Of a DNA stretch of 57,375 nucleotides, positions 1-57,375 are shown piece by piece. The notes beneath the pieces were generated by a model. The model was not told where the DNA came from. It made no database searches and saw only the letters and a program-made list of their open reading frames with translations. Numbering within the stretch: position 1 is the first letter of the stretch; each line of letters begins with the position of its first letter. A program made the position numbers and the translations under genes. The stretch comes from Clostridia bacterium (GTDB taxonomy: Bacteria > Bacillota > Peptococcia > DRI-13 > SM3-B62). The DNA lies in contig JAHDQS010000044.1 in NCBI GenBank assembly GCA_018433675.1, positions 1-57,375 on the forward strand, in the 5' to 3' direction.

Positions 1-479
1 AACGACTTAAGAATGCGTCTAAAGAAATTCGGACTGGAACTGGCGGAAGAAAAGACAGGTATAGTAGTATTCTCAAGGTTTAAAAAGCATCTGGGTACAA
101 AATTCAGCTTCCTTGGCTTTGATTTTAGATGGATAGCCTCAAGAAAAGGAAAAGACTATATACTGACAGAGACTAACTCGAAAAGAATGACGAAATCGCT
201 GAAAGCATTTACCAAATGGTGCAAGGGAAACAGAAACAACCGTATCCGAAAGATAGAGGCTACTTCAACTACTATGGAATCCGAGGAAACAGCCATAGAA
301 TCAACAGATTTTACTACATAATCACCAAAACACTTTACAAATGGCTAAACAGACGCAGCCAAAAAAGAAGCTTTAACCTTGATGAATTCAACGAAAAGAT
401 GAATTACTACGGATTAATAAAACCGAGAATTACGAGAGAATACCGACAAATGAGTATTGAAGATTACTGTTTTGCGTAA
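1..479 (+). pseudogene. ltrA-like: Group II intron reverse transcriptase/maturase, C-terminal part, frameshifted
   Basis: The reading begins inside the gene. The first frame holds a typical RT-thumb segment (GLELAEEKTGIVVFSRF, then FSFLGFDFRW). At about position 235 the reading passes to another frame, which continues with the maturase/HNH-side motif GYFNYYGIRGN and ends at 479. The protein would splice and mobilise the surrounding intron. The frame change means this copy is probably dead unless it is a sequence error. It lies directly upstream of intron domains V/VI, so the order is that of a normal group II intron 3' half. Confidence 0.85.
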
Positions 480-499
480 GAAATACGGAAGCGAGTATG

Positions 500-578
500 T
501 TTGAAGAGCCCGGTGCGGTAGTTCCGTACGCCGGGATTCTGTGCGGGGTGCGCCGGGTAACCGGCGCGTCTACCGTGA
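500..578 (+). ncRNA. Group II intron domains V and VI (3' end of intron)
   Basis: Domain V is a short hairpin starting at GAGCCCGGTGCGG (about 505) and closing with CGCCGGGATTCTGT (about 542). A second GC-rich hairpin (about 544-572) matches domain VI. The sequence resembles bacterial class C introns, the class that includes introns targeting attC sites and terminators. The exact 3' splice point cannot be fixed by eye and should lie near 575-580. Confidence 0.75.
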
Positions 579-678
579 CTGCGTAATTTGCTCTATTAGT
601 ATTGCAAAATGAGAATATGAATAGTCAATCCTATGGGGTATAATATTTTTAGAAGCAATCTGAGGAAGGTGATTATTA

Positions 679-876
679 ATGAGCTTATCGAAGGATAAAC
701 TTCTTGAGTTAATTGAAGAACTACCAGAGAAAGAAATGGGAGAACTGATCAATTTCGCAGGATACTTAAGAATGAAAAGAAAAAAGGAAAATTATCAAGA
801 ACTACTGAAAGCAAGTGAGAGTAGCTTGGGTTTCTGGAATAATTCAAAGGATGATGAGGTTTGGAATAATGTTTAA
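679..876 (+). CDS. Small antitoxin-like protein (DUF2281-type)
   Basis: 65 residues, acidic and helical, beginning MSLSKDKLLELIEELPE. This resembles the short DUF2281-type proteins that pair with PemK/MazF toxins. A good Shine-Dalgarno (GAGGAAGGTG) lies upstream, and a TATAAT-like -10 box lies at 639-644. The stop codon overlaps the start of the following mazF-like gene, so the two form a toxin-antitoxin operon. It is probably the content of the first visible integron cassette. The antitoxin role is inferred from size and neighbour. Confidence 0.6.
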   Translation: MSLSKDKLLELIEELPEKEMGELINFAGYLRMKRKKENYQELLKASESSLGFWNNSKDDEVWNNV

Positions 877-1212
877 AAAGGGGGATATCATATTTTAATT
901 CCAATTCCATTTACTGATTTATCATCAAGTAAGAAAAGACCAGTAATTGTACTTTCAAAACATGAATATAACAAAAAAACAAATGATATAGTAGTGGCAG
1001 CAATAACCTCAAATTTTGAAGAAAAGCAATACGGCATAGTAATCAAAAATGAAGACTTAGTTGAGGGTGACCTTAAGGTAGATTCAATAATAAGGGCTGA
1101 CAAATTATATACCATGTCTCAGGATATAATCATAAGGAGGTTTGGTCGGGCAAAGGGTTATATTATTGAAAAAGTAAAAAAAGAAATAAACAGTTTAATT
1201 GACGAAAAATAA
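869..1212 (+). pseudogene. MazF/PemK-family toxin, frameshifted near its start
   Basis: The ATG at 869 opens MFKKGDIIF and then meets TAA. One frame over, the protein continues without a start as LIPIPFTDLSSSKKRPVIVLS and runs to 1212. Joined, this is the classic MazF beginning (a GDI-x-PFPFTD-like segment, then RPVIVLS) of an endoribonuclease of about 113 residues. The break sits in a T run at about 892-896. Either the toxin is inactivated, leaving an orphan antitoxin, or the base is an assembly error. Confidence 0.75.
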
Positions 1213-1260
1213 TTAACAGAAATATGCTTTTTATTTTGAATATAAATGAATAAATGTTTA

Positions 1261-1430
1261 CGCAAACAACGCATTCCCACAAGGGCGCGTGGGGCAAGGG
1301 TTTTGGGCGTGCGCGCAATATCCTTCGGCCCAAGACCGGCAGGACCCGTCTCGCTTTCGCCAAGTACAAGTACTAAGGCTCAAGCTTCACTTTAGGGCCG
1401 AAGGACATCGGGAATGCAAGTACGTTATCT
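1261..1430 (+). repeat. attC site 1 (integron cassette recombination site)
   Basis: The 5' side is AAC, spacer aac, arm GCATTCCC (1271-1278). The 3' side is arm GGGAATGC (1410-1417), spacer aagtac, then core GTTATCT (1424-1430). The arms are perfect complements. An inner stem CCTTCGGCCC / GGGCCGAAGG is also visible. Size (170 bp) and organisation match long attC sites. Recombination would occur between G1424 and T1425. Confidence 0.85.
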
Positions 1431-1461
1431 GACATTATCATTTCGGGGCTTGATATTGGGT

Positions 1462-1722
1462 CTAAGGGTTTTTGAGAGTCTTGTCATGTTCACCAATATT
1501 TCTTAGAAGTATACCATTTTTATAGTACTGCCATGTCATTCGATAATTAATTGTGATACTTGCTTCATAAATATTAGAGGAACCTTTGATTTTTTTGGTT
1601 CTAAGTGAAGGATGTTTGGGGTTTTGATCCATTAATTCAAGTTTGTTCTTCAAAGTCTTTTTAACATTTGGATGCAGTTGTTTTACTTTTTCTTTGAAGA
1701 GAGCTGAATAATAGAACATCAT
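1462..1722 (-). CDS. RelE-superfamily mRNA interferase toxin
   Basis: 85-86 residues, basic, beginning (M)MFYYSALFKEKVKQL with central IYEASITINYRMTW and a C-terminal NIGEHDKTLKNP. This is the RelE/YafQ-like fold pattern, in which a late R/H segment forms the ribonuclease site. It starts inside the stop codon of the upstream antitoxin (ATGATG over TGA), indicating translational coupling. The pair is encoded against the direction of its cassette, as is common for toxin-antitoxin cassettes with their own promoter. The cassette is bounded by attC1 and attC2. Confidence 0.8.
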   Translation of the reverse strand: MMFYYSALFKEKVKQLHPNVKKTLKNKLELMDQNPKHPSLRTKKIKGSSNIYEASITINYRMTWQYYKNGILLRNIGEHDKTLKNP

Positions 1723-1988
1723 AGCCCAAGATCCTCAAATAATTTTTCCTTTGATTTAGCAAGCTTTATATTATTGTTTTCAATATCAGATTGAATTTGT
1801 TTCTCTTCAGATTGCCATTCTTTTGTCCAAAAATATGTCTGATCTTTGGGTATAGCAATTACAGGACGAAGAACTATTTGGTCACCTTCAACGTCAACAT
1901 CTAAAGTATCGCCTTGTTTTAGGTTAAGCTTCTTAATAATTTCAGATGGAATAGTAATTTGAGATCTACTTCTGATTTCAGTTAACAT
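1719..1988 (-). CDS. AbrB/MazE-type antitoxin (SpoVT-AbrB fold)
   Basis: 89 residues starting MLTEIRSRSQITIPSEI. The segment RSRSQITIPSEIIKKLNLKQGD is the swapped-hairpin AbrB DNA-binding fold (residues about 4-45). The C-terminal half is charged and would wrap the toxin. I chose the ATG at 1988 because GAGGTGAG sits 9 nt before it; the ATG at 1997 would abut that site. It overlaps the downstream toxin gene and probably represses its own operon. Confidence 0.82.
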   Translation of the reverse strand: MLTEIRSRSQITIPSEIIKKLNLKQGDTLDVDVEGDQIVLRPVIAIPKDQTYFWTKEWQSEEKQIQSDIENNNIKLAKSKEKLFEDLGL

Positions 1989-2102
1989 AATAATCATCTC
2001 ACCTCATCGCAGAAAGTACGAAAATCCTACATTCTTATTATATGCAATTATTTTATAATATGCAAATATTGTTTGGGTATTATTTTGGGGTGTGATAACG
2101 TC

Positions 2103-2205
2103 AGATAACAACGGATTGTCAGTTTCGCTACGCTTCACTCAAACCTTTTCGCCAAGTGCAGTTGCAATAAGACTCAAAGGCTTCGGCAATCCTGGTACGT
2201 TATAT
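2103..2205 (+). repeat. attC site 2
   Basis: R'' is AGATAAC (2103-2109), spacer aac, arm GGATTG (2113-2118). The 3' side is CAATCC (2187-2192), spacer tggtac, core GTTATAT (2199-2205). R'' AGATAAC is the exact reverse complement of GTTATCT, the core at the start of this cassette (attC1). This is what a cassette that integrated by attC recombination should show. It is the shortest complete site here (103 bp). Confidence 0.85.
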
Positions 2206-2267
2206 GAAATGTTCGTCAATGTTTTAAGTATTTATATAAAGTATTTATTACTTAAGGAGGCAAAAGA

Positions 2268-2956
2268 GTGCAAAAAATAGCTGAAGGCGTTTTTTTAGCA
2301 AGAGATATCGGAAGTGCTAATGTTGTTATTATTAGAAATAAAAATGAGTTTTCTTTAATTGATACGGGGTTATTCTTTAAAACTAATATACTTTTCAACA
2401 AATTAGAAAATAATTCATTCAAAATAAAAGGACTACAAAGTATTATTCTTTCTCATTGCCATTGTGATCATATCGGGGGTGTTACCGAAATAAAAAAATG
2501 GTAGACGCAAGAATAATATCGCATAAAGAAGAAGTGGATTATATTTTACATAAAAAAATTCTTAAAGGGCCATATAAAACAATGATGATGGAAGAAATAA
2601 AAGTAATGGAGAAATTTGGTTATACAGTAAAACAAGTAGATTCAACTGTAGAGAATGGGGATATTATTGATTTGTTGGGAGGATTTGAAGTAATAAATGT
2701 GCAAGGACATACACCAGGTTCAATTGCACTATATAATAAAGAGAATAAAATCATGTTTTTTTCCGATGTAATTCGAAACAATGAAGGAAAAGGATTAACA
2801 TTGGGAATTCCACAGAAATTTAATGTAGATTTTGAACAAACCAAAAAGGATGGGGAAAAATTGATAGGATATGATTTTGAAATTGCTTTATTCAGTCATG
2901 GTGAACCAATTACAAAGAATGCAAAAAGCATATTAAAAGAAAGACTTAAGATTTGA
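2268..2956 (+). pseudogene. MBL-fold metallo-hydrolase, one-base frameshift
   Basis: A GTG start at 2268 lies 7 nt after AAGGAGG. The first frame carries the zinc motif HCHCDHIGG and ends at 2504. The second frame resumes with DARIISHKEEVDYI and contains the later motifs GHTPGSIALY and a metal-binding FFSD, ending at 2956. Joined, it is a roughly 229-residue metallo-beta-lactamase-fold hydrolase. The break is in a run of seven A at about 2491-2497, so slippage, decay and sequence error are all possible. It fills the cassette between attC2 and attC3. The substrate is unknown. Confidence 0.85.
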
Positions 2957-3012
2957 TAGCATGAAGTAAGCTTCTTTTTTTAGTCATTGAAAATGTGAAT
3001 TTTGAACACTTC

Positions 3013-3203
3013 ATATAACACTATCTTTCCACTTCGGGTGCGGACCTGATGAAAGGAAGAACTGGGGGCTCGCTGAAACCGCGCCACATCTCCCAACCTA
3101 ACCGCGGCAGTGGCCGGCTCGTCCAAGCCTAAGAAAAGAGCTTTCTAAGGCTTGGGACTTCGCCTTAAGGTTGGAAGACGTCGGAAAGACAATGCCGTTC
3201 TAC
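3013..3203 (+). repeat. attC site 3
   Basis: R'' is ATATAAC (3013-3019), the exact reverse complement of the GTTATAT core that opens this cassette. The arms are TCTTTCC (3024-3030) and GGAAAGA (3183-3189). The core is GTTCTAC (3197-3203). The inner part contains the family sequence with GGCTCG followed by CCAAGCCTAAG and its complement CTAAGGCTTGG. A short minus-strand ORF in this region is an accident of the palindrome. Confidence 0.85.
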
Positions 3204-3284
3204 GAAATTCGACGTAAAAAACCGCGCGTCCTGCGCGGAATATTAGGGAAGGGCTTGTAGACAAAAAAATGATGAGGAAGATTA

Positions 3285-3731
3285 ATGGGAAATAAAAAAA
3301 AATACAGAGGCCACTATTGTAAAGTATGCAATAGTGTTTTGCCAAACGAGAGATTTTCAGGTAAGGGGCATTCAAACAGAATATGCAAAAAATGTTCTAA
3401 GCTATCGAAGGAAGAACAAAGTGAGAAAATAGAATTGAACAAGATATATAAATTCTGTTCATATATGAATTTATCAAAAGCTAATAGAAAAATACTACAA
3501 AACTATTTACATAACGAGTCGGAAAGGATTAGAATGGCAGCGAAGGAAGTTCTTGATAAATGTACTCAGATACAAAAGATTAGTGAGATGGAGAGGGAAT
3601 ATGAAGAAATAACAGGATTAGATTCTAGTTATCAATATGATGAATATCTTGAAGATTTACGTATAGAAAAGGAAGCTAATGATATTGAAGTAGATTATTT
3701 TACTGTAGATGGAGATGAGATTCCATTTTAG
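3285..3731 (+). CDS. Cassette-encoded Zn-ribbon protein of unknown function
   Basis: 148 residues from ATG 3285 (GAGGAAGATTA upstream). The N-terminus has a four-cysteine zinc-binding pattern, CKVC (residues about 12-15) and CKKC about 20 residues later. A basic helical middle (LSKANRKILQNYLH, RIRMAAKEVLDKC) follows, then a very acidic tail ending DGDEIPF. I do not recognise the family. A nucleic-acid or ribosome role would fit, but this is inference. It is the only gene between attC3 and attC4, so it is a single-gene cassette. Confidence 0.75.
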   Translation: MGNKKKYRGHYCKVCNSVLPNERFSGKGHSNRICKKCSKLSKEEQSEKIELNKIYKFCSYMNLSKANRKILQNYLHNESERIRMAAKEVLDKCTQIQKISEMEREYEEITGLDSSYQYDEYLEDLRIEKEANDIEVDYFTVDGDEIPF

Positions 3732-3792
3732 GTGGAATGTATTAAGGGGTCGCCGTCCTAGCGACCTCTGAGTTATGGGACGCCGAACTTTT

Positions 3793-3993
3793 TCAGAACA
3801 TCGTCTTCCCACAACGGCGCTGAAAAGCGTGTTCAGCGGGGGCTTTTATTTGGGGAAGGGCTGAAGATAGCTGCGCACATTCCCCGGCCCAAGACCAGCA
3901 GGACCCGGCTCGGTCAAACCTAACATATGAGCTATTTAAGGCTTGGCCATCGCCTTAGGGCCGGGGAACGTCGGGAAGACTTGTACGTTATAC
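3793..3993 (+). repeat. attC site 4
   Basis: The 5' side ends AGAAC (box TCAGAAC, 3793-3799), spacer atc, arm GTCTTCCC (3803-3810). The 3' side is GGGAAGAC (3973-3980), spacer ttgtac, core GTTATAC (3987-3993). The inner stem is CCCCGGCC with GGCCGGGG. R'' agrees at its last five bases with the complement of the cassette's opening core GTTCTAC. At 201 bp it is the longest site here. A small separate hairpin, GGTCGC/GCGACC, at about 3748-3766 may be the terminator of the preceding gene. Confidence 0.82.
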
Positions 3994-4065
3994 GAAAGCC
4001 CCTTAGTAGAGAAAGTGTTTATCCAATTATTAGAATCAGGTATAATAGTCTTGTGAGGTGATTTT

Positions 4066-4350
4066 ATGAATTCAGTTCTTAGAAGCAAAAGAGATTCTAT
4101 TCTGAGTATCGCCACAACGCATGGGGCTAAAAAGATTAAAGTATTTGGATCATTTGCTCGGGGTGAAGATAAGCCTGGGAGTGATGTTGATGTCATGGTT
4201 AATCTTGATGAGGGAAGATCATTATTTGACTTGATTGCATTGAAGAATGATCTAGAAGAATTGCTAGGCCGTAAAGTTGATGTTGTCACTGAGGATTCTA
4301 TTCATTGGTATATCAAAGAGAAGATTATACAAGAGGCGATTGAAATATGA
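4066..4350 (+). CDS. mntA: MntA-type minimal nucleotidyltransferase (antitoxin of HepT)
   Basis: 94 residues with the nucleotidyltransferase signature [18 protein letters not shown] (residues about 28-45), including the DVD metal ligands. In HepT/MntA systems the MntA protein adds AMP to a tyrosine of HepT and silences it. The stop codon overlaps the HepT start by 4 nt (ATGA). A TATAAT-like box (about 4039) and GTGAGGTG before the ATG give the cassette its own expression signals. It sits between attC4 and attC5. Confidence 0.9.
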
Positions 4351-4673
4351 AGGATGACAAGGTTTATTTAATCAGTATACTTGAAAGTATCGAAAATATT
4401 GAGGATTTTACAAAAGGTGGGGAAGAAGAATTCCTTGTCACAAAGATGATCCAGCATGCTGTTATAAGAAACCTAGAAATTGTTGGAGAAGCAACAAAAA
4501 GGATATCTAATGAATTGAGAAAAGACTTTCAAGAAGTTCCTTGGCGTGAAATGGCAGGATTAAGGGATGTTCTTATACATGATTATTTAGGAGTAGACAA
4601 TCAGAGGGTTTGGAATGTAGTCAAAAATGAGCTTCCCCATTTGAAAGAAAAAGTGAAAAAAATCTTAGGTTGA
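4347..4673 (+). CDS. hepT: HepT-family toxin ribonuclease (DUF86)
   Basis: 108 residues, all helical. It carries the catalytic R-x4-H-x-Y motif as RDVLIHDY (residues about 73-80) and the conserved segment [16 protein letters not shown] in the middle. HepT dimers cleave RNA and are inactivated by MntA-dependent AMPylation of the motif tyrosine. All key residues are present, so the module looks intact, unlike most toxin genes nearby. Confidence 0.9.
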
Positions 4674-4676
4674 CAT

Positions 4677-4712
4677 AAAACACTGATTACAATTAATTTG
4701 GTCAGTGTTTTT
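4677..4712 (+). terminator. Rho-independent terminator of the hepT cassette
   Basis: AAAACACTGA pairs with TCAGTGTTTT across a 15-nt loop, followed by a short T run. Confidence 0.75.
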
Positions 4713-4732
4713 CAATAAGAAATGGGGCCATC

Positions 4733-4894
4733 GTACAACAAAGTGTTCCCGCGAGGACGCGGAGCCCAGATAAAATGCTTTATAATTCCGTTGCTCGGCG
4801 CCGCGCCACACCTCTTCGCCGGGTGCAAGCACCGCCGAGAAGAAGGGCTTCGCGGGTCCGGCTCAGAGGCGTCGGGAACACGGGACTGTTAGTA
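4733..4894 (+). repeat. attC site 5
   Basis: R'' is GTACAAC (4733-4739), spacer aaa, arm GTGTTCCC (4743-4750). The 3' side is GGGAACAC (4874-4881), spacer gggact, core GTTAGTA (4888-4894). R'' matches six of seven bases of the complement of the cassette's opening core GTTATAC. ORFs read through here on both strands are GC-rich palindrome artefacts. A hairpin CCAAGC-AAA-GCTTGG plus TACTTTT follows at once (4898-4919), at the junction with intron sequence. Confidence 0.83.
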
Positions 4895-5100
4895 CGCCAA
4901 GCAAAGCTTGGTACTTTTGACAGGGTGAAAGTCCCTGATGGGCAAGGCCTAGCCAGCCACCCATATTGAGTGTTGTGTCGAAACTGGTAACAGTAAGACG
5001 AAGCGTACACATAAGAAGAGAACCCAAATCAATGATTTGGTGTGTGTATATGCTAATCTAATAATAGCCCAGTGGGGGCCACCATTCCGGTCTAATGGGG
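4895..5100 (+). ncRNA. Group II intron 5' fragment (domain I), no maturase attached
   Basis: GGGTGAAAGTCCCTG followed by GGCAAGGCCTAGCCAGCCACC and later GGTAACAGTAAGACGAAGCG are typical of the start of bacterial group II introns. It begins just after attC5 and a terminator-like hairpin. After about 200 bp it gives way to an unrelated secreted-protein gene, so domains II-VI are missing. It could be the 5' half of an intron broken by later insertion. Confidence 0.55.
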
Positions 5101-5191
5101 AGCGATGTTAAGCGAATTGCAAAAAACATTTATTAATATCGACAAAGTATGTATAATTATAAGCATAATGGGTGAAAAGGAGGGTTCAAAT

Positions 5192-5788
5192 TTGAAAACA
5201 AGGATTTTCATATTTTGTTTAGCGATTCTTATATTTTTGACCCCAATGTCACTTTCTGCCGAGGTAGTAACATATGATTTTGACGAAATTGAGGTTATCT
5301 ATGCAGCAGAGTTTATGGTAAATATAACTGGTTGCGAGGAAAATTGGTTTACAGATCTGGCAGGAAAGGATAACTCAGTCAGTGTTCTTTACGGTATAGT
5401 TTCTCTGACAAACAGTACTGATATAATTAGAGATGAATTCATCAAAGTGACCGGAGCAGAGGGGGCGGAACGGTTCTTGCTTACTTCAGCTCACTACGAT
5501 TATTACGAGGACGGAGTTACTCTAAAAGCAGCAAAATCATTTTTTTGGTCAGCAAAAAGAATTGTAGGCACAGATATAGTAAAAGACTTTACTCTACCGA
5601 TTATATCTCTTACCCTTTATCGTGATTTTAACTTGGATTCTTCTTTGCGAGCAATAAGCGTTTATCCTTCGAATGATGGCATGACTGCTTCGGAGGAATT
5701 CTGGAGAGCTACGATTCCTGAGGGGACAATTCCAGTTGATTTAAGCACTTTATATTATTATGGAGATCCCTCGGATATAAGTTTATAA
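5192..5788 (+). CDS. Exported hypothetical protein
   Basis: About 198 residues from the TTG at 5192, chosen because AAGGAGG lies 8-9 nt upstream and the protein then starts with a clean signal peptide (MKTRIFIFCLAILIFL, cleavage likely after MSLSA). The mature part is rich in aromatic and acidic residues without a family I recognise. No attC follows it before the IS110 element, so its cassette status is unknown. A longer in-frame reading from 5105 would bury the signal peptide. Confidence 0.65.
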   Translation: MKTRIFIFCLAILIFLTPMSLSAEVVTYDFDEIEVIYAAEFMVNITGCEENWFTDLAGKDNSVSVLYGIVSLTNSTDIIRDEFIKVTGAEGAERFLLTSAHYDYYEDGVTLKAAKSFFWSAKRIVGTDIVKDFTLPIISLTLYRDFNLDSSLRAISVYPSNDGMTASEEFWRATIPEGTIPVDLSTLYYYGDPSDISL

Positions 5789-5898
5789 GGAGAGATAGCG
5801 TGAAAGATAATTCAAAATCAGTGCAGTAAAGGCATAGCAAACAGCCCTGCATACTTTTGAAAATTTTACAGAGCAAGAACAAAGATATATAAAAAGGA

Positions 5899-7144
5899 CT
5901 ACCCGACAGCTAACCCCTGCTTTTCAAGAAAACGTATGGCTTGCCGGATTGCCTTGTCCTTCTTCTTCTCCTTGAGGGCCTCCGGCATATCAATTTTGAA
6001 AAGGTCACAGGGATTCCATACCTCACCGGTAGACATCATAGAGAAGATAGCGGTGAGAATCATTCTGGCAATGGCGATAATGGCGCGTTTCTTTCCTCGG
6101 CGTTTGGAAATCTGCTCATATTTCAGACGATAGTAGGAGGATTCGGTTGCTTTCACGGCTGCGTGGGCAACTTGCACCAGCGCAGGTTTGAGATAAACTC
6201 CCGCACGTGTAATGCGAACCGACTTCTTCTTTCCAGCAGATTCGTTGTTGCCGGGTGTCAGACCCGCCCAGCAGCACAAACGCTTTGAGGAGTCAAATTG
6301 CGTCATATCCGTGCCAATCTCGGAGATGATTGTGACAGCGCTTCTGCGATCAACTCCGGGTATGGTACACAAGAGGGAAATAAGACTCTCATGATCTGCA
6401 ATCATAGCATCTATAGCGGAATCAAGCTGTGCAATGGAACGTTCAATGTAGTTGAGATGGGAACGGACAAGGCGCATACGGACTTTCTGTTCTGGGGTAA
6501 TAGAATATCCCTCAATCGATTCAAGTACGGCATCGGCTTTCTTTTTCAGCGAACGCTGCAAGAGAGAAACACAATGTTCCGGGTTGAAGGAATCCCCTGA
6601 AATCAGTTAATCGGTAATAGCCGACGCAGATTTGCCAAACATGTCGGATATAACGGAATCCAAAGCCACATTGCAGACGGTAAAAGCGTTCTGGAAACGG
6701 TTTTTCTCGCTGCTCTTCATGGAAACAAGTTTAGAACGGTATCTGGTAAATTCACGGAGAATGCGGATTTCTTTGGAAGGGATAAAGCTTCCAGGTACAA
6801 GCCCCAGACGGAATAAATCCCCAATCCACTTGGAATCCTTCACATCGTCCTTGTTCCCTTTAACAGCCCTGACCCACTTTGGATTGGCAACCGTTATCCG
6901 GAGGCCGCGTTGCTCCAGAACGTTAAAAACAGGGATACAGTATTTCCCCGTGGACTCCATGCAAATATCAAAACAGTTGTTTGAGTGCAGCCAGTCCGCA
7001 AATTTGCGCAGATCACCGCCAAATGTAGAAAACCGTTTTTTTTTGGTAGTGTGGCTGGATACCGTCCGTTGTGGAAATGATAGTTTCCACCAGAAACGAT
7101 TTGTGGACATCAACGCCGCAGCAAACAGGATAAACGACCTTCAA
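5899..7144 (-). pseudogene. IS110-family transposase with internal stop and frameshift
   Basis: Reading from TTG 7144 (AGGAGG upstream) gives the DEDD start KVVYPVCCGVDVHKSF. A poly-A run near 7040 shifts the frame, which continues as RFSTFGGDLRKFADWL and CMESTGKY. An in-frame TAA at 6607-6609 interrupts it. The same frame then carries the C-terminal Transposase_20 domain (LLCTIPGVDRRSAVTIISEIG, then FDSSKRLCCWAGLTPG) to 5899. All the DEDD-type acidic motifs and the late serine region can be seen. The two lesions mean this copy cannot make the full enzyme. Confidence 0.9.
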
Positions 7145-7149
7145 AAAAA

Positions 7150-7330
7150 TTCCTCCTCATATTTGATGTGAGGAGGAAGGCAGTGACTGAATCATCACAC
7201 AATTTAACAGGTGCTAAAACAATTCTTAGCGTACGGGCTCTGGGCGCCACTTATTTGTGCTTGACCAGATGATTCCAACACTGATTATTATACTGTTTTT
7301 ACAGGAAGCGCATCTACGACTCCTCCTACC
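7150..7330 (-). ncRNA. Possible IS110 bridge (seek) RNA region
   Basis: IS110 members of the IS621 type encode a guide RNA in the non-coding end before the transposase start. This 180-nt gap has the right place and size, with short self-complementary parts such as GAGGAGGAA / TTCCTCCTC around 7150-7175. I cannot fold it here, so this is a positional inference. Confidence 0.3.
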
Positions 7331-7444
7331 GTGCGTTGTAGTGTGCCTTCCTCCCCAAATTTATTTTACAATAAAAACGCCGCCAGCCAGCACCTTCTTT
7401 CATTCCTATTTGTGCTGACGCGTAGCGGCAGAATGGAGATTACT

Positions 7445-7858
7445 ATGAAAAATAAGTTATCTTTAATTATAATTATTTTGATAATCAGTTCAATTACTCT
7501 TATGGGCTGTAACGAGAAAACCCAGATTGCTTCGCCGGGAGATAAAGTGGAACAGTCAGGGACTCAGCAGCAGTCTGAAGAACAACAAAACGAAGAACAA
7601 CATAATAAAGAACAACATAATAAAGAACAACAAAATGAAGAACAACAGCCAAATAACGACAAACAGCAAAATACAGATCCTGTTTCTGATAGCGATGAGG
7701 TTGAAGAAAACAAATCGCAAATTAAACAGACTCAAGAAATGGACTTATCCCAAGACAAATCAGAAAAAGAGGACGGGATGACGGAATCAATTCTTGATGA
7801 TATTGAAGCAGCGATCACGGAGAAACTGAATAAAGAAGGTCAGAAGTTTATACAATAA
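7445..7858 (+). CDS. Small lipoprotein with Gln/Asn/Glu-rich repeats
   Basis: 137 residues. A signal peptide with lipobox (SSITLMGC, Cys at about residue 22) anchors it outside the membrane. The following part is low complexity: units of EEQQNEEQHNKEQ repeat several times. An acidic helical tail (SILDDIEAAITEKLNKEGQ) follows. The ATG at 7445 is preferred over upstream starts because it begins the n-region MKNKLSL. No function can be assigned. A strong terminator follows at once. Confidence 0.75.
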   Translation: MKNKLSLIIIILIISSITLMGCNEKTQIASPGDKVEQSGTQQQSEEQQNEEQHNKEQHNKEQQNEEQQPNNDKQQNTDPVSDSDEVEENKSQIKQTQEMDLSQDKSEKEDGMTESILDDIEAAITEKLNKEGQKFIQ

Positions 7859-7880
7859 CAATATGTAAATTTGCAAAAAT

Positions 7881-7920
7881 ATTTTATAGGAGCCGATAAG
7901 AATGCCGGCTCCTATAAAAT
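7881..7920 (+). terminator. Perfect 15-bp hairpin terminator
   Basis: ATTTTATAGGAGCCG (7881-7895) pairs exactly with CGGCTCCTATAAAAT (7906-7920). The A/T ends allow it to work in both directions. Confidence 0.75.
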
Positions 7921-7952
7921 AAGTAAGATTCGGAGATATATTATGAGGAATT

Positions 7953-8075
7953 GGAGAACAACAATCGGATAGACTTGGCGGTCGCGGCCAGCTCGCCCAA
8001 GCATAATATATGTGCTATGTAAGGTCCAGCCATCGCTTTAAGACTGGCGGGCATCGGAAACACGGACCGTTAGAC
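7953..8075 (+). repeat. attC remnant (3' part preserved)
   Basis: The right side matches the family: GCTCGCCCAAGC, CCATCGCTTTAAG, GGGCATCGGAAACAC, spacer ggacc and core GTTAGAC (8069-8075). The left side (GAGAAC, then AACAATCGGATAG) keeps a core-like AAC but lacks the arm GTGTTTCC needed to pair. It is probably a deletion or recombination scar that has lost function. Confidence 0.55.
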
Positions 8076-8113
8076 GAAAACGGCTCCAAAATAAAAACAA
8101 CAGGGGATTAAAC

Positions 8114-8860
8114 ATGAGTAAAATTCAAGGATATATTGAAAAATTAAAAAGTCTGGAAGATTGGGACGAATATCTAATGCAAGAATCAGCTTTGCCAGGA
8201 CCGCGAGGCAATTTAGAATTAATAAAAGCTGTAGCAGAAGTTGGAGAAGAGAAAACTTTTTTGCATTTGCTCAGTTTTACTCCAGATAAAGCCCCTGTAA
8301 ACACGCAACAAGAATTTTTAGCTTGTTGCGGAACTGTGGGATTAGGCAAACTTGTAGAAGAAGGAAAGGTTAAATATCTTGAGAAATTGCGGGTGCTAGC
8401 TTCGGACCCAAGATGGAGGACGCGTGAAAGTGTGGCAATGGCACTTCAGATGTACGGAGAAGGGCATATGGAAGAACTGACAATCGAAATGGGGAAATGG
8501 GCAAAAGGAAACAGCTACGAAAAAAGAGCAGTAGCAGCTGCACTCTGTGAACCGAAATTATTAAAGCATAAGGAACAAGCATCAAGAGTGCTACAAATAC
8601 TTGACAATATCACATATTCAATAAAGGAAATTCAAGATAGAAAAGATGAAGGATTTAAAGCATTAAAAAAGGGAATGGCTTACTGTTGGAGTGTTGCCAT
8701 TGTTGGATATCCTGATGAAGGAAAACAAATATTTGAAAAATGGATATCATGTACTGATAAAGATATTAAATGGATTATAAAAGAAAATCTCAAAAAACAA
8801 CGATTAAAAAAAATGGATCAAAACTGGACAGAATTTATGCAAGAAAGGATAGTAAAATAA
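8114..8860 (+). CDS. HEAT-repeat / DNA-alkylation-repair-like protein
   Basis: 248 residues, nearly all helix, with HEAT-like units such as LRVLASDPRWRTRESVAMALQMYGE (residues about 93-118), followed by further helix pairs. The segment DPRWRTRESVA resembles AlkD-type and other HEAT proteins, but I see no clear catalytic residues. It starts 39 nt after the attC-like core at 8069 and so looks like a cassette gene, though no attC follows it. The function is unknown; protein or DNA binding is likely. Confidence 0.7.
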   Translation: MSKIQGYIEKLKSLEDWDEYLMQESALPGPRGNLELIKAVAEVGEEKTFLHLLSFTPDKAPVNTQQEFLACCGTVGLGKLVEEGKVKYLEKLRVLASDPRWRTRESVAMALQMYGEGHMEELTIEMGKWAKGNSYEKRAVAAALCEPKLLKHKEQASRVLQILDNITYSIKEIQDRKDEGFKALKKGMAYCWSVAIVGYPDEGKQIFEKWISCTDKDIKWIIKENLKKQRLKKMDQNWTEFMQERIVK

Positions 8861-8872
8861 AGGTCGTCGTAA

Positions 8873-9152
8873 TCAAATAAACCAGCCAATCCCTGTTCCG
8901 GAACCATAAATAATTTCATGGATTTCAAGATTATTCTCATGAATATGGTCGCCAATTTCGCATTCAGGGTTAATCTTAACTAAATGGCAACTGAGTTGCA
9001 TGTTTGTTTTTTCTCTTCTTAAAAATATCTTTAATGCTAACTTCCTGGAATTTAGGATGTTCTTTCCATTCCAAATCATCAATATTTTTGACTTCTTCAG
9101 ATGTAATAACTTTTCCCATTTCAAAGAACTCAAAGCAATTTTTATTATCCAT
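8873..9152 (-). pseudogene. Cupin-fold protein, frameshifted and truncated
   Basis: From ATG 9152 (AAGGAGA upstream) the frame reads MDNKNCFEFFEMGKVITSEEV and continues to the segment SIKDIF. Near 9020 it must shift to reach MQLSCHLVKINPECEIGDHIHENNLEIHEII, the first cupin motif with its HIHENNLE metal ligands. It then stops at 8873 after IYGSGTG, before the second cupin motif. So it has both a frameshift and a lost C-terminus. Confidence 0.75.
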
Positions 9153-9300
9153 TTCTATCGTCTCCTTACTTGAAGTTGCCTAAATCAAATAAGGAAGGAG
9201 ATTAACTTAAATAATCGGACTTTGTGTCTTGACAATGGGGGGCATTATAATTGACCTTTATGAGACAATAATTTATTAAGGATTTAGGAGGAATCAATTT

Positions 9301-9590
9301 ATGGCTGCATATCTTGTTGTTAGAGTGGATATTAAGAATTGGGAAGAATACAAAAATATTTGAATGTTACCCCAGCAATAATCGAGAAGTTTGGAGGAAA
9401 AGCTCTTGTCAAAGCAGGAGAAATGGTAACACTTGAGGGCCCAGAAGAAAAGAGAAGAATTGTTATTCTTGAATTTCCTACAATGGAAAAAGCCAAGGAA
9501 TGGTACAATTCTACGGAATACCAAGAGGCAAGGAAACTCCGTGAAGGGGCAGCAATTGGTGAAATTGTAGCAATAAACGGTATAAAATAG
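9301..9590 (+). pseudogene. DUF1330-family protein, one-base frameshift
   Basis: ATG 9301 with AGGAGGAAT upstream gives MAAYLVVRVDIKNWEEYKN and then TGA. The next frame supplies KYLNVTPAIIEKFGGKALVKAGE and EFPTMEKAKEWYNSTEYQEA, the ferredoxin-like DUF1330 core, to 9590. A single A missing from the run at 9352-9356 explains it. The intact protein would be about 96 residues. Its enzymatic role is not established. Confidence 0.85.
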
Positions 9591-9902
9591 AGCACATATT
9601 TAATACAAATATCAGCACATAACATACTCCAACAGAGATTTAAGAGGCGGATGTAATAAAAATATTTGGTCAACATTTCGGTTGCAAAGCAGGCCATAAT
9701 GCCGGAACTTCACAAACCCGCCAGGGAAGACATGCTGGAAAAACCAAACGACTTTCCGTCAAAGCGGGTAATTCTCGAATTGTTGATAGCCACCCTGTGC
9801 GTATACCTACCGAGATTGCGGACTACATGTTTTGGAGACTGAAACGGCTTTTAAAAAACAATACATTTCTTCGTATAAAGGCTATTGACAAGAGAAGCAA
9901 AA
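9591..9902 (+). other. Gene-free stretch, probably transposon debris
   Basis: No intact gene is seen in these 312 bases. A broken reading on the plus strand gives MPELHKPAREDMLEKPND, which is not in a supported gene. The region directly adjoins the IS91-type transposase remnant, so I regard it as decayed mobile-element sequence. Confidence 0.35.
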
Positions 9903-10163
9903 TTACCGGAGTAAGGCCGATGGTTGCGCCGAGATATTTGGATTTCTCGCCAGCTCCATAAGCGTATGATTTACCGCTCGAATCAAGAGCGAACAAAGCA
10001 GGTTCTGGTTGTACAAAACGAGGGAATTTAGCCCATGCGGAACTGTAAGCACCACATGGAAATAGCCTACCGGCAATAACTTCTTTAACTGGGCTTGAAC
10101 CCAGTCTTCCTGCACAGCATGTTGATACTTGTGACAGATTGGTCGGAGAATCTTTTCAGGTAA
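9903..10163 (-). pseudogene. IS91-family (Y2) transposase N-terminal remnant
   Basis: The segment KKLLPVGYFHVVLTVPHGLN followed by LYNQNLLCSLLIRAVNHTLMELA is characteristic of the start of IS91/IS801-type transposases, just after their zinc-binding domain. That domain is corrupted here: ICHKYQ stands where a cysteine cluster is expected. No catalytic domain follows. It is a fragment only. Confidence 0.7.
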
Positions 10164-10192
10164 AGCACCAACCGCTACGTGTGGGTGAGGGC

Positions 10193-10318
10193 ATGATGAA
10201 GATGAAAAAACCATTTTCAATTACTTGCCTATCTTTTTTTATACTTCTTTGCTTTTCCCTGCCTGGATGCGGCAGTAAAGGTGAGTCCGCCGATTCCGAA
10301 ATAGGGGAAAGTAGTTGA
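10193..10318 (+). pseudogene. N-terminal fragment of a lipoprotein gene
   Basis: 41 codons: a signal peptide with lipobox (CFSLPGC), then GSKGESADSEIGESS and stop. The lipidation site is intact but almost no mature protein is left. Most likely it is the start of a lipoprotein gene cut off by rearrangement. It faces the convergent cupin gene 3 bases on. Confidence 0.4.
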
Positions 10319-10321
10319 TTA

Positions 10322-10819
10322 TTACCCGTGTTTCTCTTCAGCATCCCTTTTTGTTTCATGTAATGTGCCATGCGGATGCTCAGGCGGCGCATAAATAGAG
10401 TACAGTTTAAGCGGTTTATTACCTGTATTAATTAGATTGTGCCATTTACCGGCAGGAATAATTACTGCGTAGTCATCAAAGACATTTCTTTGAAAATCCA
10501 AGCAGTCTTTTCTATCCCCCATTTTAATAAGTCCCTGACCTTCTTCGATGCGTATAAACTGGTCAACGTCCGGATGTCTTTCTAGTCCTATATCCTCGCC
10601 AACCCTGATGCTCATTAATGTAAGCTGTAAATAGCAACCTGTCCATAATGCTATGCGAAAATAGTTGTTTTGCTTGGTAGCTTCTTCAATATTAAACACA
10701 AAAGGCTCCGGACCATAATCCTTCAGTGGGATGAGTTGGTGATGGTAGTTTGGGTAATTTGTTGGTGGGTTATACCAGTATGGATATGGATATGGGTAGG
10801 CGTTATAATAATTGTACAT
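10322..10819 (-). CDS. Cupin-domain protein with Tyr/Pro-rich N-terminus
   Basis: 165 residues from the ATG at 10819 (GGAAAG upstream; ATG 10837 would sit on that site). The head is MYNYYNAYPYPYPYWYNPP. A full cupin barrel follows: motif 1 around VGEDIGLERHPDVDQFIRIEEG (His and Asp/Glu ligands) and motif 2 around VIIPAGKWHNLINTG. The tail contains PPEHPHGTLHETKRDAEEKH. Related cupins are frequent in spore-forming Firmicutes. The ligand is unknown. Confidence 0.85.
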   Translation of the reverse strand: MYNYYNAYPYPYPYWYNPPTNYPNYHHQLIPLKDYGPEPFVFNIEEATKQNNYFRIALWTGCYLQLTLMSIRVGEDIGLERHPDVDQFIRIEEGQGLIKMGDRKDCLDFQRNVFDDYAVIIPAGKWHNLINTGNKPLKLYSIYAPPEHPHGTLHETKRDAEEKHG

Positions 10820-10904
10820 ATTACACTTTCCTTTCATAAGTTTGTTTATTGCATTATATTCTCCACTTTAGTAGTTGTGTGTTATTTATAGAGGTGATGC
10901 CATC

Positions 10905-10940
10905 ATGTAACAGCATGTTCTTGCGAGGCACGCGGATTCT
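10905..10940 (+). repeat. attC remnant (5' arm only)
   Basis: ATGTAAC, agc, then ATGTTCTTGCGAGGCACGCGGA parallels the 5' part of attC5 (GTACAAC, aaa, GTGTTCCCGCGAGGACGCGGA). No matching 3' half follows. It suggests that the cassette array once reached at least this point. Confidence 0.4.
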
Positions 10941-10997
10941 GTTTGTGATGTATTAGAAACGCTGAAATTTGATAAAACAATGGAAGGGAATACCAAT

Positions 10998-11468
10998 ATG
11001 AAAGCAAAAAAAACAGCGATCATTACCATTGGGGTAATATTTATTTCAATTTTAATAAGTCTGTTTTATCAAGATGTATGGGATAAAAACGCAAAGTTAT
11101 TAAAAGAAAAAATGTTATCGATTGAAGAAACTGTTGAAATTGTATATTTATCCGATATAACACCATTTGAATGGGATGTGGTATATTCGTTTTATCCGTA
11201 TACGTCAAAGGAGAAGGTGTATGATGTGGTTGGCTATAAATGGGATAGCATAAGCGAAACAGTTAGTGAAGGAATGAATCAAATAGTTTTTTTAAAAGAT
11301 GGGAAAGTGGTTTGTTACTTATATGGTTATCCTGTTAATAATGGATATGGTATGGTTTTCACCGGCAGAGATCATAAAAACGTTGCTGCTATGCTTGAAT
11401 TAGGGGATAATACAGCTTTTCAGGTAACCAGAGCTGAGGGCATCCTTTATTTGAAAAATATCGAATAA
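10998..11468 (+). CDS. Hypothetical protein with N-terminal membrane anchor
   Basis: 156 residues. ATG 10998 follows GGAAGGGAA by 7 nt. One transmembrane or signal-anchor helix (residues about 6-23, AIITIGVIFISILISLF) precedes a soluble outside domain rich in beta strand (EIVYLSDI, MNQIVFLKDGKVVCYLYGYP). I do not recognise the family. Confidence 0.65.
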   Translation: MKAKKTAIITIGVIFISILISLFYQDVWDKNAKLLKEKMLSIEETVEIVYLSDITPFEWDVVYSFYPYTSKEKVYDVVGYKWDSISETVSEGMNQIVFLKDGKVVCYLYGYPVNNGYGMVFTGRDHKNVAAMLELGDNTAFQVTRAEGILYLKNIE

Positions 11469-11488
11469 GTAATATGAGGTAAGGCGCT

Positions 11489-11803
11489 TTGGATACATCA
11501 ACTTTGATCGCTGTATATTTACCGATATATATCGTGTTATTTATAGTCGTGCCGCAACAAATGGAAATGAAAAAAGCCGTATTATTAAAAATGAAAAAGC
11601 GAAAAGGTGTGATAGTTATGACAAATGAAGTAATCAAAAAGTACATAGGAAAGGTTTGCAAGATATCTACCGGTTCATTTGGCACAAATGTGACAGGCAA
11701 GATAATAGATGTTAATGAAAACTGGCTAGAGGTTCAGACGAAAAAGGGCAGCGAACTTATAAACGCAGACTTTGTCCAAAACATCAAAATTAAGGACATT
11801 TAA
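11489..11803 (+). CDS. DUF6897-like small protein with N-terminal helix
   Basis: 104 residues if TTG 11489 is used (GAGGT upstream). The first 24 residues are a hydrophobic segment. The rest (KKYIGKVCKISTGSFGTNVTGKI, then NWLEVQTKKGSELINADFVQNIKI) is an SH3-like small beta barrel of the DUF6897 type. A shorter start at the internal ATG 11620 would give only the barrel and is a real alternative. It lies 13 nt before the flavoprotein gene. Confidence 0.6.
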   Translation: MDTSTLIAVYLPIYIVLFIVVPQQMEMKKAVLLKMKKRKGVIVMTNEVIKKYIGKVCKISTGSFGTNVTGKIIDVNENWLEVQTKKGSELINADFVQNIKIKDI

Positions 11804-11815
11804 GGAGTATAATCG

Positions 11816-12880
11816 ATGTATGATATAGCGATTATTGGGGCGGGACCGGCGGGAGCCACTTTTGCACGTTTAATAGGGACAAAGTATAAGGTACTCCTTT
11901 TAGACAAAAGAGAACTATTAAATAATGAAGCCGGCTCCTTAGAAAAATGTTGCGGTGGGTTAATTGCACCTGATGCACAGCGTATGCTTGGAAAATTAGG
12001 GTTGGGCATACCGCAAAATGTTCTGGTTGGCCCACAGCTCTTTACTGTGAGAACAATAGACATGCAGCAAGATATTGAGAGGTATTATCAGAGACATTAT
12101 ATAAACATTAACAGAGAAAAGTTTGATAGGTGGATGGTATCATTGCTGCCATCATCGGTTCATGTTGCGTGTGGCGCATTATTTGTAAGGTATTACTTTG
12201 AAGATGGAGTATTTAAAATTCATTTTAGGAACAATGGTAAGGAGTATATAGAAAGAGCAAAGTATTTAATAGGAGCAGACGGGGCATTTTCGATTTTGCG
12301 AAGGCAGTTGCTGCCGGAACCTTTTCAGAAAACATACATTTCAATTCAGGAATGGTTCCAAGTAAAGAATCAACAACCCTATTTTTCCGCTATTTTCGAT
12401 GATGAAATATCTGACTTCTATTCGTGGACTATCCCGAAAGAGGAATATATTTTGCTGGGAACAGCAGTTTTGCCAGAAAAAAATACAACTCAAAAGCTAG
12501 AGTTGTTGAAGAAAAGGTTAACAAAGTATGGATTTGAATTTCAAAACAGGAAAAAAAGACACGGGGCTTTTATTTTGCGTCCAAGCAGTGCAAAACAAAT
12601 ATGTCTTGGGCGGGGTAATCTTGCCCTAATAGGCGAAGCGGCAGGTTTAATCAGTCCGACCTCTGCCGAAGGATTTAGTTATGCATTCCGCAGTGCTTTA
12701 GCCTTAGCGCAAAGCATTCAGGAGGGTCCCGATAACTTGGCAGAGCAATACCTGAAGAATACCAAGGAACTTAGGATGAATATTACTATTAAGAATATGA
12801 AAGCGCCGTTTATGTATAACGCCTTCTTAAGAAAAGCAGCAATGAAATCCGGATTACTGAGTATGGATATTTATGCGTAA
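11816..12880 (+). CDS. FAD-dependent oxidoreductase, geranylgeranyl reductase type
   Basis: 354 residues. It has the N-terminal FAD-binding GAGPAGATFARLI (residues about 8-20), a CCGG motif in SLEKCCGGLIAPDA (about 42-55) typical of this family, YLIGADGAFSILRR mid-protein, and LIGEAAGLISPTSAEGFSYAF near residue 280. Relatives reduce double bonds of prenyl chains or act as lycopene-cyclase-like flavoproteins. The substrate here is unknown. The upstream AAGGAG supports the start. Confidence 0.88.
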   Translation: MYDIAIIGAGPAGATFARLIGTKYKVLLLDKRELLNNEAGSLEKCCGGLIAPDAQRMLGKLGLGIPQNVLVGPQLFTVRTIDMQQDIERYYQRHYININREKFDRWMVSLLPSSVHVACGALFVRYYFEDGVFKIHFRNNGKEYIERAKYLIGADGAFSILRRQLLPEPFQKTYISIQEWFQVKNQQPYFSAIFDDEISDFYSWTIPKEEYILLGTAVLPEKNTTQKLELLKKRLTKYGFEFQNRKKRHGAFILRPSSAKQICLGRGNLALIGEAAGLISPTSAEGFSYAFRSALALAQSIQEGPDNLAEQYLKNTKELRMNITIKNMKAPFMYNAFLRKAAMKSGLLSMDIYA

Positions 12881-12962
12881 GCAGTTGCACTTTGAGCCGA
12901 AGAAAAGATAGCGATTTTTTAGCCGGAGACCACAGTATCATACGAGGGGGGCATAGATAGGG

Positions 12963-13257
12963 ATGGGAGAAAATACAACTGTGCAGAAAAGAGAAAGGAT
13001 TATTTGGCTTTCGGTATGTACATTTATTATAGTGATTGCTTTACTTGCAGTATTAAGCTATCATAAAAAACTAAACAATTTAAATCTGCAACTTACAGCC
13101 CTTGAAGAAAGTGAAACCGCTTTTTGTGATTTCTGACAAATGGGTCTTGGCATATTTTGAGGATGGTCATATAGGGGGTAATATGCTACTTCGTTTTAGT
13201 GCGAAAAACGAAAATATTTCCTGGGAAGTAATCGATTCTTACTTATTGGGGGAATAA
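12963..13257 (+). pseudogene. Membrane-anchored small protein, frameshifted
   Basis: ATG 12963 begins a protein with one membrane helix (IIWLSVCTFIIVIALLAVLSY) and a short coiled segment (KKLNNLNLQLTALEESE), then reaches TGA at about 13134. The neighbouring frame reads VISDKWVLAYFEDGHIGGNM and continues to TAA at 13257, just before the methyltransferase. Joined, it is about 97 residues with an extracytoplasmic domain. The family is unknown. Confidence 0.55.
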
Positions 13258-13261
13258 TTCG

Positions 13262-13963
13262 GTGATACGTCCAAGATGGTATTATGATGAGTTTAAACAA
13301 TTTACTGTAGATTACACAGATATTGAAGAGGTTCAATCCTATGATTTAAATATGCAGAGGTTAAGGGATATCAAAAAGGAATTCAAGCTTATTCGAGATA
13401 TTCTTAAAATAAGCGAAAATGACGTGGTGCTCGAAATAGGAACAGGGACAGGAGAGTTGGCTCTTGATTTTTCCATGTATTGCAAAAGGGTTGTCGCTGT
13501 GGATGTGTCGGAAAGGATGATTGAATTTGCACGAACCAAGGCGGCAAAACGAAAGATTGAGAATCTTGAGTTCTGCCATGGGGGATTTTTGACGTATGAA
13601 TGTAATGAGGAATCATTTGACGCAGTCATTAGCCAGTTAGCGCTGCATCATCTTAACGACTTTTGGAAAATGATAGCCTTGAGAAGGATTTACAAAATGC
13701 TAAAAAAAGGGGGAAGATTCTATCTGCGTGATGTGGTCTTCCCCACATATGTCCAGGATTACGATGACTACTTTGGAAACATAATCAATGAAACAAGAAA
13801 AACCGCCGGAGAAAAGATAGGCAGTGATATCGAGACTCATATCAAAGATGAGTTTTCTACACTGGATTGGATTATGGAGGGTTTACTTAAAAGCGTAGGA
13901 TTTAAAATCGAGGAAATGGGATATTTTGATGGATTTATTGCAACTTATGCATGCAAAAAGTAA
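13262..13963 (+). CDS. Class I SAM-dependent methyltransferase
   Basis: 233 residues from GTG 13262. Motif I is VVLEIGTGTGELALDF (residues about 55-70), followed by the acidic residue of motif II in VVAVDVSERMIEFAR and motif IV in FDAVISQLALHHL. It looks like a small-molecule methyltransferase of the ubiE/Methyltransf_11 type. The substrate cannot be told. It converges on the sigma-54 activator gene, 14 nt apart. Confidence 0.9.
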   Translation: MIRPRWYYDEFKQFTVDYTDIEEVQSYDLNMQRLRDIKKEFKLIRDILKISENDVVLEIGTGTGELALDFSMYCKRVVAVDVSERMIEFARTKAAKRKIENLEFCHGGFLTYECNEESFDAVISQLALHHLNDFWKMIALRRIYKMLKKGGRFYLRDVVFPTYVQDYDDYFGNIINETRKTAGEKIGSDIETHIKDEFSTLDWIMEGLLKSVGFKIEEMGYFDGFIATYACKK

Positions 13964-13977
13964 GCATTGTTCCAATT

Positions 13978-15843
13978 TCAGTTCAAATTCAACTTTTTCA
14001 TTCTGCGCCACAGTGTTGAGCGATTAATTCCCAAAATGGCTGCCGCATTTCCCAAGTTGCCGTTAGCTTGCTGGATTGCATCCATTATTTCCTTTTCCTG
14101 ATTTTTTTCACGTATTTGAAAAGGCGTAGGCGAAGCAGTGACCGGTTGTGAGGAAAAGCTGCGGGAGTCGAGTAACCGTTCGATCTGGCTTTGTGTAATG
14201 ACTGAGTTTTTTGTGGTTGCAACGATACGGTCTGCAAGGTTATTGACTTCTCGGACATTACCGCGCCATTGGTAGCGGTTAAGAAAGGAAACAGCATCAT
14301 CACTGAGCGAGATATTGAGACCGGTAATTTTCAAAAAATGCTTTAACAGTATTATCGCGTCTGCTTCCCGTTCGCGAAGAGGTGGGATTGTCAGGTTCAA
14401 GACATTAAGTCGATAGTAAAGGTCCTCCCGGAATTTTCCCTGTTCTACCAGTTCTTGCAGATTACGGTTAGTGGCTGCAATAACTCGTACATCAACAGGG
14501 ATAATTTTTTGACTTCCGAGCCGCACAATATATTTTTCCTGCAATACACGCAACAGTCTGCCTTGACTTGAATAGCTTGTTTCGGAAATTTCGTCAAGGA
14601 AAATGGTGCCGCCATGGGCTGCTTCAAAAAGACCAGCTCTTCCCTTGCGTTTTGCCCCGGTGAAAGCGCCTTCAACATAACCAAACAACTCGCTTTCTAA
14701 GAGAGTTTCCGGTAATGCAGCGCAATTAACCGCTACAAAAGCACCTTTGCGACGATTACCGGCGTTATGGATGCTTTGGGCAAACATTTCTTTGCCGCTG
14801 CCTGTTTCTCCGATAATCAAAACACTTGCATCGGTTTTAGCATAGTTTTTGCCGATACGGATGGTTTCCTGCAGCGTAGGACTTTGCCCAATGATGTCAT
14901 TGAAGTGAAAACGAGCAATGTGGCTGTTACGGACATTGGTTTCCCTGCGAATATGTGTTTCCAGGGATTCAATGTGGGATGGTTCGTGTAATGTATAAAT
15001 GACTCCGTTCTCCCGTTTGCCTTGTATAACAGGAGTGCGAGTTACTAGGATCTGGTTTCCGTTGATGCTGATTAAAGTGTCTTCTCCATCCGGTGTGTCT
15101 TCAGGGAAATAGTCATTTATTGCTTTCCCAATAGCAACAGGGGGAGGTACTTGCAGCATCCGAGCTGCATTTGTATTGACCAGGGTGATTTTACCTTTTA
15201 AATCTACAGATATGACACCCTCGCCGATGCTATCAAGCAACCGGTTTAAGAAACCCTGCCTGGTAGCCTCTACTTCAACAGCATCTTGCACTTGTTTAAT
15301 ATCGTGGATCGCATAACCCATACTTTCAGGCCCCACAACAAGAGGAATCGCCTTTGCGGGGATTCCTAATTCGTTGGCCATTCGGCAGGTGAGAGCACCG
15401 CCAAGGATATATTGGGCTCCTCGCAGCACGGCATCTCGGATGGTATTTTCCAGCTTTGTGAACGGAACCATAAGATAGCCAATAATACGTATGGAATAGA
15501 GTTGCTCGAAAATACTCAATCCGGAGATGTCTACGTTATTTGTAATAACCGCCACTGTTGCTCCGGAAAGATCGGTCTGTTCGAGTGAGCGGATAACATC
15601 ATAGCCGGTTACCTGGATTTGTACGACATGAAGATTCGGAAATTTCTGACGTATAGATGCTGCCGTATTACCTCTTCCTGCTACAATTTCGATACCATCC
15701 TTCAGTTTCCGTTCTACTAAAGGAAGTGGATCGTAAGGGTCAGAAAACTCGAAATATATTTCCGGATAGACTCTGGTGTAATACCTGCGCTGTTCTTCAT
15801 CCATTGAGTCTCGTGGAATCAAAAATAGTACCTTTTTAGCCAT
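13978..15843 (-). CDS. PrpR-type sigma-54-dependent transcriptional activator
   Basis: 621 residues from ATG 15843 (GGGAG upstream; the longer reading to 15969 runs into the binding-site region). Domains in order: PrpR_N ligand sensor (residues about 1-190), PAS (about 205-300, GVISVDLKGKITLVN), AAA+ (about 320-550) with Walker A GETGSGKE, the sigma-54 contact GAFTGAK and Walker B GGTIFLDEI, and a Fis-type helix-turn-helix at the end (LGNAAAILGINRSTLWRRM). PrpR of enterobacteria senses 2-methylcitrate. Here the gene is divergent from citrate lyase genes, so a citrate-like effector is likely. It probably drives all three -24/-12 promoters of this window. Confidence 0.93.
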   Translation of the reverse strand: MAKKVLFLIPRDSMDEEQRRYYTRVYPEIYFEFSDPYDPLPLVERKLKDGIEIVAGRGNTAASIRQKFPNLHVVQIQVTGYDVIRSLEQTDLSGATVAVITNNVDISGLSIFEQLYSIRIIGYLMVPFTKLENTIRDAVLRGAQYILGGALTCRMANELGIPAKAIPLVVGPESMGYAIHDIKQVQDAVEVEATRQGFLNRLLDSIGEGVISVDLKGKITLVNTNAARMLQVPPPVAIGKAINDYFPEDTPDGEDTLISINGNQILVTRTPVIQGKRENGVIYTLHEPSHIESLETHIRRETNVRNSHIARFHFNDIIGQSPTLQETIRIGKNYAKTDASVLIIGETGSGKEMFAQSIHNAGNRRKGAFVAVNCAALPETLLESELFGYVEGAFTGAKRKGRAGLFEAAHGGTIFLDEISETSYSSQGRLLRVLQEKYIVRLGSQKIIPVDVRVIAATNRNLQELVEQGKFREDLYYRLNVLNLTIPPLREREADAIILLKHFLKITGLNISLSDDAVSFLNRYQWRGNVREVNNLADRIVATTKNSVITQSQIERLLDSRSFSSQPVTASPTPFQIREKNQEKEIMDAIQQANGNLGNAAAILGINRSTLWRRMKKLNLN

Positions 15844-15911
15844 TTTCAAAACTCCCGTTTTTATTCTCGTATCGACTTCGTTAGATAATACTGTATCAGA
15901 AAAATGGTGCA

Positions 15912-15951
15912 GTTGCAATAACATGCAACAATAAATTGCAATAAAAGCAAC
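15912..15951. promoter_or_regulatory. Putative activator binding sites upstream of citC
   Basis: GTTGCA-N6-TGCAAC (15912-15929) is a perfect inverted repeat, followed by ATTGCAATAAAAGCAAC (15935-15951). These sit 120-165 bp upstream of the -24/-12 promoter, a usual distance for sigma-54 enhancer sites. Similar boxes precede the other two promoters. Confidence 0.65.
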
Positions 15952-16073
15952 AAAATTTCGTGCTGACACAAAATATCAGCTATAATGGCCTAATCTGCAA
16001 ATTCCCTTATGCGCCTTTGCGTTTTTTGCTGTAGGTTTCAATAAAACACTGTATTTCAGTCTTTTATTCAGCA

Positions 16074-16089
16074 TGGCACACAACTTGCA
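16074..16089 (+). promoter_or_regulatory. Sigma-54 (-24/-12) promoter of the cit operon
   Basis: TGGCAC, five bases, TTGCA is an exact match to the sigma-54 consensus, with GG and GC 12 bp apart. Transcription should start near 16100, leaving about 35 nt of leader before citC. Confidence 0.85.
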
Positions 16090-16135
16090 ATACTCTGTTG
16101 AAGAAGAATATTTTCTGCAGAAAGGATATTCGTCG

Positions 16136-17209
16136 ATGGATGAAAGACTTGTAATCAGAGAATTCATGCCGACATTAGAAAATGACCGCAAAATTCTTTC
16201 TGACTTTCTGGCGCGACACCAACTGCGGTATGAGGAGGATATTGAATATGCAGTGGGGCTTTGTGAAAATGACAGATTAATGGCTTGCGGCTGCTGTGCC
16301 GGTGCTTTGCTAAAATGTTTTGCCGTGGAGGAAGAACTACGTGGTAAGAATGTTTTGGGACGTATTGTTTCGGAGCTTGTCGCTAATCGTTTTTCTGCCG
16401 GCTATTATGAGCCGATAGTCATTACTCCTCCGTATAACCGTTTGCTGTTTGTCAACTGTGGTTTCTTTCCTGTGGCGGAAACAGAGGATTTAGTTTTTCT
16501 GGAACAAAGTCCCGACGGTATTGAGCGGTACTACGCTGGAATGCAGCAATTGGAAGATGCCGGGAAAGATGCCGGTGCTATTGTGGTGAACTGCAATCCG
16601 TTCACGCGGGGGCATCGGTATTTGGTTGAATACGCAGCAGCGCATTGCGATTTGTTGCATATTTTTGTGGTGCAGGAGGATAAATCTGTATTTCCGTTTA
16701 AGGTTCGTTTTAACTTGGTTGAGCAAGGTGTTGCCGATCTTCCCAATGTTCGAGTACACGCCGGAGGAAACTATATCATCTCATCCGCGACTTTTCCGAC
16801 GTATTTCCTTAAAAAGGAAGATGATGCTGTAGAACTACAGGCGAAGCTCGACGCGACAGTTTTTGCAAAACGCATTGCGCCTTTACTTTCCCTTAAGGTC
16901 AGATTCGTAGGCTCAGAGCCTAAATGTCCTGTTACCAGCCAATATAACAGGGTGTTGCACAGGGTTCTTCCTGCAGCCGGAATCAAGGTTATTGAGATTT
17001 TGCGTCGGACAACTAAAGATGGAGAGGTTATCAGTGCATCACGAGTACGAAGCCTTCTGGCGGAAGGGATAGCTGATTCATCGTTGCTTAAGCTTGTTCC
17101 GGAAACCACCTACGAATATCTAATAAGTACAAACGCCACCCCCATTATTAAGGCGTTGCAACAAAAGGGGCAAAAAATATCAAGGAGTTATTCTAATTCT
17201 AAAAATTGA
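16136..17209 (+). CDS. citC: [Citrate (pro-3S)-lyase] ligase CitC
   Basis: 357 residues. It activates citrate lyase by acetylating the thiol of the prosthetic group on CitD, using ATP and acetate. An N-terminal GNAT-like domain (about 1-130) is followed by a nucleotidyl-transferase domain with IVVNCNPFTRGHRYL (about 146-160, HxGH-like) and the ISASRVRSLL segment (about 300). I chose ATG 16136 (AAAGGATA upstream) because the in-frame ATG at 16073 lies on the sigma-54 promoter and could not be in the transcript. First gene of the operon. Confidence 0.92.
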   Translation: MDERLVIREFMPTLENDRKILSDFLARHQLRYEEDIEYAVGLCENDRLMACGCCAGALLKCFAVEEELRGKNVLGRIVSELVANRFSAGYYEPIVITPPYNRLLFVNCGFFPVAETEDLVFLEQSPDGIERYYAGMQQLEDAGKDAGAIVVNCNPFTRGHRYLVEYAAAHCDLLHIFVVQEDKSVFPFKVRFNLVEQGVADLPNVRVHAGGNYIISSATFPTYFLKKEDDAVELQAKLDATVFAKRIAPLLSLKVRFVGSEPKCPVTSQYNRVLHRVLPAAGIKVIEILRRTTKDGEVISASRVRSLLAEGIADSSLLKLVPETTYEYLISTNATPIIKALQQKGQKISRSYSNSKN

Positions 17210-17224
17210 AAGGGGTGTTTTTGT

Positions 17225-17521
17225 ATGCAATTAAAACACCCTGCGGTCGCAGGTACGCTCGAGTCCAGCGATGTGCAGGTGACTATCCATCCCAATAACG
17301 GAATGGGGCTGGACATTCGTATTGAGAGTATTGTCAAGGCGCAGTTCGGGGATGCGATTTTGGAAACAGTCGAGGAGGTTCTGGCGTCATTTGGAATTGC
17401 TGAGGCTTTAGTCCGAATCAACGATAAGGGTGCTCTCGATTGGGTCATTCGGGCCCGCATGCAGGCAGCGATATGTCGGGGAGCAGATTGCAGCTTCGAT
17501 TGGAAGGGGGAAGACGCATAA
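17225..17521 (+). CDS. citD: Citrate lyase gamma subunit (acyl carrier protein) CitD
   Basis: 98 residues. It carries the 2'-(5''-triphosphoribosyl)-3'-dephospho-CoA group used to bind the acetyl/citryl moiety. Ser14 in GTLESSDVQV matches the known attachment serine. HPNNGMGLDIRIES is the conserved follow-on. Its stop shares a base with the citE start (TAATG), giving coupled translation and the 1:1 stoichiometry needed for the complex. Confidence 0.94.
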   Translation: MQLKHPAVAGTLESSDVQVTIHPNNGMGLDIRIESIVKAQFGDAILETVEEVLASFGIAEALVRINDKGALDWVIRARMQAAICRGADCSFDWKGEDA

Positions 17522-18429
17522 TGGAACAAAGAGTATCACTGAAACGCACATCTTTGTACGTAAGCGGTTCGAGCCCTGCTAACATAAATGAGGCGGTTTT
17601 TTACAACGAAGATTGCATTGTTTATGATTTGGAAGATTCGGTTCCGACATCAGAAAAAGATACGGCACGGTTGATAGTATACAATGCTTTGCGTTATCAA
17701 CGCCCTGCAGATAAGTACGTCATTATTCGTGTTAATGGTATCTATTCGGAATTCCTCGATGAGGATTTGGAAGCTTCCGTGCGCGCACGTCCTGATGCTT
17801 TGCGTATTCCCAAGGTTGAATCGGCCGAAGAAGTACAAAAGATCTCGGCCAAGGTAGCGGAAATAGAAAGTCAGGTCGGGATTGAGGTTGGTAGTATTGA
17901 ACTTTGGTGTAATATTGAATCTTATCTGGGAGTAATAAACGCTTTGGAGATAGCTTCCGCTGATCCTCGTGTTGTTGCCTTAGCCCTGGGGGCAGAAGAT
18001 TATACTGCCAGTATGAAAGCTCAACGCACTAAACAGGGTTTGGAAATGTTTTATGCCCGCAATGCCTTATTAATAGCCTGTCGTGCAGCCGGCGTTGATG
18101 CTATAGACATGGTATTCTCTGATATCGATGACTTAGAGGGATTACGTGAAGATGTTTCTATGGCAAGAAACCTCGGTTTTGACGGAAAGACTGCCATACA
18201 TCCGCGCCAAATCGATACAATCAATTCTTTCTTCACACCCAGCAAAAAGGAAATAAATTATGCCCTGAGAGTTCTGGCTGCCGTGGAAGAAGGCAAACGG
18301 CTGAACAAAGGTGCCGTTGCCCTTGATGGCAGCATGATCGATAAACCGGTAGAACTGCGTGCCCTTACTACGATAGCCCAGGCTCGCGCCGCAGGGATCA
18401 AGATTGGAGGAGAGAATCATGCCGGTTAA
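17521..18429 (+). CDS. citE: Citrate lyase beta subunit CitE
   Basis: 302 residues, TIM-barrel of the HpcH/HpaI-citE type. It cleaves citryl-ACP to oxaloacetate and acetyl-ACP. Conserved parts: CIVYDLEDSVP (Mg-binding acids, residues about 31-41), YVIIRVNG, LGAEDYTASM and DGKTAIHPRQI. The start is ATG 17521; an earlier in-frame ATG at 17440 lies inside citD. By family, citramalate lyase beta is the nearest alternative and cannot be excluded by eye. Confidence 0.93.
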   Translation: MEQRVSLKRTSLYVSGSSPANINEAVFYNEDCIVYDLEDSVPTSEKDTARLIVYNALRYQRPADKYVIIRVNGIYSEFLDEDLEASVRARPDALRIPKVESAEEVQKISAKVAEIESQVGIEVGSIELWCNIESYLGVINALEIASADPRVVALALGAEDYTASMKAQRTKQGLEMFYARNALLIACRAAGVDAIDMVFSDIDDLEGLREDVSMARNLGFDGKTAIHPRQIDTINSFFTPSKKEINYALRVLAAVEEGKRLNKGAVALDGSMIDKPVELRALTTIAQARAAGIKIGGENHAG

Positions 18430-19978
18430 CGCAGTTGGAAGGGAGTTACCCGAACGTATCGGTAATTATCTTGTCAAGCCGTATCAAGGTACAAATGCCT
18501 TAGAACCAACATCAAAAAAAGTAGTATCCAACCGAGTACTGACTTTGCGTCCGGCCAGCGGCAGCAAGGTTGTTGACACCTTGGAGCAAGCTATTCAAGC
18601 CACCGGGCTCAAAAACGGTATGACCATTTCATTTCATCACAGCTTTCGCGAAGGAGATTTAGTAGTTGGGCAAGTACTGACGGCTATTCGTAATCTTGGT
18701 ATTAAAAACCTTCGGTTTGCGCCTAGTGCAGTGGTTAATATTAAAAATCCATCGATTGTTGATTTCGTGCGCGACGGCACCATCACCCGTATCGAAGCAA
18801 GCGGTATTCGCGGTGAATTAGGCGATGCGGTTATTGACGGACTGATGGAAGAACCGGTCATTTTGCGTACCCACGGAGCCCGACCCCGGGCTATAGAGGC
18901 CGGGGAACTGGAAATAGATGTTGCCTTTATCGGGGCTTCGGCGGCTGACGAATATGGCAACGCTACCGGGCAAATCGGTCCTAACGCTTGCGGAGCATTG
19001 GGATATTCCTTTATTGATGTCACTACTGCAGGCAAAGTGGTTATAATTACTGATAATATGGTGGATTATCCTTGTGTTCCGGCCAGCATCTCACAGCAAT
19101 ATGTTGACTATGTAGTAGTCGTGGAACAGATAGGAATTCCTGAAAAAATTGGGGCCGGGGCAACTCGTATGACCCGCAATCCACGTGATTTAATGATTGC
19201 CCAAAGAATTGCCGATGTTATTGCTGCATCCCGTTTATTTAAAAATAATTTTTCCTTTCAAACCGGGGCAGGATCCATCAGTATCGCATGTACCAACTAT
19301 CTTGCTGATCGGATGGAAGAACGCGGCATTAAGGCAAGCTTTGCCCTGGGTGGTATTACTGCGAACATTGTTGAAATGTTCAACAAGGGTTTGGTAAGGG
19401 TCCTGGAAGGTTCACAGTCTTTTGATGCGGTGGCAGCTCGTGCCATTGCAGAGCATCCAAACATCCTTGAAATTGATAATGCTGTTTACTCCAATATGTA
19501 TGGCAAAGGCTGTATGCTCGATAAACTCAACTTTGGCGTGTTAACTGCGTTGGAGATAGATGTTGATTTCAATTTAAATATTTTAACCGGTTCAAGCGGA
19601 GAAATGATGGGTGGGCTTGGAGGCGGTCCCGATGTTGCCAGCGGTGCCGATATTTCCATTGCCGCCTTGCCAATTGTTCGCGGGAGAACCCCTTCGGTAG
19701 TAAATAAAGTGTTTACCATCTGTACTCCGGGTGAAACCGTGGCCATGGTTGTCACAGAAGCGGGAATCGCTCTCAATCCGCGTCATAAACATTATGAAAT
19801 GCTGCGTGAGGATATGGAAAAGACCGACTTGAAGATAGTATCCATTGAATCGTTGCGTCAGTTGGCAGAATCCTTCACCGGAAAGCCGAAACAGATCGAA
19901 TGTACAGACAAAATTGTGTGCATTGTCGAGTACCGTGACGGCACGGTAATCGATGTCATACGCCAGATCAAACGATGA
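18419..19978 (+). CDS. citF: Citrate lyase alpha subunit CitF
   Basis: 519 residues. It transfers the ACP from acetate to citrate (citrate:acetyl-ACP transferase). It begins MPVNAVGRELPERIGNYLVKPYQG, and conserved parts such as GLKNGMTISFHHSFREGD and GSSGEMMGGLGGGPDVASGA are present. It overlaps citE by 11 nt, with GGAGGAGA as its ribosome site inside citE. Length is as expected for the family. Confidence 0.94.
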   Translation: MPVNAVGRELPERIGNYLVKPYQGTNALEPTSKKVVSNRVLTLRPASGSKVVDTLEQAIQATGLKNGMTISFHHSFREGDLVVGQVLTAIRNLGIKNLRFAPSAVVNIKNPSIVDFVRDGTITRIEASGIRGELGDAVIDGLMEEPVILRTHGARPRAIEAGELEIDVAFIGASAADEYGNATGQIGPNACGALGYSFIDVTTAGKVVIITDNMVDYPCVPASISQQYVDYVVVVEQIGIPEKIGAGATRMTRNPRDLMIAQRIADVIAASRLFKNNFSFQTGAGSISIACTNYLADRMEERGIKASFALGGITANIVEMFNKGLVRVLEGSQSFDAVAARAIAEHPNILEIDNAVYSNMYGKGCMLDKLNFGVLTALEIDVDFNLNILTGSSGEMMGGLGGGPDVASGADISIAALPIVRGRTPSVVNKVFTICTPGETVAMVVTEAGIALNPRHKHYEMLREDMEKTDLKIVSIESLRQLAESFTGKPKQIECTDKIVCIVEYRDGTVIDVIRQIKR

Positions 19979-20014
19979 AAAAAGCTGTACTGCTTTAAAA
20001 AGGGAGACTTTGCA

Positions 20015-20611
20015 ATGAACAAACAGTCCTGTGTGGTTCAGTCTAAAGAAATTCTCGATGCCAGAGAGCGCAGAGCAAAACGTCAGCGCAGTATGCTGGC
20101 TTGCAACGGAGATTGTGTTATCAGTTTTACCCTTAACATCCCAGGCCCCGTTAAACTGAATTCTCTGATTCGGGAAAGCTTTACTGAGGGGCTTGAAAAA
20201 ATCGAGAGAAAGCTTAAGAAAAGCCATGTTGACGTGGTTCAAAAAGAGATGAAGACAGTGAAAACGGGATGTGAAGCCTTAATTTCTGTTGTTTGCGATG
20301 ATGCGCTGAAGATTAAGGGAATGATGGTTGAAATAGAGGATGAACATCCTCTCGGCAGACTGTATGACATAGATGTTATTTCAAAAGACGAGGTGCCCGT
20401 TTCGCGAAGTATGCTGGGGTATCCGGCACGTCGATGCTTGATTTGTGATCACATGGCCCATGAGTGCGCCCGCTCCCAGTGCCATGATTACAAGCTGTTA
20501 CAACGGAAAACCGAATCTATTATGAAAGAGTATTTTTCTTCACGTCGTGTTGTACTGGAAAAAAGCAAGCAATATATCAGCCCGGCTGGGTATTACGATT
20601 GTGCAATATAA
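20015..20611 (+). CDS. citX: Apo-citrate lyase phosphoribosyl-dephospho-CoA transferase CitX
   Basis: 198 residues. It attaches the prosthetic group to CitD. The motif GRLYDIDVI (residues about 113-121) and the late RRCLICDHMAHECARSQCHD (about 147-166) are typical of CitX. CitG, which makes the prosthetic-group precursor, is neither fused here nor found elsewhere in the window, so it must be encoded elsewhere. Confidence 0.92.
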   Translation: MNKQSCVVQSKEILDARERRAKRQRSMLACNGDCVISFTLNIPGPVKLNSLIRESFTEGLEKIERKLKKSHVDVVQKEMKTVKTGCEALISVVCDDALKIKGMMVEIEDEHPLGRLYDIDVISKDEVPVSRSMLGYPARRCLICDHMAHECARSQCHDYKLLQRKTESIMKEYFSSRRVVLEKSKQYISPAGYYDCAI

Positions 20612-20671
20612 TTAAGAGGTAATTATTTAAAATAGTTTAATTATATATTAAGAAGTATTGGAGGGATTAAA

Positions 20672-21643
20672 ATGCCGGTAATTCTTTTAACAAATCATTA
20701 CAACGAAGGGCCGTTGAGTATTGTGCAAGAAGCAGTTCCCGCAGGGTTTAGCCTAGTAACTTTAGATGAGCCAACTAAAGAGGAGTTAATCAAAAAGGCG
20801 AAGGAGGCTGAATATTTTCTGGTAAGCGGACGGCTACCCATTGACAAGGAAGTTTTAGATGCTGCTCCCAAGCTCAAAATGATCCAGAGAACAGGTGTCG
20901 GGACAGAAATGTTTGACATGGAAGCCCTGAAGGAAAAAAACATACCTATTTATGTGAACCCGGGGGTAAATGCCGTAAGTGTGGCAGAACATGCTGTGAT
21001 GCACATTCTTGCCGTTCTTCGTCGAATAACCATAGTGAACGGGAATGTCAAGAAAGGGATTTGGGCAAAACAGGATACAGGAGTACAAAGCAAAGAGCTT
21101 CGTGGAAAAACCGTCGGTATGTTGGGCATGGGTAATATTGGCCGCAATGTGGTTAAGATGTTGAGTGGCTTCGGGGTTAATATCGTGTATTACGATATGT
21201 TCAGACTAAAAGAAGAGCAGGAAAAAGAACTTGGCATCACATATGCTTCACTGGAAGAAGTATTTAAGAAAGCAGACATTTTAAGCCTCCATTGTCCGTT
21301 AACTCCGGAAACAAAGGGCATCATCAATGCAAAATCAATAGCTTTAATGAAAAAAGGTGTCATCATAGTTAATACCGCCAGAGGCGGACTGATAGATGAA
21401 GTTGCCTTAATAAAGGCTCTGGAATCAGGACAAGTCGGCGCGGCGGGACTTGATGTTTTTGCCAAAGAACCGCCGGATAAAGCTAATCCCTTGCTCAGCT
21501 TTGAGAATGTTTCGGTTTCACCTCATGTTGGCGGTTTAACTTATGAAGCATTCAAAAGCATGATGGTAGAAGCAACGCACAACATGAAGCTTTTTGAGGA
21601 AGGCAAGGTCGAAGAGTTAGAGAGTAAGAAGATAAATAAATAA
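20672..21643 (+). CDS. D-isomer-specific 2-hydroxyacid dehydrogenase
   Basis: 323 residues. It is an NAD(P)-dependent reductase/oxidase of 2-oxo/2-hydroxy acids. The Rossmann motif GMLGMGNIGRNV starts near residue 150. Catalytic Arg is in NTARGGLID (about 233), Glu in FAKEPP (about 263) and His in SPHVGG (about 284). AGGAGG stands before the ATG. Its place behind the lyase genes suggests it handles an oxoacid product or a hydroxyacid precursor of the pathway. Confidence 0.92.
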   Translation: MPVILLTNHYNEGPLSIVQEAVPAGFSLVTLDEPTKEELIKKAKEAEYFLVSGRLPIDKEVLDAAPKLKMIQRTGVGTEMFDMEALKEKNIPIYVNPGVNAVSVAEHAVMHILAVLRRITIVNGNVKKGIWAKQDTGVQSKELRGKTVGMLGMGNIGRNVVKMLSGFGVNIVYYDMFRLKEEQEKELGITYASLEEVFKKADILSLHCPLTPETKGIINAKSIALMKKGVIIVNTARGGLIDEVALIKALESGQVGAAGLDVFAKEPPDKANPLLSFENVSVSPHVGGLTYEAFKSMMVEATHNMKLFEEGKVEELESKKINK

Positions 21644-21669
21644 TAAGAAAAAAACAAGGAGTGGTAGAG

Positions 21670-22566
21670 TTGAAAGAGACAAGAGAATTTCTGAAGAAGA
21701 TTGGACAGCCAGAGGGGGATTTATACAATCTGCCGACATCCCAGAAGAGGTTTCCGGACGGCGGTCAGTACAGGTTTGAGGTTCCCGGAATCCAAGGACC
21801 CGGAACAATGAAAACACTGTTGGAGGAACTTGACAAATATAAGATTGCTATTCATCGCGTAACCCAGACCAAAGGCATCATGTCCCTTACCGATGATGAA
21901 ATCAAGACGATGGTAGAACTGGCAAAACAATGGCAGGTGGACCTGATCTTAGCAATCGGGCCGAGAGCTACTACCGACACCAGCGCTTCGGTGCATACAC
22001 CGGAAGGACAGCGCATGGGTTACCGTTTGAGAGGGCAAGAACAAATTGTTCGTGCTGTAGAAGAAGTAAAACGTGCCAGTGCCCTTGGTTGTTATACCTT
22101 CTTAGTATACGATGAGGGAGCTCTGTGGGTATTGGGTAAGATGCGCGAAGAGGGCGAAATCCCGGCAGACTGCAAATTCAAAGTATCGGCACATTCCGGT
22201 CATGGCAATCCCTGCTCGGCTAAACTTCTGGAAGAGCTGGGAGCAAACTCCTTTAACCCGGTAAGAGACTATCAGCTGCAAATGCTGGCTGCCATCAGAT
22301 ACGCCATAGATATCCCGATAGACGTGCATACAGAGAATCCCACATCCTCCGGCGGATTCATTCGTCACTACGAAGTACCTGAGATAGTGAGGGTTGCCGC
22401 TCCGGTATACCTGAAGACCGGCGGTTCAGTTGCAGCAACACACAGTTGGGATTCCACCGATGCGGACGCCAAGAAGAGGGCCAAGCAGATTGTTCTCGTG
22501 AAGAGAATGCTTGATGTCTACTATCCGGAGGCCGTAGCATCTCCCAAAGGTTCAATAGCTCACTGA
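21670..22566 (+). CDS. Unrecognised 298-residue protein, copy 1 (TIM-barrel-like)
   Basis: I do not recognise a described enzyme family with confidence. The pattern of strand-loop motifs (VDLILAIGPRA, FLVYDEGALWVLGKM, CKFKVSAHSGHG, IPIDVHTENP, PVYLKTGG) suggests a TIM barrel with His/Glu/Asp-rich loops that could bind a metal and carboxylates. The TTG at 21670 is preferred because AGGAG stands 8 nt before it; the GTG at 21661 would abut it. A second copy, over 90% identical, follows the PrpD gene. Position makes it a pathway enzyme. Confidence 0.8.
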   Translation: MKETREFLKKIGQPEGDLYNLPTSQKRFPDGGQYRFEVPGIQGPGTMKTLLEELDKYKIAIHRVTQTKGIMSLTDDEIKTMVELAKQWQVDLILAIGPRATTDTSASVHTPEGQRMGYRLRGQEQIVRAVEEVKRASALGCYTFLVYDEGALWVLGKMREEGEIPADCKFKVSAHSGHGNPCSAKLLEELGANSFNPVRDYQLQMLAAIRYAIDIPIDVHTENPTSSGGFIRHYEVPEIVRVAAPVYLKTGGSVAATHSWDSTDADAKKRAKQIVLVKRMLDVYYPEAVASPKGSIAH

Positions 22567-22591
22567 GAGTATTGATATTAAAAGAGATTGG

Positions 22592-23953
22592 ATGATAATA
22601 ATGAAAAAGAATCTTACGGATATCCTGATAGACGATCTATATAAACAGATAAACGAACAGATTCCGGAAGCCGTTGTAATGCAGGCCAAAAAGTGTTTAC
22701 TTGACTATTTGGGAACGGGACTGGCCGGCGCAGCTATGGTTCAGGATAAGGCCCAAAAGTATCTGGACTTCTTTGATACAACACAGAATGAGGCTACAGT
22801 AGTGGGTTTTAAGAGAAAGGCAGCCCTTCATAATGCAGTATTTGTAAACGGATATGCCGCACACTTAACAGAATTGGACGACGGACATCGCTTTTGCAAT
22901 GTACACTTGGGAACCACGATAATTCCGGCTGTCTTGGCTGTGGCGGAATACGAGGGATTAAAGGGAGAAGATGTATTGCGGGGTATCGTCATCGGATACG
23001 AGGCTGCAATTCGCTTGTTACGCGCAATTCAGCCCTCACATAAGAATCGTGGATATCATGCCTCGGGTACCGGCGGGACGATTGGTGCCGCCATGGGTAT
23101 TGCAGCGGCATTGAAGTTTTCCAAGCCGCAAATGAAGGATGCTCTTTCCGCGGCAATCGCCAGTGTTGTCGGTTTTCTGGAGGTTTTGGAAGATGATTCG
23201 GAACTTAAACCCTATAACGTAGGGAGAGCCGGACATGATGGCTTGACAGCAGCTTATGTGGCACGTGCAGGATTCAAAGGACCAAATGATATGGTAGGAG
23301 GCAAGAGAGCATTTTTTGCCCTTATGTCAGATCAATATGACGAGACCAGTCTAAACAGAGAAAAAGACGGTGCTTACGGTATTGAAATGGTCTACAGAAA
23401 GCCTTATGCTGCGTGTCGACACTGTCATGCGCCGATTGAGGCAGCCCTTAATCTCAAGAAAAAACACGACATTGAGATTTGGGACATTAGGGAAATAGAT
23501 GTGTATACCTATAAGGCGGCGGTACTCGGGCATGAATATACGAACATACAAGGTATTACTTCGGCTAAGATGAGTACTCCGTTTAGTGTTGCTGTAGCCC
23601 TTGCAACCGGCAGAGCCGGGCTCAATGAGTTTTTGCCGCAATATATAGAAGACAAAAACATTATTGCGCTGAACCAAAAGGTCAAGGTTGAAGAAGACAA
23701 GGAACTTACGGCCCTCGTACCCAACAAACGTGGTGCGATTGTAAAGATTGTTACTAACGACGGTAAGATATATATCGAAAGGGTCGATTATCCAAAAGGA
23801 GAACCGGAGAACTCCATGTCGGTTGAAGATATAGAAGAAAAGTTCATTTCTTTGGCGATGTATGGAGGAAGAACAGAAGAGGAAGCTAAGAGGATAATTC
23901 AACAGGCCTGGAATATTGAGGGCGGCTTATCAGAACTATTCGCTATGCTGTAA
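22592..23953 (+). CDS. MmgE/PrpD-family dehydratase
   Basis: 453 residues. The family contains 2-methylcitrate dehydratase (PrpD), citrate/methylcitrate dehydratase (MmgE), aconitate decarboxylase and iminodisuccinate epimerase. Visible family parts: DYLGTGLAGA (about 30-40), FVNGYAAHLTELDDGHR (about 86-102), ASGTGGTIGAAMG and KPYAACRHCHAPIEAAL (about 271-287). Co-location with citrate lyase and a PrpR-type regulator favours a tricarboxylate substrate. Start uncertain by 9 nt (ATG 22592 or 22601). Confidence 0.9.
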   Translation: MIIMKKNLTDILIDDLYKQINEQIPEAVVMQAKKCLLDYLGTGLAGAAMVQDKAQKYLDFFDTTQNEATVVGFKRKAALHNAVFVNGYAAHLTELDDGHRFCNVHLGTTIIPAVLAVAEYEGLKGEDVLRGIVIGYEAAIRLLRAIQPSHKNRGYHASGTGGTIGAAMGIAAALKFSKPQMKDALSAAIASVVGFLEVLEDDSELKPYNVGRAGHDGLTAAYVARAGFKGPNDMVGGKRAFFALMSDQYDETSLNREKDGAYGIEMVYRKPYAACRHCHAPIEAALNLKKKHDIEIWDIREIDVYTYKAAVLGHEYTNIQGITSAKMSTPFSVAVALATGRAGLNEFLPQYIEDKNIIALNQKVKVEEDKELTALVPNKRGAIVKIVTNDGKIYIERVDYPKGEPENSMSVEDIEEKFISLAMYGGRTEEEAKRIIQQAWNIEGGLSELFAML

Positions 23954-23966
23954 AAATGCTGTGAAT

Positions 23967-24016
23967 CATGCAAGGGCCGGCGGTTGCCTTAATGGCTGCA
24001 ATGCGGTCCTTGCATG
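23967..24016 (+). other. Hairpin between prpD-like gene and second 298-aa copy
   Basis: CATGCAAGGGCCG (23967-23979) pairs with CGGTCCTTGCATG (24004-24016), one G-T pair included. A short A-rich tract, not a T run, follows, so it is more likely an RNA stability or processing element, or the scar of the gene duplication, than a terminator. Confidence 0.5.
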
Positions 24017-24048
24017 AAAAAAAGAAAAAAATATAAGGAGTGGTTGAG

Positions 24049-24945
24049 TTGAAAGAGACAAGAGAATTTCTGAAGAAGATTGGACAACCGGCAGGAGATT
24101 TATACAATCTGCCAACATCCCAGAAGAGGTTTTCAGACGGAGGCCAGTACAGGTTTGAGGTACCCGGAATCCAGGGACCCGGAACAATGAAAACACTGTT
24201 GGAGGAACTTGACAGGTATAAAATAGCTATTCACCGCGTAACCCAGACCAAGGGTATCATGTCCCTTACTGATGAGGAAATTTCTAAGATGGTAGCTTTA
24301 GCAAAAGAATGGCAGGTAGACCTGATTTTAGCAATCGGACCGAGAGCAACTACCGACACCAGCGCTTCAGTGCATACCCCGGAAGGACAGCGTATGGGTT
24401 ACCGTTTGAGAGGGCAAGAACAAATAGTTCGTGCTGTCGAAGAAGTAAAACGTGCCAGCTCTTTGGGATGCCGTTCCTTCTTAGTATACGATGAAGGCGC
24501 TCTGTGGGTATTGGGCAAGATGCGCAAAGAGGGCGAAATCCCGGCAGACTGCAAGTTCAAAGTATCGGCACACTCCGGCCATGGCAATCCCTGCTCGGCT
24601 AAGCTGGTGGAAGAACTGGGGGCAGACTCCTTTAACCCGGTAAGAGATATTCAGCTTCAGATGTTGGCTGCCATCAGGTATGCCATTGATATCCCCATCG
24701 ACATCCATACAGAGAATCCCAAGTCCTCCGGCGGATTTATCCGTCACTATGAAGTACCTGAGATAGTGCGGGTTGCCGCTCCGGTATATCTGAAGACCGG
24801 CGGTTCAGTTGCTGCAACACATAGCTGGGATTCCACCGATGCAGATGCCAAGAAGAGAGCCAAGCAGATTGTTCTCGTTAAGAGAATGCTTGATGTCTAC
24901 TATCCGGAGGCTATATCATCTCCCCAAGGTTCAATAGCGCACTAA
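24049..24945 (+). CDS. Unrecognised 298-residue protein, copy 2 (TIM-barrel-like)
   Basis: Same protein as copy 1 with scattered changes (for example REEGEIPADC to RKEGEIPADC; VASPKG to SSPQG near the end). The duplication includes the ribosome site and TTG start (AAGGAGTGGTTGAG before 24049). Both copies keep every Gly/His/Asp-rich loop, so both look functional. They may form a heteromer, act on two stereoisomers, or reflect recent gene amplification. Confidence 0.8.
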   Translation: MKETREFLKKIGQPAGDLYNLPTSQKRFSDGGQYRFEVPGIQGPGTMKTLLEELDRYKIAIHRVTQTKGIMSLTDEEISKMVALAKEWQVDLILAIGPRATTDTSASVHTPEGQRMGYRLRGQEQIVRAVEEVKRASSLGCRSFLVYDEGALWVLGKMRKEGEIPADCKFKVSAHSGHGNPCSAKLVEELGADSFNPVRDIQLQMLAAIRYAIDIPIDIHTENPKSSGGFIRHYEVPEIVRVAAPVYLKTGGSVAATHSWDSTDADAKKRAKQIVLVKRMLDVYYPEAISSPQGSIAH

Positions 24946-24973
24946 AATTATGTTATAAGGAGAGGGCATTCCA

Positions 24974-25477
24974 ATGAAAAAAATAGTCACACCTATTACA
25001 GATGAAGCGATTAATGAAATCGCAGTGGGTGATATGGTTTATTTATCCGGCTATATCTATACCGGGAGAGATGCAGTGCTGCCAAAGGTATTAGAATTGA
25101 TAGAGTCCGATGGATTGGAAAAAGCCGGCATCAATTTGCAAGGCAGTGTGATTTTCCACACGGCTGTGAGCCCTGCAGGTGTCGGACCTACTTCAAGCAA
25201 TAAGCTTGAGATCGAAGGGAGCATTCCAGCCCTTTCAAAAGCCGGCGTCAAACTGCATTTAGGCAAAGGCGAGTTGAGTAGTAAAACTATCGAAGAGCTT
25301 GATAAATATAACTCGGTCTACGCTGTTATTCCTCCGGTTACCGCGTTGTTAGAAAGCAAGACACTGGAACGTAAGCTAGTGGCCTTCCCCGAACTGGGAA
25401 TGGAAGCACTGCATCTGTTGAAGGTAGATAGCTTTCCGGCTATTATAGCCGCAGCTCATGGTAAATCAATATATTAA
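24974..25477 (+). CDS. Class I fumarase/tartrate dehydratase-type hydratase, beta subunit
   Basis: 167 residues, corresponding to the C-terminal (swivelling) domain of class I fumarases. The loop PAGVGPTSSNKLE (residues about 56-68) corresponds to the substrate-binding GPTTSARM segment of fumarases, with Asn-Lys in place of Ala-Arg. Two-subunit relatives hydrate fumarate, L-tartrate or mesaconate. It lies directly upstream of the alpha subunit; beta-before-alpha is the less common order. Confidence 0.87.
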   Translation: MKKIVTPITDEAINEIAVGDMVYLSGYIYTGRDAVLPKVLELIESDGLEKAGINLQGSVIFHTAVSPAGVGPTSSNKLEIEGSIPALSKAGVKLHLGKGELSSKTIEELDKYNSVYAVIPPVTALLESKTLERKLVAFPELGMEALHLLKVDSFPAIIAAAHGKSIY

Positions 25478-25501
25478 TAAATAGAAAGAGGAATGGTGGC
25501 A

Positions 25502-26362
25502 ATGACAATGAAACAGCAAGAAATGATCATCAATAAAATTAAAGACACCCTGGTTAGAGCAGGATCGACCTTTAGGGAGGACCAAAAAGAAGCTTACCGC
25601 CAAGCCATTAAAAAAGAAACTCTTCCTAGGGCAAAGTGGGTGTTGGAAACGATATTGGAAGACGCAGAGGTTGCGGAAAAGAATCGCAGTCCACTGTGTG
25701 ACGACACCGGAATTCCACATGTATTCTTGGAGGTAGGTCCGAACAAGAGCGTAACCGGAGCAGATCTTGAAGCAATACGGCTAGGTGTAGCCGAAGGGCT
25801 TCGCGAACTGCCGGGTCGTCCGATGGGAATTAAGGGAGACGACAAGCAAAGGTTAGACCAATCAGGTGGATTAGATGAAGACTCCGCAGGCGTATTGCCA
25901 GCCCCGATACTTATTAAACAAGTGGAAGAAGATGTACTCAGAGCCCACGTTCTGATGCTGGGGGGCGGGCCCGCCATTAGAGGTATAACACATCGGGTTT
26001 TCCATAAACACAGTGTATCTGTAGTTACAGATGAAATCGTAAAAAGGGCGAGTGAAGCGGTCGCTTTATTAGGATGCTCACCCTGCGCGTTGTCAGTCGG
26101 TATAGGCAGGTCACAATTCGAAGCCTCATCGCTGATGATTGAAGCCATGGTATATAGCAATTTTGCGGTTCAAAGCGATTTGGAAAAAAAGATAACAGAT
26201 AAAGTAAATGAAAGCAATGTCGGCCCACTCGGGTTGAAAGGCGCCACTTCGGTCTTAGCCACGTTTATGAAGGTAGGTCCGCAAAGGGCAAGCGGTATCA
26301 GAGTTGTCTGCATGCGTCCCAGCTGCTGTTTCGAACCGCGGATGGCAAGCGTGGAATTGTAA
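25502..26362 (+). CDS. Class I fumarase/tartrate dehydratase-type hydratase, alpha subunit (4Fe-4S)
   Basis: 286 residues. It binds the catalytic 4Fe-4S cluster. Candidate ligand cysteines lie in SPLCDDTGIP (about 65), LGCSPCALSVGIG (about 191-194) and the end segment VVCMRPSCCFEPR (about 270-277). Conserved GGGPAIRGITHRVF is present. Substrate could be fumarate, mesaconate, tartrate or a larger unsaturated acid; the operon context leaves this open. ATG 25502 is preferred because ATG 25493 touches the AGAGGA ribosome site. Confidence 0.88.
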   Translation: MTMKQQEMIINKIKDTLVRAGSTFREDQKEAYRQAIKKETLPRAKWVLETILEDAEVAEKNRSPLCDDTGIPHVFLEVGPNKSVTGADLEAIRLGVAEGLRELPGRPMGIKGDDKQRLDQSGGLDEDSAGVLPAPILIKQVEEDVLRAHVLMLGGGPAIRGITHRVFHKHSVSVVTDEIVKRASEAVALLGCSPCALSVGIGRSQFEASSLMIEAMVYSNFAVQSDLEKKITDKVNESNVGPLGLKGATSVLATFMKVGPQRASGIRVVCMRPSCCFEPRMASVEL

Positions 26363-26414
26363 GGTTGTTACTTGCCGAGAATGCGATAATAAATAGTAGA
26401 ATGGGGGCGGCAAA

Positions 26415-27470
26415 ATGACAGAGGGAAAAAGAGTTGATTGGCAGAAGGCAAGGGAGCTTTGCGCGAAAATCTATATGGCACGAGGTATTCCGGAGGCGGA
26501 TGCGTATATGGTATCTGATAATTTGATATCCGCTGAGCTTAATGGAGTGTATTCCCACGGTATCACCAGAATGAAGATGTATATGAGATATATTGATAAA
26601 GGACAGGCTAACAGTAGTGGTGAAATCAAGATAATCAATGAAGGTCCTGCTACGCTGCATATTGATGGTAATAACTGTTTAGGTGCCGTAGTTGCTACTA
26701 AGGCTGTCAAAAAAGGTATAGCAAAGGCTAAAGAAATGGGTGCCGCTATTGTCAGTGTGCGCCGCTCGAATCACTTTGGCACAGCCGCCTATTATACACA
26801 AATGATTGCCGAACAGGGTATGGTAGGTATAGCCGCGACCAATGCTTTTCCCCATGTTGCTCCTTTGGGCAGTTCTAAGGAGTATCTAGGGACTAACCCG
26901 ATATCTTTCGGTGCTCCGACAGCCTCGGGCAAGCCGATGATACTGGATATGGCCACCTCAGTGGTAGCCAGAGGGAAAATATCGGTCGCTGCCGAAAAGG
27001 GTGAGCCGATTCCTCTTGGTTGGGCTCTTGATGCCGACGGGAATCCAACTACTGATGCCAAAGCGGCTGCTAACGGAGTCTTATTGCCAATTGCCGGTCC
27101 CAAGGGATATGGATTGTCACTGTTTATTGACGTGCTTTCCGGAGTGTTATCCGGAGCCAAGTTTGGTGGACATTTAGGACCACATGCCGTTGGAAATACA
27201 TCAAAAGATACCGACGTTGGTCATTTCTTTGTAATCGTCGATATTTCCCGCTTTATGCCTCTTGATGAGTTTAACGAGCGCATGGGTGTGATAATCAGCG
27301 ACATTAAGGCCTTGCCAAAAATCGAAGGCGTTTCTGAAATATTTATGCCGGGAGAGATTGAGCAACGCAAGGTTGATGTTAACATGAAGGAAGGTCTGCT
27401 GCTGAGCGAGGCGCTGTTAGGTGAGCTCCAAAAGATGTGTGAACGTTTCGGCATTGACTTCAATCTATAA
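26415..27470 (+). CDS. Ldh2/MDH2-family NAD(P)-dependent dehydrogenase
   Basis: 351 residues of the malate/L-sulfolactate/ureidoglycolate dehydrogenase family, which has a non-Rossmann NADH fold. Typical parts: NGVYSHGITRMKMYMR (residues about 44-59), VSVRRSNHFGTAAYYTQ with the catalytic His (about 113-129), LGTNPISFGAPT and GPKGYGLSLFIDVLSG. Oxidation of a 2-hydroxyacid such as malate to an oxoacid fits the pathway. GGGGGCG before the ATG is the likely ribosome site. Confidence 0.9.
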   Translation: MTEGKRVDWQKARELCAKIYMARGIPEADAYMVSDNLISAELNGVYSHGITRMKMYMRYIDKGQANSSGEIKIINEGPATLHIDGNNCLGAVVATKAVKKGIAKAKEMGAAIVSVRRSNHFGTAAYYTQMIAEQGMVGIAATNAFPHVAPLGSSKEYLGTNPISFGAPTASGKPMILDMATSVVARGKISVAAEKGEPIPLGWALDADGNPTTDAKAAANGVLLPIAGPKGYGLSLFIDVLSGVLSGAKFGGHLGPHAVGNTSKDTDVGHFFVIVDISRFMPLDEFNERMGVIISDIKALPKIEGVSEIFMPGEIEQRKVDVNMKEGLLLSEALLGELQKMCERFGIDFNL

Positions 27471-27490
27471 GGGTTTAGACAATGTGTTAG

Positions 27491-27544
27491 AGGCTGTCTT
27501 ACTATGGGATAATGCAAAAATGGGTATCCTGGGTAAGACAGCCT
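27491..27544 (+). other. 12-bp hairpin between Ldh2-type and C45 genes
   Basis: AGGCTGTCTTAC (27491-27502) is perfectly complementary to GTAAGACAGCCT (27533-27544), with an inner GGAT/ATCC pair. No T run follows. It may be an RNA processing or attenuation site separating two parts of the operon. Confidence 0.55.
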
Positions 27545-27579
27545 TTAACATAAGGTGTTCAAAGGAGGGATTGGAATCC

Positions 27580-28773
27580 ATGGAAATAGTTATTGCAAAG
27601 GGAACTTATGAGAGAATGGGATATGAACTGGGGATCAAACTGGCGGAGGCTATACGTCACAACATTTCTTTATTGAATCAGGGTATCGTGGCTAAAGGGA
27701 TTGAGAAGAAAGCAGTATATCGCTTGATTAGCAGTTATACAACATTACTCAGTAACACTTCCATACAATTGATGGAGGGTTTAAGCCGGGGGAGCGGCGT
27801 ACCCTTTGAATCGATTCTTCGTTTTAATGCCTTGCAGGATGCCTTTTTTCAGGAAGAATGTACGACTTTTGCTGCTATCGGGAAAGCTACGGCTGATGGT
27901 AAGGCCTTTTTATTGAAGAACAGGGATACGAGCGGAAATCGTGAATTCAATGGTCCGGCGTATTACAAGAATAGGACGGTTAACGTTACTTTGGTTCTTC
28001 AAACAGACGATGGAAATGTAATGATTGGCGTAACAAACGCTGGGTCAACCGGGTTTATGATGGGAATGAACAAATATGGGGTCGCCGTAGCCAGCAATAT
28101 GGGGCAAACTAAAGAAATCAGTAAAGTACCACCCAAAGAAAGGCAGGGCATCAGCGGGAGGCCCCAAATGCTGCGGGAGAGCTTAGAATGCACTGCAGCT
28201 CACGATGCTGTAAATCTTATTCTATCCAAGCTGACAAAGTCTTCTATGAGATTACCGGGAATCCTATGGTTTGTTGATGCTAATAACATCTACGTTGTTG
28301 AAGGTACCGGCGGACAATTTGCTGTCCAGCATGTCACAGATGGCACCGTTTCCAGAAGCAATCACTTTGAGTTAATGGAACAGTTCAATAATGAAAAGGA
28401 ACCTTCTCCAATATGTCGTAAAATACGCGCAAAAGAACTTCTTGAATTAAATCACGGGCATATTGACAGAGAAAAGATGATAGAGTTTTCGATGGACCAC
28501 AAAAATGGACCGGGTGAGAACTCGATATGTCGTCACAGTAAAGACCCGGAAGAGAGTGTGACCGTATCGGCGGCAATCATGGAGATTGATAAAGAAAACC
28601 CTCAGAAATCGAAAATAAGCATTGCCTTAGGAACTCCCTGCCAAGCTTGGGGCGAGGAAGGGGGTAGTATTACGATTCGGTTGGATGAGGATGTTGAAGC
28701 GATACCACAGCGTTTTCTCGATAATACTGCCTTTACGGAGTATTTTAAGCCTACCAGCCTACTTAAGAGTTAA
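27580..28773 (+). CDS. C45-family Ntn-hydrolase (acyl-CoA:6-aminopenicillanate acyltransferase-like)
   Basis: 397 residues from ATG 27580 (AAAGGAGG upstream). C45 enzymes self-cleave to expose an N-terminal Cys and hydrolyse or form amide bonds. The likely nucleophile is Cys94 in QEECTTFAA, followed by the family segments AFLLKNRDTSGN, MIGVTNAGSTGFMMGMNKYGVAV and the late SKDPEESVTVSAAIMEI. In a catabolic operon it may split an amide-linked substrate. The segment before Cys94 would be the propeptide. Confidence 0.85.
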   Translation: MEIVIAKGTYERMGYELGIKLAEAIRHNISLLNQGIVAKGIEKKAVYRLISSYTTLLSNTSIQLMEGLSRGSGVPFESILRFNALQDAFFQEECTTFAAIGKATADGKAFLLKNRDTSGNREFNGPAYYKNRTVNVTLVLQTDDGNVMIGVTNAGSTGFMMGMNKYGVAVASNMGQTKEISKVPPKERQGISGRPQMLRESLECTAAHDAVNLILSKLTKSSMRLPGILWFVDANNIYVVEGTGGQFAVQHVTDGTVSRSNHFELMEQFNNEKEPSPICRKIRAKELLELNHGHIDREKMIEFSMDHKNGPGENSICRHSKDPEESVTVSAAIMEIDKENPQKSKISIALGTPCQAWGEEGGSITIRLDEDVEAIPQRFLDNTAFTEYFKPTSLLKS

Positions 28774-28796
28774 CTTAGAAAAAAGAGGTAATAAAC

Positions 28797-29669
28797 ATGA
28801 GAAGTGTCGATACAAATCAAAAATTTAGTTATGACGAGTTTAAAAGGGATTATGTTGAGAGAAAAATGATGTTTCATAGGAAGCCTTCGATTGCATACTG
28901 CAAACCCTTTCGCATTTTTGGCAACCTTTACTATATCGGCGATAAAAGGGTGTGCTCGCACCTTGTTGACACCGGCGAAGGATTGATTGTTTTCGATAGC
29001 GGTTACCAGCACACGATTCACTTGTTGGTACAGTCGATATGGGAGATGGGCTTTAATCCGGCTGACATTAAGTATCTCATCCATACACATGGACACTTTG
29101 ATCATTTCGGTGCCAGCAATGAATTCCGCGCACTCTATAAGTGCACGACCGTTATGAGTCGTGTGGATACGGAAATGTTGCGGGATAAACCCGAGGGTGC
29201 TCTGATGGAGTTAAGTTCAGATCCTGATGCTGAACTTCCCATAATAGACAAAACCTTCGAGGATGGAGAGATCATTGCTCTTGGCAACACTTCGATCCGG
29301 TGTGTTCTTACGCCAGGGCATTCGCCAGGCAACTCCGCATTCTTTTTTGATGTGCGGGATGGGAAACAGACGTATACAGTTGCCTATTTTGGTGGTGCAG
29401 GGTTCAATTGGGTGCGCAAGGGATTTTTGGATAGATATAACTTTCCTTATTCCTTACGCAATGATTTTATTAAATCTATTGATAAGGTTCGAGGCGAGAA
29501 GGCAGATATTGTTTTAGGGAGTCATCCGGGACAATACAACTTGTTTGAGAAAAGAAAACGCATGGAGGAAAACCTGCAAAGCAATCCGTTTATTGATCCC
29601 GGTGAGTGGGAGAGGTATTTGACCGGACTTAAGGCAAGATACCAAGAATTCCTGGTTAATGAAGAGTAA
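28797..29669 (+). CDS. MBL-fold metallo-hydrolase
   Basis: 290 residues. The zinc motif HTHGHFDHFGA begins near residue 96. LTPGHSPGNSAFFFDVR (about 170-186) supplies the next His. VLGSHPGQYN near residue 240 supplies the last. The overall layout resembles subclass B3-like hydrolases and lactonases. The substrate is unknown; ester, lactone or thioester hydrolysis fits the operon. Last gene before the second sigma-54 promoter. Confidence 0.88.
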   Translation: MRSVDTNQKFSYDEFKRDYVERKMMFHRKPSIAYCKPFRIFGNLYYIGDKRVCSHLVDTGEGLIVFDSGYQHTIHLLVQSIWEMGFNPADIKYLIHTHGHFDHFGASNEFRALYKCTTVMSRVDTEMLRDKPEGALMELSSDPDAELPIIDKTFEDGEIIALGNTSIRCVLTPGHSPGNSAFFFDVRDGKQTYTVAYFGGAGFNWVRKGFLDRYNFPYSLRNDFIKSIDKVRGEKADIVLGSHPGQYNLFEKRKRMEENLQSNPFIDPGEWERYLTGLKARYQEFLVNEE

Positions 29670-29710
29670 GGAACGCAGACATATAAAATCCTTGCAGACG
29701 TATGAAACAC

Positions 29711-29768
29711 GATGCAATACAAACAACACAACCGCTACGAAAACGCAACAAATGCAACAATTCTTGCA
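29711..29768. promoter_or_regulatory. Putative activator sites upstream of the binding-protein gene
   Basis: Boxes GATGCAAT (29711), GCAACAAATGCAAC (29744-29757) and TGCAACAATTCTTGCA (29753-29768, an inverted repeat). They stand about 110-165 bp before the -24/-12 promoter, and the motif is shared with the other two enhancer-like regions. Confidence 0.6.
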
Positions 29769-29877
29769 AGATGCCTTTGCTTCGATGATAAGACTAAAAC
29801 TATTATGCTCCTCGATATATCAATGATACCAAGCTTTATAAGCAGAAATACAGGTTTAATTCAAGATAAAGAAAAAA

Positions 29878-29893
29878 TGGCACGAGAATTGCA
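29878..29893 (+). promoter_or_regulatory. Sigma-54 (-24/-12) promoter before the peptide-binding protein
   Basis: TGGCAC, five bases, TTGCA again fits the consensus exactly. Start of transcription should be near 29905, giving a leader of about 140 nt before the lipoprotein start at 30044. The rest of the 374-bp gap contains no gene I can support. Confidence 0.83.
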
Positions 29894-30043
29894 AATATTA
29901 TTATTATATAATTCACCTTAAAAACTATATGGGTATTTGTATACCGTCAGGAAGAAAATATGTCAAAGGAGGGATAATAACTAAAAAAAGAGATTTAGAC
30001 GTTAAAGAGAAGTAAATAAAATTAATAGGGAGGAAAGATAAAC

Positions 30044-31567
30044 GTGAGAAAACAAAGGAAAATAATTGCATTGTTATTGGTTGTTATGATGCTCGTAGTA
30101 TTAATGGTCGGCTGTTCTCCAAAAGAGGAAGAAGAACCGGCGGTCAGTGAAGGTAGTTACGCGGAGGAGGTTATCGTAACAGCTGCTGCTGCTCCTCCGG
30201 CACTTGACCCTAATATTTCAACAGCTAATGCATCGCGAAGATTCACTTCCCACGTGTATGAGACTCTGTTGAAATTTGATCCTGCCACAAAATCGGCAAA
30301 ACCTTGGCTGGCAGAATCATGGGAAGAGTCTGCCCCTGGCGAATATATTTTCCATCTTCGTGAAGGCGTTAAATTCCATAAAGGTGAAACCCTCACCGCC
30401 GCAGATGTAAAGTACACATATGAAAGATGCATGACACTGCCCGCGGCGCTCCCGTTTGTTGAAATCATTGATAAAATCGAGGTTATCGATGATCTTACTG
30501 TGAAGATTACCCTCAAAAATCCCTCTCCGATATTCCTCGGCAACCTCTGCCATATGGTGACAGCTATCATCAAAGAAGGTTCGGGAGAAGGGCTTGCAGA
30601 AAATCCGAATGGGACAAATGCCTACATTATGACAGAACACAAAGCCGACGACTATGTAATGCTCGAGCGCTTTGATGATTATTGGGGTGGTGTAAAGCCC
30701 ACAAAACGTATTAAAATGAGGATTATTCCGGACAACAACGCCCGCAACCTGGCCGTAGAGGCCGGCGATATTCATGTCGGTATTCAGGTTACCAATGCCG
30801 ACTATAGTTCGCTGAAGAACAATCCAAATGTTACTATCTTGGCTGTACCTTCAATTCTCGTTGAGTATTTTTCCATGAACGTCTCCAAGCCGCCCTTTGA
30901 TGATGTGCATGTTAGAAAGGCCATAGCTTACGCATTCAATAAGGAAGTGGTTATTGACGGCATTTACGAGGGTGATGCCCTCAACGCCAAATCGTTCATT
31001 AATGTTAGTGCCTTTGGATACGATCCCGATGTAAAACACTACGAGTATAACGTTGACAAGGCTAAGGAAGAATTGGCCAAGTCCAAATACCCAGATGGGT
31101 TTGAATTCGACTGCTATACCACATCCTCCCGTGGCAGATACACAGAGGCGTTGCAGTATGACCTGTCACAAATAGGCATTACTATGAACGTTGAATTCGT
31201 CCAAAACGTAGCGGCGGCTATAAATACCGGCTACGAGGGCGCTCATATTACCTCTGTTCAGTATCCTACGTATGATGCTGACCAAGTCTACAGATACTTG
31301 CACTCCAGCACTCATGGAGCAGGTGGTAACATGTCCTGGTATGCGAACCCGAAAATGGATGAATTGCTGGAGGCTAGCAGGGTAGAAATGGATACTGCCA
31401 AGCGCGAGCAAATATTCAAGGACATCCAGGAGCTTATGTATGAGGAAGCAATCAACATCCCGATACTGACCAGGATAGTAAAGGCTGCTATCGTTAAGGG
31501 AGTAGGCGGATTTGAGCCTGATGCGGCAACGATAGATTACTTTGGTGATGTTTACCTCGAGCAGTAA
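30044..31567 (+). CDS. ABC transporter substrate-binding lipoprotein, family 5 (DppA/OppA-like)
   Basis: 507 residues. GTG start with GGGAGGAAAG upstream. Signal peptide with lipobox LMVGC (Cys24), so it is anchored outside the membrane. SBP_bac_5 domain parts: WLAESWEESAPGEYIFHLREGVKFHKGE (residues about 87-114), YTYERCM and KPPFDDVHVRKAIAYAFNKE (about 283-302). It delivers peptides, glycosides or related solutes to the DppBCDF pore downstream. In this operon it should bind the pathway substrate. High expression is likely: it has its own sigma-54 promoter and a terminator. Confidence 0.93.
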   Translation: MRKQRKIIALLLVVMMLVVLMVGCSPKEEEEPAVSEGSYAEEVIVTAAAAPPALDPNISTANASRRFTSHVYETLLKFDPATKSAKPWLAESWEESAPGEYIFHLREGVKFHKGETLTAADVKYTYERCMTLPAALPFVEIIDKIEVIDDLTVKITLKNPSPIFLGNLCHMVTAIIKEGSGEGLAENPNGTNAYIMTEHKADDYVMLERFDDYWGGVKPTKRIKMRIIPDNNARNLAVEAGDIHVGIQVTNADYSSLKNNPNVTILAVPSILVEYFSMNVSKPPFDDVHVRKAIAYAFNKEVVIDGIYEGDALNAKSFINVSAFGYDPDVKHYEYNVDKAKEELAKSKYPDGFEFDCYTTSSRGRYTEALQYDLSQIGITMNVEFVQNVAAAINTGYEGAHITSVQYPTYDADQVYRYLHSSTHGAGGNMSWYANPKMDELLEASRVEMDTAKREQIFKDIQELMYEEAINIPILTRIVKAAIVKGVGGFEPDAATIDYFGDVYLEQ

Positions 31568-31575
31568 GGATCTAA

Positions 31576-31617
31576 AAAAAAACAGTGCTGTCCTTTATGA
31601 GGCAGCACTGTTTTTTC
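31576..31617 (+). terminator. Rho-independent terminator after the binding-protein gene
   Basis: AACAGTGCTG (31581-31590) pairs with CAGCACTGTT (31603-31612), followed by TTTT. It may let the binding protein be made in excess over downstream genes. Confidence 0.85.
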
Positions 31618-31669
31618 TTACTAGCGAAAGTGTTAGTTATTCTGAATGAAAATGGAAGAGAGTGATAAG

Positions 31670-32476
31670 ATGACAAGTCATAAGTTTATTGAAAACACGT
31701 CAGAGTACTTGCATAAGATTGCATCCCAGGCCCTTGTTATTATTCCTGTTGGCTCAGTCGAACAGCATGGACCACACTTACCGGTGGGCAGTGATTCATA
31801 CAATGTACAGCAAATAGCGGAAATGGCTGCGGAGAAAACGCAAAACAAGATGATTCTTGTTGCACCAACGCTCTGGTACGGGAGTTCCCATCACCATCTC
31901 GGATTTGGAGGATGTATGTCCCTGGGGGGGAAGACGCTTTTAGCTGTGCTTTGTGATTTGGGTAACTCCTTAGTAACAGGTGGGGTCAAGAAAATATTCT
32001 TTCTTAATGGACATGGCGGTAACCGCTTTATGCTCCGCGAAGCGGCAAAAGAACTGGTGAACGAATATAACAATGATGTGATAATCGGATCGTCGGATTA
32101 TTGGGAAATAGCCCGTGAAGCTTTGGCAGACATTAAGATTAAAACCCCCGGGCATGCCGGATCATTTGAGACGGCCCTGCAAATGGCTAGGGATGAAAAA
32201 CTCGTTGATTATGATGCTATTAAGCATTTAATAAATGGTACTAAACCTGATTCCAAGGATTATCAATATCGTATCATCAGCCAGGCGGAAAGAGATCAAT
32301 TAAGATTCCAGTCACTTAGAAGCAGAGGCAATATTAACCGCAAGGATGCTTTTGTTAAAGCCGGAGGTATTTCTGAAGTGCCGGAGTTCGCCACAAGAGA
32401 GCTTGGCGAACAAATATTAACTATAGTTGTTGATGAAGTAGCAAAGTTCTTTGTCGAGTTTTGGGAGCACTCTTGA
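31670..32476 (+). CDS. Creatininase-family amidohydrolase
   Basis: 268 residues. The family hydrolyses cyclic or formyl amides using two metals. Metal-binding parts are VGSVEQHGPHLPVGSDS (residues about 24-40), NGHGGNRF (about 113-120) and HAGSFETALQM (about 161-171). ATG 31670 is preferred over 31646. Being located between the binding protein and the permease genes supports a role in opening an amide of the imported compound. True creatinine use is not implied. Confidence 0.87.
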   Translation: MTSHKFIENTSEYLHKIASQALVIIPVGSVEQHGPHLPVGSDSYNVQQIAEMAAEKTQNKMILVAPTLWYGSSHHHLGFGGCMSLGGKTLLAVLCDLGNSLVTGGVKKIFFLNGHGGNRFMLREAAKELVNEYNNDVIIGSSDYWEIAREALADIKIKTPGHAGSFETALQMARDEKLVDYDAIKHLINGTKPDSKDYQYRIISQAERDQLRFQSLRSRGNINRKDAFVKAGGISEVPEFATRELGEQILTIVVDEVAKFFVEFWEHS

Positions 32477-32565
32477 AATATTTAACTATAACAGGAAATA
32501 TTTAACCATGGAAGGAAGTTTCAACAACAAAAAAGAATTATAAGTTTTAGGGCAGAAATGCACTA

Positions 32566-32625
32566 AATATGCAACAAGTGCAATGATACGCAACAAATTG
32601 GTGCAACCTTGCATTACAATAGGCA
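32566..32625. promoter_or_regulatory. Putative activator sites upstream of dppB
   Basis: ATGCAACAAGTGCAATG, GCAACAAATTGGTGCAAC and CTTGCATTAC form a cluster of TGCAA/TTGCA boxes 120-180 bp before the third -24/-12 promoter. Two units share GCAACAA with the site before the binding-protein gene. Confidence 0.58.
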
Positions 32626-32743
32626 GAAATATATGTGATGGTAGATATTTGGAAGGCAGTTTGTGACTTGATAATTCAAGAAATATCACGTGATAAGGCA
32701 AAGTCTATGAAGAGGTGGAAAATAAAGCATTTTCTAAATAGAT

Positions 32744-32759
32744 TGGTATAGAAATTGCA
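32744..32759 (+). promoter_or_regulatory. Sigma-54-type promoter before dppB
   Basis: TGGTAT, five bases, TTGCA keeps the invariant GG and GC at the correct 12-bp spacing; only the -22/-21 bases depart from consensus. Start would be near 32770, with about 240 nt of leader. I see no convincing gene in 32477-33011. Confidence 0.68.
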
Positions 32760-33011
32760 TATAAGAATATGGTGTTAGTCCAAAATGTTTATTTATCAGT
32801 ATCGGCATCGGAATTACAGTCAGAGTTGGGGGGGATAATCAATATAAAGAAGTTGCGGCAATGGTTACGTAGATAAATCAAAGAGGGCTATGTTGAATTA
32901 GAGAATACAGCAATAGTGATTGTAATAAGAAGTGTAGGAAGACATTCCTTAATGAAACAAGGTCATAGACAGTATGACTATTCATATGACTATCCAGAGG
33001 AGGTATAATGC

Positions 33012-33944
33012 ATGTCAAGGTACATTTTTAGGCGGGTATTGCAACTGATTCCGGTCATACTTGGCGCTTCGGCGATCATATTCTTCATACTTAGCTATAG
33101 TAACCAAGACCCTGTCATGATGCTGCTGGCAGGAACCGACCCGACACTTGAACAAATTGAGATGACCAGGCATCAGTTGGGATTGGACAGACCGATATGG
33201 ATACAGTTTTTCAGCTATATGGGGGGGCTAGTTAGAGGCGACTTAGGAGTATCATACAGCACGGGCAGAGAGGTCTTTAAAGAATACATGCTTCGATTTC
33301 CCGCAACACTGAAGCTGGCCTTTTGGGCACTATTCGTTTCCGTTTTAATATCCATACCAATAGGCATCGTTTCTGCTATCAAACAGTATTCCTGGTTTGA
33401 CAACTTTGGTATGACCTTTGCCATGCTCGGTGTTGCCACACCAAACTTCTGGCTTGGACTCATGCTGATTATTCTATTTTCAGTTCAATTGGGGTGGTTG
33501 CCGGCCGGGGGGTACGGCGGACTCAAATTCTTGATACTACCTGCGATTACTTTAGGTACAGGACAGGCAGGACTCGCCACCCGCATGACCCGATCAAGTA
33601 TGCTTGAGGTGATAAGACAAGATTATATCCGTACTGCCCGTGCTAAAGGGTTGTCAGAAAAGGTCGTTATTATCAAGCATGCTTTGAAAAATGCTTTAAT
33701 ACCTATCGTGACCGTGCTTGGAGTCCAGTTTGGGCATGCCTTGGGCGGTGCAATGATTACCGAAACAATATTCTCCTGGCCGGGAGTCGGACGGCTAATG
33801 ATTGACGGCATAAATAAGTATGACCGTCCGGTTGTAATAGGTTGTGTAATCATGCTATGCATCATGGTTTCTGTTGTTAATCTTGCAGTGGACATTCTTT
33901 ATGCATACCTTGATCCGCGCATTAAAGCAGGTTATTCAAAATAA
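33012..33944 (+). CDS. dppB: Peptide-type ABC transporter permease DppB
   Basis: 310 residues, about six membrane helices, starting MSRYIFRRVLQLIPVILGASAI. The cytoplasmic EAA loop is visible as YIRTARAKGLSEKVVIIKHALKNALIP (residues about 203-229). AGAGGAGG precedes the ATG. It forms the membrane pore with DppC. The order B-C-D-F is standard. Confidence 0.93.
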   Translation: MSRYIFRRVLQLIPVILGASAIIFFILSYSNQDPVMMLLAGTDPTLEQIEMTRHQLGLDRPIWIQFFSYMGGLVRGDLGVSYSTGREVFKEYMLRFPATLKLAFWALFVSVLISIPIGIVSAIKQYSWFDNFGMTFAMLGVATPNFWLGLMLIILFSVQLGWLPAGGYGGLKFLILPAITLGTGQAGLATRMTRSSMLEVIRQDYIRTARAKGLSEKVVIIKHALKNALIPIVTVLGVQFGHALGGAMITETIFSWPGVGRLMIDGINKYDRPVVIGCVIMLCIMVSVVNLAVDILYAYLDPRIKAGYSK

Positions 33945-33963
33945 GATAAGGAGGTGGTATGAT

Positions 33964-34869
33964 ATGTCAAAAAATGTTACAACTATAAATGACACCGGTT
34001 CTGCCTTAAAAAAACGCAAAAAGATCTCCCGCTCATCTGAGATTTGGATGAGGATGAAAAGCAAAAAGTCTGCAATGATCGGATTGATAATATTTTCCTT
34101 ATTAATATTGGTTGCCTTATCTGCCGGGTTCTTGGTAGATTACCAAGATGATGTCGTAACTCCAAATATCCCGGAAAGGTTGCAAGGGCCGAGTATGGAA
34201 CATCCGTTCGGAACTGACAGTATTGGGCGGGATATTATGTCCAGGATGATTTACGGAGCACGTATATCCTTAGGCGTCGCTTTTGCAGCGGTTATTTTTC
34301 AGGTGATTGTGGGTACTCTAATCGGTGCGATATCAGGTTTCTACGGTGGTAAGGTTGATGATATACTTATGCGTATCAACGATGTTTTTGCATCAATACC
34401 AAACCTTCTATTAGCCATAACCATAGCGACTGCTCTTGGGCATAGTATCATCAATATGATAATAGCCATAGGGATTGCCGGTACTCCGTCGTTGGTCAGA
34501 ATAGTACGGGCTACCGTCATGTCTGTAAAAGACCAAGAGTTTGTGGAGGCAGGCAAAGCGCTGGGCGGAAATGACATGCAAATAATCGTATCTCATTTGA
34601 TTCCTAACTGTATTGCTCCAATTATTGTCCAGGGTACACTTAAAATTGCTACGGCAATTTTAGCCACCTCGAGCTTGAGCTTTTTGGGGATAGGAATTAA
34701 GCCTCCCACGCCTGAATGGGGTAATATGCTTTCGGGGGGACGGGAATTCTTGCGGAATGCACCTTATATAACGGTAATACCCGGATTAGCTATTGTGACA
34801 ACAATTCTTTCCATAAATTTGATGGGTGATGGATTACGTGATGCCCTCGATCCGAAATTAAAGCAGTAA
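33964..34869 (+). CDS. dppC: Peptide-type ABC transporter permease DppC
   Basis: 301 residues from ATG 33964 (AAGGAGG upstream; a longer reading runs back into dppB). N-terminal basic tail, then about six helices. HPFGTDSIGRDIMSRMIYGAR (residues about 80-100) and the EAA loop EFVEAGKALGGNDMQIIVSHLIPN (about 193-216) are typical of OppC/DppC. Confidence 0.93.
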   Translation: MSKNVTTINDTGSALKKRKKISRSSEIWMRMKSKKSAMIGLIIFSLLILVALSAGFLVDYQDDVVTPNIPERLQGPSMEHPFGTDSIGRDIMSRMIYGARISLGVAFAAVIFQVIVGTLIGAISGFYGGKVDDILMRINDVFASIPNLLLAITIATALGHSIINMIIAIGIAGTPSLVRIVRATVMSVKDQEFVEAGKALGGNDMQIIVSHLIPNCIAPIIVQGTLKIATAILATSSLSFLGIGIKPPTPEWGNMLSGGREFLRNAPYITVIPGLAIVTTILSINLMGDGLRDALDPKLKQ

Positions 34870-34888
34870 TGCCAAGAGGAGGTAAACC

Positions 34889-35890
34889 ATGAATACAAAA
34901 AATGATTTAATTCTGGATATTAATAACTTGGTAGTACATTACGAAACCGTGGAAGGGACTGTTCAAGCGGTCAATGGTATTGATATTCAGGTTCCTCACA
35001 AACATACGTTGGGGATCGTTGGTGAGACCGGGGCCGGCAAAACAACTACCGCACTTTCCATATTGCGCCTTATACCCGATCCTCCTGGGATAATAAAAGG
35101 TGGAGAGATTTTTTTAGAAGGCGAAGATATTCTGAAGATATCAGAAAAAAAGATGAGAAAAATTCGCGGACGCGATGTTGCAATGATATTCCAGGATCCC
35201 ATGACGAGTTTAAATCCGGTGCATACTGTAGGAGCCCAAATTGCAGAGGTAGTACAATTGCATGAAGGTTTGTCGCGCAGCGAGGCAATCAAGAGGGCTG
35301 GTGAGACATTGGAGATGGTCGGTATTCCTGCGGAAAGGTCTACAGAATACCCACACCAATTCTCAGGAGGTATGAAGCAAAGGGTTATTATAGCTATTGC
35401 CCTGGCTTGTAATCCTAAATTGTTGATTGCGGATGAGCCTACGACCGCCCTAGATGTTACAATACAGGCACAAGCACTCGAACTCATGAAGGATCTTAGG
35501 AACAGGCTGGGCATGTCGATGATCATGATAACCCATGACCTTGGCATAGTTGCTGAGGTGTGTGATGATGTAGCGGTCTTGTACGCCGGTAGGATTGTTG
35601 AAAGCGGCACTGTACGTGAGGTGTTCAAAAGTACTATGCATCCCTACACGGAAGGACTCTTTAATTCGTTGCCCGTGATTAACGATAAAGGGGCAAGAAT
35701 CAAGCCGATTCCCGGGTTAATGCCCGATCCTATTGAATTGCCGGAAGGTTGTGCATTTCATCCAAGATGTCCCTATGCTTTTGATAAATGCACAAAAGAA
35801 ACTCCCGAGCTGCGGTATTTTGGCGAAACCCACGGCGTTGCCTGTCACGCTTATGATCAAACGGGCTTTAAGCTGAAAAGGAGGGGTTGA
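34889..35890 (+). CDS. dppD: Peptide-type ABC transporter ATPase DppD
   Basis: 333 residues. Walker A GETGAGKTTT (residues about 48-57), Q-loop FQDPMTSLNPVH, signature FSGGMKQRV, Walker B LLIADEPTTALD and H-loop MITHDLG. The C-terminal oligopeptide-transporter extension has cysteines in GCAFHPRCPYAFDKCTKE, matching the Fe-S or Cys-rich tail of this family. Confidence 0.94.
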   Translation: MNTKNDLILDINNLVVHYETVEGTVQAVNGIDIQVPHKHTLGIVGETGAGKTTTALSILRLIPDPPGIIKGGEIFLEGEDILKISEKKMRKIRGRDVAMIFQDPMTSLNPVHTVGAQIAEVVQLHEGLSRSEAIKRAGETLEMVGIPAERSTEYPHQFSGGMKQRVIIAIALACNPKLLIADEPTTALDVTIQAQALELMKDLRNRLGMSMIMITHDLGIVAEVCDDVAVLYAGRIVESGTVREVFKSTMHPYTEGLFNSLPVINDKGARIKPIPGLMPDPIELPEGCAFHPRCPYAFDKCTKETPELRYFGETHGVACHAYDQTGFKLKRRG

Positions 35891-35892
35891 AT

Positions 35893-36840
35893 ATGGCTAA
35901 GGAGATATTACGAGTTAATAATCTTAAAAAGTACTTCAAAACAAAACGAGGACTTCTCCATGCCGTTGACGGGATAAACTTCTCAATAGAAGAAGGCAAA
36001 ACCCTTGGCTTGGTCGGTGAATCAGGCTGTGGGAAGTCGACTACCGGACGTCTTATTCTTCGTTTACTAGAGCCCACAGACGGAGAAGTGTTGTATAAAG
36101 GGAAAAACGTAACTACGGCGAACAAAAAAGAAATGCACGAGTTACGTAAGGAGATGCAGATCATTTTTCAAGATCCTTTTGCTTCTCTTAATCCGAGAAA
36201 GTCAATCTACGAGCTCATAAGCGAACCTTTACGTTGGTTTAAAGTTTACGATAATAAGGCTCAAACACTAAAAAAGGTTGAAAAACTGATGGAGACGGTT
36301 GGACTAGCTCAGCGTCTCATCAATTCTTATCCTCATGAGCTCGACGGCGGAAGGCGTCAGCGTATTGGGGTTGCCCGGGCTCTTGCTTTGGAACCGAAGC
36401 TTATCGTATGTGACGAACCGGTTTCCGCTCTTGATGTTTCGATACAGGCACAAATACTCAATTTGCTTGAGGATTTACAGAAGGAGATGGGACTTACCTA
36501 TCTGTTTATAACTCATGACCTCTCTGTTGTTAATTACTTTTCCGATGACATTGCCGTCATGTATCTTGGCAAGCTAGTCGAAAAAGCTCCGTCCATAGAG
36601 TTGTTCAAGAACCCCATGCATCCTTACACGCAAGCACTTCTTTCGGCGATTCCCAGTATAGACATTGATAACAAAAAAGAACGGATACTGCTCAAAGGCG
36701 AGATATCATCGCCAATCAATCCCCCCGAGGAATGTCGTTTTGCCAAGCGTTGCAATTATGTCCAGGACATTTGTCTTAAAGGACAGCCTGAATTGCGTGA
36801 GGTTTCACCGGGTCATTTTCTTTCTTGTGCCGTTATGTAA
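35893..36840 (+). CDS. dppF: Peptide-type ABC transporter ATPase DppF
   Basis: 315 residues from ATG 35893, 3 nt after the dppD stop and with AAAGGAGGGG upstream. Walker A GESGCGKST (about 46-54), Walker B LIVCDEPVSALD and H-loop FITHDLS are present. The signature reads LDGGRRQRIGV instead of the usual LSGGQRQR, with Asp for the conserved Ser and Arg for Gln, which might lower ATPase efficiency at one site. Confidence 0.93.
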   Translation: MAKEILRVNNLKKYFKTKRGLLHAVDGINFSIEEGKTLGLVGESGCGKSTTGRLILRLLEPTDGEVLYKGKNVTTANKKEMHELRKEMQIIFQDPFASLNPRKSIYELISEPLRWFKVYDNKAQTLKKVEKLMETVGLAQRLINSYPHELDGGRRQRIGVARALALEPKLIVCDEPVSALDVSIQAQILNLLEDLQKEMGLTYLFITHDLSVVNYFSDDIAVMYLGKLVEKAPSIELFKNPMHPYTQALLSAIPSIDIDNKKERILLKGEISSPINPPEECRFAKRCNYVQDICLKGQPELREVSPGHFLSCAVM

Positions 36841-36864
36841 TAATCTAAATATTTTTTATGGATT

Positions 36865-36921
36865 ACAACAATACCCCAGCAATACTTCATCGCTTATCAG
36901 GAAGATGCAGGGTATTGTTGT
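36865..36921 (+). terminator. Long-loop inverted repeat at the end of the dpp operon
   Basis: ACAACAATACCC (36865-36876) is exactly complementary to GGGTATTGTTGT (36910-36921), with a 33-nt loop. No clear T run follows, so terminator action is only probable. Confidence 0.45.
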
Positions 36922-37058
36922 ATATAAAAACAGAGCAATTCCTGTTGAAAATAGGACCATTCTTTGTTAAGTTGGAGAACAATTAATGATATGTTGTGAT
37001 ATAATATGTCGAAGATAAGACAAAAAAACCAGCTATTTGCGGAAAGAGATGTATTATT

Positions 37059-38324
37059 ATGGACAAAAACACTCTGTTGCTTGCGATAGCAAATAGAGCT
37101 AAAGTGACTTTTAGCTCTTTGAGACATAGAGATTTCAGGTATTACTGGATCGGACAGAGCATAAAGTGGATAGGAACCTGGATGCAACGTACAGCTCAGG
37201 TTTGGTTGGTGTATACGTTAACTGATTCTCCATTTGCTCTAGGCGTGCTCGGATTTTTTCAGTTTATGCCGATGCTGGTTTTTTCTTTATTTGCCGGCGT
37301 ATTGGTGGACCGGGTTTCCAAAAAAAAGCTTATTTTTATTACCCAGGCTGGATTTATGGTCCAGTCTATTGCTTTGTTTCTTTTGGTTTGGTCCGGTCGT
37401 GTTGAATACTGGCATGTCCTAGTTTTAATAGCTATCTTCGGTACCCTGCAAACAGTCGATATACCATCCCGTCAGTCTTGGTATTATGATTTGGTAGGGA
37501 AGGATGACCTTCCCAACGCCATTTCTCTCAACAGTACGGTCACGCAAATGTCTAAGTTTGTAGGGCCGATGCTGGCAGGCATTGTCATGGCAAAATACGG
37601 GATGGCATTCTGCTTTTTCTTAAATGGCGTTAGCTTCATCGCTGTTTTTGCCAGTCTTTTCTTTATAAAGGATCAAGGTGCTCCGAAACCTAAGGAGAAG
37701 AAGAGTATTAGCAATGAAATCATTGAAGGACTCAAACATATTACAGCGGATAATACCCTCCGCATAACCCTGATGATGATGATGGTTTTTTGTACATTTG
37801 CCATGAACATTCAAGTAATTGTTCCTGTCTTTGCCGATACAGTTTTGATGCGGGGAGTGAATGGGTACACGACCTTATTGTCGGCTATGGGTATTGGTGC
37901 TTTCGTCGGGGCAATTTATATGGCCAACAAGTCGTCCAAAGAGGTGAGAAGAGAGCAGATAGTCATAGATGCAATCGCTATTTCGGTTTTGCACTTCCTC
38001 ACTGCATACATAAGAGTTTATGCCATGAGCATAGTATTGTTATTTGTGATTGGGTTTTACAGCATTACCTTTCTTAATATGGCGAATTCCGTTATCCAGC
38101 TAAATATAGCTGATTCCTATCGGGGTCGGGTGATGAGTATTTATACTCTGGTAAATCAAGGTTCACATCCTCTCGGTAATCTTTTCGCCGGAACAGTAAT
38201 GGAGTACCAGGGGGCTGCGATGGGATTGGTCGGTTGTGGAATAATGACATTAGGCTTAACAGGGGTGATATTTATATTTACACCGATGAAGAAGTACTTT
38301 ATTAGAGAAAGTAAAGAATCATAG
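37059..38324 (+). CDS. MFS transporter, EntS-like exporter
   Basis: 421 residues, about 12 membrane helices. N-terminal RDFRYYWIGQSIKWIGTWMQRTAQVWLVY is typical of the MFS_3 (enterobactin exporter EntS-like) group. LVDRVSKKKLI is the loop between helices 2 and 3. Export of a metabolite or drug is likely. It has its own leader and is separated from the dpp operon by an inverted repeat. Confidence 0.88.
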   Translation: MDKNTLLLAIANRAKVTFSSLRHRDFRYYWIGQSIKWIGTWMQRTAQVWLVYTLTDSPFALGVLGFFQFMPMLVFSLFAGVLVDRVSKKKLIFITQAGFMVQSIALFLLVWSGRVEYWHVLVLIAIFGTLQTVDIPSRQSWYYDLVGKDDLPNAISLNSTVTQMSKFVGPMLAGIVMAKYGMAFCFFLNGVSFIAVFASLFFIKDQGAPKPKEKKSISNEIIEGLKHITADNTLRITLMMMMVFCTFAMNIQVIVPVFADTVLMRGVNGYTTLLSAMGIGAFVGAIYMANKSSKEVRREQIVIDAIAISVLHFLTAYIRVYAMSIVLLFVIGFYSITFLNMANSVIQLNIADSYRGRVMSIYTLVNQGSHPLGNLFAGTVMEYQGAAMGLVGCGIMTLGLTGVIFIFTPMKKYFIRESKES

Positions 38325-38350
38325 AACAGTGACATTCCAACGGTTAATCA

Positions 38351-38860
38351 TCATTGTTTTGTGATTTCCATGCCAATAAGCGTATTAAGGATACTAACAA
38401 TCCTGTTATTTAGTATTTCCCATTGCCAGGCCTGTTGATGTTTAGTTGTATTTTTGAGTGAATCAGTTGTCTCAATAATTTGGGTAATTATATTTTTTTT
38501 CTCAGTTTGACTTAATGACGTTTCCTGAAGATACTCTTTAATACTTAAGACCAGATTTAAAGAATTGTCGTCCGTATCTACTTGTTTGATACATTTTGTA
38601 AGGAATTCAATTGATGTTTTAAGTCCTTGAAGATACATTTCGCGATTTAAGGCTAAATCATCATTTGTTTTATTAAAGAACTTTATGTTTGTAAAAAGAC
38701 GGTATTCTTTAGAGCTTGGCACATAAATATTTTTCAAGGTATTATGCGTGTTTTGATGCCATATTTCAAAATGGATATTGTAACGAGATAATTCTTTGAG
38801 ATAAATTGCTGTTATGATGCTCAGCTTTAGTGCTTTTTTGCTTTGACTGTCCATGTTCAT
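38351..38860 (-). CDS. Hypothetical helical protein
   Basis: 169 residues from the ATG at 38860 (GGAGG 5 nt before it). Predicted all helix, without membrane segments. Parts such as LSIITAIYLKELSRYNIHFEIWHQNTHNTL recall small cytoplasmic proteins of unknown function. I do not recognise the family. It converges on the MFS gene. Confidence 0.65.
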   Translation of the reverse strand: MNMDSQSKKALKLSIITAIYLKELSRYNIHFEIWHQNTHNTLKNIYVPSSKEYRLFTNIKFFNKTNDDLALNREMYLQGLKTSIEFLTKCIKQVDTDDNSLNLVLSIKEYLQETSLSQTEKKNIITQIIETTDSLKNTTKHQQAWQWEILNNRIVSILNTLIGMEITKQ

Positions 38861-39105
38861 ACGTGCCTCCATTTTGCATTCAAACTATATCAAGAATAAT
38901 ATAACAATGTAGCTGTCTTAAGATTAAACCAAATTAAGTAAAAATAAAGTCAATATTGTCATTGTAGATGTAAATATGTTGTAAAGATAACAAACCCAGA
39001 AAATTACTATTACTCAGGTTAGAATAGTGTTATAATGTATTTCTGTAAGCTTATATCAAATTTTTATTATATTTAAATATGTAAAAACATGGTAAGGGGA
39101 TTAAC

Positions 39106-40494
39106 ATGTTAACAGTTGAAAAAATTGGCGGAACGTCAATGTCAATGTTTAAGGATGTGCTAAAAAATATTGTGCACTATCCTCATGAGAAAGAATTTAA
39201 ATATGGCAGGGTTTTTGTAGTATCGGCATATGGCGGTATTACTAATATGCTATTGGAAAATAAAAAAACTAAAGAAGCCGGCATCTATACAAAGTTCATC
39301 TTGCAGCAGGAGTATGAAAGTGCAATTGATGAATTGTTACAAAGGCTTATTAAAATAAACAATGAATTCTCCGATCTGGGTTTGGATTTAGAGGAAGCAA
39401 ATAGCTTCATAACAAAAAGGATAAGTAAGACAAAGGATTATCTGAGTAGTATGGCCGACGTTATAGCATCAGGTTATGTTGAGAGAAAAAGCATCAACTT
39501 GGCAGCCAGAGAAATACTTGCCTCTATTGGGGAAGCTCATTCGGCATACAATACCGTGAACATATTGCATAACAACGGTATCAACGCAAAGTTCGTGGAT
39601 TTGACGGGTTTCAGTGATCCGAGACATCTCACAATCGATGAAAGAATCATCAAATCTTTCGAATCAGTTGATGTTGAAAAAAGTATCATAGTTGCTACCG
39701 GTTATACTAAAGGCACGGAAGGCATCATGCGTGAATTTGACAGAGGTTATTCAGAGATTACATTTTCGAAAATTGCTGTTGTACTTAAGGCAGATGAGGC
39801 CATTATTCATAAAGAATTCCATTTGTCTTCCGCGGATCCGAACATCGTCGGGGTAGATCATACGAAGATAGTAGGATTCACAAATTACGATGTAACAGAT
39901 CAAATGGCAGATGTGGGAATGGAAGCCATTCATCCCAAAGCTTCAAAACCATTGGAAAATCTGGGGATTAATTTGCGAATCAAAAATACTTTTGACCCGC
40001 AACATCCGGGGACATTGATTACTAAGGACTATGTCGGTAAAGAATCAAAAATTGAAATCATTACAGGTTCGGATAAGGTTGTGGTTTGTGAAATATTTGA
40101 TTCAACAATGGTCGGTGAAGTCGGAGCCGATTTGAATATGATGAAAATACTTGAAAAGCATCATATCAGTTACATCATGAAGGCAACAAACGCCAATAGC
40201 ATTTCTGTAGTGCTCTGGGAAGACGATATTGATAAAAGCCTTGTCAGTGAGCTTAGTGACAATTTCAAAACGGTAACCATCAAAGAGGTTGCAATTATGT
40301 GTTTAATCGGATCAAATATATCAAAACCCGGTGTCCTGGCCAAAGCAGTAAATGTTCTGGCTAAGAACAGCATTAATGTGCTCTGTGTTTCACAGTCTTT
40401 GCGACAAGTTAATATACAGTTTGTAATTGAAAGAGAGAATTATAACAAAGCAATAATCTGTCTGAATGAAGAATTATGTTATAACGGTTATTAA
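39106..40494 (+). CDS. Aspartate kinase (Ask_Ect-like subfamily)
   Basis: 462 residues. It phosphorylates L-aspartate, the entry step to Lys/Thr/Met and ectoine. It begins VEKIGGTSMS (ATP site). RGYSEITFSKIAVVLKADEAIIHKEF (about 207-232) carries the kinase core. Two ACT-like regulatory segments follow, one ending with GSNISKPGVLAKAVNVLAKNSINVLCVSQS. The length and the extended insert (about 60-120) fit the ectoine-type aspartokinases. No ect genes are in view. Confidence 0.85.
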   Translation: MLTVEKIGGTSMSMFKDVLKNIVHYPHEKEFKYGRVFVVSAYGGITNMLLENKKTKEAGIYTKFILQQEYESAIDELLQRLIKINNEFSDLGLDLEEANSFITKRISKTKDYLSSMADVIASGYVERKSINLAAREILASIGEAHSAYNTVNILHNNGINAKFVDLTGFSDPRHLTIDERIIKSFESVDVEKSIIVATGYTKGTEGIMREFDRGYSEITFSKIAVVLKADEAIIHKEFHLSSADPNIVGVDHTKIVGFTNYDVTDQMADVGMEAIHPKASKPLENLGINLRIKNTFDPQHPGTLITKDYVGKESKIEIITGSDKVVVCEIFDSTMVGEVGADLNMMKILEKHHISYIMKATNANSISVVLWEDDIDKSLVSELSDNFKTVTIKEVAIMCLIGSNISKPGVLAKAVNVLAKNSINVLCVSQSLRQVNIQFVIERENYNKAIICLNEELCYNGY

Positions 40495-40530
40495 AACTGT
40501 GATAAAACAGTTAAAAGAGAGGATAGCGAG

Positions 40531-40563
40531 AAACCCCGTCATTTAAAAATGGCGGGGTTTTTT
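40531..40563 (+). terminator. Terminator of the aspartate kinase gene
   Basis: AAACCCCGTCATTT pairs with AAATGGCGGGGTTT, followed by TTT. Confidence 0.85.
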
Positions 40564-40659
40564 AGTCTTTTATGGTAAAATTAAAAGTGGCATAAGAAAA
40601 GTCCCTGAAATAAGAAAGGAAATGCAAGAAAACTCTAGCTGAAGAGGAAGTGTTATAAA

Positions 40660-41760
40660 ATGAAAAGTATTGATACGCCTTTAGTGGTTTTAGATAAGAA
40701 TAAATTGAAAAGAAATATTACCGAAATGGCTCAGTTTTCAAAAGAAGCAGGAGTTGATCTCCGCCCGCATATTAAAGCGCATAAAACAGCAGAGATAGCC
40801 TTATTACAAGTAGAAGCGGGAGCTAAAGGGATAACGGTAGCAAAACTAGGTGAAGCAGAGGAGATGGCAAAAGCCGGAATCAGAGATATATTTATTGCTT
40901 ATCAAATAATCGGAGAAGAAAAAATACAACGGGTTATGAATCTTATGCGTGTTGCCGACTTAACTTTAGCGGTAGATAGTGAAGTTGGAGTCGGCTATTT
41001 AAAGGATATGGCCGCAAAAGTCGAAAGACAAATCCCGGTTTTAATGGAAGTAGACACAGGATTGAATCGTTGCGGTGTTAAGCCCGGGTATGAGGCTATA
41101 GTTTTAGCTAAAAAAATAAGGCAAATACCTGGATTGATTTTTAAAGGTATATTTACTCATGCCGGGCATGCTTATGGCGCTTCTTCCCCGAGCCAGGTAG
41201 ATGAAATAGGGAGGCAAGAAGGCGAAATAATGGCAGATTTAGCAAGGATTTTGATTAAAGAAGGTATTCCGGTAGAAGTTGTATCAGTTGGTTCAACGCC
41301 AACTGTCAAGATATCAGGCAAAATTAATGGGGTAACGGAAATAAGACCGGGTAATTATGTTTTTTACGATGCTATGCAAGTAAGCTTAGGGGTCGTGCCG
41401 GTACAACGCTGTGCTTTGTCAATATATGCAACCGTGATAAGCAAGCCAACACAAAATAGAGTAATAATTGATGCGGGAAGTAAAACACTTTCTCTTGATA
41501 AGGGAGCCCATGGGAATGAAATGTTAAAAGGATTTGGGTTTATTAAAGGTTACCCACACCTGCTTTTAAGCCGTCTTTCAGAAGAACACGGCATAATTGA
41601 AGGCATGAAAAGTGAAAAGATGCCGGAGATTGGGGATGTACTGGAGATTATTCCAAACCACGCTTGTACTGCTGTTAATTTGACCGACTCTTTAGTAGTT
41701 TTTGATGAGAATAATAGAATAAACAATTGGCGAGTTAACGCCAGAGGGAAAGTTCAATAA
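40660..41760 (+). CDS. D-threonine aldolase / D-serine dehydratase-type PLP enzyme
   Basis: 366 residues, fold type III. The PLP-binding Lys is in RPHIKAHKTAEI (Lys39). DTGLNRCGVKPG (about 129-140) and VSVGSTPTVK (about 209-218) bind the cofactor phosphate. C-terminal HACTAVNL carries metal-binding His and Cys. Relatives cleave D-threonine to glycine and acetaldehyde or dehydrate D-serine. Nearby aspartate kinase and threonine ammonia-lyase genes hint at threonine metabolism but are not in one operon. Confidence 0.87.
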   Translation: MKSIDTPLVVLDKNKLKRNITEMAQFSKEAGVDLRPHIKAHKTAEIALLQVEAGAKGITVAKLGEAEEMAKAGIRDIFIAYQIIGEEKIQRVMNLMRVADLTLAVDSEVGVGYLKDMAAKVERQIPVLMEVDTGLNRCGVKPGYEAIVLAKKIRQIPGLIFKGIFTHAGHAYGASSPSQVDEIGRQEGEIMADLARILIKEGIPVEVVSVGSTPTVKISGKINGVTEIRPGNYVFYDAMQVSLGVVPVQRCALSIYATVISKPTQNRVIIDAGSKTLSLDKGAHGNEMLKGFGFIKGYPHLLLSRLSEEHGIIEGMKSEKMPEIGDVLEIIPNHACTAVNLTDSLVVFDENNRINNWRVNARGKVQ

Positions 41761-41792
41761 CAAAAGACCTGGGCAGGGGGAGGAGAAAAAAG

Positions 41793-43766
41793 ATGGCTGG
41801 TTGGATCATAAGCTTCATGTTGTTGCTGCTTGTTGGCATATTGCTCCGGAGGGGACTTAAAGGAAAAATAAGTCTGCGGTTGCAATATGTTCTACTTGCC
41901 GTTGTTTTGATTATTGCCCTTGCGGTGGGTTGCACCTTCACGAGTGGAAAAGCAAATCTTGATGCCAACGCCTCCCTGCGGGGTGAGTACTTCGATTTCG
42001 CCGTACGCAACCGCCTTGACTATGTGCCCTTTTTTGAGGAGAATGATGCGCCCACGGATATCGCCGAATATCTTTTTTACGCATTTGCGATAAACCTTGA
42101 CAACTGGGGCGACGACAAGGGCACCATGACCCGCGATTATGTAGAAAAGGTCATCCGTGACCACTTTGAGGTAGGGGATATCACTCCTGCATCCATATCC
42201 ATAAACAAGCATTGGAAATATGACGGCGTGAAATACACAGCCGTTCCCGTGGGCATAAACGATAAACCAATTTACGTACTCAAAAATTTTGAAAGTGCTG
42301 TCGAAAATAGCCTCACCATATACGCTGTTACCATGGATTACTGCGTGACCAAGGAATATCCTCTAAATGCCGAACAGCGGCAGGAGATTCGCGCCGCTGT
42401 CGTCGCGGGCGATTATGGTGCGCTGATCGCAGTTCGGACGGAATCTTTCCGCTATTATGTGGACGAAACCACCGAAGAGCCTGTTTTTATTTCCCACTCG
42501 GCGTCGCGTCCTCTTTCTGATTATATTAAAACCGCCGTGCGGATGAATTACCGCCACATAGGATGGGACAGCTATACGATGGACGAGGAGAGGATAGGGT
42601 TTGTCGCCAACGCACTCATTAGCGCACTGCCTGAAATACTTGACCAGGCGGCGGTTCGAATTGACAACGAGGGCATTGTCCGCGATTACTGGGAGCAGGA
42701 ATCCTGCATCGAGCTTGTCTTTGAAGGGAATGCCGAACTGACATATACTCTTCTTGGCGATATCAGGCGCTCCTATCCGTGCGACAGGATGCTTGTCTGT
42801 TTAACAAAGAGCAAAGACCTTCTCTTTCTCTCCAAGAACGGAGTCTATACCCATACGATAGGACCGCTTGACGCCGAGGTTCTTAAGCCCGTTTACGACT
42901 GGCTGTACGGCATGGAATTTGTTTGTTACATGGGGCCGGACAGAGCGGAAATCCTAGGTCAAAAGATTACCGTACACAGAAATGCAGATTTGGACCGGCT
43001 TTCTTCCGGGTACGATATGAGGTCGCTCGGATCCGCCATGAGTCGCAGCTTGGCTTTCTGTCAAGCAGCGCATTTTCGGTGGTACGAGCTGATTGATAAT
43101 CTGGTCACAGACGGATTCAAGGCAGAAATTCAAAAATGGAATAATAACAGGGCTTCGGAAGCGATTGACCTTATGCAGTTTTGGAGAATCACCGGCGTGG
43201 CCTTCCCCGCTTCCGTTTCGGAGCCGGTCTTTTTGGCCACAGACCCCAGCCGCCTCGGTGTGACGCTTGGGCTTGACGAAAACACGACGGTGGAAATCGA
43301 GCTGACGGAAGGCTCCGACGGCAGGTTCCTGATAGACAGTTTCAAGGTCGCGGCAAGGGGCAGATTTGAGAGGTGGGAATTGAGTACGCTTGGGAACCTT
43401 GGATTCGGATACGGTCTTGAGGACTATGAAGCGCTTTCGACGGATCAAATTAAAAGTATCTTTGCGCCGGGCGCCACTCCTGACGGAGCCCCCGCGTTTA
43501 TGCCCAACGACGCGCAGCGTGCGGAGCTTTCGGCGCATGGCATGACCGAGGCTCAAAGCGGTGTCCTCGGAAACCTCGGGTATAGCTATGAAGAAATGTT
43601 GAAGCTGTCATCAGAGGAATTTAGTTTCATATTTCCAAACACCGAGTTGTGGGAGAAGCTTGCGGCAAAAGGATATGATACGAAAGTTCTGCGAAGACCC
43701 GAAGCGCTTCAGCATGCCGGGTACCAAAATTTTAAGGCCTTAATCCGGGAAGCGCTGTCGAGATAA
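41793..43766 (+). CDS. Large membrane-anchored hypothetical protein
   Basis: 657 residues. Two N-terminal hydrophobic helices (residues about 4-18 and 30-48), then a long outside part without recognised domains. The end carries two tandem short units, GNLGFGYGLEDYEALSTDQ and GNLGYSYEEMLKLSSEEF, each about 20 residues and each followed by FAPG or IFPN. Codon use is clearly more GC-rich than in its neighbours, suggesting acquisition. Its C-terminal motif recurs in the next gene. Confidence 0.7.
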   Translation: MAGWIISFMLLLLVGILLRRGLKGKISLRLQYVLLAVVLIIALAVGCTFTSGKANLDANASLRGEYFDFAVRNRLDYVPFFEENDAPTDIAEYLFYAFAINLDNWGDDKGTMTRDYVEKVIRDHFEVGDITPASISINKHWKYDGVKYTAVPVGINDKPIYVLKNFESAVENSLTIYAVTMDYCVTKEYPLNAEQRQEIRAAVVAGDYGALIAVRTESFRYYVDETTEEPVFISHSASRPLSDYIKTAVRMNYRHIGWDSYTMDEERIGFVANALISALPEILDQAAVRIDNEGIVRDYWEQESCIELVFEGNAELTYTLLGDIRRSYPCDRMLVCLTKSKDLLFLSKNGVYTHTIGPLDAEVLKPVYDWLYGMEFVCYMGPDRAEILGQKITVHRNADLDRLSSGYDMRSLGSAMSRSLAFCQAAHFRWYELIDNLVTDGFKAEIQKWNNNRASEAIDLMQFWRITGVAFPASVSEPVFLATDPSRLGVTLGLDENTTVEIELTEGSDGRFLIDSFKVAARGRFERWELSTLGNLGFGYGLEDYEALSTDQIKSIFAPGATPDGAPAFMPNDAQRAELSAHGMTEAQSGVLGNLGYSYEEMLKLSSEEFSFIFPNTELWEKLAAKGYDTKVLRRPEALQHAGYQNFKALIREALSR

Positions 43767-43841
43767 AAACAAAAGGTCAAACATGAGAATTCCAAGTAGA
43801 TTTGGAGAATTGTAAATATGTCTTAAACAAGGGGTGAAGAA

Positions 43842-45245
43842 ATGGCGGGGAGAATGAGCAGAAAGCCTATCATTTTAATAGCCATCATATTGCTGACTAT
43901 AATTGGTTGTAGTGGGCAGGCAAAAGACCATGAGCAAGAAGAGGTGACATTTCCGACTGAGACGGATCAGGCTATGGTTCGTGAAACAGCAGGACAGGAT
44001 CCTGAGGTTTTTATTGAAATGTTGAAAAATAATCCTTTACATAGAAGCGGGGCTGTAAGTCCTGACAACCGATATTACGCTTATGAGGAAAGGAGCAGTA
44101 TTATCTTAGTACGGTTACCTACCGTTGAGGAATATGAGGCGGATAAGATCGTGGCGCCTAAGGTTCTGTTTGCAGACGGGATTCGCCAGAGCAGTTCCTT
44201 TGCTGAAATGGAGGCTGACTATGGGGAACTGCTGAAGCAACCGTTATTGACGATGGAAGAACTTCAAAAAGTCGAACGTGGACTGCGCTCTGTGTATAAG
44301 TGGGATATGTTTCACTCTTTGAAATTTAGCCAGGATGGCAGATATCTGGGTTATCTGCGCGAGCAAAATTTCGGAAGCGAGAGGACTTACACGGTTTATG
44401 TTTTGGATCTGCAGGATAACTGCCGGCTTTACAGCTTGCCGGTAAAGGAAAGCAGTCAATACTGGGGAATTATATGGCAGTCGGACAATGAGACCCTTGA
44501 AATTCATCTTCCCTCGGCTGAAAGTATTGGTGAGGGAGTTTATTTGGAGCTGCGCCGCCAGTGGCACATCCCTTCCGGCCAGTGTAAATTGAGTTATTAT
44601 AGAGAGGACGGAACAGATAACGGAAAAGAAATTTCCTCAGAAGAAGCACAAAAAGCTATAGCTGCATATGACCAGGTAGAAGCCAAACGGGAACAAGAAG
44701 GAGAGAAATGGAACAAGTTTACTGTGGAAGAATTGGTGGCTGCTTTGACACCGGCGGAGTTGGTCGAGGAATATAAAAGGTATTTTTCTTTGCATCCGAT
44801 ACAAATTGAATTGCTTAAAGGGCGGGGCTATAGTGAGGAGGCTATTGCTAAGATGGACAGTTGTGATTTTCAGCAGGAGGAGTCTGGTTGGCTTCTTAAC
44901 AAGGAGCTGATTGATGGTGCTAAAAGAATCTATCCTGAATTAACGGATCAGGATTTATCCAACTGGACCCATCAAAAATATAATGAGTATATTCAGGTAC
45001 AAAGTGAAAAAAACAATGCTCCCCCTCCGGAACTGAAGCGGGAAATAATTGAGAGAGGGTTGCCTGAGGACATTAATAGTGGTGTAGCCAAAGAATTTCA
45101 CGGCTGGGAGAATATGCTGGCTTATACCAATGAAGCGATAATAGCTATGTATGAAGCCAGGCAGGAGTCAGAGGCATTGTTCCGGAAAGGCGAAGCCTAC
45201 CGGTTGGCCGTACGGGCTGCTTATCTTAGGGAGGCGAAAGGGTAA
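43842..45245 (+). CDS. Lipoprotein with beta-propeller-like segment
   Basis: 467 residues. Signal peptide with lipobox LTIIGC (Cys at about residue 25). Middle part has WD40/PD40-like strands (GAVSPDNRYYAYEE, LKFSQDGRYLGYLRE, WQSDNETLEIHLPS). The C-terminal third is helical and contains KGRGYSEEAIAKMDSCDF, the same GYSxEE motif as the protein before. An outer-face role beside the giant repeat protein is inferred from position only. Confidence 0.7.
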   Translation: MAGRMSRKPIILIAIILLTIIGCSGQAKDHEQEEVTFPTETDQAMVRETAGQDPEVFIEMLKNNPLHRSGAVSPDNRYYAYEERSSIILVRLPTVEEYEADKIVAPKVLFADGIRQSSSFAEMEADYGELLKQPLLTMEELQKVERGLRSVYKWDMFHSLKFSQDGRYLGYLREQNFGSERTYTVYVLDLQDNCRLYSLPVKESSQYWGIIWQSDNETLEIHLPSAESIGEGVYLELRRQWHIPSGQCKLSYYREDGTDNGKEISSEEAQKAIAAYDQVEAKREQEGEKWNKFTVEELVAALTPAELVEEYKRYFSLHPIQIELLKGRGYSEEAIAKMDSCDFQQEESGWLLNKELIDGAKRIYPELTDQDLSNWTHQKYNEYIQVQSEKNNAPPPELKREIIERGLPEDINSGVAKEFHGWENMLAYTNEAIIAMYEARQESEALFRKGEAYRLAVRAAYLREAKG

Positions 45246-45337
45246 TATGATATAATATAAATCAGAAAATCAGCGTAAAATGTATAATATAGATACTATT
45301 GAATAACAAGGGTTAAATAAGGAGGAAGTTAATAAAC

Positions 45338-48300
45338 ATGATAAAAAGGCGCTTGTCGCTTATCCTCTGCTTGATTCTGATTACAGGGTTGTTCGTTTTG
45401 CCGGATACGGTAAAAGCCGACGGTGGTACGTCTTGGGAAAAATGGTTCAGCACGGGTACAGTCTACACGCGTGCCGCTGATAATGTCACCCGGTATAGCG
45501 CCGTACTAAACGGTCATGTGGACTGGAAAAACCGCCACGGTGGGCTTGATTTGGTGCGGGATGCCCACTTTAAGTACATTGACTTGACGGATTCCAGTAA
45601 GGGCTGGCAGTCAATAACGGTTGTGCCGGTGCCCTCCGGAGGCGGAGATTATTCCGAAGAGATTCACGGCTTGATTCCCGGGCATACATACCAGTTTTAT
45701 ACTTATTTAAATATGACGTCATCCGGCGGTCATGATGACGGCGGGCATTGTCAGAGGTTCACTACTTTGCCGGGAACCGGTACTCCGTGGACAGCATACA
45801 GCAGCAACGGGGTAATAGAGACTAAACCGGTGGGGAATGTGGGTAAATATGAGGCCGAACTCAGAGGACATGTGGAGTGGAAAAACCGCCGCGGAATGAT
45901 TGACCTGGTACGGGATGCTCACTTCAAGTACCTTGATCTGACGGATTCCAGCAAGGGTTGGCAATCTGTAACGGTGGTGCCGGTTCCCAGCGGGGGCGGC
46001 GATTTCTCCGTGCGTTTGCGCGGTCTGACCCCCGGGCATACATACCAGTACTATTCTTATTTGAATATGACCATGACCGGCGGCCATGAAAACAGCGCTA
46101 ACATGCAGAAATTTACTACCCAGCAGGGGACGGGTACCCCCTGGTCAACATACAGCAGTAACGGTATTGTGGCTACTATGGCCGCGCAAAATGTCACCCG
46201 GTTTGGGGCCGATCTCAAAGGGCATGTGGAGTGGCAAAACCAACACGGCATGATCGATTTGGTGCGGGATGCCCACTTCAAATATCTTGATCTGACAGAT
46301 TCCAGCAAGGGCTGGCAATCGGTGACGGTGGTGCCGGTTCCCAGCGGGGGTGGAGACTTTACCGTGCGTTTGAACGGTTTGACGCCCGGACACAAATACC
46401 AGTTCTATGCTTATCTCAATATGACCGTATCCGGTGGACACAACGATAGTCCCCATACCATGACCTTCAGTACTTTGCCGGGAACGGGCACCACCTGGTC
46501 AACATACAGCAGCGACGGTATTGTGGCAACCATGGATGCCCAAAACATTACTCAGTACGGGGCCGATCTGAAAGGTCATGTAGAATGGGAAAACCGGCGT
46601 GGCATGATTGACCTGGTGCGGGATGCCCACTTCTGGTATATAGATACTACTAATCCCCATGCAGGTGAGCGCAGTGTCACGGTGACCCCGATACCGAGCC
46701 GGGGCGGCGATTTTACCGCCCATCTGTCAGGTTTGGTTCCGGGACATACTTATAAATTTTATGCCTACATAAACATGACCATGTCCGGCAAACACACCGA
46801 TATCTTGCATGAACGCACTTTTACCACCAAGCCCGGGCAGGTGGCTTCCTGGCAACCTCCCTGGGTCAATCACGGCGGGGATAGCGACGGAATCCTGGCT
46901 ACATTGCCGGTTAAGAATATCGGGCAATACTCGGCCGATCTGTCCTGTCACGTGGAGTGGCAGAACAAATCCATTAACAAAGATTACATAACTGAACTGG
47001 GTTTTTGTTATGATGATGGTTCCTCGACGGGTAGAACAACAGAGGCCTTGCTTAAGGGAAGTCCTTTGCCTCTTCACACCAAAGGAGGAGATTTCACCAT
47101 ACACCTGGGTGGTCTGCAGCCCGGTCATACTTATACTTGTTATCCCTATGTTGAAATGGGCGGAACGGACAGCAAATGGATGTCCGAGGCTCAGAAAATA
47201 ACCGTCACTACTTTGCCGGGTACAGGCACACCCTGGAAGGATAAAAGCAGCATGGGGATCATTTCTACCATGCCGGTCAGCCATGTGGACACTTCCACGG
47301 TTGTTCTGCGCGGGCATGTGGAGTGGCAAAATCAGAACTATCTGACCAACTTAGTGCGGGAGGCATATTTCAAGTATCAGGATATCACTAGCGGTGAGAA
47401 GGACTGGAAAACGGTCCGGGTGATGTCGATACCTACCTATGGCAGAGATTTCTCCGCTACTGTTTCCGGCCTTACCAAAGGTCATGCTTATCGATTTTAC
47501 CCTTGTGTTAACATGACCATGTTGGGCAGTTATCACGACAGCGATCATGCTTTTGTGTTCACGGCAGGCGGCGGCAAACCTTTAACGATTAAGGCAGCCT
47601 TGCCCACAGGTATGGTTAAAAAATCGTACGGCGGTGCCTTAACCGCTGTCGGAGGCGATGGGAACTACACCTGGTATGGTACTGTCACAGCCTGGGACAG
47701 CTCAATTGTCAAAGGCGACGGCCTGATTCTATATCCCAACGGCGTTATCACAGGCGGACCGGTCACGGCGACTCCCGCCTCACCCCAAAACCTTCCCTTG
47801 CAAGTCTGGGCCACGGTGGTGGACGGCAGCGGCAACACCGGCAGCGCCGGTTTTACCATCGATATCCTTGATAAACTCAATATAACTACAGATAATCTGC
47901 CTGACGGCATGGTCGGAGCCGTTTATGGGACTAAAGAAGGAAAAACCGTGCTTCTGACCGCAGAAGGCGGGGATGGCCGCTACACCTGGAGCGGGACTAT
48001 TAAACCGGCTAACGGACTGACTCTAAAATCCGACGGAACCATCACCGGTACCCCGCAGAAACCCCTCGAGTCGGTAGTCAAGGCTACGGTCAGAGACGGC
48101 AAGGGTTTTAGAACAAATGTCGATTTTACTATTCGTACCCTGGAAAAACTTAAGATAACTACTTCCGGTTTGGTTGCCGGTACCACGGGAACCGCGTATA
48201 AAACTTCAGACGGGAAAGCCGTAAAATTGGCTGCAGAAGGAGGGGACGGTCGCTATACCTGGAGCGGGACTATTAAACCGGCTAACGGACTGACCCTAAA

Positions 48301-49831
48301 ATCTGACGGAACAATTTCAGGTACTCCCCAGTCGCCGATCTCATCAACCATCAGTGCGGTGGTCAGCGACGGCAGCGGCAATAAAGTAGAAGCAAACCTT
48401 AGCCTCCATGTCTTCAACAAATTGCAGATTACTACTAACATGCTGCCCGGGGGGCTGACCAGGAAACCTTACCGGACTCCTGCCGGAAAAGATGTTGTTT
48501 TGGCTGCCAAAGGCGGCGATGGGAACTATACCTACAGCGGCACAATAACACCTGCTAACGGTACACTTGAGGTTACTCAGGATGGGAAAATTACCGGGGT
48601 CCCAAGCTCCGCTACCAAGGTTAATCCCCTTACTGTTCAAGCTATGGTTAAGGATGGCAGCGGAAACAGCACAAAGGCCAGCTTTAAACTGTTTATTAAT
48701 GACCCCCTGCCTCTGGGCATTGTTGGTCAATTATATCAAGTCAGACTTGATGGCAGCGGCGGGTATGGGAATTATACCTACAGCGGCACAATAACACCTG
48801 CTAACGGAACTCTTGAGGTGACTGAGGACGGAATGATTACCGGCACCCCAAGCGACCCCACATATGCCAAACCCTTAACCGTTCAAGCTGTGGTCAAAGA
48901 CGACAGCGGAAACGCCGGTGGCATAACCCTGCAGCTTTCTGTTTTGAACCAGAGTGTTCTGCCTGTGATTATAACTACCGGCGAGTTGCCGGAAGGAACA
49001 GTGGGGGAGTTATACAGTGCTTCCCTGGCTGCCTTTGGCGGTGATGGGCAATACAAATGGAGCGGAGCGATCATACCGGCCAACGGGCTCACCCTGAAGG
49101 ACGACGGTACCATTACCGGTCACCCTCAAGCCAGTCTTACGTCAACTGTCTACGCTTCAGTCAGGGACTGCAGCGGAAAGACAGCAAAAGCTGAATTCAC
49201 CATCCGGACCACGGCGATAGTTACTTTGAGTCTGGTCGATACAAGGCTAGAGATGAATAATGAAAGCCAGCTCAGGTGTTTCTTTACCGTGTATCCGGCG
49301 GATGCTAACGTGGCCGTAAGTTCCGACAAACAAGGCACAGTCTTATGGGATCTAAGCGGGAGTGAGGGCAATTATCAGCTTGCTCTCAAAGCGGGGACTC
49401 CCTTTTACATGACGGATACTCCGGTCACCATTACCGTGAAAGCCGATAAGCCCGGTTTTACCGGGGCGTACAGGAAAATCACCGTACAGGTACCCTACAT
49501 CCCCAGAGGAGGAAGTGCCACGGCCCCCGGGATCCAAATCCTTCAATTTAGTTCAGATACCGGTCCGGGAGGCGGAAATGCCACCAAGATAGAAACCCTT
49601 AACCATCCGGGAGCCGTATCCTATGTGGTGTGCAAGCAGGCGGGAGCCTTTAGCAGACCGGAGGTAGGGGACAGTCCACCCCCGGGAGCGTCACCCTGTA
49701 CAGCAGGTGATATAATTAGCGGAGTGACAGCAGACATGCACCATCTTGGTGTCTATGCCCTGGATGCCTCAGGAAAGATCATAGCCTTTACTGATCATCT
49801 ATTGACAACAGGGGAGGTGTGTTTGGGATGA
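45338..49831 (+). CDS. Giant exported protein with six Fn3-like and six Ig-like tandem domains
   Basis: 1497 residues. Signal peptide (residues 1-28, cut near VKADGG). Residues about 30-745: six tandem units of about 117 residues, each with the pattern GTPW-(x)-SSNGI, HVEWKNR, DLVRDAHFKYLDLTDSSKGW and PGHTYQFYAYLNMT, a fibronectin-III-like fold. Residues about 746-1290: six units of about 90 residues with LPDGMVGAVY, AEGGDGRYTWSGTI and LKSDGTITGTP, the putative-Ig (He_PIG) type. The last 200 residues are unique. No sorting signal or S-layer domain is seen. Surface adhesion or scaffolding is likely. The overlapping downstream gene suggests a partner. Confidence 0.85.
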   Translation: MIKRRLSLILCLILITGLFVLPDTVKADGGTSWEKWFSTGTVYTRAADNVTRYSAVLNGHVDWKNRHGGLDLVRDAHFKYIDLTDSSKGWQSITVVPVPSGGGDYSEEIHGLIPGHTYQFYTYLNMTSSGGHDDGGHCQRFTTLPGTGTPWTAYSSNGVIETKPVGNVGKYEAELRGHVEWKNRRGMIDLVRDAHFKYLDLTDSSKGWQSVTVVPVPSGGGDFSVRLRGLTPGHTYQYYSYLNMTMTGGHENSANMQKFTTQQGTGTPWSTYSSNGIVATMAAQNVTRFGADLKGHVEWQNQHGMIDLVRDAHFKYLDLTDSSKGWQSVTVVPVPSGGGDFTVRLNGLTPGHKYQFYAYLNMTVSGGHNDSPHTMTFSTLPGTGTTWSTYSSDGIVATMDAQNITQYGADLKGHVEWENRRGMIDLVRDAHFWYIDTTNPHAGERSVTVTPIPSRGGDFTAHLSGLVPGHTYKFYAYINMTMSGKHTDILHERTFTTKPGQVASWQPPWVNHGGDSDGILATLPVKNIGQYSADLSCHVEWQNKSINKDYITELGFCYDDGSSTGRTTEALLKGSPLPLHTKGGDFTIHLGGLQPGHTYTCYPYVEMGGTDSKWMSEAQKITVTTLPGTGTPWKDKSSMGIISTMPVSHVDTSTVVLRGHVEWQNQNYLTNLVREAYFKYQDITSGEKDWKTVRVMSIPTYGRDFSATVSGLTKGHAYRFYPCVNMTMLGSYHDSDHAFVFTAGGGKPLTIKAALPTGMVKKSYGGALTAVGGDGNYTWYGTVTAWDSSIVKGDGLILYPNGVITGGPVTATPASPQNLPLQVWATVVDGSGNTGSAGFTIDILDKLNITTDNLPDGMVGAVYGTKEGKTVLLTAEGGDGRYTWSGTIKPANGLTLKSDGTITGTPQKPLESVVKATVRDGKGFRTNVDFTIRTLEKLKITTSGLVAGTTGTAYKTSDGKAVKLAAEGGDGRYTWSGTIKPANGLTLKSDGTISGTPQSPISSTISAVVSDGSGNKVEANLSLHVFNKLQITTNMLPGGLTRKPYRTPAGKDVVLAAKGGDGNYTYSGTITPANGTLEVTQDGKITGVPSSATKVNPLTVQAMVKDGSGNSTKASFKLFINDPLPLGIVGQLYQVRLDGSGGYGNYTYSGTITPANGTLEVTEDGMITGTPSDPTYAKPLTVQAVVKDDSGNAGGITLQLSVLNQSVLPVIITTGELPEGTVGELYSASLAAFGGDGQYKWSGAIIPANGLTLKDDGTITGHPQASLTSTVYASVRDCSGKTAKAEFTIRTTAIVTLSLVDTRLEMNNESQLRCFFTVYPADANVAVSSDKQGTVLWDLSGSEGNYQLALKAGTPFYMTDTPVTITVKADKPGFTGAYRKITVQVPYIPRGGSATAPGIQILQFSSDTGPGGGNATKIETLNHPGAVSYVVCKQAGAFSRPEVGDSPPPGASPCTAGDIISGVTADMHHLGVYALDASGKIIAFTDHLLTTGEVCLG

Positions 49832-50877
49832 GCAAGCAAATACGGCGTTTCTGCACGCAAAGGGGGAAGAGGAGGATGAAAAGACTTTCGTTTATCTTGT
49901 TTATGTTGGCGGCGGTAGGCCTTACCCTAATGCCGCAACCGGTCTTAGCTTCGACCGAGATAAGTGCTCTTTGTGTCTTGCCGGACCCAAAGACGGGTAC
50001 GGTAACCGTATCAGGGCGGATTGACTCCGATTCAGCCTTGGTCAGGGAACTATCCCTTATGATTATAAACAAGGCTGGGGCAGAGATTTGTTCGAGCCAA
50101 ACCTCCTCCCTTGACGACGGAAGTTTCAGTAAGACCTGCAGTCTGGGACAGATTCGGGCGGGGGATTATCTGGTTAAAGCCTCGGTGGACAACGGGGATA
50201 TACCCGCTTTGGCCTTCTTCAGCATCAGTGAGAAGGCTGTTGCCGAGCAAGACAAAAAAAAGATTGATTCCCAGCCGTTAATCAAAGTGGTTGTTCCCCT
50301 GCTCGCGTCCCCGAAAGTAGTTATAAAATCTCCGGTCTACAACGCCCAATGCCTGTCCGGGGAAACAATTACCGTCTTTGCTTCCGGGACCAACTGCGAT
50401 CATATGACTGCCTCTTATACGGATCCCGGCGGCAAGGTTACCTCGCTTGGAGTACAGAAGGGCAATAGCTACAACGCATCCTTCACGACACAACAAAGCG
50501 GAACCTACAAAATAACAGTCGGTGGCAGAAATACTCCTGACGATACATACCCCGGCTCGATCAGTGTCTGGACCGGCAATTCAATCGTTGTGAAAGCCCC
50601 GGCACCGACTGTACGCTTACTTATTCCATACGAGGCTTATGATGCTACGATTTGTCCTCCCGGGGATATTACCATTTCCGCCATCGGAACCGATTGCGAA
50701 ACCATGGAGGCCTGTATCGTAAAAAATAATCAAAAAACCTCTCTTGGGATGCAGCACGGCAATATTTACAAGGCTACTATAACGGAGACCACAAGAACTA
50801 ACATACGCGTCATTGTTTATGGCAAAAATTCAACCAAGCAAGTACAAAAAAGCTCATACCTATATGTAAGGCCGTAG
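49828..50877 (+). CDS. Exported protein with two Ig-like repeats, partner of the giant protein
   Basis: 349 residues. ATG 49828 overlaps the previous stop (ATGA) after GGGGAGG, so the two are translationally coupled; ATG 49876 is an alternative start that begins the signal peptide directly (MKRLSFILFMLAAVGLTLM, cut near VLAS). Two related segments carry a Cys pair each: VYNAQCLSGETITVFASGTNC and YDATICPPGDITISAIGTDC, each followed by SLGxQxGNxYxA. These are probably disulfide-stabilised beta domains. Confidence 0.75.
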   Translation: MSKQIRRFCTQRGKRRMKRLSFILFMLAAVGLTLMPQPVLASTEISALCVLPDPKTGTVTVSGRIDSDSALVRELSLMIINKAGAEICSSQTSSLDDGSFSKTCSLGQIRAGDYLVKASVDNGDIPALAFFSISEKAVAEQDKKKIDSQPLIKVVVPLLASPKVVIKSPVYNAQCLSGETITVFASGTNCDHMTASYTDPGGKVTSLGVQKGNSYNASFTTQQSGTYKITVGGRNTPDDTYPGSISVWTGNSIVVKAPAPTVRLLIPYEAYDATICPPGDITISAIGTDCETMEACIVKNNQKTSLGMQHGNIYKATITETTRTNIRVIVYGKNSTKQVQKSSYLYVRP

Positions 50878-51086
50878 TTTTCTCCGCACGATCAATTCTT
50901 TATACACGATCAATTATTTGTATCGGAACTTATCACAATTATGTCTGCGATAAGGATGGAAAAGGGGTTATCATAAAGGAAACTCTTCCCGGGAAAATAT
51001 AAATTAGAAGCGGAAGAAATAGAATGATAGAATAAGGGATAAGAATATTTTTTGTAATCTAACCGGTAGGGAGGAGTTAATAACAT

Positions 51087-52322
51087 ATGGATATCCGTGA
51101 TATAAAAAGAGCCCGTGAGAACCTCAAGGGTGTGATACATAAGACCGGGTTAGACCTTTCCACTACCTTTAGCGGGATGGCCGGTGCTCAGGTTTATCTT
51201 AAAAGCGAAAACCTGCAAAAAACGGGTTCCTTTAAAATCAGGGGAGCCTATAACAAGATGGTCGGACTTGATACAAATTCCAGATCAAAAGGGGTAATTG
51301 CGGCATCAGCAGGCAATCATGCTCAGGGAGTAGCCTTTGCTGCCCATAGTGCCGGGATTAACTCTTTGATTGTGATGCCGGAGACCGCCCCTTTTTCCAA
51401 GGTAGCGGCAACCCGTGGTTATGGTGCACAGGTATTGCTACACGGCCGAGTTTATGATGAAGCCTGTGAGAAGGCGCAAGAGATACAACAAAGTTCAGGA
51501 GCAGTTTTTATTCATGCTTTTGATGACCTTGAAGTTATAGCCGGGCAGGGTACAATCGGCTTGGAGATTATGGAGGAGTTGCCTGATGTCGACCTAATCT
51601 TTGTTCCCGTGGGCGGCGGAGGCCTTGCCAGCGGTGTAGCCTTAGCGGCCAAGAGTATTAATCCTCAAGCGAAAGTTATAGGTGTGGAGGCAAAAGGGGC
51701 GGCTTGCCTGAAGGCGTCCCGAGAGAAAGGCAGTCTTTGCCCTTTGACATCCATTCATACTATAGCCGATGGGATTGCCGTAAAGTGTCCCGGGGAATTG
51801 ACTTATAACTTGCTTAATAAATATATGGATGATGTGGTAGTAGTTGATGATGAAGAGATAGCCAGTACTATTCTTTTACTTTTGGAAAGAGCAAAAATGA
51901 TAGTAGAGGGTGCCGGAGCGGTATCTCTGGCGGCAGTACTTTATAATAAATATCCCGTGTCCGGCAAAAAAATTGCTGTGATAATCAGTGGCGGTAATAT
52001 AGACGTTAATTTCATTTCCCTCATAATTGAGAAGGGTCTGGTGAAAGCAGGCCGTCATATTCGTCTGGTTACTTCTTTGCCGGATATACCGGGCAGTCTG
52101 CAGGCTTTTTTGGAGATTGTGGCTCGGGAACGGGGTAATGTTATTTCAATTAACCATGACCGTACCCAGCTTCAATTACCTATTGACCGGGCTTGTATTG
52201 AGGCTGTAGTAGAGACCCAGGGGCGTGAACACGGGGAAAGGATAATAAAGGTACTGAAAGACTCCGGCTTTAATGTAGAAGCTGCTATGCTTAAGTTTGG
52301 TGCCTCGGATAAGCCATCTTAA
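51087..52322 (+). CDS. ilvA/tdcB: Threonine ammonia-lyase (threonine dehydratase) with ACT domain
   Basis: 411 residues. It converts L-threonine to 2-oxobutyrate and ammonia. PLP Lys50 is in KTGSFKIRGAYNK. The phosphate-binding loop is GGGGLASG (about 177-184). The C-terminal ACT domain (about 325-405) begins after GRHIRLVTSLPDIPGSL. The short form with one ACT domain is typical of catabolic or feed-forward enzymes in Firmicutes. AGGGAGGAG before the ATG supports the start. Confidence 0.93.
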   Translation: MDIRDIKRARENLKGVIHKTGLDLSTTFSGMAGAQVYLKSENLQKTGSFKIRGAYNKMVGLDTNSRSKGVIAASAGNHAQGVAFAAHSAGINSLIVMPETAPFSKVAATRGYGAQVLLHGRVYDEACEKAQEIQQSSGAVFIHAFDDLEVIAGQGTIGLEIMEELPDVDLIFVPVGGGGLASGVALAAKSINPQAKVIGVEAKGAACLKASREKGSLCPLTSIHTIADGIAVKCPGELTYNLLNKYMDDVVVVDDEEIASTILLLLERAKMIVEGAGAVSLAAVLYNKYPVSGKKIAVIISGGNIDVNFISLIIEKGLVKAGRHIRLVTSLPDIPGSLQAFLEIVARERGNVISINHDRTQLQLPIDRACIEAVVETQGREHGERIIKVLKDSGFNVEAAMLKFGASDKPS

Positions 52323-52381
52323 TAATACAAGGGAAAGAGAGATAGTTTTGACATATGTAGATGCAGATAGTGGAGGGGAGA

Positions 52382-52500
52382 ATGATCTGTGCGAGAAAAA
52401 GACATAAAACGTTCGAAGAACGGTTAGCTGGGTATACTGGTGAATATACACGTGTGCTGAATGGCAAACCGGAAAACCTCAAGGAAAAGAGGTCTGGTAG
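52382..52500 (+). pseudogene. mazE: MazE antitoxin C-terminal fragment, frameshifted
   Basis: From ATG 52382 the frame reads MICARKRHKTFEERLAGYTGEY, the toxin-binding tail of MazE-type antitoxins. A shift near 52450 is needed to reach CAEWQTGKPQGKEVW and the TAG at 52498-52500. The N-terminal DNA-binding half is absent or not recognisable. It lies directly before mazF. Confidence 0.7.
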
Positions 52501-52865
52501 ATGAGTTTTATTCCAGAGCAAGGAGATATTATCACCCTTGAGTTTGATCCCCGGGCCAGTCACGAACAGAAGGAAAAAGACCGGCTCTGGTTGTCAGTAA
52601 TAACACCTTTAACAACTTCACAAAGATAGCCATGGTTTGTCCTATTACGAGTAGGAATAGAGGTTTTCCTTTACATGTAACTCTCGATGAAAGAACAAAG
52701 ACGAGTGGTGTTATTATGTGTGAACAGGTTAAATCACTTGATATAAACGCTAGGAAGGTAGTATATCAAGAAAAAGCTCCGGCAGATATTATGGAAGAGG
52801 TAGTAGATATACTTATAGGTTTTTTAGAGGCATCACCAACAGAAACAAAGACGAAGATGGAATAA
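52501..52865 (+). pseudogene. mazF: MazF endoribonuclease, one-base frameshift
   Basis: ATG 52501 opens MSFIPEQGDIITLEFDPRAS HEQ; the A run near 52575 then shifts the frame to GKRPALVVSNNTFNNFTKIA and MVCPITSRNRGFPLHVTLDE through to 52865. The second part, with LDERTKTSGVIMCEQVKSLD, is a complete MazF core. If the base is real, the toxin is dead, as would be expected next to a broken antitoxin. Confidence 0.82.
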
Positions 52866-52916
52866 CATTATCAACTAAAATGAGGGTTCAAGCAAGAGTA
52901 AAAATAAAAGGATAAC

Positions 52917-52947
52917 AAAAAAGACCCTCCTGGGCCTTTATTTTTTT
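52917..52947. terminator. Terminator hairpin beside the tRNA-Leu remnant
   Basis: AAGACCC-TCCT-GGGCCTT with T-rich sequence on the right and A-rich on the left, so it could act in both directions. It resembles the terminator of the intact tRNA gene at 54888-54914. Confidence 0.6.
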
Positions 52948-52948
52948 G

Positions 52949-53062
52949 GTGCCGCGGAAGGGACTTGGCCATGCACAAGTCTCGCATCGATGCATTGCGT
53001 CGTGTCTCGCTTTGAACCCCCACGCCCTTGCGAGCGGTAGATTTTGAGTCTGCCGAGCGGCG
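52949..53062 (-). pseudogene. tRNA-Leu partial copy with internal insertion
   Basis: GGTGCCGCGGAAGGGACTT equals the 3' end of the tRNA-Leu at 54923 (as read on plus). About 46 foreign bases follow. Then GAACCCCCACGCCCTTGCGAG and GGTAGATTTTGAGTCT resume the tRNA (T arm, variable arm, anticodon), and the 5' part is lost. The order matches an integration-type duplication of a tRNA 3' end, later damaged. Confidence 0.75.
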
Positions 53063-53171
53063 TTATTGCATGTTTCTTTATGTATCAAAAAGTCAATAAT
53101 AGCAAGGCTTTTGTAATTATGGCAGTAAGATTGCAGTAATTTTGCTTTGCTCAAAATAGCATTAGTGACAT

Positions 53172-53489
53172 TTATTTCATGGTATTTTTCAGAAGGCGGG
53201 AGTAATTTCTAGCACCGTGTAATATACGATAGATTAAGACCTTGTTATCTATAAAACGGTAAAAAGCTATATAAGGATCAATGACGACCGTTCTAAAATT
53301 ATATTTTTTAAGGGAACGTTCCAGAAGTGGTGCACCAGATTGAGGATAACTCTCAAGTCGCTGTAAAGATTGCATAATGCTTTCAAGCATTCTGTCTGCG
53401 GCCTGGGGATTTTCAGCCATTATATAGTCGAATATTTCCTCCAAGTCTGAATCGGCAGCCGGCAGCAAGTCAACATTATATTTTTCCAT
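53172..53489 (-). CDS. RelE/ParE-family toxin
   Basis: 105 residues, beginning MEKYNVDLLPAADSDLEEIFDYI. Central LESYPQSGAPLLERSLKKYNFR and final YRILHGARNYSRLL form the ParE/RelE plasmid-stabilisation fold. The start overlaps the antitoxin end by 14 nt. All core segments are present, so the module looks intact. Its orientation is opposite to the similar module at 54173. Confidence 0.88.
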   Translation of the reverse strand: MEKYNVDLLPAADSDLEEIFDYIMAENPQAADRMLESIMQSLQRLESYPQSGAPLLERSLKKYNFRTVVIDPYIAFYRFIDNKVLIYRILHGARNYSRLLKNTMK

Positions 53490-53760
53490 TAATCCTCTTT
53501 TTCAGCCGCTTATGAGCTTCATTTAGTGAAATTGTCGGCTCACCGGAAAGACGTTGTTGTTCAGCAAACATTAGCTTTTCGCGTAGGTCAAGCATGGCTT
53601 CACGACGTTCAAAGGCCTCAATACTCATAACGACAAGGTCGCCCTCGCCATTTCGCGTAATATATACCGGTTCGGCTTTTTCATGGGCGAGTTTTGCAAT
53701 GGAATTATAATCATTTCGTAATGTGGTTGAAGATTTAATAAGCATATCAATATCCTCCAA
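53476..53760 (-). CDS. Phd/YefM-family antitoxin
   Basis: 94 residues. N-terminal DNA-binding part (STTLRNDYNSIAKLAHEKAEPVYITRNGEGDLVVMSIEAFERRE, residues about 9-52), then a flexible toxin-binding tail. It shares the ITRNGEGDLVVM-IE block with the antitoxin at 54173. An ATG nine bases in (MLIKSS) is an equally good start. Confidence 0.88.
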   Translation of the reverse strand: MEDIDMLIKSSTTLRNDYNSIAKLAHEKAEPVYITRNGEGDLVVMSIEAFERREAMLDLREKLMFAEQQRLSGEPTISLNEAHKRLKKRINGKI

Positions 53761-53784
53761 TGTAATTATTCTACCATTATTCTA

Positions 53785-54060
53785 CTATAAATATAGGAGA
53801 ATATAAATAGAAAAAACAATATACTTATATTTTCTTTTACTTGCCATAGCGGATATCCATAACATCCTGGAGTATTTCATTCTCTGAAAGCTGGTTTTGC
53901 TTTGTGTTTCTTTAATAGGTATGAATTCTATAATGTCATTTGTTTGTGCATTGAAGAATTCACATATTTTATATACGACTTCCAGGGATACATATTTTTC
54001 TTTACTCATTTTTGCCATTGCTGAAGGAGAAAAACCTATTAGAGAGATATTTGGTAGTAA
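53785..54060 (-). pseudogene. XRE/Cro-type regulator remnant
   Basis: SAMAKMSKEKYVSLEVVYKICEFFNAQTNDIIEFIP is the second half of the small XRE repressors (recognition helix onwards). The first helices are replaced by unrelated sequence with a shifted start. A shorter copy of the same gene lies at 54820-54880. Confidence 0.6.
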
Positions 54061-54172
54061 TATTGCAGTAATATTTTTTGTTCGATACTCGAAGGAATCT
54101 GGACTTTTGGAAAGAATAGTAGTAAAATAAGCATATAATAAGAGTATCAAAATACTATCCTAAGGAGCGTTT

Positions 54173-54460
54173 ATGATGAATATAAAACCTTCTGCAGCAA
54201 TCCGCAAAAATTACAACGAAATATCGGCACTCTGTAAAATGACGAAGGAGCCTGTTTTTCTGACCAAAAACGGTGAGGGTGATCTAGTAGTTATGGATAT
54301 AGAAACCTATTCCAGACGTGAAAGCATGCTGAAGCTGCGAGAGCAACTTATTGCAGCTGAGGAGGATAGATTGATGGGCAAAAAGGGCTTCACCCTTGCA
54401 GAAGTGGAAGAGAGGATGAGAAAAGCCATTAATGAGGCTACCGGTGAGCGTCGTGGATAA
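54173..54460 (+). CDS. Phd/YefM-family antitoxin
   Basis: 95 residues. Related to the antitoxin at 53476: FLTKNGEGDLVVMDIETYSRRESMLKLREQL aligns well with its partner. AAGGAGCG precedes the ATG, with a second ATG 3 nt on. It overlaps the toxin start. Confidence 0.88.
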   Translation: MMNIKPSAAIRKNYNEISALCKMTKEPVFLTKNGEGDLVVMDIETYSRRESMLKLREQLIAAEEDRLMGKKGFTLAEVEERMRKAINEATGERRG

Positions 54461-54761
54461 ACGGTATCATGTAATTGTTTCGGAAAGAGCAGAAGAAATG
54501 CTCGTGAAGCATGCCCGATTTTTGGCTCAAGTTAATACTCAGACGGCGGACAAGCTCACGTTAGATATCATTGAGGCTGCAAAATCTTTACAGAAGTTTC
54601 CGGAGAGGGGATCCCGGCTTAACGACCCGATATTACCCGCAGACAAATACAGAAAAATGCTTATAGATAAACGGTATCTTCTTATTTATCAGATCAAGGA
54701 CGACACAGTGTACATCGACTATGTAGTGGATTGCCGCCAGGATTATTGCTGGCTAAAGTAA
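54432..54761 (+). CDS. RelE/ParE-family toxin
   Basis: 109 residues or slightly fewer: ATG 54432 or the GTG codons at 54444 and 54453 may be the true start (the family start is near DKRYHVIVSERAEEML). Core KYRKMLIDKRYLLIYQIKDDTVYIDYVVDCRQDY is a ParE/RelE C-terminus with the basic and aromatic residues used for ribosome or gyrase targeting. Appears intact. Confidence 0.85.
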   Translation: MRLPVSVVDKRYHVIVSERAEEMLVKHARFLAQVNTQTADKLTLDIIEAAKSLQKFPERGSRLNDPILPADKYRKMLIDKRYLLIYQIKDDTVYIDYVVDCRQDYCWLK

Positions 54762-54819
54762 ATAAATACGGTTTACTTGATAAGAAGTGTCAGATACACT
54801 TAGTTTAAGTTAGCTCATT

Positions 54820-54880
54820 TTCCAGGGATACATATTTACCTTTACCCATTTTTGCCATTGTTGAAGGAGAAAATCCCCAC
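54820..54880 (-). pseudogene. Short second copy of the XRE regulator remnant
   Basis: The stretch CCAGGGATACATATTT and CCATTTTTGCCATTG repeats the sequence at 53980-54025 with few changes (about 50 bases). Read on minus it gives AMAKMGKGKYVS. It is a duplication fragment with no coding value. Confidence 0.5.
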
Positions 54881-54887
54881 ATCCACC

Positions 54888-54914
54888 AAAAACAAAAAGA
54901 CCCTCTCAGGTCTT
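54888..54914 (-). terminator. Terminator of tRNA-Leu
   Basis: On the minus strand, AAGACC-TGAGAG-GGTCTT is followed by TTTTGTTTTT, directly behind the tRNA 3' end. Confidence 0.8.
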
Positions 54915-54922
54915 GATATTAC

Positions 54923-55009
54923 TGGTGCCGCGGAAGGGACTTGAACCCCCACGCCCTTGCGAGCGGTAGATTTTGAGTCTACTGCGTCTGCCAATTCCGC
55001 CACCGCGGC
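54923..55009 (-). tRNA. trnL-CAA: tRNA-Leu (anticodon CAA), CCA encoded
   Basis: 87 nt on the minus strand. Acceptor stem GCCGCGG / CCGCGGC, D arm with TGGCAGACGCA, anticodon stem GTAGA / TCTAC with loop CTCAAAA (anticodon CAA, codon UUG), a long variable arm (CGCTCGCAAGGGCG) typical of class II Leu tRNAs, T loop GTTCAAGTC and 3' CCA. Complete and apparently functional. Confidence 0.95.
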
Positions 55010-55095
55010 TCATTTAAGAATGCAAAAACAATTCTACCAAAGAAGTTCCGAGATGTCAATACACTAACTAGGTTGTGTCTTACGGGTGGTGGACA

Positions 55096-55551
55096 TCACT
55101 TGTCATTGTCAATCTTCTTATTCAATGATTGTATTTTTCGTTTCCAGAAACAATACTGGATAATCCATATGATAATAAATATGGCGACAAAAATCCCGAA
55201 ATAGAGCAAGAAGCCAATTAACGTATGCTCCATCCATTCTGCAAAATATGCAATAGGAAGCATCGTAATGGATGTAATAAAAAAATAGATGCCCGTTTGC
55301 TTGGCTATACTCAAATTCTCAATTTCCCATATAATGGAAGCTGATGCAAAAGAAGCGCCGAGCAAGCCATTTAGTAAAGTTTGTAGAACAACAGCGCCAA
55401 TTTCGCTGCCAACAGTTTCAATCAAAGAGGGAACACATGGATAATAGTATCCCTGTCCAAATCCTAATGAAATAATAATCGTAATGATATAGCCTATTGC
55501 TATACCCAGCGGAAAACCCAGTAATCCGCGTAAAAGTATTTGTTTTTTCAT
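55096..55551 (-). CDS. DUF3021 membrane protein
   Basis: 151 residues with four membrane helices, starting MKKQILLRGLLGFPLGIAIGYIITIIIS. ATG 55551 follows GAGGTGAG. DUF3021 proteins are almost always encoded behind a LytTR regulator, as here (10 nt), and probably modulate it from the membrane. Physiological signal unknown. Confidence 0.88.
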   Translation of the reverse strand: MKKQILLRGLLGFPLGIAIGYIITIIISLGFGQGYYYPCVPSLIETVGSEIGAVVLQTLLNGLLGASFASASIIWEIENLSIAKQTGIYFFITSITMLPIAYFAEWMEHTLIGFLLYFGIFVAIFIIIWIIQYCFWKRKIQSLNKKIDNDK

Positions 55552-55561
55552 AATACTCACC

Positions 55562-56002
55562 TCATATTCCTAATACTTGTTTAATCTTGGAGACATGGCG
55601 TCTCGAAACATAGCTTGCTGTGCTGTTTGTTAAATTAATGCAAATCGTTCCAACAAAGCTCAAATCAAAACTTTTGATTTTGTTCAAGTTCACAATTTCT
55701 GAATTGGATATGCGTACAAAACTACGCTTATCCAATCTCTGTTCAACTTCATACAATCGTAGACGTAAAGCGTATTCACCATTATCAGTAACAGCAAATA
55801 TTTTACCGTTCGCTGAGTAAATTCGATATAAATCAGCTTCATTCAAAATTGTGGCAGTATCATCTCGGAACCCAAGTATCATTTGTGGCGTATCTTCTGA
55901 TAATTTTTTGATGATGTTATTTACTTCAGGAGTTACTTTTTGAGCAACGATGATTACTTTAAGTTCCTTGCAGTTTTCATCTACGTTTATTTCGATTTGC
56001 AT
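55562..56002 (-). CDS. LytTR-family transcriptional regulator
   Basis: 146 residues from ATG 56002 (AAGGAGGTGAG upstream). N-terminal ferredoxin-like part (1-50) and a C-terminal LytTR DNA-binding domain with DLYRIYSANGKIFAVTDNGEYALRLRLYEVEQRL and FVRISNSEIVNLNKIKSFD (about 110-128). It lacks a receiver domain. Forms a two-gene operon with the DUF3021 gene and probably autoregulates it. Confidence 0.9.
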   Translation of the reverse strand: MQIEINVDENCKELKVIIVAQKVTPEVNNIIKKLSEDTPQMILGFRDDTATILNEADLYRIYSANGKIFAVTDNGEYALRLRLYEVEQRLDKRSFVRISNSEIVNLNKIKSFDLSFVGTICINLTNSTASYVSRRHVSKIKQVLGI

Positions 56003-56057
56003 TTTCTCACCTCCTTCGCACAATTAGAGTATAAGGAATATCGCCAAGGAGTTCCAC

Positions 56058-56216
56058 ATGTTTTCAATAGATGGTCTTATTTCATCGTTAATCGGTATAT
56101 TTAGCGCGTTGGTCTTTTTATCAAAAGCGAGGTTTGAGGTGATGGTGTGTTTGTCGGTGAATAATATAATCATTGCTTTTCCCTGTGATTATTTGTTAGA
56201 ATTATCATCAAACTGA
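56058..56216 (+). CDS. Possible small hydrophobic protein
   Basis: 52 residues from ATG 56058, preceded by AAGGAG at ideal spacing. The first half (GLISSLIGIFSALVFLS) could be a membrane helix. No homology can be claimed. It could equally be a chance reading in the promoter region between the divergent LytTR and EamA genes. Confidence 0.3.
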   Translation: MFSIDGLISSLIGIFSALVFLSKARFEVMVCLSVNNIIIAFPCDYLLELSSN

Positions 56217-56235
56217 AAATATCAGGGAGCAATTT

Positions 56236-57159
56236 ATGAAAATCAACCGTTATCTACTTTTAGCCTTTGCGGCTGCTTTTTGGTCGCTAAACTTTATAAT
56301 AGGCAAACTCTTGGCGGGCGCGGTTCCACCGATAGCGATAAACTTTTTGCGTTGGTTTATAGCTGTTTTAGTGTTCCTTCCACAGACTTGGCTTGATATC
56401 AAGGAGAATCTGCCTTCCTATCTTTCAAGGGGGAGGATATACCTTTTGTTGTTGCTTGTTTTAACAGGATACTGCGTCAATGGCATAGCTACCTATCTTG
56501 CCGTTAATTATACGACGGCGATTAATGCTTCCCTTATTCAAACGTTCAATCCGATTATCTTTACGTTACTGGCGTTTCTTCTTTATCGGGAGAGGATTGA
56601 CAACATACAGGTTGTAGGTATCTTAGCTTCTATGACGGGGGTATTTTGGATTATCTTTAGAGGCGAATGGAGTCGTTTGTTACAGTTGAACGTCAATCCC
56701 GGCGACATTATCATGTTACTGGCTGTGATCAGTTGGGCCTTGTATTCCTTAGTTTACAGGGAAAAAGCAGGAATTTTTCCCCCGAAGCCTCTCTTTACGA
56801 TGCTTCTTCTCGGGGGCCTGTTGATGAATTTTATCCTCTTTTTTATCGACAGCATGATAAACGGACTAGGATGGGTGCAGGAGCTTAATTCTTCCCATGT
56901 CCTGGGATTATTAGCTTTAAATATTTTTCCGACTTTACTTTCATTTGTATGCTGGAATGCGGCTATCGTAAAAGTAAGTGCGGGAGAGGCTGCCGTGTTT
57001 CTGAATTTGATTCCTGTTTTTGTGACGATTATTTCTGTATTATTTCTTGACGAGACACTTCTTCTCTCGTCTCTGGTCGGTGGTGGTTTTGTCATTGTCG
57101 GGGTTTTGTTGGTAACAAACAGTAAGCAGATCAGACTGCACTTGCCCTTTGGTCGGTAA
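56236..57159 (+). CDS. EamA/DMT-superfamily transporter
   Basis: 307 residues, ten membrane helices in two EamA halves: LLLAFAAAFWSLNFIIGKLLAG (1-half) and IIMLLAVISWALYSLVYREKAG (2-half, about residue 158 on). Conserved INASLIQTFNPIIFTLLAFLLYRERI is typical. Metabolite exporter of unknown specificity. AGGGAGCA precedes the ATG. Confidence 0.9.
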   Translation: MKINRYLLLAFAAAFWSLNFIIGKLLAGAVPPIAINFLRWFIAVLVFLPQTWLDIKENLPSYLSRGRIYLLLLLVLTGYCVNGIATYLAVNYTTAINASLIQTFNPIIFTLLAFLLYRERIDNIQVVGILASMTGVFWIIFRGEWSRLLQLNVNPGDIIMLLAVISWALYSLVYREKAGIFPPKPLFTMLLLGGLLMNFILFFIDSMINGLGWVQELNSSHVLGLLALNIFPTLLSFVCWNAAIVKVSAGEAAVFLNLIPVFVTIISVLFLDETLLLSSLVGGGFVIVGVLLVTNSKQIRLHLPFGR

Positions 57160-57183
57160 AGGTTTAAATACAGGTGTATTTCA

Positions 57184-57208
57184 GTTGCTCAAGGCTTGCT
57201 TGAGTAAC
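57184..57208 (+). terminator. Hairpin after the EamA gene
   Basis: GTTGCTCAAG-GCTTG-CTTGAGTAAC, followed by TTTACT; a weak terminator about 30 bp before the intron end. Confidence 0.5.
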
Positions 57209-57240
57209 TTTACTCTCAAGAAACATAAATAGTATAATCG

Positions 57241-57315
57241 GGTAGGAGGCTACCCATTACTTGAGTAGCCGACCTCCCACAGAACCGCACGTACCGTTCG
57301 GTATACGGCTCCTCC
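57241..57315 (-). ncRNA. Group II intron domains V and VI, second intron
   Basis: On minus, domain V is GAGCCGTATACCGAACGG followed by TACGTGCGGTTCTGT, the common form of bacterial group II introns; it differs from the class-C-like domain V at 505. Domain VI is the hairpin GGAGGTCGGCTACTC with GGGTAGCCTCC. The intron 3' end should be near 57243. Confidence 0.8.
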
Positions 57316-57323
57316 CAAGTTTA

Positions 57324-57375
57324 CACACGAACAGACTCGTAGTAATCGAGAAAATCAAAATATCCAGCCTTCTTA
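57324..57375 (-). pseudogene. Group II intron maturase, C-terminal end (partial at window edge)
   Basis: Read on minus from the window edge: KKAGYFDFLDYYESVRV and stop, the very end of a group II intron-encoded maturase. Only this tail is inside the window, so whether the gene is whole cannot be judged; it is listed here as partial. Confidence 0.65.

Follow-up and report, generated by a model that had tools for sequence, protein, structure and literature searches.

Three operons of a clostridial genome very probably form one sigma-54 regulon under a single PrpR-type activator

We identified three neighbouring operons, encoding a citrate-lyase-type pathway, a solute-binding protein and a dppBCDF-type transporter, which very probably form one sigma-54 regulon under a single PrpR-type activator acting through a common upstream site. 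Each operon starts behind a sigma-54 -24/-12 element that is preceded by the same kind of enhancer, and the activator gene lies divergently from the first operon. We infer binding, looping and activation by this activator, as well as the RpoN dependence and the ligand, from these arrangements. The window, meaning the whole stretch of DNA that was analysed (57,375 nucleotides), is contig C6 of a 3.0 Mb genome in 58 contigs. The regulatory features are the following:

13978..15843, minus strand: sigma-54 activator (EBP) of 621 aa with PrpR_N, PAS, AAA+ with GAFTGA, and Fis-type HTH_8 (Pfam and translation)
15890..15918, minus strand: candidate extended -10 sigma-70 promoter of the activator gene, weak (TTGCAA-17-TACAGT, TG before the -10)
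15912..15952, plus strand: enhancer (UAS) 1, before citC, GTTGCAATAACATGCAACAATAAATTGCAATAAAAGCAACA
16074..16089, plus strand: sigma-54 -24/-12 element of the cit operon, TGGCACACAACTTGCA, kept in the sibling genome
29713..29769, plus strand: enhancer (UAS) 2, before the binding-protein gene, core ACGCAACAAATGCAACAATTCTTGCAA
29878..29893, plus strand: sigma-54 -24/-12 element of the binding-protein gene, TGGCACGAGAATTGCA
32559..32614, plus strand: enhancer (UAS) 3, before dppB, core TGCAACAAGTGCAATGATACGCAACAAATTGGTGCAACCTTGCA
32744..32759, plus strand: sigma-54 -24/-12 element of dppBCDF, TGGTATAGAAATTGCA

The promoters proposed in the original prediction at 16074, 29878 and 32744 were recovered at exactly these positions, and all three match TGGYAYN5TTGCW and keep the GG-N10-GC spacing. 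The narrower pattern TGGCAYN5TTGC has two matches in the window, where 0.22 are expected, while the dppB promoter carries the less typical form TGGTAT. One sigma-54 gene (rpoN) is present in the genome (Sigma54_DBD, E 7.7e-60). Matches in a sigma-70 consensus scan stayed at the level of shuffled sequence, and no clear terminators were found between the three operons.

The TGCAA/TTGCA boxes that had been predicted upstream are likewise found at all three promoters, 109-185 bp before the -24 element, in clusters of the words TGCAA, TTGCA and GCAAC. All three share the element GCAACAA-N4-6-TGCAA with flanking GCAA half-sites, and the putative site can be read as a TGCA-N8/9-TGCA dyad of imperfect symmetry, TGCAACAAnnnnTTGCA, preceded 9-10 bp upstream by a further GCAA half-site. 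Nowhere else in the 57-kb window are TGCAA/TTGCA words packed as densely as in these three enhancers (per-promoter P 0.024, 0.002 and 0.039). A first-order Markov window is expected to hold 1.9 clusters of at least four boxes, so density by itself is not rare; the cluster count was dropped as sole evidence, and the weight is therefore carried by the position before the promoters and by the genome-wide comparison. No Rfam element reached its gathering score between 11000 and 40000.

The genome-wide comparison consisted of pattern searches and of the stretches around the matches. TGGYAYN5TTGCW has 51 exact matches in the genome, some of which are chance matches in coding sequence, such as C20:20096, where a coding frame begins. 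When this consensus was combined with the TGCAA boxes in the kind of genome scan that the original prediction had proposed, the three window promoters ranked first to third of the 51 for clustered boxes: within 300 bp upstream they reach 5, 5 and 4 boxes per 80 bp, and the next best sites reach 3. The pattern GCAACAAN4-6TGCAA occurs six times in the genome; three of these occurrences are the enhancers described here and the other three sit in open frames lacking a sigma-54 element. Matches of a looser half-site pair outside the window fall mostly in long open frames, and in 900-bp stretches around the enhancer-like matches outside the window no full-consensus sigma-54 element was found. The full enhancer element stands at no other of the 51 exact-consensus sigma-54 sites. 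The enhancer pattern was derived from the sites themselves, a circularity which leave-one-out models remove in part only; in these models, built from any two promoters and including the sibling orthologs, the held-out third promoter ranked first of the 49 eligible promoters in all three cases; its lead over the runner-up was wide when citC or the binding-protein gene was held out and narrower when dppB was.

A sibling genome of the same genus (G001) holds the whole region in identical gene order at about 90% DNA identity. Of the fixed -24/-12 positions 1 in 33 has changed there (TGGCAC to TGGCAT). Before dppB none of the 27 box-core bases has changed, against 7 of the 29 non-core enhancer bases (Fisher P 0.011), and before citC the enhancer has 1 change in 41 positions compared to 33 in 121 of the spacer between enhancer and promoter (P 0.0003). 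The single change in the citC enhancer is one base lost between two half-sites, which shortens the dyad from 17 to 16 bp, the form found before the binding-protein gene. The contrast rests on this one close sibling and becomes modest once the three regions are pooled (P 0.027), since almost nothing has changed anywhere in the binding-protein region. In a contig scan with the activator the sibling protein (96% identity) was the only ortholog, with none beyond the genus, so that the footprint covers this genus. In related genomes, distant PrpR-type relatives have TTTCAT/ATGAAA-like boxes by inspection.

The activator was correctly predicted to be PrpR-type and divergent from citC: it contains PrpR_N and a sigma-54 interaction domain (PF00158, E 9e-70), lies on the minus strand and shares the intergenic region with citC. 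It scores 387.1 bits with the PrpR equivalog TIGR02329 and does not reach the cut-off of 499.2. Like PrpR it would combine a PrpR_N sensor, AAA+ and Fis-type HTH with sigma-54 dependence, and it is divergent from a target operon containing a PrpD-family gene; unlike PrpR, it stays below that cut-off and has citrate-lyase-type and Dpp genes as its predicted targets. The genome holds about 25 strong sigma-54 activators, a high number for 3 Mb. The DNA-binding domain of this activator is unlike those of the other activators where the C-terminal domain is comparable, the best by score matching in 15 of 39 aligned residues. Enhancer 1 is located about 70-110 bp upstream of the activator start. The candidate sigma-70 promoter of the activator gene is absent from the output of the consensus scan; since its -35 falls inside the enhancer boxes, the activator might weakly be suspected of negative autoregulation.

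The predicted target operons comprise the following genes:

16136..17209, plus strand: citC, citrate lyase ligase (TIGR00124, above cut-off; corrected start)
17225..17521, plus strand: citD-like acyl carrier protein of 98 aa (identified from its position, length and N-terminal sequence)
17521..18429, plus strand: citE-like lyase beta subunit (TIGR01588, under the equivalog cut-off)
18404..19978, plus strand: citF, lyase alpha subunit (TIGR01584, above cut-off; open frame, start may be later)
20015..20611, plus strand: citX, holo-ACP synthase (TIGR03124, above cut-off)
20672..21643, plus strand: D-2-hydroxyacid dehydrogenase
21661..22566, plus strand: 301-aa protein (P0002) with no Pfam or NCBIfam family
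22592..23953, plus strand: MmgE/PrpD family protein (nearest solved relatives are IRG1-type proteins and iminodisuccinate epimerase)
24040..24945, plus strand: second copy of the 301-aa protein (P0003), 93% identical to the first
24974..26362, plus strand: class-I fumarase-type hydro-lyase, two subunits
26415..27470, plus strand: Ldh_2 family dehydrogenase
27421..28773, plus strand: AAT-type (NTN) acyltransferase/amidohydrolase
28797..29669, plus strand: metallo-beta-lactamase-fold protein, last gene of operon 1
30044..31567, plus strand: SBP_bac_5 solute-binding protein, operon 2
31646..32476, plus strand: creatininase-family amidohydrolase, operon 2
33012..36840, plus strand: dppBCDF-type ABC transporter with two permeases and two ATPases, operon 3

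The frame start of citC at 16073 had to be given up: the frame opened there runs over the -24 element, and in the sibling an indel interrupts it. The true start is most likely the ATG at 16136, with its own ribosome-binding site AGAAAGGA upstream. Such a start agrees with the proposed promoter, since a sigma-54 message would begin downstream of 16073. The label citrate lyase stands in part: citC, citF and citX pass curated cut-offs, whereas the citE-like protein scores 315 bits against an equivalog cut-off of 443. The enzyme could equally be a citramalate lyase, and its substrate would be citrate, citramalate or a related acid. As in known citCDEFX clusters, citC, citD-like, citE-like, citF and citX are present with the order kept. 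In contrast to those clusters, the citE-like protein is under its cut-off, citG lies elsewhere in the genome outside the cit operon, the promoter is of the sigma-54 type, and the PrpD-like, class-I hydratase, Ldh_2 and unassigned genes belong to the same operon.

In the proposed mechanism the PrpR_N/PAS region would sense an intracellular metabolite, the activator would bind the common site 109-185 bp before the three -24/-12 promoters, and its AAA+ ring would remodel sigma-54 RNA polymerase. Operon 1 from citC onward, with its lyase, dehydratase and dehydrogenase genes, would be induced jointly with the binding-protein and amidohydrolase genes of operon 2 and with dppBCDF, with uptake and breakdown of one substrate switched on as a unit. 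That the citrate-lyase, dehydratase and transporter genes are switched on together, as originally suggested, is supported by the common enhancer, the conservation in the sibling and the position of the activator at the citC intergenic region, and the suggested single small-molecule inducer fits the one-component architecture of PrpR_N and PAS.

The activator might instead drive the adjacent cit operon only, with the binding-protein and dpp promoters answering another activator that has similar TGCAA boxes. TGCA-type half-sites are frequent among Fis-type activators, as in NtrC and RocR sites. There are also some 25 strong candidates in this genome, and control of one operon applies to 170 of 263 clostridial activators, that is to most of them, in the survey of PMC6615313. 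We nevertheless regard a second activator as improbable, because the full enhancer is common to all three promoters and absent from every other consensus sigma-54 site, and because the compared activators have clearly different DNA-binding domains. The three promoters could also be products of composition, with TGCAA words from AT-rich intergenic DNA and at least one -24/-12 match that is not used, so that ordinary promoters or read-through from citC would serve the genes. TGCAA clusters that are not rare by themselves, consensus sites that are plainly coding (C20:20096) and three operons with no clear terminator between them agree with such an origin; the boxes, however, are positioned before all three promoters, the composite element is rare genome-wide, the leave-one-out models and the sibling conservation both point to a real site, and sigma-70 matches are at the shuffled level. 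An origin by chance is thus highly improbable, and we retain the regulon of three operons under one activator.

Nie et al. 2019 described 39 groups of clostridial one-component EBP regulons (PMC6615313). These share with our regulon a PAS-containing one-component EBP adjoining its targets, multiple UAS units placed 100-250 bp before the -24/-12 element, and one to six operons; the CitP group controls the transporter gene citA only. The main text of the survey names neither a comparable regulon for citrate-lyase or Dpp genes nor a TGCAA motif. The circuit design is standard in Clostridia, and the UAS motif and the target set are new relative to that main text. PrpR-type activators in G003, G007, G009, G038, L071 and L074 were compared for shared boxes, and their boxes differ from those described here. 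In the last two loci (Cuneatibacter and Hominifimenecus) the activator, 38-40% identical to ours, precedes a Dpp-type transporter, and sigma-54-like elements of the form TGGCAC/TGGCAT-N5-TTGCG lie between the two.

For the 301-aa protein a phmmer search gave no credible PDB relative, and the AlphaFold model (pLDDT 46) is too poor for use. Relatives occur in 32 of 398 genomes drawn from the phylum, this genome counted, and often adjoin Ldh_2 and the fumarase-type pair; a PrpD gene is adjacent in one case and creatininase or D-2-hydroxyacid dehydrogenase relatives in others. Because these neighbours recur, the target genes look like one pathway, and the recurrence of Ldh_2 and fumarase-type pairs beside the relatives suggests that the 301-aa protein stands for an unassigned enzyme family. 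In a genome of another family (L264/L265, G137:C1:1290000-1329999) a 76% identical 301-aa protein is encoded near PrpD-like (43%) and hydratase (62-63%) genes; neither a PrpR-type activator nor cit genes were found with it in this 40-kb locus. Its only exact sigma-54 element is about 5 kb or more away from these genes, and with no such activator beside them we rejected the locus as a distant counterpart of the complete operon. Three further loci with 301-aa relatives (L206, L207 and L208) have sigma-54 elements with TTTCAT/ATGAAA-like repeats upstream, not TGCAA arrays, and in L206 and L207 the arrangement is divergent, with a PrpR-type activator on the other side. In these three loci different activators thus seem to have taken charge of the pathway core.

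As a tentative reading, which we hold to be possible, the regulon may serve an undescribed catabolic pathway. An amide- or peptide-like compound would be imported by the Dpp system and opened by amidohydrolases; the 301-aa protein, Ldh_2, PrpD-like and class-I hydratase enzymes would convert it to a citrate- or citramalate-type acid, which the lyase would split, and an intermediate would be the ligand of the activator. For a PrpR-type regulator a testable set of activator, site and targets is obtained, and a Dpp-type importer would be tied to one specific catabolic operon, which narrows the search for the substrate of an uncharacterised enzyme set. The core of this set, the 301-aa protein, Ldh_2 and the hydratase pair, recurs across the phylum.

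Elsewhere in the window, positions 45338-49831 encode a protein of 1497 aa with matches to Ig/fibronectin-type domains and a C-terminal match to S-layer SbsC, which by these domain matches is probably a surface protein.

Follow-up and report, generated by a model that had tools for sequence, protein, structure and literature searches.

Two near-identical genes in the window, by which we mean the whole stretch of DNA analysed (57,375 nucleotides), encode one enzyme of an unnamed U32-like TIM-barrel family, here called FAM. To the extent that sequence and neighbouring genes can show it, the family is without the U32 cysteine motif and belongs to hydroxy- and oxo-acid metabolism, not to proteolysis. 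The gene pair itself is ordinary, and the interest lies in the family and in the modular pathway around it. The features of the window are as follows.

13978..15969, minus strand: PrpR-like sigma-54-type regulator, divergent and upstream of the operon, named by eye from its translation
16073..17209, plus strand: citC-like ligase gene, assigned by eye and position
17225..20611, plus strand: citrate-lyase-type citD, citE, citF and citX (NCBIfam, Pfam; citD by position and eye)
20672..21643, plus strand: SerA-type D-2-hydroxyacid dehydrogenase (PF00389, PF02826)
21670..22566, plus strand: FAM1, the first U32-like copy (ORF calling, pair alignment, homologue N-termini)
22592..23953, plus strand: MmgE/PrpD-family gene between the copies (both Pfam domains match)
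23966..24017, plus strand: stem-loop between the PrpD-like gene and FAM2 (-33.3 kcal/mol, z -4.44)
24049..24945, plus strand: FAM2, the second U32-like copy (ORF calling, pair alignment)
24974..26362, plus strand: fumB (24974-25477) and fumA (25493-26362), Fe-S fumarase/tartrate-dehydratase-type hydratase subunits (PF05683, PF05681)
26415..27470, plus strand: Ldh2-type malate/L-lactate dehydrogenase family protein (PF02615)
27490..32476, plus strand: AAT-type Ntn-hydrolase, MBL-fold, solute-binding and creatininase-type genes (PF03417, PF00753; creatininase-type by NCBIfam below cut-off; solute-binding by eye)

An earlier note had described a near-identical pair with like start signals on both sides of the PrpD-like gene, and the alignment bears this out. 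FAM1 and FAM2 are identical at 281 of 301 amino acids and at 809 of 906 nucleotides. The mechanically called ORFs (21661-22566 and 24040-24945, plus strand, 301 amino acids each) both begin with GTG. TTG at 21670 and at 24049 is the likely start in place of GTG at 21661 and 24040: AAGGAG lies 8 nt before each TTG, and the position agrees with the earlier reader's coordinate and with the N-termini of homologues. Outside the genes the likeness falls off abruptly, with about 23 upstream bases in common, including the ribosome-binding site. The 97 nucleotide differences are distributed over codon positions 1, 2 and 3 as 18, 9 and 70; 64 codons differ synonymously and 20 alter the residue. The duplication is real. 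The genome carries exactly two copies, and both occupy the same places in G398, the one further genome that the search included from the genus (its entries L002 and L080 are one and the same contig). The 11% nucleotide divergence and the same arrangement in this separately assembled genome rule out a collapsed contig as well as the assembly duplication of which the earlier note had warned. Ka/Ks was 0.02-0.08 in a comparison made without citC, citE, citX and the AAT gene, and neither copy is decaying; both are present in two of two genomes of the genus.

The proteins had been called unrecognised, and the family indeed gave no match above cut-off in Pfam, NCBIfam or PDB sequences. No direct sequence relation to solved structures was found, and the weak matches look like chance. 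No PF01136 row was obtained for FAM1 or FAM2 in Pfam at E up to 10, and two FAM relatives match PF01136 below its cut-off (17.8 and 16.1 bits vs 22.4). Alignment of the FAM profile with 20 U32 proteins by hhalign gave a probability of 95.9 (E 5.5e-9, 131 columns), against at most 6.9 in 17 other, control alignments. By this profile-profile comparison FAM and U32 share barrel ancestry. The top Foldseek match was also a U32 protein. VIA Z values were tied across unrelated TIM barrels and favoured no single class, so the nearest enzyme was judged only from the Foldseek order and the profile comparison. The profile comparison makes the family a divergent offshoot of the U32 TIM barrel that lacks the U32 cysteines.

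The U32 family (PF01136) includes TrhP and RlhA, and UbiU/UbiV belong with it. FAM shares its TIM-barrel core, the alignment running over strands 3-7; D151, S176 and D203 of FAM match, and D221 places an acid at the U32 motif glutamate. E162, C170 and C177 of TrhP are reported to be essential (PMC6599085). FAM keeps the acid as D221, and both cysteines are without counterpart; in the 69-sequence alignment no Cys column reaches 40%, the highest being 26 of 69. FAM differs from U32 in lacking Fe-S-type cysteines, in scoring below the Pfam cut-off, in its length of about 300 amino acids and in its place in acid-metabolism operons. A match to a well-characterised family of unrelated function, which the earlier note had named as a refutation, was not what we found: the U32 name reflects distant similarity, and both essential cysteines are absent. 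GenBank labels distant FAM relatives "U32 family peptidase", and those U32 relatives whose role is known are involved in hydroxylation (PMC6599085). That FAM keeps such a role, either hydroxylation-related chemistry or the proteolysis of the database name, would fit this label and the statistically clear relationship; with the TrhP cysteines gone and small-acid enzymes as neighbours, we consider it very unlikely. The public annotation is a peptidase name, whereas the neighbours indicate small-acid metabolism.

Within the window's phylum, 398 genomes were sampled and 32 of them carry FAM. Other carriers, by record titles, are Bacteroidota, Verrucomicrobiota, Omnitrophota, Chloroflexota/Thermomicrobiota, Actinomycetota and Enterobacter; no relatives were found in phages. 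Eubacterium ruminantium FB3002 and Mediterraneibacter massiliensis are among the carriers in culture. In all, 85 loci were considered: 61 (with L002 and L080 both counted), four plasmid records and 20 further loci. Two of the loci, L004 and L011, lie on short MAG contigs that may be misbinned; gene names come from the record in L102 and L103 and from inspection by eye plus family searches in L104 and L105. Twenty close-family loci lie outside the genus, mostly within surface-polysaccharide clusters, and carry a CitE-like C-C lyase (PF15617; 18 loci), an ATP-grasp protein (18), a fumarase-type hydratase (16) and a PrpD-like gene (15). Divergent members occur with malic enzyme, Ldh2 and aldehyde:ferredoxin oxidoreductase (the last near FAM in 6 of 61 loci), or fill the aldolase place after galactonate-dehydratase-type enzymes. 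A PanB-like gene occurs in 11 of 20 distant loci and is the only partner in L065, L171, L174 and L175. BLAST relatives of the PrpR-like regulator lie near FAM in 14 loci. This gene company suggests that the family works in organic-acid and sugar-acid metabolism. The earlier proposal that it could hold a pathway's uncharacterised step is plausible. In an open-access library, searched at the level of listings and abstract openings, we found nothing relevant joining U32 with citrate lyase, gene clusters, aldolase, sugar acids or phosphonopyruvate decarboxylase, and nothing relevant on the combination of PrpD, fumarate hydratase, ATP-grasp and capsule.

In the window, the gene between the copies has both Pfam domains of the MmgE/PrpD family, but it falls far below the NCBIfam PrpD equivalog cut-offs (58.2 vs 950, 40 vs 575 and 26.7 vs 458). 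Of solved proteins, it is closest to the B. subtilis IRG1-like protein, IRG1 and IDS-epimerase rather than to methylcitrate dehydratase. A true methylcitrate pathway was rejected on the cut-off scores, and the operon need not handle methylcitrate. Upstream, citF clears the TIGR01584 cut-off (602.9 vs 501.45), citE stays under that of TIGR01588 (315.1 vs 443.4) and CitX matches PF03802. Here a branched or citrate-like acid would be degraded by FAM acting together with two (de)hydratases, one PrpD-like and one FumAB-type, an enzyme of citrate-lyase type and the two 2-hydroxyacid dehydrogenases. The downstream genes at 27490..32476 may release or import the substrate.

We tentatively favour a 2-oxo-acid aldolase-type C-C lyase, in which FAM would cleave or form a C-C bond on a 2-oxo acid. 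Candidate active-site residues, invariant or nearly so, are E40, R66, D151, K174, S176, N199, D203, D221 and K252. Like the 2-keto-3-deoxy-acid aldolases (KDPG/KHG PF01081, HpcH/HpaI and DHDPS types), FAM is a TIM barrel, and in sugar-acid operons it takes the same place after a galactonate-dehydratase-type enzyme. It differs from them in sequence, with no match to any aldolase family in Pfam at E up to 10 or in NCBIfam at E up to 1. An MR/MLE or IlvD-type sugar-acid dehydratase lies near FAM, which follows it, in at least 10 of the 85 loci; this is a lower bound because the BLAST search for MR/MLE covered just the final 20 loci, and for IlvD-type proteins the Pfam scan covers L062 only. The galactonate-dehydratase cut-off is 311; the dehydratase of L022 exceeds it with 372.3 and that of L102 falls just short with 310.6. 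In L186 and L187 a 2-hydroxy-3-oxopropionate-reductase-like protein stands next, below cut-off (228.0 and 233.4 vs 340.75). Against an aldolase also speak the role described for U32 relatives, which is hydroxylation and not aldol chemistry (PMC6599085), the loci where a PanB-like gene is the only partner, and the VIA Z values that single out no TIM-barrel class.

The aldolase slot is not always empty, because another aldolase-family gene lies near FAM in five of the 85 loci: KDPG aldolase in L187, an MhpE type in L062 and a DHDPS-like gene in three, recognised by eye in L096 and through BLAST in L177 and L178. These genes, together with the PF15617 lyase in 18 of 20 close loci and the PanB-like gene in 11 of 20 distant ones, would fit a different division of labour: FAM would isomerise, epimerise, hydrate or dehydrate 2-oxo or 2-hydroxy acids, and cleavage would fall to the CitE-type lyase next to it or to aldolases, PanB-like or other. 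We regard this as possible and rather doubtful; in L105, L102, L022 and L185, where neighbours were mostly named by eye, no other aldolase was recognised among the genes examined.

The close loci contain four TPP enzymes, each of which exceeds the phosphonopyruvate-decarboxylase cut-off (411-442 vs 312.5), and a PEP mutase over the TIGR02320 cut-off was found in none of seven genomes, including the four with the decarboxylase-like gene. Four sub-cut-off PEP mutase matches carry an EDQ..K-C-G-H motif, which we take to be of the methylisocitrate-lyase type. FAM might then replace PEP mutase and make phosphonopyruvate or another 3-substituted pyruvate, used by SerA, Ldh2 or decarboxylase-plus-reductase exits. 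This is highly improbable: it leaves the citrate-lyase, hydratase and sugar-acid neighbours unexplained, and the decarboxylase may use another acid.

Combining the lyase reading with the gene company gives a broader proposal, which we hold to be unlikely in its entirety. FAM would found a new family, a U32-derived barrel turned 2-oxo-acid C-C lyase, and with PrpD-like and FumAB-type hydratases and a CitE-type lyase would form an unreported module leading to an acidic 2-oxo acid. The module would be biosynthetic in the surface-polysaccharide clusters of several phyla, with three interchangeable exits (D-hydroxyacid, L-hydroxyacid, and decarboxylation plus aldehyde reduction) followed by ATP-grasp ligation to an amino sugar. 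The window operon, which has citrate lyase and genes of amidohydrolase type, would be its degradative mirror image and break down the same kind of substituent.

With the peptidase name corrected, several catabolic operons would gain a missing step, and a conserved pathway that is apparently undescribed and linked to the surface polysaccharides of gut and rumen bacteria would come to light. The U32 barrel, known for prephenate-dependent hydroxylation, would also be seen in another kind of chemistry.

The direct repeat had been proposed to delete or amplify the PrpD-like gene by recombination. FAM1 and FAM2 share exact runs of 41, 40, 32 and 32 nt, and a higher-identity block shared with the relative ends where FAM2 begins, which fits exchange through the repeat; deletion or amplification was not seen, both copies being present in the two genomes of the genus. 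Judged from the tree and L020, FAM2, beside fumB, would hold the older position, and FAM1, which goes with the PrpD-like gene, appears derived. Use of two substrates, also suggested earlier, is unsupported because all 20 substitutions lie outside the positions that reach 93% conservation in the 69-sequence alignment; the nearest to such a position is 145, R in 63 of 69 sequences and Y in FAM1. Each copy adjoins a different hydratase gene in both genomes, and residues 18, 79, 83, 163, 196 and 145 set the two FAM1 proteins apart from the two FAM2 proteins, as if the two had divided substrates between them, FAM1 working for the PrpD-like branch and FAM2 for the fumarase branch. We judge such a split improbable, given the identical family-conserved positions and the single copy, within the stretch examined, in L020 and in 14 of the 15 close loci that have a PrpD-like gene (L017 ends at a contig edge). 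FAM1 and FAM2 should rather carry out the same reaction. Dosage need, the other reason offered earlier, is possible; more speculatively, two copies would be kept most likely for dosage or for separate expression across the intervening stem-loop. Rfam gave no match within 12000-34000 of the window. The stem-loop is present as a single copy in the genome, and 108 of the 111 surrounding bases are the same in the relative by manual count.

The main finding is the protein family (FAM) of the two near-identical genes that flank the MmgE/PrpD-family gene (22592-23953), rather than the pair itself; the family is widespread and tied to a conserved module. The features of the pair are as follows.

21661-22566: FAM1 open reading frame, probable start TTG at 21670
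23966-24017: stem-loop, -33.3 kcal/mol, z -4.44
24040-24945: FAM2 open reading frame, probable start TTG at 24049

Both in-frame TTG codons lie 8 nt after AAGGAG, and the products are therefore probably 298 amino acids long. The near identity described in the earlier note was borne out: the two proteins share 93% identity (281/301 residues), and 809 of 906 bases are the same, the differences being mostly silent. Similarity begins about 23 bases upstream of the genes and stops at their ends. A whole-genome search found no third copy in the window's genome. The genus is represented in the search by one further genome (the relative), which carries both copies in identical gene order. The pair is a genuine, functional duplication, in itself of limited interest. 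The stem-loop is strong and single-copy, and it is nearly invariant in the relative whereas FAM2 itself diverges by 14%; it could split expression between the operon's two halves. Distant from the pair, at 39106-41760, an aspartokinase-like gene precedes a D-threonine-aldolase/alanine-racemase-like gene, both recognised by eye.

Ks between FAM1 and FAM2 was 0.45 in the window and 0.62 in the relative; across the two genomes it was 0.25 for the FAM1s and 0.69 for the FAM2s, with Ka/Ks of 0.02-0.08 throughout. Codon and protein trees unite the two FAM1s to the exclusion of the FAM2s and every outgroup (supports 98 and 99), with the outgroups joining beside the window's FAM2 (93 and 85). Locus L020 has the order citDEF-FAM-fumBA, with no PrpD-like gene in its available stretch. 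Because of the trees and this gene order, we infer that FAM2, adjoining fumB, sits in the older place, the block of FAM1 and the PrpD-like gene being derived. Compared with the relative, identity per 100 bases is 89-99% between about 21400 and 24100 but 70-93% within FAM2, and the longest exact runs between the copies are 41 and 40 nt. Block exchange through the repeat fits this profile, which is suggestive only. Two-substrate use of the copies was not supported, as FAM1 and FAM2 do not differ at any position conserved in at least 93% of 69 family sequences.

As the earlier note had held, the family is unrecognised: neither protein matched Pfam, NCBIfam or PDB sequences above cut-off, and no description was found in the open-access literature searched. 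The AlphaFold model is a TIM barrel (mean pLDDT 85.3), for which the top-ranked Foldseek match was a U32 protein (6.6e-8; second match 2.8e-6), while VIA-align Z values gave ties among TIM barrels. Profile-profile alignment of FAM with 20 U32 proteins (PF01136) gave a probability of 95.9, against at most 6.9 in 17 control alignments including TIM barrels. In our reading of this alignment, D151, S176 and D203 align with their U32 counterparts and D221 with the U32-motif glutamate. FAM differs from the U32 member TrhP in lacking both cysteines that PMC6599085 reports as essential. Two distant relatives are labelled 'U32 family peptidase' in GenBank, and the family is probably misnamed in databases.

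The close family outside the window genus comprises 20 loci (72-78% identity), which record titles place in Bacillota, Bacteroidota, Omnitrophota and Verrucomicrobiota. Neighbours are a PF15617 C-C lyase (18/20), ATP-grasp (18/20), fumB and fumA (16/20), a PrpD-like gene (15/20), glycosyltransferase (12/20), DegT (9/20) and a polysaccharide flippase-type protein (7/20). Exactly one of SerA, Ldh2 or AKR+TPP occurs at 17 loci and two at none, a count to be read as a pattern and not a probability since the loci are mutually related; all are absent from L020 and two truncated contigs. We infer three interchangeable uses of one acidic 2-oxo acid. All four TPP enzymes exceeded the phosphonopyruvate-decarboxylase cut-off, and PEP mutase exceeded its cut-off in 0/7 genomes tested. 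The aldo-keto reductase of L082 is nearest to AKR7-type aflatoxin aldehyde reductases. Polysaccharide clusters at L008, L010, L019 and L082 combine a phosphonopyruvate-decarboxylase-type enzyme with an aldo-keto reductase, in genomes without an above-cut-off PEP mutase.

Among 19 more distant loci (45-56%), malic enzyme-type (12), FumAB (8), DctM (8), Ldh2 (7), TctC (7), PrpR-like (7) and AFOR (5) genes were found; among 20 further loci (33-39%), PanB-like (11), ELFV dehydrogenase (8) and IlvD-type (3) genes. A creatininase-family protein at L085 exceeded the 3-dehydro-scyllo-inosose hydrolase cut-off (563.2 vs 245). At least 10 of the 85 loci have an MR/MLE or IlvD-type dehydratase in a sugar-acid neighbourhood (L022, L062, L064, L075, L102, L105, L185-L188). 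By Pfam, L105 contains an SMP-30 lactonase as well as an MR/MLE dehydratase; an alcohol dehydrogenase and a sugar ABC transporter were recognised there by eye. L186 contains SDR, MR/MLE, FAM, a 2-hydroxy-3-oxopropionate-reductase-like protein (below cut-off) and an MBL protein.

Almost every annotated neighbourhood has to do with 2-oxo or 2-hydroxy acids, and FAM occupies the expected place of an aldolase in several sugar-acid operons; aldolase-type C-C chemistry is therefore favoured, tentatively. A second aldolase-family gene lies close to FAM at 5/85 loci. An isomerase or hydratase ranks next, with somewhat lower confidence. The window operon, with its hydratases, citrate-lyase-type enzyme, pair of dehydrogenases and amidohydrolase-type genes downstream, would be catabolic.

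Other settings were also seen. At L065, L171, L174, L175, L100 and L101, FAM relatives accompany a PanB-like (ketopantoate hydroxymethyltransferase) gene and few other partners. An Enterobacter plasmid (L103, 9977-20502) carries a FAM relative in an apparent natural-product cluster with D-2-hydroxyacid dehydrogenase-type, aminotransferase, iron-containing redox enzyme and MFS genes. An arginase/agmatinase-family gene lies close to FAM at L079, L173 and L181, exceeding the agmatinase cut-off at L173 and named by eye at the other two, which hints at a guanidino-acid substrate there; these loci also encode ferredoxin-type proteins and transporters of the TRAP or tricarboxylate type.
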